A stretch of DNA of 64,000 nt from NCBI GenBank assembly GCA_003550305.1, contig QKYT01000103.1:193381-257380 (forward strand), given 5' to 3'. The position numbers and the translations under genes were made by a program. The DNA comes from Glomus cerebriforme (lineage: Eukaryota > Glomeromycota > Glomeromycetes > Glomerales > Glomeraceae). The notes below the pieces were generated by a model, which saw only the letters and a program-made list of their open reading frames with translations, did not search any database and was not told the DNA's origin. Positions 1 through 64,000 of this stretch are shown here, one piece after another. The stretch's first letter is position 1; every line of letters begins with the position of its first letter.

Positions 1-125
1 ATCGCAAAGGACCCGAAAAATCAGTTACTAAAACAATAGTTTAATTATTTTATTTATTTGGTTTTATGGAACTTTTATGAACTAGAATTAATTTAAAAGT
101 TGCATTTTTCCTCCTCAACATTCAG

Positions 126-841
126 GTTTTGATTCACACAAAAAATCCAGATGATGATGAAGAAGGTACAGATAATAATAAATCACGAACTTCTATGTTA
201 CCTTATAATCAAAAGGTATTTGATATTTTTTTTGATATGCATAATAACATAAGGATATCCAAATAGTGTAATATTAATAGATAGGCAAATTTATGAAGTC
301 TGTAATAATAACATTAATACTAATATTTTTTGTTGACTTAGAGACAAACTAACGAAAATATAATCAGTAATATCAATAATAAGGAGGATAAGAACATCGA
401 TATTAAGGATGTAGGTAATAAAAATGAAGAGAAAAAACTTAATGAGACAAGTAACTGTGTATCAATACATTATAAATAAATATGTGTGTGACATTATTAT
501 TTTCTTCTACCGTACAGACAATAACAGATATCTTAAGGAATATTATTAAATACTCAAAAATAACAGAAAAAATTTGTTCAATATATACAGAAAAATATCC
601 CAATAGTGATTTGATTGACCTTCATTCATGTTCTTCCTTTCTCAGAATGCTCCCAAAATTGATAGTCAAATCATATCTAGTAGAAATAGACGTAATAACA
701 GAATCGTTAATTTCTAATAATATGCACCATTTCCTAATAATATTCTTTTTACAAACTATTTTAAATATTAAGTGGCAAAACAAAGTTGATGATCTAAGAA
801 TTTCAGATGATAACAATCCACTAATGTCTGCAATAATATGA
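126..841 (+). CDS. 3' end of a three-exon gene of unknown function (partial)
   Basis: I assemble three exons, 126-215, 342-458 and 518-841. Both introns are phase 0: 216-341 (GTATTT...TTAG) and 459-517 (GTATCA...TACAG, 59 nt). The reading frame stays open across both joins and ends in TGA at 839-841. The visible protein is about 177 aa. It starts with an acidic, Asn/Asp-rich low-complexity stretch (DDDEEGTDNN) and ends with a hydrophobic/helical half that I do not recognise. If the second intron is not spliced, exon 2 ends at TAA 477-479 instead. The gene continues to the left of position 126, probably outside the window, and no start codon is assigned. No family could be named. Confidence is moderate for the exon chain and low for function. 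Confidence 0.5.
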
Positions 842-1119
842 ATTTTACATCATATATTGTCACAATTGTATGTAGTTATATTGATTTATTTTTTTAGTTT
901 TTGTTTTAACTATTTTTTCTTTTGAATAGTATTAAGACTTTCTCTCTTGGTCCTCAAAACCCTCTTTTAAACATTATAATGATTGAACAAGTGCACCTTA
1001 ATGTGTTTATATACCTATATCTCGATAGTGCATTATGGAATATATCAAAAATACATTACCAATATGGAAAAATTCCATCCTGAAATCACGTTAATAAAAA
1101 CTACGCTGATAGTACTGGT

Positions 1120-1932
1120 TAGTATTACGATTTATTAATTCATTAATTCACGGATTCATCTAATTTAAATTTTATTCAGATTATCCAGATGAGTTTCAGA
1201 TGAATAATAAATGATTTGACAGATGATCTGGATGATCTATTAAATAATTTTTTTTTAATTATTGTTAAGAATTTTTTTATACTGAATATATTGGATACTT
1301 TGGGAATAAAAATCAAAATGATGCTTAAAGAAAAGAAAAGAAAAAACATTAATAAAATAAAAATAAAAAAAATAAATTTCCTTTATTAAAATTACCTTCA
1401 AAGTAGTTTCAGAAGGTTCAAGCTGATATCTACAAAAAAAGAAAAAAGAAGAACGTTAATAAACATTTTTAAAATAAAAATAAAAAAATAAATTTCCCTT
1501 TCTATTGAAATTACCTCTAAGATTGTTCCAGAAAATCCAAGCTGAAATCTATAAGAAAAGAAAAAAAAAGAACATTAATAAATGTTCTTAAAATAAAAAT
1601 AAAAAAATAAATCTTCTTTTTTCTATTGAAATTACTTTCAAGACTGTCTAAACTGAAATCTATAAGAAAAAAAAGAGAAGAATTTTAATAAAACATTCTT
1701 AAAAATTTTAAGTCTTAATAGTTATTATACAATTATCTTGAGACTAAAAAGAAAATTTTAAGTAAAAAAAAAGAATTTTTTTTAAAAAAAAAATATGATT
1801 CAGATCATTCAAATTATCTGCATCTGACAGATATTTAAATCAGTAAAGAATAGATTTGCAGATCTATTTCAGATATTCAGATCATTTCAAATCAGATTAG
1901 CAGATCATAGATTCATTTGAATCATAATACTA
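1120..1932 (-). mobile_element. hAT-like non-autonomous element carrying an intron-like tandem array
   Basis: Its ends are TAGTATTACGATT on the left and, on the complement, TAGTATTATGATT on the right. It is flanked by the 8-bp near-duplication GTACTGGT (1112-1119) / GTATTGGT (1933-1940), seven of eight identical. Eight-base duplications are typical of hAT elements. Subterminal zones are rich in CAGATC/GATCTG words. The centre (about 1320-1740) is three imperfect tandem units of about 120 bp. Read on the minus strand, each has a polypyrimidine tract plus TAG/TAG-like end, an exon-like cassette of about 30 nt and GTAATT. No transposase is present. Confidence 0.75.
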
Positions 1933-1940
1933 GTATTGGT

Positions 1941-2559
1941 TTTATAACTAATGCCAATAAATTTCAGTTTGTTTATGTGAAAGATTTAAGATCAATCATG
2001 AAGCAAAAAAAAGAGATCTTTAATAACAAAAAAAATAATCAATAATCTGAAAAGTTTATTTTTAAAAATAGTAAAAAAATTAATCAAAACCTAAAGATGC
2101 TTACTGAAGAAGCTTTTATATTTGGTGGGCAGAGTTTTTGCCTCTGATTTTATATTACCTTGATTTTTGTGGTATATTTTTTTCTGTCAAAAAAGTTAAA
2201 CTATGAAGAAGTACAATCATTATTAATATTAATTTAGATAAGTATCGATTAAATGAAGTAGATAACATTAATTTACTTCAGGAATTTTCTGAAATGCAAG
2301 ATTTCGTATACTTTTACAAATATGTATTGAAATAAGCAGTAAGTATTAATGAAGGATATTTGTATTATGAACTTTAAATATCTACTAATATTACGTTCTG
2401 TTTATATTTTAGTTATTAATTCAGGATAGTGTAATTTACTTTAATAAAGCAAAAATCACCCTTAAGAATGTTATATACAGAAAGTCTATTTCAATTAGAT
2501 GAAACAGTTTTGTAAGATTATAGATCTGTATTTGTGCACATGATTTTTATTACCTATTA
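1941..2559. other. AT-rich intergenic stretch
   Basis: I see no gene here. All frames are interrupted and no recognisable protein words, RNA genes or repeats stand out. Confidence 0.5.
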
Positions 2560-2755
2560 CAGTCAGACCTCCATATAATCACATCCTATATAGTCACATT
2601 ATATAAAATTTTTCTATATAATCACATCTTTGAAAAAACCAACTTATATAAAGATTATATAAAAAAACCTTTATATAGTCACAACTCCTATATAGTCACA
2701 TTTTTGGATTTTTTTACTATGTAACCAACTTGGTGATTATAAAGAGATTTCACTG
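2560..2755 (+). mobile_element. Tigger/pogo-like MITE, 196 bp
   Basis: It begins CAGTCAGACCTCCATATAAT and ends, read on the complement, CAGTGAAATCTCTTTATAAT. It is flanked by TA on both sides (2558-2559 and 2756-2757), as expected for the Tc1/mariner/pogo group. The interior is made of short inverted TATAGTCACA/TGTGATTATA words. Relatives lie at 31458-31658 (opposite orientation) and 54375-54853. There is no coding capacity. Confidence 0.8.
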
Positions 2756-2956
2756 TAATTATGATGATATAGCAATCAATCAGTAACCTACTTCTTATAT
2801 ATATTTAAAGTTAATGAATATAGAAAGATTTTTTATTGTTATATCCTAAGCATGAATTAAGTGATAAATCACCCAAAAATGTTATACAGTATATGCAATT
2901 TGTATTCTAGTCTTTTTTTCAAAAATTAACCATTATATAACTGTAACATATATATC

Positions 2957-3347
2957 TAGTGTTGTGACTTGTGACTGAGATGAGACATATTTTTGGATGG
3001 GATAGTTTAGAACAGTCCAAATTCTTGGACAAAGAACTTGTAATATCTGGAACATTTAATATATATAAACTATAGTAAAATGTAATTTAATAATATCTTA
3101 ATAACCAATTATCTGATTTTAATGAATTTTAGTTCATTAGAACCAACTTATTATGACTAATTGAATGGTAATAATTACATATTTCTAAATTTAATATTGA
3201 TCAAGATATGGCAATATAAAGGGTTTTTTATTATTTTACTATTTATTATATTAGGACAATTATCTTGAACAGGACAGTCTGGAACAGTAAAATAGAACAA
3301 ATATGGGACATTAAAATTCTGTGGGACACTATCTCACTACATCACTA
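2957..3347. mobile_element. Small hAT-like MITE
   Basis: The left end TAGTGTTGTGACTTG faces, on the complement, TAGTGATGTAGTGAG. The flanking octamers TATATATC (2949-2956) and TGTATATT (3348-3355) match at six of eight positions, and both differences are transitions. The interior carries repeated GGGACA/GGACA words. The evidence is the ends plus a decayed duplication, so this is a probable rather than a firm call. Confidence 0.5.
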
Positions 3348-3396
3348 TGTATATTAATAAAAATAATAAAAATAGCACTTTTTTCACAAATTTCAG

Positions 3397-3608
3397 GGAA
3401 TAAAATTCAAGAGATTATAAATAATTTCTTCAAGCAGAAAGATGAATCCCTGAGTCTCCAATTTCTGAAATTTCAGCTAAACACAAAAAAGCACAAAATT
3501 GATGAACTTTTCAAAGTAATTAAAATGACAAATAAAAATCAAGTTATAATCATTATTGAGTTTTCATTTGCTAGAAAAGTTTTTGTAATAAAAGAAGATA
3601 ATGATTAA
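3397..3608 (+). pseudogene. Terminal exon of an unidentified gene, probably a relic
   Basis: After an acceptor-like TTTCAG (3391-3396) a frame runs to TAA at 3606-3608 and encodes about 70 aa with a plausible secondary structure (NKIQEIINNFF...NQVIIIIEFSFARK). The upstream part of this open frame, from the ATG at 3321, lies in the end of the small hAT-like MITE and is not believed. The IIIEFSFA segment has the beta-strand-with-Glu look of PD-(D/E)xK-like domains found in other relics of this window, but that is a weak inference. No upstream exon was found. Confidence 0.3.
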
Positions 3609-4180
3609 ATAAAATTGGGTTAAAATTCAATATGAATTTTAAATAAGTTACTAGAAAGTATACTTAGGAAAAAAGCACATTTATTTAATGCAAAGTATTA
3701 TGATCAGAAGTTAGGTGATTGAAATCTAAATATTCACATATTATGTTTTTTTTATAAATGGTTATATCATTATCAAGTATTTAGTTCATCCTCTACTCTC
3801 AATATATATACTTCAACAATTCATAAGATCAAATTACCCATGTCTTTTAACAATTTTGAGCAGTTTGCAAAACACATGATTAACTTGATGAGTTGGTAGG
3901 TAAGAATCAAAAATGTATGCTTATATAAAAAACCAATAGTAATTTTACTTTTATTATTGCAGATTGATATCTTATCTACAATTAAGGCAATAAATAAAGT
4001 TACAACTATGTCTATATACTCAAGCAGAGGATATACTTGCAAAGGTAAAAAAAATGGAAAAAGAGAATCAAATTTTACCTTCATCTTCCAAATTTTCATA
4101 TCCTGGTGGATTACCTTCAAAATTACTACTATTGATTTAGAATCTTTTTTTATACTATAGTTATATTTTTTCTCCATATA
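3609..4180. other. Intergenic stretch with exon-like islands
   Basis: Short islands look spliced on the plus strand, for example a TTATTATTGCAG acceptor before 3961 followed by about 80 nt open to a GTAAAA at 4046. No consistent reading frame joins them. I do not call a gene. The overlapping minus-strand open frame at 3821-4258 runs into the adjacent MITE end and is probably fortuitous. Confidence 0.3.
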
Positions 4181-5090
4181 CAGTAGCTCACAAAAGTAAT
4201 GCATCACCTGAAAAAAAATAAAAATTATGATATCACATGATCTAAAACTCATTGGCATCTGAAATAAAAAAAAATCTAAAAATAGAATACTGGAGTTACC
4301 TAAATGTATAAATTTATTTTAAATTGATTAGTTACTTTTTGAATTACATGAAATTAAGTTACAAACTACTGATACATTTCTTTTGACTGTTTGAAAATTT
4401 TAAATTTTTATAAGAATTAGCAATATGATTTATGATAAATTAAGTAACAAACTAAGTATTTTATAGCTTAAATTATTATTTAAACTTAAAAAAAATCAGT
4501 AATTTTAGTTTCTATATGTAAATCAAAAATTATTGACCAACTTTACCACTTAATTCCTCATGATCTACTGGTCTGATTTGCATGAAATTTGGCTTGGATT
4601 AATCCTCTTGATTGGAAGAATTTAAATTTATGAGTGATTTTATTATAGAACCTCTTTCCAAAGCTTTGTATGTAATAAAAAATATACTAATTTACTATGT
4701 TACTTAGTAATTTTGAGTATTTTTGCTTAAATAAGTCAATTAATAAATTACTAAAATTACTGATTTTTTTTTAAGTTTAAATAATAATTTAAGCTATAAA
4801 ATGCTTGGTTTATTACTTAATTTGTCATAAATCATATTGCTAATTCTTATAAAAATTTTAATTTTTTTAAAATTTTCAAACAGTCAAAAGAAACGCATCA
4901 GTAGTTTGTAACTTAATTTCATGTAATTCAAAAAGTAACTAATCAATTTAAAATAAATTTATACATTTAAATAACTCCAGTATTCTATTTTTAGATTTTT
5001 TTTATTTTAGGTACCAATGAGTTTTAGATCATGTGATATCATAATTTTTATTTTTTTTTTCAGGTGATGCATTACTTTTGTGAGCTACTG
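4181..5090. mobile_element. Fold-back Tc1/mariner-type MITE, 910 bp, TA-flanked
   Basis: Terminal inverted repeats begin CAGTAGCTCACAAAAGTAAT and are flanked by TA (4179-4180, 5091-5092). The inverted arms are about 320-340 bp (4181 to about 4510, and about 4750 to 5090), imperfect but continuous, separated by roughly 240 bp of unique DNA. CAGT-starting ends with a TA duplication are those of Tc1/mariner elements. No transposase frame is present. The whole element could fold into one very long hairpin. Confidence 0.85.
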
Positions 5091-5092
5091 TA

Positions 5093-6396
5093 ATACTGAT
5101 TAACAGCATTATATTGTAATTGCATCTAAATAAAAATAATAATGTATTGCAACATAGTTATCTAGAATAATATGACAAATTGATTTCATCAGTATTGTTG
5201 GTAGAATTACAATTTGTATGCACACGAATACATGATTTTCATTTATTGATTGGAATTAATATTTCTAGCAGATGTATTATAGTATTGACACATAAATTTA
5301 TTAATAAATAAAGCTTTTAATATGATATTTTATTATGAAAATCATGATGTATTTTTGCTAATCATTATGATTTCATGATGAAAATTGCATGATTTATTAT
5401 CCAATTAATACAATACATTTAGTATGGTTTATCTTAAATAGTATTACATATTTTTGCAGTAATTTATTCTCTCAAAATTTTGTTTCTTCAGAAGTAAGAC
5501 AGAATATTCTTTTTAATAAATATTTTTCAAAATCAATTCATCAAATCAGTTAAATAATCATATGTATGAATCCATCCTAAAATCTTTGATTAAGAAGGTA
5601 ATTTGCGTAATATATAAATATATAATAACATTTAATCAGGTATATTCTGATTTACTAGTTAAATTACCAGCTTTCTTAAAGGCATAGATATATCTTACAT
5701 CATGGAAGCATAATCCATTATTTGAAAAAAGACCAGTGAAATTAATTCAATTATAGAGATATTTTTAAAATATGAAGTTATTAGATATCAAAAAAGATTA
5801 ATATACCAGAGATAAATCTAAAATTGATCAGAATACCCAATATCATTATTATTCAAAGAAATATTAACCATATATGTAGGTCCCAAATTGATAATATCAC
5901 TTGTAATTATGAAAAAGAAAACAATTATCATGTTATGAATAAACTTAATTTGCAATTCATGAAAAATAGAAAGATCGATATTAGATAGTGATTAGTGAAG
6001 TATTTTAACTATAATTTATATATTGCTAAATTAAGCAAAGCACCTCTAACTTGCATTATGATAATTTTAATTAGTATTACAAATAATTTAACTAACATTA
6101 ATTGCAAAAAAATGGGCAAAAAAATATAGCATATCTTATTACTTTATCATATCCATAATCCCCAGCCAGTGATTTTAATAGTAAAATTTAATAAAAATAT
6201 CTAATTGCATAATTTCAGTCCTTATTTAGAATTTGCAATTTTGAAGATATTCTTATAATTTTTTTATGGAAGGTAGCCAGAAAGTCATAAATTAATTTAT
6301 TATTTTTAAAGATCCAAAATGATTATCAAAATATGTTAATATTTGTCAGAATATAGATACTAATAAATTAAATTATAAAATTGCCTTACTGATCAC
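5093..6396. other. AT-rich intergenic stretch
   Basis: About 1.3 kb with frequent stops on both strands. I looked for spliced exons, tRNA-like structures and transposase words and found none that I can support. Confidence 0.5.
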
Positions 6397-7569
6397 TAGA
6401 GGTATGCTCCGGTAAAATCCGTTCAATCTGTCATCTGTTTTTGAACGAATTGGATAATCTGGATTAAGAAATGAACAGATTTTGGATAATCCAGATGGAT
6501 CCGTTGAATAATACCAGATTGATCAGATATTATACAGATAATCAGATTGACCAGATTGATCAGATAATCTGGTCAAATCTGGTATTTTTTTTTATTTTTT
6601 TTTGTTTTTGTTTTTATTTTAATACACAAGAACATTTATTAACATTCTTTTTTNTTCTTTTTTGTAGGAACGAACACTTCGGCTCAGCTCCTGGAGGTAA
6701 ATGGGATAAAAAGGGGGTAGTGAGGTATTTTTTTATTAAACTTTAATACAAGAACGTTGCTAACGTTCTTTTTTTTTCTTTTTTTTAGGAACAAATACTT
6801 CAGCTCGACTCCTGAAGGTAATTGAAGGGGGTGGTTATTAAACTTTAATATAAGAACGTTACTAACGTTCTTTTTTTTTCTTTTTTTGTAGGAACGAACT
6901 CTTCAGCTCAACTTCTGAAGGTAAATGGGGTAAATGAGGAGGTGTTTTTTTTTATTTATTATACAAGAACATTTATTAACGTTCATTTTTTTCTTTTTTG
7001 TAGGAACGAACTCTTCGGCTCAGCTCCTGAAGGTAAATAGGATAAATGGGATAAATGGGGAGGTGTTTTTTTTATTTTATTATATAAGAACGTTTATTAA
7101 TGTTCATTTTTTTTTCTTTTTTATAGGAACGAACTCTTCAGCTCGGCTCCTGAAGGTAAATTGGGTAAATGAGGGAAGTTTCTTTTTATTTTATTATACA
7201 AGAACATTTATTAACATTCATTTTTTTTTCTTTTTTTGTAGGAACNAACTNTTCGGCTCAGCTCCTGAAGGTAAATAGGGTAAATGGGGTAAATGGGGAG
7301 GTGTTTCTTTTTTATTTTATTATATAAAAATGTTACTAACGTTCTTTTTTTCTTTTTGTAGGAGTGACTACTTCACCCACCTTCAATTACAGTATAAAAA
7401 ATCTGGTAAATCTGGTAAATTTGGTGATATAAATGGATCATCAGATTGATCAGATATCTGTTGAACCATCCGGTCAATCCGGTGGTACAAATAGATCAAT
7501 CTGAATCTGATCAATTTTTGAATAGATGACCGGATATCCAGATTGGCCAGATTTCAGAACATACCTTTA
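6397..7569 (+). mobile_element. Array family A element, copy 1
   Basis: The ends are TAGAGGTATGCTCCGG on the left and, on the complement, TAAAGGTATGTTCTG on the right. The flanking octamers CTGATCAC (6389-6396) and CCGATTAC (7570-7577) agree at six of eight positions, with both differences C/T. Subterminal regions are dense in GATCAGATTGAC-type words and partly inverted with respect to each other. The centre is the intron-like module array described separately. The element carries no credible protein-coding gene: the open frames inside run through the repeats. A second copy lies at 14240-15769. Confidence 0.75.
6575..7400 (+). repeat. Seven-unit intron-like module array (family A)
   Basis: Seven units of about 110-120 bp. 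Each contains AAGAACGTT-ACT-AACGTTCTT or a variant (a 9-bp hairpin whose loop gives TACTAAC or ATTAAC), then 12-20 pyrimidines, then TAG, then a 29-nt cassette GAACGAACTCTTCGGCTCAG plus nine further bases ending GAAG or GGAG, then GTAAAT or GTAATT. The first cassette lies at 6668-6696. Later ones start near 6789, 6891, 7004, 7127, 7242 and 7362. The order of signals is that of an intron acceptor, exon and donor. Confidence 0.8.
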
Positions 7570-7602
7570 CCGATTACTAATATAGATCTTTTCATTTTTT
7601 AC

Positions 7603-7960
7603 AAATTGCGAATTAATATTATTCTTTATTTTAGTATTATATTAAAAATTAGTAATTTATAAGAATGTGTAAGTTACTTCAACAATATGAAAAAATCAAT
7701 TAAGATAAGTATAAAACATATGATACAGANCAATATGAAAAAATCAATTAAGATAAGTATAAAACATATGATACAGATAAATATAATGCATATATTGCAG
7801 ATTTTATATTATTTTATTGGTTTAAATTTTAATATTGTTCTTTATTTTAGTATCATATTAAAAATTAGTAATTTATAAGAACGTGTAAGTTACTTCAACA
7901 ATACTAAAAATCTAAGTATAAAATATATGATGCAGATAAATATAATGCATTTTATTATTT
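7603..7960 (+). repeat. Local duplications downstream of family A copy 1
   Basis: A unit of about 50 bp (CAATATGAAAAAATCAATTA...) is repeated twice in tandem around 7685-7780, with an N at the junction. A longer flanking segment starting TTAGTATTATATTAAAAATT (7632) reappears at 7847 (TTAGTATCATATTAAAAATT). The open frame at 7687-7878 is made by this repeat. Confidence 0.6.
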
Positions 7961-8135
7961 TAAATTTTAATTTTGTTTTCTTTTTTTATGTAAGTAATTT
8001 TAATGATATTAAAAATTAATGAAATTAATACAGTTTCTAGATTTTTTAAATAAGTATAAAAATATATAAAATAACAATTTTTTATTTTTTAATTTTATAT
8101 TTTTTTCATTTTATATTTTTTATATTTTTTTAAAA

Positions 8136-10247
8136 ATGTTTGCTATTATTATTGACAAAATTATTAACTTTATAACAGAAAATCCAATAGAACATATTAC
8201 TGCTGCATCAGTAATTTTCAAAATTATGGAAGATATTTTAGCAATACAAAAAAATGAATTATTAAAAATATTGGATAGTATAATCCAATTAATAAAAAGT
8301 AAAATTAAAAAAAATCTCCTCTTTTTAAAAAGCTTAATGATATTTCTAAACAGGTAAATTATTAAATATTTAAAATATTTTTTATGCTAAATGATAATGG
8401 CGCAGTTATTTGATTAAAATATTTGAGCCTATGGAAAATAATGAAGAATGTTTTATGATAATTATAATGTAAAGTTATTATTTACGGAGCGGCCGCTTGA
8501 AAATAATAATTTTTACATAAATTTTGATAGCATGCATGCATGAATATAAAAATAATAGGTTAAAAAATTTATTATCAGCTGAAACTAATAAAATTTATTT
8601 CTGCGCTAGTTTAATTGTGCTTTGGAAAGTATATATAGTTTATACGATATTAGGGTGTTAAAAATGGTATATTATATTATTAATTTATTATGTTATATTA
8701 TTTTTTACAAATTATAAATATATTAATTTTATTTATTAAAAGAATAAAAATACACTTTCTGATAATAATATGATAAAAAAAATATAGATTATATAAAAAA
8801 ACAGCTTTCATAAGGTAAAAAAAAAATATTAAAATTATTTGTAATCATATTTATATTTAATAAATATTAATATTTTTTAAAAAATAAAACCTTTATAAAG
8901 TTCAAATTTATTTTCAGAAAAACTTTATCAAAATATAAGTAATATTGATATTAAAAGTTTAATATGGGAAAATCCATTAGCCAATGGAATTATTAGTAAT
9001 GATAATGAATTAAATATATTAGATAGAGTATATGAAAATTTTATAAAACCTGCTAATAATATGATTGTTAAACTTCCAGAATTAATTCAAAAACAATGTT
9101 AAGATTTTGTATTAAATTATGAAGAAGAAGATATAGGTTTACTTAATAAGCATATTCATAATAAAAAATGAAAAGAAAGTGATGAAGAACTTAAAAAAAT
9201 TACTGTAGATATTCTTAATGTAATGTAAGTATTATAATTTATATTTATAAAATTATAATTTTAAAATTAATTAATTAATTTTATTTTAGATCAAATTATT
9301 GGACAAATCCAGCATTTATATCAGAATTTAGAAAGAACAAAGTGAAGGAACATATGTAACAGATATTATAATTCCTTCAATTCAAGCAGTATTAAAAGGA
9401 CTTCCATTTAAATAATTATTTATTAACATGTATGCATTTTGTAATATTATTATTTTATTTATAATATTAAATTTACAAATTATTATTATAGTGCAGAATG
9501 GCAAAGTGCTGCTAGTGCTGATAGAATAGGTAAAGGAAATCAAGGAAAACAACCAGATTTTATGCATTTAATAAAATGGAAAGATAAAATTTTTGAACTT
9601 GTATTTGGTGAATATTCACGTATAATATGTAATGATATTAAAAAAAAAGATAATGGGATAAAACTTTGGAAAGAAATCAATGATGATATGTATTGGATAC
9701 GAAAATTACATAAACCTGAAAAAAAACAGTTTTCAATTATTGGAATTCAAGTTGCTAGTAATGTTTTTATTTATTTAATTTATTAAAATTTTAAACTATT
9801 TTAAACTATTATTATAAGTATAATAATAAATATTATTTATAGGAAGTAAAATTCAGTTAAATGTACTTATGACTGATAAATTTGATATTAATCAATACTA
9901 TCATTTGCAAGTAGCAGAAATACCAATACAAAAAACAGAAAAAAGTTTAGAAAATTTACCAAAATTTGTGAAATTATTATTAAATTTACGTGTATGTATT
10001 TTATTTAAATAAATTTTATAATATAATATAATTATATAATACTGTATATTAATTTTTTTATTTAATATAGAATATTGTGCTTGTTAATTTATCATTATTA
10101 ACAAATGCACCTAAGATTCATACACGTCGTATTAAAACAAGTTCAACAATAAGTTCACCAAGAAGAAATGAAAGTGAACCAAAAAAAATAAAAAAAAATA
10201 AAAAAAAGCGATATGTTAAAACAAATTTAGAAGATAATCAACAATAA
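8136..10247 (+). pseudogene. Broken copy of an expanded, uncharacterised Glomeromycotina-type gene with nuclease-like motif
   Basis: Exon-like blocks: 8136-8354, 8918-9224, 9290 to about 9429, 9492-9757, 9843-9991 and 10071-10247, each with matching GT/AG signals. The protein reads MFAIIIDKIINF..., then IWENPLANGIISND, ADRIGKGNQGKQPDFM, FELVFGEYSRI, SKIQLNVLMTD, YYHLQVAEIP, LRNIVLVNLSLL, and a Lys-rich tail. I recognise the order of these blocks from a large Rhizophagus-type family of unknown function. The PDF...E pair in KQPDFM...FGEYS resembles a PD-(D/E)xK nuclease core; that is inference. It is dead: in-frame stops follow QKQC (near 9100) and HNKK (near 9170), there is a frameshift in the exon at 9290, and exon 1 does not join exon 2 in frame. 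The first intron is unusually long (563 nt). Confidence 0.7.
8475..8510. other. GC palindrome AGCGGCCGCT inside the long first intron
   Basis: A perfect 10-bp GC palindrome (8488-8497, containing a GCGGCCGC site at 8489-8496) is centred between arms TTATTATTT and AAATAATAA. In DNA this AT-rich it is a strong compositional outlier. Its role is unknown. Confidence 0.6.
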
Positions 10248-10496
10248 AAAAAATAAAAATATAATTAAGAATTTTATTTTATTTTATTTTTTATTTATAT
10301 TATTTACTATAAACTATAACATATTTATTTATTAAATAAATTTATATATAAAATATTAAAGATTTAAAAATTATTAATTACTAATTATTTTTATAATTTT
10401 TTTTCTTTGATATATAATATTTTACTACATTATTTAAAATTAAATTTTATTTAATATTTACTGTATATTATTAAAATAATATTTTTTCTAATCTTA

Positions 10497-12533
10497 CATT
10501 GGGGAAATTTTAGAAGCGCAGAATTGCGAAAATCTGTAAAATTTGCAGATTTCTGCTTTTTTTAATAAATATCTGTGCAGTTCTTCAAATAAAGTTTTTA
10601 GAAAAAATCTGCAATAATCTCTAATATTGCAAATTTGTAAAAAACTTTATGTAAAAAGCTTTGAAGATTTTATTTTATTCTGATAAACTTCAGTTAAACT
10701 ATTATTTAACTGTTTTAAATTTTAGGTTTTGAAGTTTTGGACAAAATTGGTAAGTTCTCCAAACTTCATGTTTAATCTGCGACATGCAGATTTTTTTCTT
10801 TTTTTTTTATTAATTTTTGCAGGACTCCGAACAGACTGAACTTCTCTCATTATCTCCGGACTTTACTTTCAAAGATAAATAAAGTATATATATATTATTA
10901 AATAAATGTTTACTAACATTCTTTTGTATTTTTTTAGGGTTAGAAGTCAAAATGTAAGTTCTGAACTCCCCATTTCAAAGGTAATAACTTCAAAATTATA
11001 TTTTTTTTTTTTTATTTTTTTTTATTAAATAAATATTTACTAATGTTTTTTTTATTTTTTTAGGTTCCAGAAAACTAAAGTACAGCTCTGGACTTCCATT
11101 TCAAAGATAAGACTTCAAAATTTTTGTTTGTTTTTTTTATTAAATGAACGTTTACTAACGTTCTTTTTGTTTTTCTTTAGATTCCAGAAAACTGAAGTAC
11201 AGCTCCGAACTCCCATTTTGAAGGTAATAACTTTAAAATGAATTTTTTTTTATTTTATTATTTTTTTTATTAAATGAACATTTACTAATGTTCTTTTTAT
11301 TTCTTTAGGTTTAGGAAGTCAAAGGACTCTATTTTTGAAGGTAATTTTTTAAAATTCTGTTTTTTTTTGTTTTTTTTTTAATTTAATGAATGTTACTAAC
11401 ATTCTTTCTTTTGTAGGTTTGAATTTTCAGGTATAGAACTTCAAAATAGATTTGTAGTGAAGGAGGAGGAGTATTAAAAGAAATGTTACTAATGTAACAT
11501 TCTTTTTTTTCTTATAGATTCAGATTCAACTTGAACTTCGAAGATTAGGACATCAGCTTCAGAATTTGATTTAGACTTCGAAGGTTTGTATCAGAGGAGA
11601 TATAATTTTTTTTATTAAAGAAATGTTACTAATGTAACATTTCTTTTTTTTTGGAGGACTTCGGCTTCAGATTCAACCTAGACTTTAAAGGTTTGTATCA
11701 GAGAGATAGAATTTTTTTTATTAAAGAAACGTTATTAATGTAATATTTCTTTCTTTTTTGTAGAACTTCAGCTTCAGATTTGACTTCTTGGACTTCAAAA
11801 TTGAAAGTTTTTTAGAGTTATCTACTTTGTTTTTTTTAATGAAATGTTTTACTAATGTTTCTTTTCTTTTTTTTATAGGTTCTTCCGGGCAGTACTTCAA
11901 AGGTATATCTTCAAAAAATTTTTTATTTTTTTTTTATTTTTAATGAAATATTACTAACTAACATTTCGTTATTTTTTTTTGTAGGTTCTTCCGGGTGGAT
12001 TATAGGATTTTGATAGTATAATATCTTCAAATTATTTTTAATTTCTTTTTTAACAAATGTTAATAACTAATGTTTATTATTTCTTTTTTTTTGTAGATTC
12101 TTTTGGGTGTGAGTATGTAGGATTTCAATGAAATATCTTAGTTGTTTGTTGAAATTGAACTAACTGAAACTATGTTCAAAATATTAACAACATGTAAAGA
12201 AAAAATCAAAGAATAGGAACTTAGTTTTTTTGTAGTTTAATTTGTAAATATATTTGACTGTAATTAATAAAATTAATAAAGCATAAATTACATTATACAA
12301 CTAAAAAGTGATATATATAAAATGTATAACTAAAATATTTTGCAGATTTATCTTTTTCTTCAGAAATTTTCGCAGATTTTATCTTAAATTTTTTCGCAGA
12401 TTTTTTGACTCTTGGAGATCTGTACAAATTTTCTTAACTTTTTCCTTCAGCGCATGTCGACAGGTTCGCAGAACTGTGCAAATTTTTATACTGCAGAATT
12501 GCGCAGTTCTGCACCTTAAAAATTTTGCCAATG
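10497..12533 (+). mobile_element. Array family B element
   Basis: The ends are CATTGGGGAAATTTTAGAAG and, on the complement, CATTGGCAAAATTTTTAAGG. TA is present on each side (10495-10496, 12534-12535), but no longer duplication is visible. Both subterminal zones are rich in GCAGAA/TTCTGC words. The centre (about 10860-12130) is a tandem series of intron-like modules: ATTAAATGAACGTTTACTAA, pyrimidines, TTTAG, a cassette such as ATTCCAGAAAACTGAAGTAC, then GTAATAACTT. Unit sequence drifts along the array. No transposase is present. A truncated relative of its right end lies at 20700-20905. Confidence 0.65.
10860..12130 (+). repeat. Intron-like module array (family B), about eleven units
   Basis: About eleven units of roughly 90-140 bp. 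Recurrent signals in each are a hairpin with TTACTAAC or TTACTAAT in the loop (for example GAACG-TTTACTAA-CGTTC near 11147-11165), a polypyrimidine run, TTAG or GTAG, an exon-like piece of about 30-50 nt and a GTAA-type donor. The last three units (from about 11880) have a different cassette, TTCTTCCGGG. Confidence 0.7.
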
Positions 12534-14239
12534 TAAAATATTATTATTAATAAAAAGATAATACTTTTTCTTAATAAATTAAAAAAATATTTATGTAAAA
12601 AAAATATTTTAATATATTTATACTTTATATTTTAAATATTTAATATATAATATATTTAAATTAAAATTACTTTCTTTATTTACTATTTTTATTGTTATTT
12701 TTACTAATTACATTTATATTTTATATATACTATATGTATTATTCTAAATTTTTGATTCTTGAGCAAGTCTTTTTATCATAGCAGTTTTTACAAGTGCATT
12801 TATATCAAAATTTAAATTACCATCTTCTATTTCTTTAGTTAAAGGTGGAATTACTACAGAAACATCTAATTCTAAAGCATAACAAAATTCAGAATCATTA
12901 ATATCTATTAATTCTGCAAATTTAATAATCTTTAAATTAATTTTTATTATCATCTATTAATTTTTCTTCATCATTGGTTTCTTCTTCTTCTTCTTTTTCT
13001 TCATTATTCTCTTCTTCATCATTTATAAAAGATGTTTGAGTAACTATTTTTTGAATTTCTTATTCTGATAATTTGTAATTAATATTTGATTTATAATAAG
13101 AATGCATTCGAGACATATTTTGCAATAATTCATAATTAAGACTAAAATTTTAAAATAATTATTTAGTAGTTATTATAATATAATTTAAAATTTGCATTTG
13201 CAATAATTAATAAATAAATTAATTAAAAAAACTTACCGTAATTGGCGCTTGTTCATATACCAACCTAAAACAGAAAAAATACATTCACAACTGGCATTGT
13301 GTAGTATTATTGCATTAATTAATAAAGCAAGTTGTTGGATATGATTTTTTTTTTGTTTACACATTAACTACCAACTTTTAATAGTATAAATTTCAAATAC
13401 AAATTCAAAATTATATTGATATGGTTCATTTTTAATAGAATAATTTGTTAATTACGTAATTAATTTACTGGCAGAGCTGCTTCCTTTTCCTATTCCTTTT
13501 CAAATTAATAATGCTTTTTTACAAATTATTCAAAAAGTATTTACTTGTAAGCCAGTGTCTAAAAATTAAATAAAATAAATTTATTAAATAAGATAAAATA
13601 AAATCAATTATATTATTTTAAAATATTTATACCTTGATATTTTGGATGTAAAAAATAAGCAAGTAAATATAGATCAAAATTAAATTCTTGCCATCTTTTA
13701 TCAAAAATTGCTTGACATTGAAAATAAAAATTAATAGGTCCAGTTTAAGATAATTCTTTTATAGTTGCAGCCATAATTACGAGACAAATAAAACAATCTG
13801 CTAATGTAGTACTTTTATATTCAAATATTACAACAGCTTTCTTAATTGAAGTCAAAATTAATCAAAGATCTTCTATATTATGAAAAAAATTGCGACGTTG
13901 GACAATATACAATATTTTAGTATTGAACAATTGTGGTTGTTCTTCAATTAACTAAATAAATAAAAAAAAATAAAAAGATATATTAGTTATTATATACAAT
14001 ATAATTTAACAAGTATTTTAATTACAAAATACTTATATTTTTAATTGATTCTTGATATTGGATAATTGAATTAGTACAATCAAAGGCAGTTATCTATCTT
14101 GTTTTAACATGCTTTTTTAAGCCACCTCCTGATATCATATTTTTTACAATATTCATTTTTAATAATTCACCAGCTTTATGTGAATTTGTAAATAATTAAC
14201 AATTTTTTTACATTCACCAATTAGTTTGGATGCCCAATT

Positions 14240-15769
14240 TAGAGGTATGTTCCAGTAAAATCCGTTCAATCTGTCATCTATTTTTGAACGGATTGGATAA
14301 TTCAGATTAAGGAATGAACAGATTTTGGATAATCCAGATAGATCCATTGAATAATACTGGATTGATCAGATTACTGGTCAAAAACTGATCTATCTTACAG
14401 ATATCTTATAAATATCAGGTACCCAAAATGCAGAAAATCTGCTATACATCGAGTATTCAATATGTATATTATAGAATTAAAAAATACAATCTATTAATTA
14501 TCTCGCTATCCAGTAATCATAAAATGATAAAATATAGCTCATTCAATTCGCCTCACTGAGACGTATCGAATGGTACTAATTTCGCATTTCTAGGTGTGAT
14601 AGATGCTGAGATATTTGATAAATCGTAAAAAAACAAACAAAAAATGCAATATCTCGATATCTATCACACCTAGAAATGCGAAATTAATACCATTTGATAC
14701 GTTTCAGTGAGACGAATCGAATGAGCTATATTTCATCTTTTTATGATTACTGGATAGTGAGATAATTAATAGATTGTATTTTTTAATTTTATAGTATATA
14801 TATTGCGTATCCAATATTTATAAGATATCTGTAAGATAGATCAGTTTTTGACCAATGGATATTACACGAATGATCAGATTGACTAGATTGATCAGATAAT
14901 CTGGTCAAATCTGGTATTTTTTTTTTTATTTTTTTTTTTGGTGATGTTTTTTTTTATTTTAATACATAAGAATGTTTATTAACATTCTTTTTTATTCTTT
15001 TTTTATAGGAACAAACTCTTTAGCTTAGCTCCTGGAGGTAATTGGGAGGATATTAAACTTTAATACAAGAATATTGCTAATGTTCTTTTTTTTTCTTTTT
15101 TTTAGGAATGAACACTTTGGCTTGACTTCTGGAGGTAATTGAAGAGGAATGGTTATTAAACTTTAATATAAAAACGTTGTTAATGTTTTTTTTTTGTAGG
15201 AACGAACACTTTGGCTCAGTTCCTAAAGGTAAATAGGATAAAAGGGGGTGGAGAACGGAGGTGTTTCTTTTTTATTTTATTATACAAGAACATTTATTAA
15301 CATTCATTTTTTTTCTTTTTTGTAGGAACGAACTCTTCAGCTCAGATCCTGAAGGTAAATGGAGTAAATGGAAGCGGAGAGAGGTGTTTCTTTTTTATTT
15401 TATTATACAAGAACATTTATTAATATTCATTTTTCTTTTATTTTTTGTAGGAATGAACTCTTCGGTTCAGCTTCTGGAGGTAATTGAAGGGGGGTGGTTA
15501 TTAAACTTTAATACAAGAACGTTGCTAATATTTTTTTTTCTTTTTGTAGGAATAACTCTTTACTCACCTTCAATTACAGTATGTAAAGTTTTATAAAAAA
15601 ATCCAGTGGATCCAGTGAATCCGGTGATATAAATGGATCATCAGATTAATCAGATATCTGTTGAACCATCCGGTCAATCCAGTGGTATAAACGGATTAAT
15701 CTGAATCTGATTAATTTTTGAATGGATGACTGGATATCTGGATTAACCAGATTTTGGAGCATACCTTTA
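14240..15769 (+). mobile_element. Array family A element, copy 2, inserted in a hAT transposase
   Basis: The ends are TAGAGGTATGTTCCAG and, on the complement, TAAAGGTATGCTCC, the same as copy 1. TTAG abuts both AGGTATG ends (14239-14242 and 15767-15770), so it is either a 4-bp target duplication or part of the conserved tip. The octamers outside the TAG/TTA tips do not match. Removing one TTAG copy plus the element joins the flanking hAT reading frame (..EL|NWASKLI). The left half contains a nested palindromic MITE (14372-14857). The module array runs about 14940-15590, with six units of the same cassette as copy 1. Confidence 0.75.
14372..14857. mobile_element. Near-perfect palindromic MITE nested in family A copy 2
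   Basis: The 486 bp form two inverted arms of about 225 bp around a short centre (near 14615-14640). The ends are TACTGGTCAAAAACTGATC and, on the complement, CATTGGTCAAAAACTGATC. GAT is repeated on both sides (14369-14371, 14858-14860). Copy 1 of family A has the uninterrupted sequence at this place (GATCAGATATTATACAG near 6522), which confirms the insertion. There is no coding capacity. Confidence 0.85.
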
Positions 15770-15939
15770 GTTCTTACATAATATGATGTAATAATTCTGT
15801 TATATTTCGATCAGATAGATAATCTTTTTTTTTAAAAAAAAATTATCAAATATATTTTTAATTAACTCTAATCCCTACCCTTAACTCTTTCAGAATATCT
15901 ATTTTTTTTATAAACTTCTAGTAAGTTAAAAATTCTGAA

Positions 15940-16860
15940 ATGTTTTGAGAAATATTAGTATAACGAGTTAACAACTAATATTTTTTTATTTTTGTAGGAA
16001 CGCAAATGTCTTGGTTTAGCTTTAAAAGGAACATTAGTATAATGATTAACATTACATCTTTTCTTTATTTTGTAGTGAATGTAGAATGGCTTTGGGTGAG
16101 TTGAACTTTGGCAAAAAGGTTTAAGAAATGTTAGTATAATAACTAACATTTTTTTTTCTTTATTTTGTAATCAATACAAAAGTTAATCAGAATAGCCTTT
16201 GAAACTTATCTAATGAGCTGTAATTTGACAAAGAGGGTTTAAAAAACATTAGTATGATGACTAATATTTCTTATTTCTTTATTTTGTAGTGAACGGAAAG
16301 GCCTTACTTAAGGACTCTTAGGTGAGTTGTAATTTGGTGAAGGTAATTTAAGAAATATTAGTATGATAACTAATGTTTCTTATTTCTTTATTTTGTAATG
16401 AATAGAAAGATCTTGCTTAGGAACTCTTGAGTTAGTTGTAATTTGGCAAAGGTGATTTAAGAAACGTTAGTATGATGACTAATGTTTCTTATTTTTATAT
16501 TTTATAGTGAATGGAAAGACTTTGTTTGGAAACTCTTGGATAAGTTATAATTTGGTAAAGGTGGTTTAAAAAATGTTACTATGATGACTAATGTTTCTTA
16601 TTTCTTTATTTTATAGTGAACGGAAAGGCCTTGTTTGGAAACTCTTGGCTGAGTTGTAATTTGGTGAAGGTGGTTTAAGAAACGTTAGTATGATGACTAA
16701 TGTTTCTTATTTCTTTATTTTGTAGTGAATGGAAAGATCTTATTTGAAAACTTATTTTAGGTAAGTTGTAATTTGGCGAAGAGGGTTTAAGAAATGTTAG
16801 TATGATAACTAACATTTCTTATTTTTTTTATTTTGTAATAAACATAAAAAGACCTTGAAA
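15940..16860 (+). repeat. Intron-like module array (family C), about nine units
   Basis: Units of about 105-110 bp read AGAAACGTTAGTATGATGAC followed by TAATGTTTCT (inverted halves AGAAACGTTAGT / ACTAATGTTTCT), then TTATTTCTTTATTTTGTAG, a cassette TGAACGGAAAGGCCTTG... and a donor-like GTGAGTTG or GTAAGTTG. In three units TAG has become TAA. The array probably lies in a larger element reaching about 17100, but I could not define its ends. Confidence 0.7.
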
Positions 16861-17318
16861 ACGGTGGGAATAGGATCTGGTATGTTGGATTTTGTCAAAA
16901 TATGCAGAGCGAGGATGATTTATTGATTATCTGATATGCATCTGATTGGCTATAAAGTTTCGCAGCAGTTTTTTCATTTTGCAATTGTTAAAGTTTTGCC
17001 AATGGCAAAATATTTTGTCAATAGTTTTAACTTCACTATTTGAAATTTCACTATTTCGCAAAATTCAAAATAAGTTTTGCCCAGAAACCTTAGCCATGTA
17101 GAAGAAATAATCAAGAAAAAATAATCATGTATATTGACTTAGATATTATGTATCACAAGCTACATTCTGATCCTATGTATTTATTTTTGCATATATTAAT
17201 AAAAAAATAATGATATTTTTTTTTGGCAAAAGTGATTGATATGAAGAATTTTCTTTCATATATATAAAAGTTTTTTATTATTTTGAATGCTTATGTATAG
17301 TATATAGTTTTATAAATC

Positions 17319-18014
17319 ATGCCATCAGAGCTTGAATTATTGAGATAATGCATTAGCAAGCTTAAGACCAAAAATGTTAAGTTTGAGGCTAAGAAGATTA
17401 AGATTGAACCCAAGAATGCTAAACTTCTAAAGCGGTTTATGGAGAAAGATACCAAATATAATACTGAAAATGCTCAACTTAAGTCTAAGATCAGAAAGAA
17501 CTTGAAAGCAGAATTAAGAAGTTGGAAAAAAGTAGAGCATATACTGCTACTAAGAATGCTAGGTGTAATAATGAGATTTATGAGCTTAAAGCTAAACTAG
17601 CAAAATTAAGGCGTAATATCAATGAATTTAAAAAAGAATTAAAATCTAAGAAAAATTGCAAATTTTAAACTAGATGCATTCAGATAGCTAAGGGAATTTT
17701 TAATGAAGAGCCAAATAATTGAGTATCATTCTCCTTTTTTAAATGGATTAAAGCTTGATGCTTTCTTCCAAAAATATCAAATTGCATTGGAAGTGCAAAG
17801 GGCTCAGCATCAGCTTCATAGCACTAGCTGGTATAAAAAACTCAAGGATATTGTTGATCATGATCAGTGAAAATGATGCATATGCCAGGATAATAAAATT
17901 TTTCTTATTGAGGTATGGTATGACCAAAATCTGAAAATTGTTATTCCAGAAAGGATATGAAAAATTAAGAAGTTTGTTTGTCTAGCTTTGATTTCTTATA
18001 CTGTAAATCTGTAA
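17319..18014 (+). pseudogene. Broken coiled-coil plus PD-(D/E)xK-like gene
   Basis: The start MPSELELLR (17319) is followed at once by a stop. Then come Lys/Glu-rich heptad-like segments (ISKLKTKNVKFEAKK, ELKAKLAKLRRNINEF) in shifting frames, then KLDAFFQKYQIALEVQRAQH, LHSTSWYKKLKDIVDHDQ, ICQDNKIFLIEVWYDQN and VIPERI, ending at TAA 18012-18014. The layout LDA(x)9ALEVQxAQH followed by a Lys-bearing strand matches the endonuclease-like domain seen in DUF723-type proteins and in an expanded Rhizophagus family with the same N-terminal coiled coil. That identification is recognition plus inference. At least three stops and one frameshift make it non-functional. Confidence 0.55.
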
Positions 18015-18131
18015 TTAACAACTTATAATACGTAAATTCACAAAATTTATCTTTGTATTTATTTTTTACATTATTGCTTATCATTATTTAATATTGTGCT
18101 GAAATCCCAAAAATTTCACTGCGCCTATACT

Positions 18132-18537
18132 AGGGTTGGTAAAGTAACTATTACTTATAAATTTGGTTAATTAACCGGTTAATTAATGGTTTAATTAACC
18201 TATAAGTAACATATATATATTAATTATATATAATTTAAAAATACAGTACATAAATAATATATTATAATTTATTGAAAATTTAAAATAAACTTTATTTTAT
18301 TTATTCTTTATTTAGTAAATTAATTACATTTAATTCAAATCCAATTATACTAACATTATCAGAATTATTATCTTTATCAAATTATAAATTATAATTATCA
18401 ATTTATAGAATTTAATAAATTAAATCACATGACTTAAATTCTTACATTTTTATTGGTTAATTAAAAGTAACGGTTAATTAACCATTTTAGACTAATTATA
18501 AGTAACATAATTAACGGTTAATTAACGCCCGTCCTAG
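18132..18537. mobile_element. Probable MITE with TTAATTAACCG-rich ends
   Basis: The ends TAGGGTTGGTAAAGTAACTA and, on the complement, TAGGACGGGCGTTAATTAAC share ACTTATAA and GGTTAATTAACCG blocks in inverted arrangement. The interior is plain AT. No convincing target duplication was found, so the limits are approximate. Confidence 0.5.
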
Positions 18538-18631
18538 CGCAGATTACGTAACACAGAAACATAGTGTAGTCAACTCAACATATTCACCCAAAACCCCAAA
18601 AGCACGTTATTCCGTAACACGATTTATATAA

Positions 18632-19879
18632 ATGGCGACTTGGAACCCGGAAGAGTAAGTTTTAGTTAGTGTTTGTTTCAGTTTGAGCATTCTAAATTTA
18701 TACAGTATCTCTTGACGTCAAGTCCGTTCAGTTGGTTAAAAAATTTGAGAGAAAAATGGCAGAAGAACTTGAACTTGGAATTCGTGGAACCTTTCAGGTA
18801 AGGAGAGGGAGTACAAAAAAAAATGTTTGAACAAATTCAAAAAACGTATTTTATGTAGAACGAACCAAATAATAACTCCTTTCGGTCAGGAGGGAAAAAC
18901 ATTATTCTTACACGCACAACTTCCAGCCGATACCGATTATCACTATATGGGACGCCTGGGCGGTTCTATGGGCCTTCACTTTTCGACCATCAAGGAAAAT
19001 GGATTTAGAAACGCAAATAGATTATTTGGAGGGAAGTCTGGAACTCTTGGCGGAAAGTTTGATAACAATTCAACCGAATCTGAAATTGCGCCCATCAACC
19101 GTGAATGTAACGTTCTCGAAGGATATTTCGAAACGAAAAGGAAAAGTTGTGAAATTCATGATGGACGCGTCAATTCGTTGCCAAATAAGTATAAGGAGTC
19201 AGGTATTAGAATCAAGGATAAAGAACATGCAGATATTAACGTGGGCATCGGATATGGAGGATGTTCTAACCCAAGATCAATTGGAATACTGCAGTCATCC
19301 TTTGGGAAACTGTGCAGAGTCGGTTCCTTGGCAGGCTATGAATGGACAACCGAAGTCCCATCAAAAACCTGTCGATTTGTACACGCGTACCCTTACCCTA
19401 CCCAGGAAGCTTCAGGATCAAATCGAGATCAAGGAAACATGTCTCAAATGTCAGTACGTGAGGGACAAAATGATCCTACATCGAGTTGCAACAATACACT
19501 CATATTAGTTGATACTTTTGAAAGTAAATCTGATCGACGCAATATTGCAACTTCTATTGGTTGTGAAGATCTCATTGATAGTGATCCAAAAGATCTAACT
19601 TTTTATATAGCAAATGTTGCAGAATATTGCTTTGATCATATAATCTTTATTGGGGAGGTTAATTACGGGATGATTTTTTTAGATTGTTATGGTCGTGTTT
19701 TTCTGTGGGAAGATATGAGTCAGATGTTGTACCCACTCAGAGATTCTCTTGAAGAAGCGCCAAAATATTCGAAAGGGCAAGATCGTTTAGCATGGATTGT
19801 GGAAAATGGAAAGGTATACGAATATTTTATGAAACCTCAACGTATGTATGCAAAAAATGTTATGGCAATATGTGTTTAA
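18632..19879 (+). CDS. Spliced gene in a GC-richer island; exon chain unresolved
   Basis: From 18540 to about 19500 the GC content rises to roughly 40-45%, far above the surroundings. The first ATG (18632, MATWNPEE) meets a GTAAGT donor at 18655. A clear intron lies at 18798-18858 (GTAAGG...TGTAG), and a GTACGTGAG donor at 19454 faces acceptors at 19508 (ATATTAG) or 19524. The last exon, to TAA 19877-19879, is the surest part: RRNIATSIGCEDL, FDHIIFIGEVNYGMIFLDCY, GRVFLWEDMSQMLYPL, AWIVENGKVYEYF. I associate it with an uncharacterised family of these fungi (a SUKH-like fold is only a guess). Between 18876 and 19453 two frames are open together. The one starting MDLETQIDYLEGSLELLAES has the more protein-like composition, but a frame fused to the last exon is open throughout 18827-19879. 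I cannot decide which is used. Confidence 0.5.
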
Positions 19880-20699
19880 TTGCTAGGATTTTTACTTAAT
19901 CTTTTGTACCATTTCTTCTAGGTAAATATACTGATACAAAAGGGGGAAAGGCTTTGAAGAAATAAAGGATGTCATTAATATGATTAAAATTAATTATGTA
20001 CTGCGTTATTTTGCTTTCAAATGTATTGTAGGCTTTATCTTTAACTAGTGTATTAATTATTAAATCTAAATTTAACTCAAAATTTATTTCAGTTACATGT
20101 AAAATTATTGTTATATTTTTTAATTATTAGAGTTTTTCAATAATAATTATAATTTTAAGGCAAATTTTATTTAATATAAGTTCGCGATACTATATTAGAA
20201 TCATATCGTACCAATCGCAATAATCCAAGAGCGACCAATTTCATAGATTCGACATTATTTCCGAGAAATCTATATGTACAATGTGAATAATAAATTTTCT
20301 TAGCAAAAATACGTCTTGTACATGTGTTTGCTATGATCTACCCCAGTATCGCCAACACTTTTTTCATCCCACGTGACTTGTTAAATTTGGCCTGAATTAT
20401 TAAACTATTATTGGCCAAATTAAAAATGGCATTTATCTTAGAAAAATTTATCATTCACGAAAAAAACTTTATTAACATTTAACACTACAATACAGTACTA
20501 CAATACAATTTTTTAAAAAAAGATGAAAGACTGATTTATTTCTACTTTATTAAGCTTTAATAAATAATAATATATAAAAAACTCATACTTTTATTAATAT
20601 CAAAAAGCATTATATAAACTTATAACAAAAATAAAAACAACTTTAACTTTTACACTAAAATACAAAATCTAAAATGTTAAAATATCAAAATTTGAGCAT
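19880..20699. other. AT-rich intergenic stretch
   Basis: Nothing recognisable: no open frames of note and no repeats or RNA genes that I can support. Confidence 0.4.
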
Positions 20700-20905
20700 G
20701 ACTATTTGACTGTAATTAATAAAATTAATTACATTATACAACTGAAAAGTGATATATATAAAAATGCATAACTGAAATATTTCACAGATTAATGATAAAA
20801 TTTCTGCGCAGATTTTGGCTTTTTGGAGATCTATGCAGATCTTTATGGTGATGATCAACGCAGATTTGCACCTTAAAAAATTTGCTGATAAATTTTAAGG
20901 TAATT
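20700..20905 (+). mobile_element. Truncated right end of an array family B element
   Basis: Matches 12245-12540 piecewise: ATTTGACTGTAATTAATAAA, ACATTATACAACT(G/A)AAAAG, AAATATTT(C/T)(A/G)CAGATT, TTTTTGGAGATCT and the terminal GCACCTTAAAAAATTTGC. The array and left end are missing. Confidence 0.65.
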
Positions 20906-21705
20906 TTGATAAATTCTGTAATGTGATAAATAATTAACCAATATTTTCATATTATTCCACAACATTTAAATTATTAATTTTGGTTAATTTTAGAGAAACG
21001 GCACCATTTAGCTTTTTTTGTGAAAATGTGAAATTCCCCATTTTCACTAAATTGAACAAAAAAAACCCACAATTTACCAAAATTTTCCTGGTTAATTGTG
21101 GTAAATTGTGCGATAATGACCATCTTTAAACCTGTGTTATGAAATATCAATATTATAAAAAGTGATAGTTTAGTTGTCAAGTATAATAAAACTAATATAA
21201 ATAAATTCTAGCAATTATAATAGTTGTTAATAATATATAGAGTTTTATAAACAAATATAAAAATATGTAGAATGAAGATTTTCCATTTTATCAAATTTTA
21301 ACAAAAATCAGAAATCTTATGTAGTTATGTTAAATAATAAAGTTTTTTTAATTCTATATTATACTGCAATAATAACTTATCCAGTTGAAAATATTCTGAA
21401 AAAAATGTGTTAATTACTTATAATTCTACTATTATTTCTTTATAACTTTTAATCTTTAAAAATAATATATATAACTTTTACCATTGCTAAACTTAACCAT
21501 AGTTATAATAACCATCTGGTTATTTCACTAACTTTTGTAGTTTTATAACTATATATATGTGGTTAAAACACCTGTCACATGATACAAAAAATTCACATTA
21601 TAATTGTAAAAACATTGATGTAAAAAATAATTTATTTGTATTAATACATTAATTAATAAAATTTATTTGTTTCCTTATTTGCACTCATTTTTTATAGTAA
21701 TAAAT
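20906..21705. other. AT-rich stretch downstream of the broken MULE gene
   Basis: No gene seen. The open frame at 20974-21180 (minus) has no recognisable features. The end of the MULE element probably lies in here, but I could not find its terminal inverted repeat. Confidence 0.35.
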
Positions 21706-23061
21706 TTATGCATTACTATTACAATTCTTTTGATAGTGATCTAATTGTCCACATTTTCTACATTTTTACTGTCTATGATTATGATTTGATCTTGTCTCTA
21801 CATCTTGGTTATTAGTTTAATTTATATTTGTAAGTTCTTTAAAAGGCCTATTTTTTTTAGCAATTTCTATTGCACTTTTCAATCTTTTAGGTGAACGTTC
21901 ACAAATATTATATACAATTGGATTTGGGATATAATTAGAATCATTTTGATGTATTTCATTAGTTTGTTATGTATTAAGATAAACATAAGAAGACATAAAC
22001 CTATTACATAACCCAATTAATTCATCAATAGAATCAGTCCTAATTGCCAAATTTAATGCTTTTGTTACATGCTCATGCCCTTCAATATATTATTGCTTTT
22101 ATTTTGATAATTTTTTCTCTTAACATATTTAGAATCTGACAATTTGGCATTATTAGATTATTAGTATGAGATTCTTTCTGGATAACTTTAATTGATTATG
22201 CTATTGAGATATCTATTGTTGAATCAAAAGCTTTATTATCATTAAATTATCTATGATTTATTAAGGCCATTGTAAATTGTGCATTACTGGTAAATCTCAT
22301 TAAGCAAAAAAAATATTGACAAAGTATACCAAAATTAATAATTGTAAAGTATATACATAAGAAGAACTCATCATTTAAAATTAAAATATGATGATTCCAA
22401 TTTGAAACCATAGATTTAATGATCCATAAAAATGTAATAAATTGTTGCTTTACACATTCCAACAATATTTTCAGGTTAATTTGTGATTTTTTGTATATTT
22501 TTTTAAGATATTCTTTGGTTGTATCATCAATCTTACCCTATAACTAAATATTTTATTATAAATCAGCTATGATACAGTCTAATTATAAAGCAGACAAAAG
22601 ATTACTAATACTAAAGTTATTTATATTAACATATTTTTCAAAATTACCATTAAATCGTTAAGCAGTATATAAAAAGCTTTCAGTAATTTGGGCACAGATC
22701 TTATTATACATATTAGACAACAAATAACTCTGAATTTTTTCATCTATTGATTTATATATTATATTATAAATTGTTGGCAGTGAAACATTTGATTATTTTT
22801 TCCAAATTGCAATGACCCATCAGAATATTAAATAATTGGCAAAATCCAGTATTTCGATTTATATCAGATGCAATAATAGAATTTATTGCTTCTATCTGTG
22901 AAGTACTTTAGATGCCAGCAGTAAACATTTTACGATTATAACAAAATGCCCATATAGTCTAATTTTAATCTAATATTCGATTAAGATATAGGACTGCTAA
23001 TAGATAATTGCTTTTTAATTTTTTCCAATAAAAATTAATATTCAAATTATTTTATGCTTAA

Positions 23062-26000
23062 TTGACGATCTGTGATTTAACTAATGAAATTACATATAAA
23101 ATTTAACACAAATCATATACTAATTTGTCGTAATACACTAATTTTGACAGTTTCTAATATAATAAAATTATAAACATATTTTACTAAAAATAGTAACCAA
23201 TAATAAAGTAAATGTCATATTTTTATTTTTTTAAAGCCATCAAGTGTAAAAAAATTTTTTTGGTGAACTTTACCTTAGAAGCACATGACATTTACCATAT
23301 ATTATTAGGTAAAATAAGAATTCAGAAGGTGAAATTTTTTTAAATTTCACTAAACTTTTATGCATTTTTACTTTATTTTATAAATAAACTAAGTTATAAC
23401 AACTTCTATTTTGATAAATTCAAGGCATTTTCATACTCATTAGCCAAATCATGCTCTATAGCTCTTTCTTTAAAACACAGGTATATGTATTTATCCAATT
23501 TTGTATGGTATTGACTTTTGGGATGTCCTCTTCTTCAAGTTTACTAGCTTCAATGTGTTTTAATAGCTCATCATGCATACTTCGAGCATTCATCATATTT
23601 TCTGACCTACGATTCCCATTCAGAAAAAAAAGCTCTAATAGGACTTTTACCTCTTTTTTCATTCTTTTTTCACCTCTTTCACCCAATTTCTGATTACCTT
23701 TTAACACCTACTCTTTTGCTAATAGAAACTTTTGAAGTATTATTTAAATGAAAGGAATAATGTAAAGTATATAAATATATCTTTATTATGTAATTTTTGT
23801 TTATAGTTTGACTTACCAATATCTATTTCCTCTTTACTATTAAAAAAATTTGGATCATTAGGTTGTTCATTTGGAAGAATTTCATCTAAAATTTTCAAAC
23901 ATGCATAAAGTTATTTTATAGTAACTAATACACAAAGGTTTGAGTTATATATTACTGGCATTCTTATCATTTTTTATTAGATCTAGATTATTTGAAAAAT
24001 AACTATCAATAATTTTATCAATTTAGATATACATATGCCAATGTAATAAAATACCTGATTCTACTACAATTAACATAGTCCATTGAGTTTCTGGAATAGT
24101 ATATTGAGATATTGATGGTTGAGATTGATAAAGAGACGTATTCCAAAGTTTGGCTACATATGATGGTGAAAAATTGTTCCACACTCCAAAATGAGATAAT
24201 GGGCGAATACATATATATCCATTATATTGACCCTGATAAGGCCATTTTCAATAAAATAGTTTTGAAATTCCTTTGATTATTTTAATCTTTGACTTTTTTC
24301 TTTGATTTTTTTCATGACCCTCAGAATCATTATTACAATTGGGTTCAAGGTTAGCTAATGAAGTTCTAGATAATCCTTTTGCTACTTGAGCAATATCATT
24401 ATCACTTGATAAATCACATCCAATTCGTAAATATCATTTGATTACATAAGTTATCTGGGAATGATGGTATAGTATAATCAGATATTATAGTCAATTGATT
24501 TCAATTGGATTAGAACTTACTGATGCATGATATGAATCTATCATTATTTTCAGCTCTCTAGATTTAAGAAACAACTAACTCTGAACTTTAATATTATACT
24601 AAGTATGCCAATAACTCACAATTGCCATGAGCTCAGAGTTGTGGTAATGTGAACCATTGTCTGATATTACTTTAATCTATTTGGACTTTTTACTTATTGT
24701 TTTAAATACTGCTTCAAATGCCGATGTTGTGAACTAAGCATCCTGCTTGATATCCAAAGACCAATGATCATAAGCTCCAATATCTAATTTATTTGAATTT
24801 GTTTCTCTTATAAAAATTAAAATAGTATGCAAGGTTCATCCATGCTTTCCAAAAAAATCTTGCTTTGTTTCACGTACTGATTGTAATAATATTCACATTT
24901 TATAATTAGTAATAATAATTGCATCACTTGAATCCAACTCAGCTAATGTGGTATTAAACTGGGCATTTAGAAACACTTTGCATGTTTGGTGTGAAAGATA
25001 GTACAACAGGTGCTCTTTAGCTTCAGCAAGTTGTAATTAATAATTTTCAAAAATATTTTTAGTCATGAAATCAAAAAATTCAAAAAGTTGATTATATTTC
25101 AAACATTATGTTTTATGTTTATTGTTGCACTCTCCAAACACATATAGTAAATAATGAGAAATATAAGGATCATGAATAACTCAACCATCTGGATTAACTG
25201 CTAGTTCTTTTTCAAACCCTTACTTTAATTGTCTTTTCAGCTTATCAAGTTGATCAAGAATTATATTCTAAAATATCTTTAGTAAGTAATTTATATGTTA
25301 TTGTGAAAGATAAATATGATTTAGTTTCAACTAGCCATAATTGTTTTATCCTTGAAATTATCCTGTATTATGTTGGCCAAATTTTCAAATACTTCAAATC
25401 TATAATCATTGTAAATTTGACATAAACCTCCAAGATCATCACGGTATTTCAGATTGGTAGAATTTTTTAGACGTGTCATAAAAGTTGATCTTTTCATACC
25501 ATTTGGATAAGTTTTGGTAAACTTATTTCATAGTTCACTTTTTTGATCTCGAAGATATAAAACTGGCAACCCTGTTTTCGCATCTATATAATAAGAACTC
25601 ATAGTAACATTTTCACGATTTTGAAAAAAAATAGTAAATTGTATATTATTTAAATGTTGAACTTTCCTTTTTATTTTATTTATGGGTGGAGCACCTGGGT
25701 CATATAATCTTACATGTTTTCATACATTAGTTATAGTACTAAAAGCCACCTGTTATGCAAAAAAAAAAAATTAAAAATCAAAAAATTAAATATATCTAGA
25801 ATCATATAATGATTTAGCTACTATTATTTACTCCTAATTCCTGTATTAAATCTTTATATTTAAACTTTAGTGTAATAATAAATAAAATACAAATTTTGCC
25901 ATCCTGTCCTTTTTTATTTGAATTTATTGCATCACAAAAACTTTTTCAACGTAAATCTTCTTTTTTATTATCAATATTAAGCAATTTAAAATTATATAAA

Positions 26001-27175
26001 TTTTCTAATATTTGTCTATCTGCTTTATTGTTATAAGCTCTACTTCAAAATTCAATTTGAGATTCTTTATGTGAAAAAGGTATTATATTTGAACATCCAC
26101 ATGTTTTAAACATAGCACACCATGCTCTTAGCTCTTTGTCTTGCAGTTTGTAATCCTCTGGATATATTTTAACCAATATAGATGAAAATTGAACAATAGA
26201 ACTTTCTTATTTATACCAATCATAAAATAATTGTGACTAGTTAATCATTGTATTTGGAAGTTTATGTGATTTAATGTGTCAGTCAAATACTTTTGTAAGT
26301 TTTTCATAATTATTCCATTTATCAGACTTATATATAGCTACTTCAAATTGTAATAAATTCTGAGTAGTTTTGTAGGTAATTTTGAAGATATGTGATCCAG
26401 AAAATTTTTATGTATACCAACTTTTTTCCAAACATCATCTGGCGTTAATCCAGTAAATTACTCAATTTTATTAGCATTATGATATATTTCTAAAATACAT
26501 TAGTCATCTTCTAATTTCAATAAAAATAAGTGCTGTGCACTCCGATATCATGTAATAAAGAAAGAAGTAAAACTCTTTTCAGCTCCATAATACCCATCTT
26601 TAAATGAATAGCCAAAACCTGAAATTACAACTGATAATTTTTCAATCTGAAGAAATATTGAAAAAAATTCTATTTTATCAAGTAATTGCTGAATAATTTT
26701 TTCATCCTCAAAACCAATAACTGCTATATATATCAGAATACTTAGTTTTAGTTCCAAAACTTCCTTATAACATGAGTTTATGGCTGTTGAAGGATAGGGT
26801 TCTATTTTTGAACTTATATCTTCACAAATACATTGAAAACCAGATTTATATTCATTTTTATTATTTTGAAGGACTGTAATTATGAAGTTCTTGCCATTAA
26901 GGTTACAACTAATACGCATATATAAGCAAAATGGTATAGTAAAAACTATGTTTTTGTCTTTTGAATTTAATGAAACAGTTTTCCACCAATCTCATGATAA
27001 ATATCATAATGTAATGTTGGGAAAATAAGCTCAATTCCTAAAAGTTTTGAAGTAAAATGACATTTTTTAAACATTTGGCTAGCGAATAACTTTACATTCA
27101 GAAATACAGTTTTTAATTAATAAATTTCCATTGAACTTTATTATCGTTTTCATCACCTGACTCGTGGATTGGCAA
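23062..27175 (-). mobile_element. TTAA-flanked 4.1-kb DNA transposon with its own transposase relic
   Basis: TTAA stands immediately outside both ends (23058-23061, 27176-27179). The ends read TTGACGATCTGTGATT and, on the complement, TTGCCAATCCACGAGT, a weak inverted repeat (TTG-C--ATC---GA-T). Excision in silico restores the MULE protein (FHNDFY.A.NNLNINFYWKKL). The interior encodes, on the minus strand, one long decayed protein (23456-26940). A TTAA duplication is known for piggyBac and Kolobok elements. I see no clear hallmark of either in the protein. Confidence 0.8.
23456..26940 (-). pseudogene. Decayed transposase-like protein of the TTAA element
   Basis: Recognisable blocks in order: MRISCNLNGKNFIITVLQNN (26919), KLPNTMINQSQLFYDWYK, KELRAWCAMFKTCGCSNIIP (about 26110), DAINSNKKGQDGKI, RSTFMTRLKNSTNLKYRDDL (about 25480) and GGLCQIYNDYRFEVFENL. 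These are followed by LAELDSSDAIIITNYKM (about 24930), RETKQDFFGKHG, YDHWSLDIKQDA, IKVISDNGSHYHNSELM (about 24650), DSYHASVSSNPIE, KLFY.KWPYQGQYNGYICIR (about 24220), and a C-terminal helix-rich piece (KRMKKEVKVLLELFFLNGNR...NTIQNWINTYT) ending at 23456. I know this block order from a highly multiplied, annotated-as-hypothetical family in Rhizophagus. The SDNGxHYHN motif resembles the second Asp region of DDE transposases of the IS630/Tc1 kind; that is inference. Stops are frequent. Confidence 0.65.
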
Positions 27176-28554
27176 TTAATAAAAATCATTATGAAATTGA
27201 GCAAAATTTGTTTCAAGAATGGGTTTATACTTCTTTTGAACATTTTGATCAATATGATAAATACAGATAAAATGTACCGCTATGTTAAAAACATCCTTAA
27301 TAGCTCAAAACATAGCAGGATCTCCATCAGTATATATTGAATATAGCATAATATTTCCAGTAGCAATTTTTATATTCTTATAAATCCATTTAAATGTTGC
27401 TTCAGTTTCATCATCTATTAAAGTATATGCAACCAATCTGGTATAGTTATCATAATCAATACAAATAATAATATTTAAGATTAAATCATAATAATTTTTT
27501 TTGTATGTTGAATCATTAATTATAATATCATGATAATGAAACTAGAGTTGTTTTTGTATTGATGACATCCAAAATATTAAAATGAGTCTTTCATTTATCT
27601 CATCAAAATGAGCTTGATAATACTACTCCAGATTTTTAGCTTAATACTCTTTTAACAAATTAAGCAAATCTGTTGCATCATATTGTAATATAATAGGATT
27701 TAAAGGTTTGCATTCTTGAATATAATTATAAAGTATTTTAGGATGTATATATTGCCATAGATATTTTGCTTGTAATAAATTTTGAATAATTTTAGCACCC
27801 ATTAAAGGACCATCATATGTCATATAAAATTTTATATCAGCCTTCATTTCTTTAGAAAAATGTTAATATTTGGGTAAAATTTTATGTATTAATAGATTAA
27901 GTGGATGATTATAATTATCATAAAATAATGTTAAACGAATTAAGAGAGATAATTTGAGCTAATTTAAACTAGCTATCCAAGGATATCCAATTGAATTTGA
28001 AGTACGTTGATGCTATTTTGATATATCAGTTACTTTATTTGACTTATAATTTCCTAATAAAGTATATGAATAAGTTCTTCAAATGAGTTTTTGTAAATTA
28101 TCATCTAGAGTAATATAATCTTCATGACATTTTCTTATGGCAAAATCCTTTAATAATGCATATTCATCAAAAAATCTATTAGTATCTTCCCATGAATCAA
28201 ATTCTTTACCAATTCTCAATACTTGTTATTCTTTATTATCACTTTCTAATTCACTTTCATAATAATTATCATCATCAAACATATTATGTAGTAAATCTGA
28301 AGAATGAAACAAAAAGAAAATCAATTAGTAAAGTTAATAATATTAGATTTAAAAGAAACAAACTAATCCTAACTCTAACACTTAACCCTAATCCTTAATA
28401 CCTTACTTTAATACCTAACCCTAATCCTAATACCTAACCCTAATCTTAACACCTAACCCTAATCTTAACACCTAATCCTAATCTTAACACCTAACCCTAA
28501 TCTTAACACCTAACTCTAATCCTAATACCTAACCCTAATCCTAATACCTAACCC

Positions 28555-30022
28555 CAGTGTTGTCATTGAACTTGAACATGAACATTGGATGTCCAGGATC
28601 AGACAGTTCCTGTCCATATCCAACATCTTTAATGTTCCGGACATTTATTTGGATATTTATATATATCACGTGATTTAAGTTTTTAAGTTATCTATAAAAA
28701 TTATAAGTTTAATATGATAATATGTAATTAAAATATAATAAAATNATTTATATAAATTAAAAAATAATGTGNAGAANTTTTTTCTCTTTTAAATGAATCT
28801 TTATTCATAAAAATTGGATAAAAACTCATAAAATTTTATTAGTAAAGAAAATAACTTTAAAATNCAAGAAATTTGCAAAATATTAACTTTTCCCTTTTTT
28901 CCAAACCTCCCATACCTTCCATACCTCCCACCCACCTGCGAACAAAGGTTCTTTATATAGTTTTTGCCTCTTAATAATGCGCAAATTGTAACGCAATATA
29001 CATCTCTATTTATAACTTTAATTTTACACAATCCTCTAATTAAAGTAACCTGCGATACATAAATGTTCTCAATTAAAATAGTAATTCTATACTTGCATTA
29101 ATTTTAAAAAGTGTTAACAAATCCCATTTAGCATTTGAATTATTAGTAAGATGAGTAATATCATTTAATATATTACTATTTTCATCAATTTTTTCATCAA
29201 ATTCGAATTCAGAATTTTTCTCCCTTTCTAGCATTTCTACCCAATCTTGAAAATTAAATTCACCATCTGATTTATCATCTAATCCATCTTCTTTATCATC
29301 CAAATCTTCTAATTCAATTTTATTTTCTAAATTAATAACTAAACTATTGTTATTATTTTCCGATTATGATTAGTATTAACATCATCTTTATTTACTATAA
29401 ATATTGAATTATTATTAAGACAATGATTATATATAATTTTGGCTCTTAATTTGCTCATTTGAAGAGCTTTAAATGACTATGTATATGAAAATTAGAATAT
29501 TAAAATAAAATTAATAAATTAATAAAAAAAGATAAAAAAAAAAATAAAATACAAAATAAATTATAAAATATACCATTAATCTATTACGTCTCTTTATTTG
29601 CAAAAAATCTATACAGCTCTACAACTTCTCTACAGAAGCTGCATTTACACAAATACCAAAAATTCTACACGCTATAATGCCTAATTCATTTGTTGAAATA
29701 CTTATATAGCACCAATAATGCCAAATATCATTATCAAATTATTTATAAGTATCATAATCAAATGGATACTTATTTTAACATTAGTTCTGACAATATATTA
29801 ATTTACCAAAGCATATTAAAATTTTTCAAAAAATTTTTTTTTTGTGACTTAGTTGGACATTTCGGACATATAATTTTATCCTGGACTATTTTTAGAAATA
29901 TCCGGACGCATCCGTATGACAATCACTAATCGGGACATTTTTTGGAACATGGACAATGGACAGTGAACATGGACATAGTTGTCCAAGCAAAATGCTGCGG
30001 ACAATGTCCATGTACAACACTG
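28555..30022 (-). mobile_element. Non-autonomous hAT element with perfect 8-bp target duplication
   Basis: The ends are CAGTGTTGTCATTGAACTTG and, on the complement, CAGTGTTGTACATGGACATT. The identical octamer CCTAACCC flanks both sides (28547-28554 and 30023-30030). Subterminal zones contain repeated GGACA/TGTCC words. It keeps the 3' end of a hAT transposase gene on the minus strand but lacks the catalytic part, so it is an internal-deletion derivative. Confidence 0.9.
28950..29600 (-). pseudogene. C-terminal remnant of the hAT transposase
   Basis: Minus strand: QIKRRNRLM (29600-29574), an intron 29477-29573, then SFKALQMSKLRAKIIYNHCL, the tail end of the hAT dimerisation region. After a frameshift near 29350 comes an acidic tail with DDKEDGLDDKSDGEF...DWVEMLE and a final NSNAKWDLLTLF block, ending at TAA 29073. 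KRRNRL...SKLRA and the AKWDL-TLF motif are typical of hAT C-termini in these fungi. A further low-similarity stretch continues to about 28950. Confidence 0.6.
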
Positions 30023-30229
30023 CCTAACCCTAATCCTAACACCTTATCCTAATTCTAACCCTAATTTCTAACCCTAATCCTACATCTTACTCTAATCCTA
30101 ACCCTAATTCCTAATCCTAATCCTAACTATACTAAAACTAGCAATAATTCAAAGCTATTTTTAAGACAAAAAAGCAAAGACATAAGCAAATATACCTATA
30201 TCATTTGATTCTTGATAAAATTCATTCAT

Positions 30230-31090
30230 ATTGATGCATAATAATTACAGTGATAATAAAGATAAAATGAGGTAAAGAGACTGAGTATGGTAATAAAAAT
30301 AAAAATTAAGTTAAAGTTGTGAAAATAGAAGTGTTAAATGTTCTATTTCATGAAATTTTTATCAAGTTAAATAAGGTAAATAAGTCAAATGAAGAGAAGC
30401 GTGAAAAAGTTTTAATAAGATGGTCAAGTAGTATAAAAAGTCTAAAAATAGTCTAAAAAGATTATCGATATAGTTTATTACATAACAAATTACATAAAAT
30501 TCAAAATTTTTAAAAATCAAATTTTAAAAATTAAAATTTTCCTATATCTTTTCATAAAATAAATATATTATAAACCTTTTTGTAAATCACTGTAAAGATT
30601 ATGAAAAAACTTTTAAAATACTTTTAGAAACTATAAGGAATAAAAAAATTAGTAACCATAATATAAATAATTTAATAAATAATTTATATACCAATCTTAT
30701 AACAATATTAACTGAACTATAATAAATCTGTTTTTTTTATTAATAAGAATCCAAATTCTTTTATTTATTTCTAACTAATTTATTTTGAAAAAAATAAGTA
30801 AAAACTCTATAGAATATTTTACCATATTATATATGTAAATAAATCTGAATAATAAAATAGTAAGTAACTATAAATAGGAATCTGTTACTTAGAGATTGAT
30901 TATTTTGTAACTACAATAAGTATAGATCTATAACAGACTAAATATTAGAACTAGAAGCTTTATTCTGTATGTATTTTGAATACTTTATTTAGTTTTTTAT
31001 ATGTTAAAATCAAAAGTATTAAAAAAATTAACAATAATTTTAAAAATCTATATATAAGTAAGATTAAATTTAAATAATAATATTCAATTC
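30230..31090. other. AT-rich stretch upstream of the broken MULE gene
   Basis: No gene seen. The MULE promoter and terminal inverted repeat would be expected here, but I could not recognise them. Confidence 0.35.
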
Positions 31091-31091
31091 A

Positions 31092-31895
31092 TCTATATAA
31101 TTAAAAATATTTATATGTAACTATAATGTTTAGATTAATTATATAAATAAATACTTTAAAGTTATATAACATAATCACATTATATTATACAAAGTTCAAA
31201 AAAAAAGCAATTTTATTTTCTACAAAAATTGAATCAAATAATAGTATAAGATTATACAAATTTCTAAAAAAAAAAATTAATATGTATATATATAACTTTG
31301 ACTAGAATTAAAATATTACTAAAACTCATTGCAAAATAATGAGTAGCAAACTAGTTTATGATTAAAATATTAATATTCAGAAAGATAAATATTATATAAT
31401 AAATATCTATATAATTAAAAATATTTATGTATAATTATAATATTTAGATTAACTGTATAGTGAAACCTCTTTATAATCAATCACCAAGTTGGTTACATAG
31501 TAAAAAAAATCCAAAAATATGACTATATAGGAGTTGTGACTATATAAAGGGTTTTTTTATATAATCTTTATATAAGTTAGTTTTTTCAAAAGTGTGATTA
31601 TATAGAGGAATTTTATATGATGTGACTATATAGGTGTGACTATATAGAGGTCTGACTGTATAAATAAATGCTTTAAAATTGTATAATCTAATTATATTAC
31701 ATTATATAAAATTTAAAAAAGACAATTTTATTTTCTATAAAAATTAGATCAAATGATAGTATAAGATTACACAAATTTTCAAAAAAAAAAATTGATATAT
31801 ATATACATAATTTTAGCTAGAATTAAAAATTATAAATAAAATTAAAATATTACTAAAATCCATTACAAAATAATAGGTAGCAAACTAGTTTATAA
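31092..31895 (+). repeat. Direct duplication giving an empty and a filled MITE site
   Basis: The segment 31092-31378 is repeated at about 31405-31895 (shared words ATCTATATAATTAAAAATAT, CAATTTTATTTTCTA, GTAGCAAACTAGTTTAT). The second copy is longer because a 201-bp Tigger-like MITE sits in it. A third partial repeat (AAATATTATATAATAAATA) follows near 32000. Confidence 0.75.
31458..31658 (-). mobile_element. Tigger/pogo-like MITE, second copy
   Basis: Same family as 2560-2755 in opposite orientation: it ends GAGGTCTGACTG|TA on the right and starts TA|TAGTGAAACCTC on the left. The uninterrupted sequence TAGATTAATTATATAAATAA exists at 31131-31150 in the upstream duplicate, a direct empty site. 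Confidence 0.85.
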
Positions 31896-33489
31896 TTAAA
31901 TATTTTATTCAATAAATAAATTCAAACTCTGCAACTTATAGTAACAAAAAAAAAAGAAAATTTTATAATAAAAAACAAATGTTAATATTCAAAAAAATAA
32001 ATATTATATAATAAATAAAATTTTTATTTATGTAATGACTTTTTTTCAGACTAAATATTAATAATGATTGTAATAAAATTCTAAATAAAGTATATAAAAG
32101 CAAAAAATAAAAAAAAATAAATCTTTTACAAAAAGCTAATATTAGTGTAAATAAGAAAAATCTGCATATAATAATGCTATTTTCATTTTTTATACAACCA
32201 TAAAATATTTTTCAAAGCTTTCAATAAATTCTGATATTGTAAATTTCTCTAATTAAAATAAATATTTTAGTTTCTTTACTAGAAAGATATACATTTATAC
32301 AATAACTGATTTTCTAATTCTTTTAATATCAATAAAGTAATATATAATTAATTTATAATAATAAATAAAATTTCTACTAAATAAAATTATTAATAAAAGA
32401 AATTTATCAGATTTTTTTAAATTTAGATAATACAAAAAAAAAAATTAATATAGTGCTAGAAGTCTATATTAGACAATAAAATTATAATACTTAAAAACTT
32501 TTAAATTTTTAAAAAATTATGATTTTAAAAAAAATAAACTGATAAGTAATAATTTTGTTTTTCAAGACAAATACTATTAAACTACCAGTCAGTTTTTTAA
32601 AAAAAATGCTTACATAAAAAGTTATTAGCATTTAAAATTAAATAATTTTTATATTATTGATCCAAATTTGAAACAAATCTTATCATATAAATACAATTTT
32701 ATTGTCATAATTTTTCATAATTTGAGCTAAAATTATATCTGATCTGAATTATCTTTATAAGAGAAATAAGTGATCATGAAAACATTTTTAAATTTTTATA
32801 TATAAATGATAAATTTTATTTAAATAGCCATAATTATTTATTAAAAATACTATTTAAAACAAAAAGATAAATGCAGATTAGCAGAATACCTAAAAAAAAA
32901 AGGATATTATATATTAAAAATTAAGCAGAAACTAAGATAAAGGCTGTTAAAAGTAAAAAATAGATGAATAAAAAATTATTAAAAGAACAGAAGGTATTAT
33001 TAGAATTAGCTACTTTTGCATTGCTAAAATCTAATTGTTTACTACTAAAATTTAAAAATAACTGAATGTGTAATATTTTATCTGTGCTATTTTTATCATC
33101 TGAATTTTGGAATATTGGCAACTTTTACAAAATTCTTTCATTTTTTTAGTAATATCTTAGCACTATTATATTCATTTATTTGGTCATAGTATGGAAAAAA
33201 ATTTATAATCTACATAATCTGAATTGTATCATATTGTCATAATATATTTAATAAATACTGGCCTGATTTATGAAATTTTGGCTAATTCTAACCAGAATTA
33301 TATATTTCAAGTTTTATCATTTCTTAAAAAATACCTAAAATTAACAGATTTATAACTTCTAATCTAAATATACAATTAGAAAAATCTTAACATCATTTTG
33401 CAACTGTAGTTAGTATCTACTAAACTACATTAAGACTTGAGATATTTTAAAAATATGTATTAAAAAATTTTTTATAAGATTTTTAATTT
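31896..33489. other. AT-rich stretch without recognisable genes
   Basis: Poly-purine runs and simple AT sequence. The minus-strand open frame at 32921-33121 has no features that I can support. Confidence 0.4.
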
Positions 33490-35300
33490 AGGTAAATTTA
33501 TTAGATGACTTATTATGTTCCAAACTGTACAGCTTTAAGTTCTAAACAATCTGTTGTAATTCTAAAAATTTTATTATCTTTTCTATCTATTTTCTTGTGA
33601 TCAGAAACTATTTTACCATCATTCTTTCTATTAGTCGAGATGAAACTCATAACTTTATCTCTCACTAATTCAAACTTTCCATATAAAAAATTAGATCAAT
33701 TATTTTACTCTATATGTTATGTTAGTACCAACCTTTCAGTTTTGATTAGCTCAAAGTAAAACTATCTTCTATTTCCTATAATAAAAGCATTCCTCAATAT
33801 GCATAGTTTATAAAATCAAGATTATAATGTAAATTTTTATTAAATTCCATTCCATCTGATACAAATGGCTGAAAAAGAAATTTTCTCAAATCATTTATAT
33901 TATTAAGTATATATTTTTTAATTAACTCAAGCAGTGGAACTTCAATCTTCAGTTTCCTTTGAACATTCATTGAGAAAATCTCTTTTTATTCTTCTTTTGA
34001 AAATATTTTTTTAGGATTTTTGTTAATGTTATTTAGGATGAAAAAATATAGACATGATTTTTTGTGTAATTTTCTTGCATACTTATAAATTGTTTTCTCA
34101 ACTTTTCATTCAGATTTTAGTTCCTACATTTTTTTAAAATCCATTGCTAAATAAGATTCATCAAATTCTATAAAATCATCCTATAATAATCAAAGTTAGA
34201 TTAGAATATATTTTCATTATCTAACTCATATTTTAATATTTTTACAATTGTTATATCATGATCAGTATTTTTCTCTTGATTGTTCTTTATTGAATGTTTT
34301 TCTTCTAGTAATTCTTTGTCTACCGAGTAAGTTGGTGATGTAATATATTATCTTTATATTGTCTCTTCATTGAAACTTGTTCTTTTTTACAATTATCCTT
34401 CTCATCTTCAAGCTCTTTATTATATTTAAGCTGGTAAAAAATATTCAACTTATAAGCATGTAAACCAATAAAAAAATGATAATATCAATTTCATACCATT
34501 GTGTTTTCATATTGAATCATTTTATCTGTGACCTTTGCTTTTTACAGTTTCTTAATAAACTGATTGGATCGTTATTTATTTGGACTTTAAAAAAATTCAT
34601 TCTATAGAAGTGTGAGACAAAATCATAAGTATATCATAAAAATAATATTGGTGAATATCCATACCTATTCATAATTTCTTTTTGAGATTTTGCTATTAAT
34701 CATTTTACCGTATATTGTTTTATTTATAGTTCTATTTGTAACTAAATTATTTATGTTAATTGTTATTTCCTTTAATTTACATAATTTATGCATTTTATCC
34801 CATTTTTAGCAATTTTGTGATCATTTTTTTAAATTTATTGAATTAGTAATATTCTCAACTATTTTTATATATTCCACCAGATAGCTAGAAATCATAACAC
34901 AGGGAACTGAGAAGGTTCACGTGTCCAATAGGATTAATGCTAGATTAGTTAAAAGTCTTAAATACAGAAAACTGAAAAGGCTTCACGTATTCTAGCATTA
35001 GTTTTGTGGTTCAGCTAAAAGTTTTTTAACAGTAACCTAGAAGCCTCCATCATGCTACTTTCTAATAAAAATATTACTTGCCTGTCTATAATATCCAAGA
35101 AGTTCATTTGCTCTTTTCTTTTTGATTTCTTATTTTTGATAAATGATATTTTTAAGAGATTTTGTATAAATATCCATCTTTGTATTAAATGGCTCTATAC
35201 TACATAGATTTAAAAAATCTAAAATATTTCAGCTAGAGCAATCATGGTTAAAGTATTCATGCATTTTAGTTTCTGATATAATCATAAGTACAATCATAAG
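33490..35300 (-). pseudogene. Broken gene of an expanded family: coiled coil plus nuclease-like C-terminus
   Basis: Minus-strand blocks: MHEYFNHDCSS, ILDFLNLCSIEPFNTKMD and ANELLGYYRQ (35250-35085). Then come YLVEYIKIVENITNSIN (about 34860), KVTDKMIQYENTM, an intron 34431-34496, and LKYNKELEDEKDNCKKEQVS (coiled coil). The C-terminal part is EFDESYLAMDFKKM, KYARKLHKKSCLYFFILNNI, VQRKLKIEVPLLELIKKYIL, QPFVSDGMEFNKN, LDFINYAY (about 33810), then FELVRDKVMSFISTNRKNDG and VSDHKKIDRKDNKIF. I recognise this order from a large family in Rhizophagus. The C-terminal R-K-x-x-x-R-x-D pattern suggests a restriction-nuclease-like fold (inference). Trp and Gln codons have turned into stops at many places. 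Confidence 0.55.
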
Positions 35301-36499
35301 TAACTAGAAAAAAAATAATTATATGAGAATCTAATTGATGTATCATGTGATGAATAAGAAGTCTCTTTATATAGAGACTAGGGTTTAGAAATAAACAGGA
35401 GGGTAATTTAAATATTACATAGACTGATCAAGTACTGAAAAAATCAAGATTATACAAATAAAACTATATATTAATTCATAATCCATAAGTTAATTGCAAA
35501 GGATCTACAAAAAGTAGAAATCTGGCGTAATATCAATAAAAGTCAAAAATTATGTGAAAAAATTATTTAAAAAAATATATTATTTGATACTTTGGAATAA
35601 GTGTTATGCATTTAAATGTATTAGTGCTGAATAAGTTCACATAAAGGACATTATTTAAGGATACAAAATCAGGTAGCAAAAAAAAACATTAGTGATTGAC
35701 ATAAAATTGTATATGAATTTTTTGCAGTTGACTCATAAATCACGAATTAAATTACATAAAAATTCTAATTTTTTTGATACATACGCATAGAAAACTAGCT
35801 GATCCTATAGATTATTGTAGCTTTTCTTATGCTATTTTCTTTTTGAATAAAGAGCTTTATATATCATTTTATTTATTAAACTATTAAATGTTTCTTTACA
35901 TGAATTATATTTGAGAAGTATTTTATATTTAATATTCTACTATTTTATAAATATTTGTTCTTTTAGTATGGCTTCTTTAGAGAAAAAGGTTTCTTTTTTA
36001 AGGTAATCTAAACTAGAGGTACTAAATTCTTTTTTTCTTATCAGTTTTTATATTATCACCAAATACCCAAAATAATTATTATAATTCACTTACTAAAAAC
36101 ATTTTTGTGAACTCTTTTTTAACACAATCCAATTGTAACTAAATTTTAAACTGCATTTATCCAAGTGCAAAATTCTTTGAAATATTGGTTTTCTTTAATA
36201 CCATTATATGTTTACTTCTAATTTAATTTTTATTATGCATAAATTTAAAGTTTTCTTAAAAACTTGAGGTACCCTTTTCAGAAATTAGATCATTAAATTT
36301 TTACCAAGATTTTTGTCTACTCTTCATATAAATAGAAATAATTTGTTCATAAAGAAAATTTTTAATATTATCTTTTAACTCCAATTCTTGATTACAAGTG
36401 GATGTATTAAGAAGTATACTAAAAGATTCTAATAATAGTATATTGTATAATAAACTATTATATATATATTAAAGAATATTAGGACTATTTATCATATAA
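35301..36499. other. AT-rich stretch
   Basis: No gene, RNA or repeat that I can support. The boundary with the old retroposon copy to the right is not sharp. Confidence 0.35.
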
Positions 36500-38446
36500 C
36501 CAAATGACAAAAAATCATATTTTAGGGCTAAATGACATGATCATGTGCCAATACTATACAATACAGATTCTTAGAATAAGGTTACATTATCAAATCTCTT
36601 TAAATAAAATATGCTTTTCCTTATACCCAAATATTAAAAAAATTTTTAAACCAGTTCACCTGAATCTCTTCTCAAAACAAATGACTTTGTGAATCTTCAA
36701 ATTAGCATAAAATATTGATAAGTTTATAGAAGTCAGATATTAGTATCAACTTTCAGAAACGAAAAACTATCTAAAAATAACTATTACTAAAATACATAAA
36801 AAGAAAAAAACCTAAAATACCTCTATTTCTTTATTCTATTAAACCAGTCTCTAATAGTATTATAAATACTTCAGTTGAATTAAAATAATTGCTTATACTG
36901 TTTTGTTTATAACTTCTATCTAAAAACCTATGTCATAAATATACTGAATAGTAATTTTTTAAAATAGGTCAATTCCTAATGGCATAAAGCTGAATTTTTC
37001 ATTCCTGGATCAAGTTAACTGCTTACACAACTACTAACAATCCTATTACTATCTAAAAATCTTGATCCTTAATATACCTATTATAAAAAAATAATACTCT
37101 AATAATATTTTTCTTTTCTCTTAATACTTATATATAAATACTTGATACTATATTCATAGATTTTTTAATAATAATATATTATATAACCTTAAAGGGCTAA
37201 AATTAAAGGATTACTATTTGTGAAATAAAAACTAAGGGAATATGTATAACAATAAAACCAATCACTAACAGGTAATTAGTTGTTAATTAATTTTTTGATA
37301 TTTCTTATTTTTCATATTATGAATATCAATAATATGTAAAAATAAAAAACTCAAGATATAGTTACCTGCCTAAATCTCCTTAAAATTCTACAATTAGTTT
37401 CAGTAAGATTTTAGTTTTAGCAAAGTTTTAGCAGTTTTAGCATTTATAATAGATTTTGGTAAGTTTCGTCTTTTAGCAGAATTTTGCTAACTTTTTAATA
37501 AGACTTTAATATAGTTTTGGCAAAGTTTCACTTTTCAGCATTTTATTAACTTACCTAAACCTCCTAATTTTAGCAGCCAACCTTAGCTCAAAATATCAAT
37601 TATAATTAAGATAAAGATTACAATAATACTGAAATTCTTAATATATTGAAATATAATATTAAATAATCCAGTTTTAGATATATACTGATATCTTAAAAAT
37701 TGATACTCCTTTCATCTTTTCACTAACTGAAAATGAAATAAATCTATTATTAAGATTACTTTTCTAAACTCTTCTAAAATTCTGCATTCAGTTTTGCTAA
37801 ATTTTTATTATAGTTTATTATAGTTTCACAGAGTTTTGTCAGTTTTGCCATTTATAATAAGTTTTAATAGGGTTTGTCTTTTATCAAGTTTTACTAACTT
37901 TTTAATAAGACTTTAATATAGTTTATCAAATTACTACATTTTATCATTTTGCTTATTTGCTAAATCCCTTAGTTTTGCTAAGCAATTTTAACTATTATAA
38001 GAGAAATCATCAAACTTTAACTTCAAAAAAAAACTTTTTTTTATTACACTAAACTTATACTTTAATTCTGCAAAAAGTAGTTCAATTTCTAAAAAAACTC
38101 TGTGTTAGGCCAACTTTTAGGTTCATCAAAAGCAGCCACAAGCCTTATTCTTTCATTTTGTACTCATAAAAGATACCTTAAAATACCAAATGACCCTTCA
38201 GATATTAACTTGAAATAAGATGTAAGTGATTGAAAGTTAATAGAAATCTAATTTGTGAAGAAACTTGGTAAACTGAAGACTATTATTCATATTTATCTAA
38301 AGTTTTTTAGTTAATTCCAATAGCATAGAAATACTTTTTTTAAGACTAAAAGATTACTTTCTTAGTATAAATTAGCAAAAAGAATAACTTTTCTTTTCCA
38401 AATATTTTAGGAAAAATAGACATAGAGATCAGTAGGAAAAGTTACC
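36500..38446 (-). mobile_element. Retroposon family R, old AT-shifted copy i
   Basis: Aligns by eye with 50500-51930 over most of its length. Shared landmarks are CAGTTCACCTGAATCTCTTC, GTCAATTCCTAATGGC, TTGATCCTTAATATACCTAT, GGATTACTATTTGTGAAATA and the whole end block 38040-38446 (CCTTAAAATACCAAATGACC, AGACTAAAAGATTACTTTC, AGAGATCAGTAGGAAAAGTT). Compared with the GC-rich copies, C is very often T and G is A. A repeat of family E interrupts it at about 37365-38005. The left limit is approximate. Confidence 0.65.
37365..38005 (+). repeat. Family E repeat, two tandem copies
   Basis: Two copies (about 37370-37580 and 37755-38005) share TAATAAGACTTTAATATAGT, CATTTATAATA, TTTTGCTAA and a CCTAAAT/CTAAATC end. 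A third copy lies at 52975-53215 on the other strand. The sequence is dominated by GTTTTAGCA/GTTTCA words. No coding capacity or clear termini. Confidence 0.6.
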
Positions 38447-38954
38447 TATAATATATACTATTTTTATTTTATAATAATAAATATTAATAAGTACTTTTAA
38501 TTTGCAATTCTTATTATTTTAAAGTCTTTGATTAATAGTTTATTATAATTTTTTTTATTATTAAGAAATTTATTATAATTTATATTTTTATAATAATTTT
38601 TAAGATATATTTTATAGAAGTTTACTATTTACCAACATTAGTGATCAATACTAGTATCATATAATTGTATATATCATATGACTTCAAAGCTTTAATTTCT
38701 TTTTACTTTTATTTGTTCTTATAAAGTATATGTAAAATGTAATAAAATAGATGTATTTAATAAAAGAAATTGATACTAGAGTTTGGAACTGGTTGTACCA
38801 TTTGGTTTTAAATTCAGTTTTATTCAGTTTTCTGATAATTCAGTTTAAACTGGGTTTATATTATAAAAACCAGTTTAAGTAGTGTAACTGGATGTCCAAA
38901 TCGGTTTTATATTAAATAATAATTTATGCTTAATTTTAAATTTAAGCATCAATT

Positions 38955-40705
38955 CAAAATATTGGGGGCACTCTCCCTAACAATCCCTATGTCCATTTCT
39001 CCCAAGAAGTTTGGGAAAGAAAAGTTGCACTTTTTGGCTATTTTGCTCTAAGAAAGTGGTCTTTTAGTCATAGGAAAAGTGTTGCTACGTCACTGGAGTT
39101 AACTAGAAAGCTTTAGAAAATATGGATAATAGTCTCCGGCTCACCAAGTTTCTTCGCAAGTCAAGCTTATGATAATTTCCAGTCACTGACATTTTTTTCA
39201 AAGTTGATACCTAAGGGGCCATTTGGTATTCTCAGGCTCTCTTTCTTGCACAAGACAGCGAAGAAGACTTGTGACTGCTTCTGGTGGATCCAAAGTTAGC
39301 TTAGCATGAAGTTTCTTTGGAAGTAAAAACCTTTTCATAGAGTTGAAGTATGAGCTTAGATAACAAGGGAACTCTTTCTGATGTTCTGGGTATAGAAGAA
39401 AGTAACCCAGCTGGTTTGGTGTTTAGTTGTCTTTTGTTTATTTATTTAGTTTTCATTTTCTGGTCACTTCTAAATGCCTCTCTCTGAGTAGTTTCTGGAA
39501 AGGCACAGCAAAGCTGTTTTCTTCTTCAAACTCGCTACTTTAAGTGTGGGGAGTGGGGTATCCGAAAATTGATCTGCAACTGATCACTGTTATGTGATTG
39601 GTTCCCATTGTTATTACATTCCCTTTAGTTTAGTTTCACAGATGGTAATCCCTTTTGTGTAGCCTGATGGTGTTGAATTTGATTGGATAGTTGAAGAAAA
39701 TTTTATCTGCTCACTCCTTTCTTATTTTTGTATACTGAAAACTTCGTCAGGGATTGGTCATTATTGGTGTCAGTGTTCCACCTATGTTTTTCCTACCTCA
39801 TCCGCTGATATTATTACTTGCGTTGTCAGTACTAGCTTTATGCCAAATACGTGTAATCAACTTTATAGGGCCGCTGGATCAAATGTGAAGGAATTGCCTA
39901 TAAAGTATGGGAGCAGAGATCCAGTCGTCGTGAGCAATTTTGGAATTCCAAAGTATGCCTATAACCAAGTTCTGGAAGCTGTCGGAAAGCTTACCATTTT
40001 TATTCTTGACCTTTTTCTAGAGGCTGGCATCAGTATTCAGCCTTTAGAAAGTTATCAATATTTTGAGCTGGTTTGAAGACCCACACCTGTTTTGAGGGGA
40101 GATTTAGGTAACCTAAAGGATTATTGGGTAAGAAGGGTAGAATATAGATGATTTTGTTTTAGAATGATGGAAGATAGGTAAATAGTATTGGAGGCCCAGG
40201 CATAGAATCATTAGAAGAGGAAGTATGTATAGGATTGGATAGGAAGGGAGTTAGTAGATTAGAGAAAATAGCGTTAAAAAAAGTATATAATATTCTATTA
40301 ACAAGTGGTAGTTTTTACTGCGAGGTAAAGGTATCCTTCTAAATACTCTGTTCTTAATGGGCAAGGTAAGATTTCTCAGACTGGGTACATATGGGATTGT
40401 ACCACTCAGTTTAGAATAGCGGTCTTTTCCCACCCTGCTTCATCGGTAGGTATGAAGTAACTTTGTCAGACTTTCTGCTTTTCTCCAAGACTGCAGGTAT
40501 GTATAGATGTCTAAGGAGGGTATTTCTTGATGGTAACTGATGGTAACATTACTCACCTGCAATAGAAGAAGTGCATCCCCTTTAGCAGATATGATGACTT
40601 TAATCAAATAGAAGTAACATGTATTAATGTATTACAATAAGTGTGCTAATGGTGTATTCTTGAATAATCATTAATAAAATTGTGTACGTATTAAAGGAAA
40701 AAAAA
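38955..40705 (+). mobile_element. Retroposon family R, young GC-rich copy ii, poly(A)-ended
   Basis: Flanked by a perfect 17-bp direct repeat AAATTTAAGCATCAATT (38938-38954 and 40706-40722). The 5' part starts GGGGGCACTCTCCCT (38974) after a few non-matching bases. The 3' end has TTAATAAAATTG followed by GGAAAAAAAAAAA. Target-primed retrotransposition produces such duplications and tails. It is about 40% GC against roughly 20% around it. No reverse transcriptase is visible; the longest open frame (39840-40076, 78 aa) resembles nothing that I know. It is therefore a long non-autonomous retroposon or a retroposed non-coding RNA. It is inserted next to the broken hAT gene. Confidence 0.85.
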
Positions 40706-40967
40706 AAATTTAAGCATCAATTATTATTATTTTTATGAATATATATATGTATATAATTTATTAATTTAATAAAAATTTATATAAAATAATAATAAAAAAT
40801 TATTGTATTATTTATTCATAAAATACAATTCTTTTCTTGTACAATAAATGTTTTAAGAGCTGATCATTTTGCGTAATATATTTTTATTGATCAATATCAT
40901 TTATTAAGCAAAATTTATATACAAAACTAAAACCATAGCTACAAAAATTAAAACTATGGTTATTGAA

Positions 40968-43323
40968 CTAATTTAATAGAGGAAAAATATCAAAAAGATC
41001 ACTATTTTTCTTTAAGAATAACATTTTATCTACCAATTCTAGAGACAATCTAGTTTGCCTATTTGAAATGTGATTACCTGCATCTGAGAAAAGCCTCTCA
41101 CTAGGTACAGATGCTGCAGGAATAGATAAATACTTTCTTGCAATTTGAGCTAAAACTGGTAAAGTACTCTTATTATCTAACTATCACTTTAATGAATCAT
41201 CCTTCAATCTGATTTGCTTTTTTTGCAAATAAAGCACCAATTTATCATTATCTCCTATATTTGTTTTCTTATCTTTTAATACTTTAAAAATATTATCATC
41301 ATCATCTGAAGAGCTAATNATACTATTAATACTATCTCTAAATAAAAGATACCTTTTTGCATCATTATATAATTCTTGAACTAATTCTTTAGTTTTATCC
41401 TTATCAGCATTACTATTACACCAATCAAAATTTTTAAAATAAGAATCCAAAAATGTTGCAATAAGCATAATATTAGATGGTGCTGNCCAAAGCTCATCCA
41501 AAGATAAATAAATAACTACATGAACTTTTTGTAATAAACCTTTTGTATTTACTAGTTGTAAGTATTTTACAATATTTATATCATTCAAATTTGATTCAAT
41601 TGGATGAGATATTAATGTTCTATCTCTTCTACAACCTTTACCCTAACTCTGATCTTAATTTCATGTATTTCACATCTTTGGTAATAAAATTAATGATGTG
41701 AATATTACCAATATTGTTTTATTCTACCTGATAGAATATATTCATCATTACTAACTATATTAGATTTCTCTTTTTCATCATTAGAGCCATAAACTAAACT
41801 GAAATAGGATTCAAAAGTTTTATCTTCTTCTTCATTAGATGCAAAATTATTTTTAAGTATATACATATATGGAACAATAAGACTTAATATTAGATATTTT
41901 GCACCACTAATTTTGCATGTTATAATTTCAAAAGATTTCAAAGTAACAATCATTTGTTGAAAGAATCTGAATAAAAATATAAAAATTAATAAAAAATTTA
42001 AATTTATATATAAAAGATAAACAAAATTTACATTTTCTCATCTGGGTTTAAATATAATCGTTTTAACTTTTCACCTTCCTTTTGTAATGCTTGGTCAGAT
42101 TTTGAAAGTAAATCTGTAAATATCATATTTCTCATAAAGTTATGCAACTCAAGAATACGCTTCCATGCTAAATAGGTCGAATTCTATTGAGTTTTAACAT
42201 TTTCAGATAAATTTACTTAGGAATTCTGTTGTATTGCATGAAGCCTTTTAGCATGTTTAAGTAAGCAAAAAAAGATCTGTAAACTCTTTACATGATGATA
42301 AAATGCTTTACATTGTTTTAAACCTTCCATTACTAAAAGCTGCAAAGTATGTGCAACACAAAATTGGCGTTGAATTTGTTTAAGATAGTTTTCTCTTAAT
42401 AAATGAACTGCTTTTACCATATTTATACCATTGTTAGTGGTTATAGTAAAAGCTGTTGAAGTTAGGTTCCAATTTTCTAATATTTGAAACAATTCATCAC
42501 AAATAATCTAACCAGTATGAGGATAAGAAAGGTGATTGCATGATAGTAAAGCTTTTTAAAATTCAAAATCTGAGGTTAATCATGTTGCAGTTATGCCAAG
42601 ATAACCATGCCATGATTTAGATATTTAAAGATCAGTTGTTAAATGCACTGTTACTGCTGTACTTCTTAATAAAAACTGAAGTTGCTTTTTACTTCATATA
42701 TATGCTAAGAAAAGCATGTTTTTAATAGACTTATTACAAGAGATTTTATAACCTGGCTCACATGTTAGTAAAAAATCTTAAAATGCTTAGTTTTATAGAA
42801 CATATAAAGGTTAAATATTTTTAACAATAAAAGTAGTAACTTTTTTAATAATTAATTCTTGATGTTTAGAAGAACATGATGGAGAATTAAGATTTATGGG
42901 ATTAGATAATTAATTAATATAATAAGATTTTTTGTATAAAAGTCACATTACTTAATCACTATATAAATTAATATAAATTAAATACCTCTTCATATTTATC
43001 CAGATATTCTGAATAGTTATCCTTAGTTATATTATGTTTNTCCCTTAAATGTATTATAAGATTAGTTATATTCCCACCTTTCTGACTATAGCCATAAGCT
43101 TTTTTATTTGTATTTGCATAATTTAATTCACAAATTTTATAATAAGCCAAATATGATGTTTACATTATGTAATATTTACTAATCCATGCAAATCTCCTTT
43201 TATATTAAAAAAAAAAATGATGTATGACTACAGTTTTTTTGCATTAAAACAGTTTGGCATTGATTTTGTATGATTGTATTATCCTCAGATATCATGAAAT
43301 GTAGATGGTGGGCTTGTCATTTT
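40968..43323 (-). pseudogene. Broken hAT transposase (zf-BED type)
   Basis: Minus-strand blocks: a possible N-terminus MTSPPSTFHDI (43323), then a BED zinc-finger remnant CELNYANTNKKAYGYSQKGG...LIIHLR.KHNI (43120-43000). Next are NNGINMVKAVHLLRENYL...RQFCVAHTLQLLVMEGLKQ (42430-42300, the hAT catalytic/insertion region), LDELW.APSNIMLIATFLDS with YFKNFDW (41500-41420), and an almost perfect dimerisation domain [20 protein letters not shown] / [20 protein letters not shown] (41150-41040), ending at TAG 40968. Several stops, frameshifts and two N positions are present. Possible element ends are AGAGTTTGGAACTGGTTGTA at about 38780 and, on the complement, AGATCTGGAACAGGTTGTTG at about 43470. No matching 8-bp duplication was found. 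Confidence 0.75.
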
Positions 43324-43479
43324 AATAACAAAAAAAATACTAAATTTTTAGGAAAAAAATTAAGGTAGTTAAAATACTGTAAGAATTATTTTATAAATTC
43401 ATGTAAGAACTATTTTGATTATGATGTAATTTGTTGTGAAAAAATTAGCAACAACCTGTTCCAGATCTGGTTTAAGTGT

Positions 43480-45000
43480 AGATTATAGAATTTCAAACTT
43501 GTAAATCATAGCATTGTTGCAATATTATCATTATAACAATAACTTAATATTTTAATGTATTAATAATTTATTATGGAATAAAATAGTTGTTTTAATATTA
43601 ATACAATAATGAATTTAAAAAACCAGTTTTTTATTAAGCATATTAATTTTATAATGAATAGTAAATCAGCCAGATAATTTGATGGTTATTAAATAATCCA
43701 CTAAAATTACTAGTTTATCTGAAATAAGCATTAAAATTTTCTAATTTATTAAATAATTTTAAGAAAAAAGTAATTTATTGCTATAGCGATGTATTGCTAT
43801 TCCTGTCACGTGACATGTTATATCATATGACTTATACTATATAATAACTAGGGATGTGGGAGGTACAACAAATGTGTTACACAATTATATTTCTAATAAA
43901 CATAACTGTCTTATATATAAAATTCATATGTGTTACTAATAAAATGTAACGATCAATAGAGAAAACACCCTTGCAATTAAAAAATTCAGCCAATTAAACT
44001 AAGTCATCCTTAAAATATGGTGATTGTTACATCTCTTTTTATTATTTTCAAATCTTATAAATACATTTGAACATCGCTAAAGAGAAGAAAAACACCATCA
44101 GTGATTTTATTTTAGTATTTATGATAAAAAAATCAATATGTAAAAATCTTAAACAAGTTTATTTTAATAAATTTTTAATAAACCAGTGGGTTATTATTGT
44201 CAAAAAAATATTTTTTATTATTTTTTTAATTTAATTTTCTTTATATATATTTTAGAATAATACTAGAATAATATAATACATTAATAACTAACCTAAGAAA
44301 ACCAAAAATGCACCAATAATCATAAAATTTTAGTAATATACAGTTCTCACTAATACTAATCTACTTTTGAACATTGGCTTTTAGAAACGTCGCATATCAA
44401 AAGTTATAGCTTTTGAGATGTTTCTTGATATATTAAATTAATAAATAATCATCATATTCAGGGTAGATATTACTAGACAGTTACGATAGTTATACAAATC
44501 ACATAATATAGTAAGTAGTACCCCCCACACCTCTAGATAATAAAGGGAATCTTATCCTATTTTCAGAATTTACAATTTTATCCTGTTTCTCCCTGCATCA
44601 GCCACTGAGTCACATCAACCCTTATTTATTGTTTACTGTTATCGTTATACATAATACACGCTTACTTCTATCACTCTTTCTTTTCCTTTTTCTTTTTCTT
44701 TTCCCTTTCTTTTTAAATATTTTAGAAGTAAATATTTTTTAATACTAGCTTAAATATGAAGTATTATTTATAAAGCTATGAATATTTTTCACATTTAATA
44801 TTTTATTTTTCATAACAGACACATTTTTTAATATAAAATTTATACCATATAATTTTACAAATAGATTGACTTTATCAATAAGCAAAATTGCTCAACAGAT
44901 ATGGAGCTATATATATATTAATTTTCATCAAGCTAGTTCAGATATTCATGTAATTATACTTATTTTTTGTAATATTTTCATGCAGATACTTTGTGGTGTA
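43480..45000. other. AT-rich stretch with a decayed relative of the 45803 MITE
   Basis: At 43765-43830 GTAATTTATTGCTATAGCGATG followed by CCTGTCACGTGAC is a mutated version of the end of the MITE at 45803-46189. Nothing else recognisable; no genes seen. Confidence 0.4.
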
Positions 45001-45150
45001 ATTTAAGCATTTTGGTCAAAAAAAACTGGCTTCTATTGAATAAATAAAGTTGCTCAGCAGATATGAAACTACTTAAATATTAATTTTCACTACACTAACT
45101 CAGATATTTGTAAAGTTATACTTATTTTTTGTAATATTTTCTTCAATCCA
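44866..45150 (+). repeat. Imperfect direct repeat of about 125 bp
   Basis: 44866-44990 and 45028-45150 share AAATTGCTCA(A/G)CAGATATG, AATTTTCA(T/C), CAGATATT and TTATACTTATTTTTTGTAAT. No coding meaning is evident. Confidence 0.55.
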
Positions 45151-45375
45151 AATTTAAAAGATTGCCAGTTTGGAAATGAAAGGCCTGGTATTAATTCTAA
45201 TATAGATTCATTATCTAACTCATTATTCTCATCATTTACATTATCTACATTATGTATATCTAGAGATAAGAGTTATCATTAGTATTTAATGATTCTAAGA
45301 AGATACTATTGTTAAGTGATGATGTTAAAGATTGTAAAGATTGTAAATAATCTGGTTCATCTATAAGATCCTAAT
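45148..45375 (-). pseudogene. Remnant of a MULE/FAR1-like N-terminus
   Basis: Minus strand reads DLIDEPDYLQSLQSLTSSLN, NSIFLESLNTNDNSYL and, after a frameshift, NDENNELDNESILELIPGLSF PNWQSFKFGLKK. The acidic leader followed by LIPGLSFPNWQSF is the start seen in FAR1/MULE-like transposases of these fungi (recognition). Nothing further of the gene follows. Confidence 0.4.
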
Positions 45376-45802
45376 GAAAAAAATGGATTAATTATATATT
45401 GACAGATGGTTTATATGAATGAAAGAAAGAAAGTAAAACTTACTATTATAGATGATGAATATGTATTATTTATTTTCATGGATAATATAATAAGAAAAAA
45501 GAATAGAAAAATAATAAAAATAATAAAAATAATTTATTTCATCAATATTTATAAATTAAATCAATTAAATCACACGTAATTATAAAATGAAAAGTCTATA
45601 AAGTCTATCAAATTACGTCACATTAGTAATAACATGTGATAAGTGTACAAACACATAGTATATAATAAGTAATATTCTATATTTTTTTATAATATAAATT
45701 TGAAGCAATTTTTTTATTTTTTAAAAAAATCAATCTGAGAATTTTTGATTAATATTTTTTTAACTACTAAAAAAGATTTAACATAATTAATATAAGGATT
45801 TT

Positions 45803-46189
45803 GTAATTTATCGCCATGGCGATGCATCGCCACTGTCACGTGATTCATAATTCTGGCCGGAATTAAATAATCTGCAATGAAATTGCCTTTATAGGAATCT
45901 TGCATAACCCAAAATTTCAATTTTCGAGAGAAATAAAATTGCCTTTTTTTGGATTGTGTAATGTTACCTAAGATCCAAATAAGGATATTTTGGCCAGCGT
46001 TATAAAATTTGGGCAAAATTAAACATGTAATGAATAACATGTGACAAATAGTATTTATCATACCGAAAAAATTCTGTCCCTAGAATAAATAGTAAAAATG
46101 GAAAACTACGGTGTGATGCGGGGGGTGACAAATTATTATATAGTATAAGTCACGTGGGGTGGCGATGCATCGCCATGGCGATAAATTAC
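45803..46189. mobile_element. MITE with GC-rich palindromic ends
   Basis: Inverted ends GTAATTTATCGCCATGGCGA followed by TGCATCGCCA and, a little further in, CACGTGA on both sides. Within each end GGCGATGCATCGCC and CGCCATGGCG are themselves palindromes. The flanks are T-rich, so a duplication cannot be defined. The 115-aa minus-strand open frame at 45714-46061 crosses the end and is fortuitous. Confidence 0.7.
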
Positions 46190-46821
46190 TTTTTTCTTAA
46201 TATAATATATAACTTTTTGAAATTAACAAATATTTTAATAGAATTTCATATAAAATAAAACAATATTATAGTTTAAAATTAGCTATATATTACTTAATAC
46301 ATTTTAATAATCAGAAAATTAAAGTTTAAAAATAAATAATTTATTAAAAACTTCTTATTAAGAAGAACATTTTGATAGAATATTCATAAAAAATAAAGTG
46401 ATATTGATGGAAATATAGCAGTTTAAATGTTTTTTAACAAGATCAACTCTTGTGTAATATGATATTTTTTAAAGATATTTTATTAACTAATGATTGAAAT
46501 TTGATAATTTTTAATTTGCTGAATTGTCATATTAAAACAAATATTTTTGCAATAAATTTGTGAAAAATAGAATAATCAATTTATTGTAAATTATTTATAA
46601 ATTACCTATTTTTATTTTTTGATAGTTTTTTTTAATATCAAAAATAAGTATTAATATTGTGAAGGATAATATTATCTATATATAACAAAATTGTACTTAG
46701 TTTATGCATAATGACTTAGTGTAATATATTTAATAATAATATTTTTATATATTATAATTAAAAAAGAAGAAATTGCTAATTTAAAAAACTATACAAATTA
46801 TCATTATTTTTCACTACTGCT
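46190..46821. other. AT-rich stretch
   Basis: No features that I can support. Confidence 0.4.
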
Positions 46822-47228
46822 GTATGTAATATGAGTCCTCAGAATGAGGACTAAAAGCAAGATCTTCTTAGATACAAACTATACTTTGATTCTCCTCTAT
46901 ATTCTAGTATTAGAACTAATAAAAAATTCCTTTAACCAGTCTACCTGAATCTTCTCTCAAACGAATATCCTTTATCCAGTTCATCTGAATCTCTCCACAA
47001 TCTATTGGATCTTTAAACTAGTATGAAATATTGATAAATTTCTAAAAACTGGCTACTAGTACCAGTCTTTAGACAAAGAGTACCTCTCATCAAATAGGAT
47101 TTTTTAACTATGAAACATTTTAAGTAGAATTGTAGAAACTGCTATTAGTACTAACCTTCAGGAAGAAAAAACTATTTAAAAGAACTAATACTAAAAAATA
47201 CAAAAAAAAAATACAATAGTACCTCTAT

Positions 47229-48971
47229 TAGTGTTCTGAAAAAAATCTGATCTGATCTGAAACTGCAAATTTGATTTGAAACAGATTCAGATCAGTTTGC
47301 AAATTTAAGATCTGTAGATTTGATCTGAAGTAAATAAATCTGATCTGAATCTGATCAGATCAGATCAGATTATAGTATAAAAAAATCCAGATCTGATTTA
47401 ATTAGATTCAGATCTTTATATATTAAATATGATAAATAAAAAAAAAAGTTTTTTTTTTATTTTTATCTTTTTTAGAGACGTTAAAGATGGAATTTGGATA
47501 ACTGAATGAACAGTTCCTAAATGAACTAAAGGTGAGTTCATTCTTTTTTTACTTTATTTTTTTAGGAAAAGTAATTAACATTCCCTTTTCTCTTTTTTTA
47601 GAAAACTGGATAAATGAATGAAGCTGAATAAACAGAACTTAAATAAATGAATTAAGAGGTTAGTTCATTCACTTCATTCATTTTTTTACTTTCAGAGAAT
47701 GTAATTAATATTTCCCTTCTCTTTTTTTTAGAAAACCAGATGAATGAATGAAGCCAAATGATTGAGATCTTAGACGAACGTAAGTTCATTTTTTTTTACT
47801 TTATTAATTATTAGAGAAAGTAATTAATATTTCCTTTTCTTTTTTTTTAAAAAAAACTGGATGAATGAACAAAGCTGAATAAACAGAACTTAAACGAATA
47901 AACTAAAAGGTTAGTTTATTCATTTCTTTTATTTTTTACTTTTAAGGAATATAATTAATATCTCCTTTCTCTTATTTTTAGAAAACTGGATAAACAGATA
48001 AAGTTAAATGAATAGAACTTGAACAAACGAACAGTTTGTTTATCTCTTTTCTTTTTTTACTTTCAGAGAACATAATTAATATCTCCCTTCTCTTCTTTTA
48101 GAAAACTGAATGAATAATTAGATTCAGATCGGTTTAGTTTCAGATTTGAATTAGTTTCAGTTAGTATTTCACATGAATCGAATCAAATCAAATTGAATTA
48201 GATTTGAATTCAATTCAATCAAATCACAAATTATTCAAATTCAATTCAAAATTCAATCGAATTAAATCAAATTAATTTGGATTTGTTGATTTGATTTGAT
48301 TTGATTCAATTCAGATTTGATTTGAATTCAATTTGATCTGATCTGATTTGAATTTGAATACAATATGCCATTATATCCATACCTATAAATTATAGTAAAA
48401 ACTAATAAAAATTAAAAATTAAAAAGAAATATAATAAAATATTGAGAAATTAGAAGTTTTTAATAAATTTATTTAAAAGAAAGTAATAAATTAACAGTTC
48501 TTTTTGAAAAATAATAGAAAAGGTAAAGGTAATTAGCAAGCTGTATCCATATATTATTATATCGATACAAAAAAAATTATAATCGACAAATCAGAATCCA
48601 AATTAATTCAGTTAAATCAAATTTGATTCAAATTCAATTTGGATTTATAAATCGAAACTAATTAAATCAAATTCAGATTTGATATCAAATCCAAATTTGA
48701 GATTTAAATTTGATTCATGATTTAAAAATTTTGAATCAAATCAAATCAAATTCAATTTGGTTGAATCGTCTATAAAATACTAGTTTCAGTTCAGTTCAGT
48801 TTCAGATTAATTAGTAAATCCAAATCAGTTCAGTTCAAATCTGGATCAGTTTTAGATTATTTTAGATCAGATCTAGTCAGATTTAGATTAGTTCAGATCT
48901 GTTTCAGATCAGATTTAGATCAAATCAGATTTAAATCAAATCTGATCTGAATTAATCTGTTCAGAATACTA
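47229..48971 (+). mobile_element. Array family D element, hAT-like
   Basis: The ends are TAGTGTTCTGAA and, on the complement, TAGTATTCTGAA. The flanking octamers ACCTCTAT (47221-47228) and ATCTCTAT (48972-48979) differ by one C/T. Subterminal zones consist of AGATCTGATCTGAA-type words. The module array is at 47440-48120: six units with TTAATATTTCCC, TCTTTTTTTAG, an AAAACTGGATGAATGAA... cassette and GTAAGTTC, GTGAGTTC or GTTAGTTC. A further hAT-like MITE is nested at 48162-48782. Confidence 0.8.
48162..48782. mobile_element. hAT-like MITE nested in the family D element
   Basis: The ends are TAGTATTTCACATGAATCG and, on the complement, TAGTATTTTATAGACGATTC, with the perfect octamer GTTTCAGT on both sides (48154-48161 and 48783-48790). 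Both arms are AAATCAAATTCAATT-like inverted repeats around an AT-rich centre. No coding capacity. This is the third level of nesting at this place (retroposon iii, then D, then this). Confidence 0.8.
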
Positions 48972-50295
48972 ATCTCTATTCCTCTATTCTACCAGGTCAG
49001 ATTTTAGCGGTGCTGTAGATATTCCAGCTGAATTGAGATGACTGCTTACACTATCTCATCAATAATTTTTATCTAAAATTTTTGGACATAGAATCTACAA
49101 TATCCAGTAATTTTTCTTCCAGAATAAACCAATTTCTAATAATTCAGAACTGATCTTTTTGATTTATCAAATTGAGATGGCTATTTACACAAAACTTTTA
49201 TGGCTCATTTTTCTGACCCTTAAAAAGAATCTTTATCTTTGATATATTTATTGCAGAAAGAAAACTATTTTACTAACAGCCTAATAAACTAATTATCTCA
49301 CATTAATATATTCTGATTATACATTCCATATCTTCTGTAACTTTTTAACTTTTTTTAGATTTTCTAATAATAATATAATACTTTACCTTAAGGAACTAAA
49401 AAAGGGATCACTATTTGTGAAACAAAAACTAAGGGAAATATAATAAAAAGAGAATTAATCACTAATAAGTGATTGACTATTAATCAATTTTTTGGATATT
49501 TCTCTATTTCTTACCTAAGGGATTGCTATAGTCAAGCAAAGCTATGGAACTAAGGTATCTCCAAATATTTGAAATCTAAAATAACAGTAGAGTCCCTAAC
49601 TGGTTTAGCATTTGTTTTCATGAATATTCAGAAACACTGATGCCTTTCTTTACACATTTATAAAATGACTTAAAATTATTAAAAAAAGGTAATTTTTACT
49701 AAACTTTTATGCCAAAAAAAGACTTTTTCTGCTACACTAAACCTATATATTAACTCTGCAAAAAATACTTTACTTTCAAAAAAACTTCATATTAGACTCA
49801 CTTTTGGGTCTATCAAAAGTCACAAGTTCTACTTTTTTATCTTGTGTTCATAGAAGATACTTTAGAATACTAAATAGTCCTTTAGATATTAATTTAGAAT
49901 AAGGTATAGGTGATTAGAAGTTATTATGAATCTGATTTATGAAGAAATTTAGTAAATTAAAGATTATTATTTATACTATTTAAAACTTTCTAGTTAACTC
50001 TAGCAATGTAGAATAATTTTTTCTAAAACTAAAAAATTACTTTCTTAGTGCAAAATAGTAAAAAGTGCAACTTTCTTTCCTAAACGGAAGAAATAGATGT
50101 AGAGATCAGCAGAAAAAGTTGCCTTCTATATATTAGAATTATTAAATTTATTTTTACTTTTTTTTCTATATTTATTTGAAAAAAAATTAAAAGTTTTCAA
50201 ATAAAAATAATATTATAGAGTAATATTTTTGAATTATTATTTTAAAGATCTTTAGTTAAAAAATAAAATTATACAAAAAAAATAAATCAATATTT

Positions 50296-51932
50296 TTTTT
50301 TTTTTTTTTTTTTTTTTTGAAACGCGCTGAATCATGAACTTTATTCTGTACATCGGTGGACGTTGTCCAGTATACAATAACAAATAAAATTATATAGCTC
50401 AGAAGAAAACCTCCAACTAAATGGAAAATTCCAACGCGTTGCACTTACGTAGCATGAGTCCTCAGAGTGAGGACTGAAAGCAAGACCTCCTTAGATATTA
50501 GATGCTCTGATTCTCCCCCATACCCCAGTGCTAGCACCAAATAAAATAATTCTTTCAATCAACCCTTCCAAATCTCCCCACAACCTCATTGGGTCTTCGA
50601 ACTAGTACGATTTGTTATAAATGACGGATTACATTTGTAAAAGGAATTATAGAAGCCGGCTACTAGTACCAACCTCCAGAAAGAAAGAAAAACTAAACTA
50701 ATACTAAAACTAAAATACATAAGAAGAAAAAGATCTACTTCTACCTCTCACCTTCCCTACCAAAACCAGTAGTTGTCGCCCTATCGGATATTACAAGTGA
50801 ATCGAGTCGACTGCTTACATTGATACGTCCGAAGGCCATCACACCCTACTTTGCCTACCTACATGACAGTAAAGTCGCCGCGCCCTGGTAGGTGTACTTC
50901 CCGAAATAAGCCAATTCCTCACGGCCTAGAGATATCCTATATTTGAACTGGAGAATCGAGACGACTACTTACCCAAGACTTTTACGGACCACCTTCTCTA
51001 ACCCTATCGAAGAATCCAGATCCTTGATATACCTATTGCAGAAAAATACAACATCCTGCTCCCAGCACCCTCAAACTTCCTACCCAATTAACATACCCAA
51101 CCGTGTCACCCAACGTTTCCGCACCTTTTATACTTTTTATTAATTTTTCTATTCAACTACTAATGACATCACCTTAAGGGGCAAAATTAGGGATCACCAT
51201 CTGTGAAACAAAAACCTAGGAATGTGTTACAACAAGGGAACCAATCATCAACAGATGATCGACTGTCAATCAAAATTTCCAGTACCCCCCCATCTCCCGC
51301 CAGAGGACACCACTCCGCAGTAGTTCTTCCAAATCCGCAGCCAAGGATTTTGCAGTTCGGTATAGCGGTATATGTTTATGTTCCAACGCCGGTTCGGTTA
51401 TTTGTCTTTACGAGCCTGAAAATTCTAATGCCTTCCACCTTTCCACCAACAAAAATGAAATATAAAATTATAATAAGGGAATATTCACCAAACTTATACT
51501 CCAGAAAAGCCTCTCCCTGCTAAGCCAAGCCCATACGACAACTCAGTGAAAAACCACTTCACTTCCAAAGAAACTCTGCGCTAAGCCTGCTCCAGGGTCC
51601 ACAAGGAGCAGCCACAAGTCCAACCCGTCGGTCTTGTGCACATAGAGCGTATCTTAGAATACCAAACGACCGCTCAGGTATCAACTTTAGAGAAAGACGT
51701 AGGTGACTGAAAATTATGTTGACCTGACTTGCAGAGAAACTTGGTATGCCGGACACTAAATAACAAACTTTCTAAACCTCTCTAGTTAAGTCCAACGTCG
51801 TAGAGCAACTTTTCCTATGACTAAAAGACCGCTTTCTTAGGGCAAAACGGCCAAAAAGCGCAACTTTTCTTTCCAAAACTTCTTCGGAGAAATGGGCGTA
51901 GGGATCAGCAGGGAGAGTTGCCCCCATTATTC
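50296..51932 (-). mobile_element. Retroposon family R, young GC-rich copy iv, poly(A)-ended
   Basis: Element sense is the minus strand. The poly(A) tail is the T-run 50292-50318, preceded in element sense by CAGAATAAAGTTCATG. The 5' end is GGGGGCAACTCTCCCT (complement of 51909-51925). A 17-bp duplication AAAATAAATCAATATTT flanks it (50279-50295, 51933-51949). It is about 45% GC and has no reverse transcriptase or other recognisable product; the open frames at 50943, 51203 and 51559 are short. A perfect-arm hairpin GTCCTCACTCTGAGGAC lies near 50457-50473. It shares its 5' region of about 330 nt, a middle block (GATTGGTTCCC...TTTCACAGATGGT) and a GAAGACCC...GGGGAGATTT block with copy ii. It is a different subfamily from copy ii. 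Confidence 0.85.
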
Positions 51933-51949
51933 AAAATAAATCAATATTT

Positions 51950-54372
51950 AAATATTATACATAAATATTTTTTTATATAAAAGTTTAATACTCATTAATA
52001 TTAATTAAAGCAAATATAAAGTTTACTTTTTTTATAAGATTACTTAATATAAATATTTTTATTAGATTTAAATTAATTAAATTTGAAATTATTTATTTAT
52101 TAATCTATTTTTTTTATTTTTTTTCTATATAAAATAAATATTAGAATTACTATTTTAATACTTATATATTAAATTATAAATATTATCCAAATTAAATTTT
52201 AAGAATTTCAAATTAATATATATATTTTAGTTATCATAATTTTAAATTATTTAAAATTTTAGTGATATTTATATATTAAATTATTTTTTCATACAGATTT
52301 TTAATATTCCTTTCTTTATTCTCAAGTAATAATCTATAGAAGTATTATTATAATTCTTATTATAACTAAAAGAAATACTAATAAATTAAAATATTTACTG
52401 CAATATATATAAAAAGTTTTTTTTTATCTAGAAATTTCTTAGATATTCTATTAATTAAATATATTAATTTTCAAAAAATATTTTAAATAAAATATAAATA
52501 CAAATGCATTATATTTTTAGTATTTTATCATTATATTTAAAATAAAAATTACTAAATATTTTAATTATTTTAGAATTTATAAAATTTTATAAAGTTTTAA
52601 CTATTTTATAATATTATTTTTTGATTTCAAATAATTAATAAAATATTTAAAAGCAATGTTTATAAATAAAAATTACGTAAAAAAAAAATTAAAAAATATA
52701 AAATATAATATAGATTTGATAATATATATTTTAAATTAAGAGTGAATTTATTTTTTACCCTAAGTAAGATTCACTATTATTCACCTCTTTCAAGTCATAA
52801 ATTATCAGAAATGTTAAAAATAATATTTATAACTTTTATTAAGGTTTTAAGTAAATTTGTAGAATAGGCAAAATTATCTATAAATTATAATTTTAAAGGC
52901 TATATAAAGCTTATATTAAGTTTTATTTTAAAATTTTTTTTTTCATAAAAATTGTTATTTTGTTTTTTGAAAATGATCAGCAAATAATCTAAAATTACTT
53001 AGCAAAATTAAGAGATTTAGCAAATAGGCGAAATGACAAAATGTAGTAATTTAATGAAACTATATTAAAGTCTTATTAAAACATTATTAGTGAAACTTGA
53101 CAAAAAATGAAACCTATTGAAATCTATTATAAATGGTGAAACTAATAAAACTTTGATAGTAAAAATTTGGTGAAACTAAATGCAGAATTTTAGAAGAGTT
53201 TAAACAAACAATCCTAAAATAATCGATATAATGTCATTTTATATATTAAATTTAAGGAAAGAAGAAATTACTTAGGTGAGAAATAAATTTTTTCTTAAAT
53301 TAAAATAATATATAAAAAGATATAAAAAAAAATTATAATTTAAAATATTATTAATTTAATATTTTATCTTATTTTTGATAATTAAATAGATTATACAGTA
53401 AATGGTAAATTACAAATTTAGTATTTTATATTTTATTTTTAGCAATTAAAAAAGTAATAAATAATAAAATTGCAAAATCAGTATTTTATACTTCTATTTT
53501 AATAATCAAAAATAAAATAAATATAGATTGCAGATTTAATATTTTGTGCCTTATTTTTAACAATTAAATAAACTAGTCTTAATAATGCATATTGTTCTTT
53601 TAATCTTCTAATCTTTTAATCTTTCAGATTAAATCTTAAATAAATTAAATTGCATATAATTTTTAACAGTATAATTTTAGTTTTTTTGGGAAGAGTTAGA
53701 TAATGATTGAAGATAATTCTTAGCTACAAGATTTTTCTCTTAAATCTCCTCTTTGCGCAACAAGTTATGCTTTTCTAATATAGAGGGTATATTCGTGATT
53801 TATCTCTACATAATTATGTATTCTTAATAGAATTTTAATAATTATAATAAATACGATTAACTTGTTTAAAAAAAAACAGTATAATTTTGGTTAAAAATAT
53901 TAAAAAATACTATGTTCAGTTATAATTAAATCTTAAATAAAATCAAAAAAAAGTAAAAAGATACTACAACTAGCACATGATTTCTTTTTTAGCATAGTAA
54001 ATTACAATAATTTGGCATTATATTTTATAATTTAAACTGAAATTAACTAAAACTAATTATATAAAATTATGTAATTTGACTATATCTTTTAATTACAATT
54101 TGTGATTTTTTTTTGAATAATAAATAAAAGAAAATACAGATAATAAGATTTAGCAATCAAAAGCAACTAGAAAAATATTAATACTGGTTTAATATCTTGG
54201 TAATAAAAAGAATATAAAATTAAATAAAAGTATGAATATCTCTTTAATAATAAAATAATTATAAAGTATTGTAAATATTTTGGTAATAAAAAGTGTTCAA
54301 AATGATAAAAATAGATAGATATTAATTGGCTATAAAAAAAGATCTAAATCACTGAAAACAGTAATTAGATAA
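51950..54372. other. Very AT-rich stretch
   Basis: About 2.4 kb without recognisable genes. It contains one reverse-oriented family E repeat at about 52975-53215 (complement ATTTATAATAGATTTCAATA, TAATAAGACTTTAATATAGT). Confidence 0.5.
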
Positions 54373-54374
54373 TA

Positions 54375-54853
54375 CAATTAGACCTCCATACAATCACCCT
54401 CTATATAATAACACCTCTTTATAAGAACTCATTTTTGCAAAACCAATTTAAACACTATTAAATCACTTCTTTATAATCACAAAACAGTTATAATCACTAT
54501 TACCACATTTTTCTAAACACATATATTATTTTTGTTAATAATTTACCCTCCAATTAATCACATAATTTTTTGATTGGTTATAAATCTCCTTATAAATGCA
54601 TGTATGATCATATAATACATATAATAACATTAATACATTTAACATTTAGTATAATATACAATATAATAATAACATTTAATAACACTTGTAAATATATTTT
54701 TTTTACTGATAGCGATGTAAAATTCTATATAATCACTTCACATAATTTTTAATATAGTGGGGATTATAGGAAGGTTACCTTTTTACAATAACACCTCTAT
54801 ACGATCACCAATTTTTGCAGAACTGAAGAGGTGATTATATGGAGGTCTGACTG
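54375..54853 (+). mobile_element. Tigger/pogo-like MITE, longer relative
   Basis: The right end GAGGTCTGACTG|TA (54854-54855) and the left end TA|CAATTAGACCTCCATACA match the family at 2560-2755. The interior (479 bp) carries further ATAATCAC/GTGATTAT words and an unrelated centre. TA is on both sides. Confidence 0.7.
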
Positions 54854-54855
54854 TA

Positions 54856-56189
54856 GTATTTATAACTAGATCATAGTTTACTTATAACTAAATAATACAA
54901 TATATAATGATAAAACAGACTAATAGACTAAATTCAATAAAACTATATTTTTAGATTTTCTGTAAAATGTTTTTTAATAAAGTAGAAAGTTAGAATATTT
55001 TACTATTAAACCAAATATTTTGATCACTTTAGCTTGACTAGAATTATGTGTAAAATCTGCTAAAATTACTTTTATCCAGTCATTAATCACATAAATCTGG
55101 CCAGAATTAAGAATTATAACTTAAACTTTATAAATTTAACCAATAAAATTGCAAGTTTAAGAATTATACTGTATGATATAATATATAAATTTAAAATTTT
55201 TTGTTAAGACTAAGTTGCATGCACTGTTAAAAAGTTATATATATTAAATAGCCTCATATTTAGAATAGATGATTTTTTATATAATGATTTTCATAATTAA
55301 ATAAATAATAAAAAATTAGGATTACTAAATTTATAAATCCCTTTCTGTTAAATATTTGAATATCAAAAATAAAAAGTGTCAATAATTAACTAAAAATAGT
55401 TAATATTTAATATTTGCATCACAATTACGGATATTCTTTAGCACTTCTTTTTGGAACAAAATCAATGTCATTATGCATGAAAGCATACAATAATCGGAAA
55501 TTTGCATTTGATTGGTTAGGCCCGAATTTCCGAAATGCCGACATCCGATTTCGAGAATCATCTTTTATTTTGTATTATCAGGTTTAGCATAATTGTTATA
55601 AATCATATTATTATCGAAAATGAACAATTTTATACAATCAATAAGTTTTAGATTTTATACTAATCTATATACAGTATAAAGGCAAAAACAAGTTCATTTT
55701 ACATTTTGACATTTGTTCTAAAATATCCATTGATCAACGCACGCGCCGTTATACCTGCCAATTTATACTCATGTCATAATATGTACGACCAAAATGTAAT
55801 CCAGCTGATAGGTCATATTTATTTTGGTAAACAAGTTGTGTGATTGATAACCGCAGTAGTTCGGTTATACCAATTTAAACTATTTATATTAAATGGCGGG
55901 CTCAATTCTATAAGTATAATCCACTGAATAATCATATTGTTTTAGTAATATTTTCATTTTTGTAATAATATATGACTATTAAAATGATGGGATAGCCAAC
56001 TTTTTTCATTGCCCGCGGCACATGGCATTTAATGGCAATAGGGTAAGTATAGAAATATATATATATATACTTGCCCACCGATCGGTTGTGTTTTTTTTTA
56101 AAAAAAAAAAAAAAAATCAAATTTTATTAGTTCCTTTTTTCTCAATAATTTTATTTTTACTTTACTGCGCATATAAAAATTTCAACACA
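54856..56189. other. Intergenic and upstream region of the 56190 gene
   Basis: No coding features. From about 55480 the base composition rises slightly (GCACGCGCCGTT near 55739, GCCCGCGGCACATGG near 56011), which suits a promoter or 5' leader. The plus-strand frame from 56022 includes a poly(A)/poly(T) run and is not believed to be coding before 56190. Confidence 0.4.
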
Positions 56190-56867
56190 ATGTCATTACA
56201 AGATAATTTCTCAAATTTCCCTCCATTAGAAAAAGCAATAAGACTTTCAACATATTTAATTTGTGATCGTCCAGCAAGAGAAATACGAAATTGTTTAAAC
56301 GAATTAATAAATTCGATTAATAAACAACTTTCAGTTATGACTTCGATTCCAAAGAGAAGAGCTTCTTTTTCTGCTAAAACAACAATATATGGTAGTAACA
56401 CAATAAACACAATAAACACAATAAATACTCAAAATATTCCTACTAGAACTCCTAGTCGTACACCGAGTCGTACTCCTACAACTCCAAGGTATTCCATATC
56501 TCCCAAAACACCAACTACACCAACTACACCACGAGTTCTAACGCATCATAAATCATCTCATACGATTTCAAATAATAATTCTATTAATAATAATAATAAT
56601 GTATCCAAGCAAGTTATTAAAACTCCTTATTATTGGCAAACACTTTATATAAATACGAAGATATGTTTAATGGATTTAGAATATTGGGAAAGAGGTATAG
56701 GACATCCTGAAAATAGAACCTCGGATTCGTTTTTTAAACAACCTAATTTAATAAAGATCTGTTTAGAAGTTAAAACTATGGATCAAAAAAAAGTAATTGA
56801 AAGCATCTTGACTGATTTAGGTAAAATACAAGAAGTTGTTTTAGAAAAAGTCATCAGAGTAGAATGA
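56190..56867 (+). CDS. 225-aa protein with Thr/Pro-repeat linker, unknown function
   Basis: I start at MSLQDNF (56190) because the in-frame extension upstream is low-complexity. Residues 1-55 are well ordered and helical (FPPLEKAIRLSTYLICDRPA REIRNCLNELINSINKQLSV). Residues 70-125 are a disordered, Ser/Thr/Pro-rich linker (TRTPSRTPSRTPTTPR, TPTTPTTPR) with many TP sites that could be phosphorylated, followed by an Asn-rich run. Residues 140-225 are again ordered (YWQTLYINTKICLMDLEYWE, IKICLEVKTMDQKKVIESIL, ILTDLGKIQEVVLEKVIRVE). No signal peptide or membrane segment is visible. I do not recognise the family. The frame is intact and single-exon, so it is probably a real gene. It lies head-to-tail-opposite to the F-box gene downstream (convergent). 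Confidence 0.75.
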   Translation: MSLQDNFSNFPPLEKAIRLSTYLICDRPAREIRNCLNELINSINKQLSVMTSIPKRRASFSAKTTIYGSNTINTINTINTQNIPTRTPSRTPSRTPTTPRYSISPKTPTTPTTPRVLTHHKSSHTISNNNSINNNNNVSKQVIKTPYYWQTLYINTKICLMDLEYWERGIGHPENRTSDSFFKQPNLIKICLEVKTMDQKKVIESILTDLGKIQEVVLEKVIRVE

Positions 56868-58337
56868 AGGTCTTAAGTAAGAATAGATGATCCCTTTTTT
56901 TTTTTGTAAAATATTACAGTTTAGGCATTATTTTTTTTTCAAATAAGCATGTTTCATCTTAACATACACAACACCACATTTTGCATTCTTAATAATTTAA
57001 TTATTTTTTTAAGATTTAAAAATCATTTATATATTTTTATTCATGATAAAACATAAAAAAAAACAAAAATAATTTAATGTATAAAACTTTCAAATTAAAA
57101 ATAAAATAAATAAAATAAGTGATATTAAAAAAAAAATTATATTTAATTTTTGAGTTTTTTAAGTATCTATTGTCGTTTGCCAAATGGTCAAAGAAATTGA
57201 CCGCAGCCAAATGCTAATCACTACTTAATAAGTTGTATTAATACCTGATTACTTCATAGCAAAATTTAGTCAGGTTTGGGCGTTTGTCCTGCCAAATGGT
57301 CAGGCCGCAGTGAAAATGCCCCAATACAGCAATACTCGATACCGGACTTATTCTGTATATTGAAACTATTCAATATTTATATGTTCTCACATATAGTGAG
57401 AAAATAAAATAAAATCATTATATCGAATTTTTAATATAAATCGGATATATAGAATATTGGTAGTCCTCCAAGAATGAATATTCCTACAGTACCTCAATCT
57501 TAATCCTAACACTAATACAGTGATACTAACGCTATAACTCTAACATAATACATATCATATACAGTATAAATGTACAGCAGAATGTTTGTTCTTACGATAA
57601 CACGTGACATATCATGCGATTAAAATCACGGAATGTCGGGAATGTCATCGCATTTTTTTTGATGAATGTATTTATATTTTAATCTTAAAGTCTTATAGTT
57701 TTCTTACCTGAATTCCCGTTTAAAATTTAATCCCGGCACTACAGTTGATAACCATGAAAAAGAATCAATTAAGATAATTAAGGGTTTTTTTTTCCGCAGA
57801 ATATCGTGAAAACGTATAGGTCTGCTGAGCAAATGCCTCTCGTAGTTTCAAGTAATGACCTCTATAAGAAACTTTTGTAAAAACTCAATTCAAAGTAAAG
57901 GTGTTAGTAATAAGTAATTCAACAATTCAACAAAATATAACAAAATAATGATTCTATCTTCAAAACAAGTAGTAGTGATCCATCTTCAAACCTATTCAAA
58001 TAAAAGAAATCCTTTTTTTTTTTTTTTTTTTGATATAAATAATTTTGGCATAAATTTTTATTATTATTATAACGTAAAAATTAATAGTTAAATAAAATAT
58101 TAAAGAATACCTTATTAAAATTCATATAGCCCACCCCCTCCTAAGAGCGGCACATAGACACTTAGATATTTTTTTTTAAAAAAATTAATGATGTACTGTA
58201 CAATAATTATTAATACATAAAATGACCTAATCTAATAATCATATTAAAGAAAAAAAAATATATATTATAAATCCCTTAAATTAAATATATCAGATATATA
58301 TAAATTATAATTTTTTTTTAAAAAAAAAATTAAAAAG
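56868..58337. other. Convergent intergenic region
   Basis: Contains a short repeated block GCCAAATGGTCA...GACCGCAG / GCCAAATGGTCAGGCCGCAG (about 57178-57213 and 57289-57313) that may be the ends of a small element, and poly(T) runs at 56897, 58013 and 58171. No genes seen. Polyadenylation of both flanking genes must occur here. Confidence 0.4.
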
Positions 58338-60116
58338 TTAATGTAAATTTTTCCACCAAGGCATTCGATGATTTTTTAAAATTTGCATGATTTCATCTGG
58401 TAATTTATAAGGATAATTACCAGTTTTAAACCATTTATCCGAATAAACTTTGAAATAATTTCGCGTTATTTTATAATCTAATTCAATGTAATCGTCTAAA
58501 TCTTTTTCGATTAATTCATGAAACGAAGAATGTCTTTTTTGTAAATGTTTTTTAACTCCTCGGTAAGAATATAATAAATAATGTGAAGTATTTTCTATAC
58601 ATATTTTACAACGAAATACTTCTAATCCATTATTAATATTATTAATATTATTACAATTATAATTTTTACTAATTTCTTGATTTACATTATTATTAATCTC
58701 ATACTCCAATTTGTTATCATCACCTCCTAATCCAAATTCAATCGCCGTTTTTAAATTAATAACTTTTTGAAAAATTAAATTTTCAATTAATCTTAATGCA
58801 ATTTTTGCATCATTAGCTTTCTTTTCACAATCAATTGCTTCAATTAATATCTTTGGTATAATATATTTATCCAAAAATTCTTCACACCAAGAAATTCTTG
58901 GATCATTATTAATATAAGGTGGTGATAAATATGTCTCACAATGTACAATCCAATGTTGTAAACCAAAAAACAATCTTGTACGTAATAATTTTTGATAAAT
59001 TTGATTATACCTTAAAGGAATTGAATATTTCATCTCAATTTGTCTATAATCTTGTATCATTTTATCTTTCCAAGATTTAAAAGTTACTTGAGCAAATAAA
59101 TGATTTGGTAAAGATATAGTTTCATTAAAAGTAGGACATAAACTAAGTATATAAGGATTATAAATTGGTTTACTATTATTATTATTATAAATTGATAATT
59201 CTGAAGTTAAAGAAGAATCTAATTGATAACAAAAAGATTTAATTATATTTAATTTTGCTTGATTATGAATTTCTTTTGAATCTTGATAAAATTTTCCACG
59301 TTTTAAAGCATCTTTCATAAGAAATTCACATTCCAAACTTTTTTCTTTTAACCAGTTAGCACGATAATTTTCCTTAACTTTTGAAAATTCAATTTCTGCT
59401 AATCTATAATCTTCTTTCCAAAATACTTTATATTCAGGACCGAACATACCATGCATTCGAAAAGTTTCGAAAGGTAAACCTGTAGTAAAATCGGGAATCG
59501 ATTGACCTCTAGAAAAAAAAAAAAATTTAAACAATAATAAATTATTAGTTACACATAAAAAATTATGTAATTTATAAACAATTACTTACTGTTGTATATA
59601 TTCAACTCTCATCATTAAACAATCCCAACAAGATCGAACGCGAAAAATCCAATAAATTCTAACATTATGAGATTTTTCGGAACAAAATTGGCAACCTTTT
59701 TCTATCATAACAATTTTACAATATTCCATCTCATTTAAACCTTTAGGAGGAGGTAATTGAGGAAAAAATATTGTATTTGTTCTAGAAATATGCCAAATAT
59801 CCATGGTAGTAGAAGAAGTTGGACATGTTAAATAATGACGAAATTTACGACAAACGAGTGAGACTGCAACTAAATCCCATGGAGTTAAAAATTGACAAAT
59901 ATTAACGAATGTTTCTGGAGGTATAAGTATAAAAGGACAACGCGAATGTAATGGATCAAAATGCGAAGTTAAAGTAGTTGAAAAAGAATTGAAGTTTATC
60001 TTTTGATAAGTAAAATTCGTCGAGGAAGAAGAGGAAGAATAAGATAATGAGTGAAACGAAGAGTAGGAAGTCGTTAATGTAGAAGTGAAATATGAATTTT
60101 TTGTTGACCCATTCAT
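58338..60116 (-). CDS. F-box protein with C-terminal C2H2-like zinc finger, 565 aa
   Basis: Two exons, 60116-59590 and 59508-58338, joined by a phase-2 intron 59509-59589 (GTAAGT...TTCTAG); the join reads EYIQ|Q|GQSIPDF. After a Ser-rich leader (residues 1-55) comes an F-box at about 62-110: FILIPPETFVNICQFLTPWD, LVAVSLVCRKFRHYL. F-box proteins bring substrates to SCF ubiquitin ligases through Skp1. A Cys-rich segment follows (GCQFC...SCWDC, about 145-170). The C-terminal half is helical, and near 475-505 carries CKIC...GVKKHLQKRH, a single C2H2-type finger arrangement. The end WWKNLH is at 58338. F-box plus this architecture is frequent among fungal DUF-type F-box proteins. The substrate is unknown. 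The frame is intact throughout. Confidence 0.85.
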
Positions 60117-60287
60117 ATTTATAGTATAAATATATTCTATAAAGAAGATAAAAATTTTTTTTAAAATTTTTAATCTTCTTGAATAAATAATTCGTTTTTA
60201 AATTACGGACGAAAAAGAAAAAAAACAAAAAAAATAAAATGAAATAAAATACAATAAAATAAAAATAAACGAGAATAAACGAACGTG

Positions 60288-60315
60288 ATAATAATAATAA
60301 TAATAATAATAATAA
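60288..60315 (+). repeat. (ATA)n microsatellite
   Basis: Nine consecutive ATA/TAA trinucleotides. Confidence 0.9.
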
Positions 60316-60605
60316 GAAAAAAAAAAATTACAAATTACTAACGACCTTTATATACGGTAATATAAGGCGCAGTATGTTTAAATGAATTTTTTTTTTTTTT
60401 TTTTTAGTAACTTACTTTCTCGGATTTATACATTACAAACCGCTTATAACCTGAACTAGTTAAGATTATCTTAAATAATTTTGAAAGGTGTTATTGTCAA
60501 AAGTATATCGTAGATCAAACTTTCCAATCTGCTAAAAAAATTTTGGGTTTCAACTTCGAAACAAAACAAAAGGGCAAAAAAAAACAATTCAATGTAATAC
60601 TCTAA

Positions 60606-60607
60606 TT

Positions 60608-60642
<35 letters not shown>

Positions 60643-60643
60643 T
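60606..60643. repeat. Palindromic (ATA)n/(TTA)n microsatellite
   Basis: A run of AATAATAAT switches to ATTATTATT at about 60621, giving a perfect hairpin of trinucleotide repeats. Confidence 0.85.
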
Positions 60644-62700
60644 CAATGAGTCGATTTATATTTTTATTAAATGTCACTTTTAAAAATTAAATTTTTTTTT
60701 TCAATAAAATTAAATAACATAACGCTTCGATTGTATATAAAAGATGAACTTAAAGAGGAAAATATATATTTTTTCTTTTAAGAACTTGTTTTTTAAGTTT
60801 TGTGAGAATTGAGAATTGGCGTTTTTAATGTTCTAGTATATATAGTATTTATTTATTGTACAACATATAATGTAAGTACAAGTAATGTGATCCTCAACAA
60901 AAACAATAAATTTATTTATACTTTTATGAAACAAAGGGATTCTATAAACAAAAAAAAAAATATATATATGTATATAATAAAAAATTTTTTTTTTAAAAAA
61001 AAATTTCTTCTAATAAAGAGTGATTTAAAAATTAAGTAATCAATATATTTATAGTGATAAAAAAAAATATACTTAACCCCGCATAACATTATCACACAAT
61101 CCAAATTTCGAAGTGTCCCAAAAAAAATAAGAATGATAATTTGTAAAGGATTAACCATTATCCACTATTTTTTTTTTCGTGTTTAATACGGGTGTAACGT
61201 AAAATTTTCATCCGTAAATAAATAATTAGTATTTGTGTTCATTATCGATTATTTGACGATTTTTTTCATCCAATTCTAATAAAAAAATTTCACGTCTACG
61301 CGTCATTGTTATTCTGAGAATTTACATTTTTGGTATTCAGATTATCATGAATTAAAATATCGTTTCACTTTCATTGACTAAAAATTCATCGAAAATTTTC
61401 TTTTCGGAAAAACTTGATAAATATTTGTGTTTTTCATGTATCACAAAATCTATCACTCATTGGTATTAGCTAGATTTATTTTTAATTAAAATTGTAATCA
61501 CATATAATTAAACTCTATTTTTGTGTCACTATAAATGCGAAAATGAAAGATATAAATGATAAAGATTATTTATCCAATAATCCCTTTTCACGTGACTTTC
61601 TATCTAAAGACTATCGATAAAAACGCGTCAGCTCAAAGATCATCCGATGAACATTGACTTTTTCTTTTTACTATAAATAAATGATTCGAGTTAATTTATC
61701 CAATCAGAGATTCCTCCCTGATTCCCTAAGAATTGATATGACGTGACCATTACGCATAGGTATGTACACAATAGTTGTTTATGTAATATTATTAATTTTA
61801 CATGTCTCCCAACGCTCTCAAAGGAAATGTATGATAACAACAATATTTGTACAATTAATGTATTCAAGAAATTTGCGTGTATTCTTAAACAAGAAATACT
61901 TTTTTTTATAATAAGGTTCACGTTTATAATTCAATTTTTATTAAATATCATATTATTATTCTTTAGACCTTTTTTTTTTTTTTTATTAAAGTGGAAAATG
62001 AATGGATTTCTTAAATAAAAAGTTGTTTTTAAAGTTATATATTTAAAGAGTAAAGATGATGAACAATAGATTATATAAAAGCATTTTGTGTAAAAGATGA
62101 AAGAGAATATTTGAACAGAATGAACTTAATTTATTTTATTGTTTATATAATTCTGTGTTAAATAAACAAGGTTTATTTATTTGTTTTATAAATAAATATA
62201 CCCTTGCAGTATTTTTTTGGATATTAATACAGTAATTTCTTTTTATTATTATTATTTATTTGTATTTAGGTTAAAACTGTCCATTGTTTGCCAATCGAGA
62301 TTTTGGTGTTTCAATATCGTTTCAAATTTCTCGTTTTGATTAACAATGCAATTATTGCGTTATGACTTTTCGTGAAAAGTTACACGAAACTTAAAAATTA
62401 AAGAAAATGGTTAGAATACGCGTAAATTTATTTTAATTCATTTACTGCGCCATATAATACTATATCAATTCTTCTGTTTTCAATTAAATTTATTAAATCT
62501 TTTTAAATTGTGTTGAATGACTTAAGAAGAAATTTAAACAATAACGGAATTATAATAAATTTACTAAATATAATACACAATGTGATATATATATATAATA
62601 TATATCTCTTTTTTATTAAAGATGTATCTATTTTCATAACATTTGAAATTATTATTATTCTTCTTGTTTCTTGATATAATTGAAAACAATCTTTATCACT

Positions 62701-62742
62701 TAATTGTCACCTAATTGTCACCTAATTGTTACCTAATTGTAC
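62701..62742 (+). repeat. 11-bp minisatellite
   Basis: Four copies of CTAATTGTCAC or close variants (first TTAATTGTCAC, third CTAATTGTTAC). Confidence 0.85.
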
Positions 62743-63602
62743 ACTAGAATTTCAACCCATTTTACTCAAATCAGTGTACAGTATTATTACTACTAGAAGA
62801 ATATTGGAAGATTAACATCAAGTTAGAAATTTTTAATTTTTGCATTCTTATATACAAAAAAACATTTACCATAATATAACTTGTTCGTCTATTTTAACCT
62901 ATCAACAATCCATTATATACTGGGATAATTTGAATTATCCTAGAGTTATTTTATTATTCGATCGTAATTTCTCGTAATTTCTAACTAACCATTTTGAAAA
63001 TGGTGCACATGGAATAACCAGTTACTATACATTTTAATAAGATATCCGGATCTTTGATATCATGATTTTAAATAAGCATTTTAAATAAGCATTTGTTGAT
63101 TTTATCATAAAAGATTTGTTTTTCTTATTATTTTTAACAAAAAATGATTCCATAATAAGTTGGTTTTAATTATTATTTTATTCAAAAATTACTGTATGTT
63201 ACAAAATTACATATAAGTTCATTACCACCTTTTATTTTCTTTCTATTGCATACTGTAGTTGCGGTTTCATAATCTTTATGTGATCTGCATTATTTTGCCC
63301 CTATACCATGAAATCATAAGATTGTCAACCACCTGCATAATCCACTTGAATGCACGACTTTGCGCATGCTACGTATTTGTTGGATACAATAATAAGACTG
63401 GTTGAACTTTTGTAATTGCTCATAAACAGAAAGCCGTTCACAAAAAAATACTTTCTTTTCTGTTTTCAATCGTTTGAAAGCTGTCAGTTTCGAATTAAGT
63501 TGCGATGAATAGAATGTATGGAAAAATTATTCTATATTTGACCATAAATTACTTTATCTTAACAATAATAATAATATTTACTTACAATTTTTATATTTAT
63601 CA

Positions 63603-63773
63603 AGTAGTCAATCAAATGAAGATGGTGGAGTAGATATTATGGGAAATTACAAATTGCATACCCTTTTAATGCAATGTAAAGATGTTAAGACTAAAGTTGG
63701 CAGGGGGAAAATAAATTCTTTTTTAGGAGTAATAGATAAATATTCAAAAAAAGACAACAGTTGGTGTATTTGA
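63603..63773 (+). pseudogene. Fragment of an Mrr-like (PD-(D/E)xK) restriction-endonuclease domain
   Basis: The frame reads NEDGGVDIMGNYKLHTLLMQ, then CKDVKTKVGRGKINSFLGVI and DKYSKKDN, ending at TGA 63771-63773. DGGVDI followed about 10 residues later by the QCK strand is the catalytic signature of Mrr-type nucleases (Asp...Gln-x-Lys), a family that is strongly expanded in Rhizophagus and other fungi (established for the family; membership here is by motif). The ATG at 63505 (MNRMYGK) is in another frame and would need an intron. The normal continuation after the stop is missing, so I treat it as a relic. Confidence 0.6.
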
Positions 63774-63849
63774 CTTAGAAATTATATATATTTATTAGTT
63801 GTTGTTTTTCAGAATATTTAGAATTATAACAAGTTGAATTATAATTTTT

Positions 63850-64000
63850 TTCTATTTTTTAATTTTTAGGTTTATTTTTATTTTTATTTTTAATTTTTAC
63901 TTTTATTTTTTACTTTTTATTTTTTTTATTTATTTTACTTTTTATTTTTTTTATTTATTTTACTTTTTATTTTTTTTATTTATTTTACTTTTTATTTTTT
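63850..64000 (+). repeat. Poly-pyrimidine low-complexity tract with 25-bp period
   Basis: From about 63900 a unit ACTTTTTATTTTTTTTATTT followed by ATTTT recurs about four times up to the window edge. It is preceded by TTTTTATTTTTA-type repeats. Confidence 0.8.

Follow-up and report, generated by a model that had tools for sequence, protein, structure and literature searches.

Transposon-borne arrays of serial microexon-intron units in the genome of Glomus cerebriforme

Results

Array Anatomy in the Window

The window analyzed here is a stretch of 64,000 nucleotides of Glomus (Rhizophagus) cerebriforme, an arbuscular mycorrhizal soil fungus living in plant roots. A sequence-only reading had described tandem intron-like units with splice signals in a fixed order at six loci, and this was confirmed at all of them (6/6), with units of ~97-130 bp. 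The arrays and the elements that carry them are as follows.

1120..1932, minus strand: the 1120 element, hAT-like and apparently non-autonomous, tips TAGTATTACGAT / ATCATAATACTA
~1343-1690, minus strand: array of the 1120 element, intron-like
6397..7569, plus strand: first family A copy, hAT-like, 1173 bp, tips TAGAGGTATGCT / AACATACCTTTA
6590..7380, plus strand: family A array, 29-nt cassettes, intron-like spacers of ~74-95 nt
10497..12533, plus strand: family B element, inverted tips CATTGGGGAAAT / ATTTTGCCAATG, class unsettled
10895-11311 and 11553-11780, plus strand: arrays B and B', respectively, inside 10860-12130
14240..15769, plus strand: second family A copy, nested palindromic insert at ~14381-14848, flanking octamers only 2/8 identical
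14936..15550, plus strand: family A array of the second copy
~15767-17093: family D, span of similarity to copies L062 and L067, ends unsettled
15940..16860, plus strand: family D array, most cassettes 32 nt, hairpin type AAGAAACGTTAGT-ATGATG-ACTAATGTTTCTT
47229..48971, plus strand: family E element, hAT-like, tips TAGTGTTCTGAA / TTCAGAATACTA
47440..48115, plus strand: family E array, most cassettes 48 or 57 nt

When the six loci were parsed at pyrimidine-rich AGs, each unit consisted of a donor, a branch box, a pyrimidine tract, an AG and a short cassette, in that order, and GT or AG was lost in several units of the window arrays. TRF returned nine rows with a period of 97-126 in the window. 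These correspond to seven arrays (1344, 6848-7363, 10895, 11553, 14985, 15186, and 16236), every one within the named loci, while the array at 47440 was not detected by TRF and was visible by parsing. The loci 6575-7400 and 14940-15590, which had been taken as separate instances of the plan, belong to one family (A). In the family A array at 6590..7380, the branch box lies within a hairpin of the type AAGAACGTT-NCT-AACGTTCTT. The branch box of family E, ATTAA(C/T), lies in a hairpin of the type GGGAATGT-AATTA-ACATTTCCC, which was significant in copy L079 and not in the window unit. The units carry the GT donor, branch box, pyrimidine tract and AG of U2-type spliceosomal introns at intron spacing, and Rfam gave zero matches within the window at gathering scores.

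Carrier Elements and Their Ends

Three arrays lie inside elements with the tips and near-matching flanking octamers previously ascribed to them. The octamers were GTACTGGT / GTATTGGT at 1120-1932 (7/8 identical), CTGATCAC / CCGATTAC at 6397-7569 (6/8) and ACCTCTAT / ATCTCTAT at 47229-48971 (7/8). Short terminal inverted repeats are present, as TAGTRTT tips in the 1120 and E elements and as TAGAGGTATG / CATACCTTTA in family A. Thirty family A loci were fetched via the left end, of which 23, including the first copy of the window, had a right end under the criterion applied. The octamers were at least 6/8 identical in 19 of these 23 copies, compared with a shuffled mean of 0.98 and a maximum of 7. 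In family A, 1120 and E, 8-bp target site duplications, as expected of hAT elements, flank the whole element, and we take this arrangement of tips and octamers to be the hAT pattern.

The hAT transposase domain PF05699 had at least 143 matches in the genome, with 150 of 265 candidates scored. Compared by eye, none lay within 3 kb of a family A place among the places listed (100/318; 40), and this comparison identified no autonomous partner for the family A elements. In the window, at least three carriers (A, 1120 and E) have the appearance of hAT transposons of the non-autonomous kind.

The family A array opens with an acceptor, unless a weak GTATTT before the array acts as a donor, and its final donor-like GTAT lies ~180-190 bp short of the right tip. 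Since the array starts at an acceptor and ends short of the tip, the arms would be removable only with splice sites of the host. The suggestion that splicing of the array could take out the whole insertion was therefore unsupported.

Recurrence Across the Genome

A search of the genome for such arrays had been proposed, and 112.5 Mb in 1117 contigs, of an assembly that is possibly incomplete, were searched. The same plan was found in at least nine unit families, as judged by eye. The A-type pattern gave 318 matches at ≤3 mismatches, with 0 for the reversed control, and the D and E patterns gave 16 and 3 matches, respectively. The general hairpin-branch pattern AGAAAYRTT..TAAYRTTTCTT gave 749 + 731 = 1,480 strand matches (reversed control 0), a count in which a single place may score twice, as the pattern is palindromic. 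Among the 100 general-pattern matches listed, all 11 loci that we picked looked, by eye, like arrays with two units or more, the array appearance being weak in L086 and L088, and several of the 11 contained new cassettes. In family H the donor too sits in a palindrome (GGTAAGTTTC..GAAACTTACC), and 550 matches to this donor hairpin were found at ≤2 mismatches (control 0).

TRF was also run on the window together with the fetched loci, an overlapping set of 309,296 letters chiefly fetched for A and D. More intron-like arrays were found adjoining A copies (L009, L021, L022, and L051), and L005 and L046 contained arrays of similar period without the intron-like order. Family F yielded 0 units from the cassette-parsing script. 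In the G. cerebriforme genome, serial arrays of microexon-intron units borne by transposons are both real and widespread.

To evaluate the signal order against chance, 11 representative units selected by us from nine families (A and D twice each) were scored for a GT of fair score, a branch box, a pyrimidine tract and an AG at intron spacing, any GT being accepted. The order was present in 11/11 units, compared with 14-38 of 300 dinucleotide shuffles for each (5-13%), and in none of three other tandem repeats. Where the cassette is expected to end, nine of the 11 representatives have a scoring GT, and the two without it are those of D. When the branch box also had to carry a 7-bp stem, 5/11 units passed, both D units among them, versus 1-6 of 300 shuffles (2% or less). 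Of 15 representatives, again selected by us, 11 had a branch hairpin that folded better than its shuffles (p < 0.05); A2, G, F and the window E unit did not fold better at this level.

Cassette lengths were narrowly distributed within families, being 29 nt in 261/329 cassettes of A, 32 nt in 16/20 of D and 35 nt in 9/10 of G/I, and all ten E cassettes were multiples of three. Many cassettes contain stops. Six of ten hand-picked, least-decayed cassettes were open in all three frames (tail p 1.6e-4), but the picking was biased and one B' representative was entered with altered end bases. Without picking, the three-frame-open units (with the fraction in shuffles) were 9/20 in D (0.10), 2/11 in H (0.02), 1/3 in B' (0.03), 1/10 in G/I (0.06) and 69/329 in A (0.18), and none was found in 1120 (2 units), B (3), J (3) or E (10). 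The openness of cassettes in all frames is suggestive only.

Kinship Between Unit Families

The unit families had been described as not alignable to each other. This was borne out for D, which gave no alignment with the family A profile (E value 0.77), but not for 1120 (7e-8) and B (3e-5), and family E aligned weakly (0.009), all scores possibly being aided by T-rich sequence. As the A profile aligns to 1120 and B, a full absence of common descent was unsupported. By eye, the stems vary between families in matched ways, with GAACGTT/AACGTTC in A, GAAACGTT/AACGTTTC in D, H and I, and GGAATGTT/AACGTTCC in J, so that base pairing seems to be retained between families despite sequence change. The profile alignments and the matched stem differences together suggest that the common plan is partly due to descent. 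The part of the intron from hairpin and branch through pyrimidine tract to AG, its 3' half, may have been inherited in common by at least A, 1120 and B, while the cassettes diverged.

Public Gene Models Using the Arrays

When the cassettes were joined and translated, those of A matched five annotated G. cerebriforme proteins (E values 6e-18 to 1e-4) and those of H matched six (best 2.5e-15; 4/6 below 1e-3), while those of D matched no annotated protein at E values up to 1. Translation across cassette junctions thus found annotated proteins for two of the three families tried.

The annotated protein P0001 threads exactly through locus L035, with nine array exons joined, in one script solution that allowed GT/GC..AG introns of ≥40 nt. 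Its array introns are 68-83 nt long, plus one skip of 141 nt, and its first intron, of 732 nt, begins outside the L035 element. One array exon is entered via an AG displaced by one base, the cassette after a 43-nt spacer is bypassed, and the model terminates in the final cassette, which reads through to a stop. The models P0006 and P0007 have a start exon in common, which is recognizable in diverged form in the H copies L097 and L098. These copies have AATAAA in the 3' part, and L097 contains ~15 cassettes. An exact genome placement of P0006 was not found, and its top-scoring match had 50% identity.

The idea that the elements pre-package serial introns and microexon-like cassettes gained support, as the cassettes are joined at the predicted sites in public models. 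Such array-spliced models could be a product of ab initio gene finders, and some public proteins of G. cerebriforme are transposon arrays, which is a warning to users of these annotations. Splicing of the arrays in RNA is likely.

Decay of the Copies

The decay of family A was followed in 297 of 308 rows, the other 11 being left out for ≥25 gaps. Matches covering only part of the model, matches containing more than 2 N and duplicates were left out as well. The acceptor columns were clipped by local alignment, and the comparison rests on the remaining columns. The C and G columns change mostly from C to T or G to A, while the A and T columns are mostly near-invariant, except for columns that differ between subfamilies and changes of spacer length. 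The donor G was kept in 278/297 rows (93.6%), which places it among the best-kept G columns, compared with 282/297 (94.9%) for a G in the same GG context. Across the other G columns the kept share varied between 52% and 95%, and it was lowest in columns that are CpG or vary between subfamilies. This comparison gave no clear sign that the donor G is protected in A copies. Covariation of hairpin pairs within A was absent at the three pairs tested (p 0.90, 0.29, and 0.14). Selection on individual copies was therefore unsupported.

A comparison of the donor with its mirror arm in family H was also discounted. The donor G was lost with the mirror intact in 23 strand matches, versus 152 in which the mirror C was lost with the donor intact. 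These counts resemble protection, but one unit type (L090) seems to carry the mirror change as a fixed difference. Intron-removed cassette junctions gave 0 matches in the genome at ≤3 mismatches. The array copies decay much like neutral transposon DNA, and any selection would act on source elements.

Discussion

The arrays are probably tandem exon-intron units inside several dispersed element families, spliced serially as microexons and grown by duplication. In its anatomy, each unit combines a short cassette with one U2-type intron, mostly of 68-95 nt in family A, and the branch box occupies the loop of a short hairpin or lies next to that loop. Sense transcription would come from a neighboring gene in family A or from an own start exon in family H, and the spliceosome would take out the spacers one after another, joining cassettes of ~29-57 nt. 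Since each unit has its own donor and acceptor, the arrays may grow or shrink by unequal exchange with the splice sites retained. More tentatively, and with less confidence, we propose a genome-wide class of mobile microexon genes. These would be self-expanding microexon-intron series with hairpin-presented branch boxes (in H also the donor), transcribed and serially spliced, so that each insertion gives the host many introns and short exons, and several ancestral cassettes may have stayed open in all three frames.

The decay results could also be read in terms of passive minisatellites, in which slippage or unequal exchange amplified a captured intron and part-exon within transposons, giving arrays that are unspliced and useless and whose splice signals are relics. 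The predominance of C-to-T and G-to-A changes, the donor G without clear protection and the lack of hairpin covariation agree with this, and tandem repeats are generally common inside such transposon elements. However, the same signal order occurs in at least nine unit families (by eye) whose cassettes and hairpins differ, and the predicted sites are used by gene models, which makes this explanation rather unlikely. A role of the hairpins and T-runs at the DNA level, in cruciform formation, transposase binding or array growth, with incidental splice signals, would account for the near-perfect palindromes of the arms and for the H donor being within one too. It is very improbable, as it leaves unexplained both the order of branch box, pyrimidine tract, AG and GT on one strand and the exact cassette joins in the P0001 model. 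Least probable of all is that every unit is itself a mobile intron, inserted into genes and then removed as in introner elements proper, because, although transposon ends, target duplications and introns co-occur here and inverted repeats are also described for fungal introner-like elements in the portions of PMC8469720 used, the units are internal to larger elements, solitary introns were seen in 0/11 fetched pattern loci (by eye) and the duplications surround the whole element, not the intron.

The favored reading, of exon-intron units spliced in series, keeps part of the likeness to introners drawn by the sequence-only reading. The arrays may work like introners but are not introners, the units being internal arrays; instead of each dispersed copy being one intron in a gene, 11/11 fetched loci looked like arrays by eye. 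According to the portions of the source used here, many introner elements have inverted tips and 3-9 bp flanking duplications, deliver spliceosomal introns and arose repeatedly from non-autonomous transposons (PNAS 2022, PMC9860276). Inverted tips, flanking duplications and carried introns are common to both, whereas in G. cerebriforme the introns follow one another inside the element with cassettes between them, and the tips are not at splice sites. Fungal introner-like elements, or symmetrical stwintrons, are described in the portions used of PMC8469720 as multiplying introns with inverted-repeat symmetry, in which a single intron bears terminal repeats of 45-55 nt and flanking duplications are absent. 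Symmetry and multiplication are similar here, but a hairpin of ~7-14 bp holds the branch box within transposon arrays, and the introns are serial with cassettes between them, not nested in the splice signal of another intron. The SP7-like effector repeat genes of Rhizophagus, with a conserved intron ahead of the first repeat, are likewise tandem-repeat genes of the same fungal group, but one intron per repeat is not mentioned in the portions of that source used (PMC11333574). In the open-access literature, as covered by titles and abstract openings, such arrays were not found reported.

Non-autonomous hAT elements and MITEs with central tandem repeats exist. The elements in G. cerebriforme are like them in the tips, the 8-bp duplications, the central tandem array and the lack of a transposase found, but here an exon together with a complete intron makes up the repeat unit. 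To our knowledge, accounts of intron gain from mobile elements concern single introns, each gained separately. Multi-intron genes and microexons could both arise from elements bearing many introns and microexons in series, and the arrays may illustrate a way for mobile DNA to provide genes with many new introns in one step. With hundreds of units in several families and with intact and broken sites, they provide natural replicates.

Family H Is a Dispersed Element

Family H was found to be a dispersed element spanning 2.9 kb or more, represented by two copies fetched from the genome assembly (L097 and L098) and by many of the places matched by P0006, an annotated G. cerebriforme protein model. 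The element brings along an ATG exon of its own together with about 15 microexons, and its 3' part contains an AATAAA. Among the P0006 matches, 53 of 126 reached an E-value of 1e-3, and nearly all fell on the last exons of the model.

Sequence Changes in Family A and Other Features of the Window

In the family A copies of the assembly, C-to-T and G-to-A changes made up most of the changes at C and G columns, a bias that resembles the outcome of cytosine methylation or a RIP-like process. The second copy in the window is interrupted by a nested palindromic insert (about 14381-14848), the perfect 35-bp arms of which lie at 14381 and 14814.

Further features of the window were as follows:
41004-41231, minus strand, hAT dimerisation domain (PF05699 match with E 2e-12, containing two stops)
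50453-50481, CATGAGTCCTCA..TGAGGACTGAAAGC motif
59586-60197, minus strand, open frame with an F-box-like domain

The motif is reminiscent of a degenerate hammerhead core. Similar stretches occur in L035, a family A array locus, and near window position 46835, and an Rfam search of the whole window, motif included, gave no matches at gathering scores. The hAT domain is situated between the arrays of the window. Telomere-like CTAACCC/CTAATC repeats were also observed in the interior of the contig, at window positions 28363-28554 and 30023-30126.
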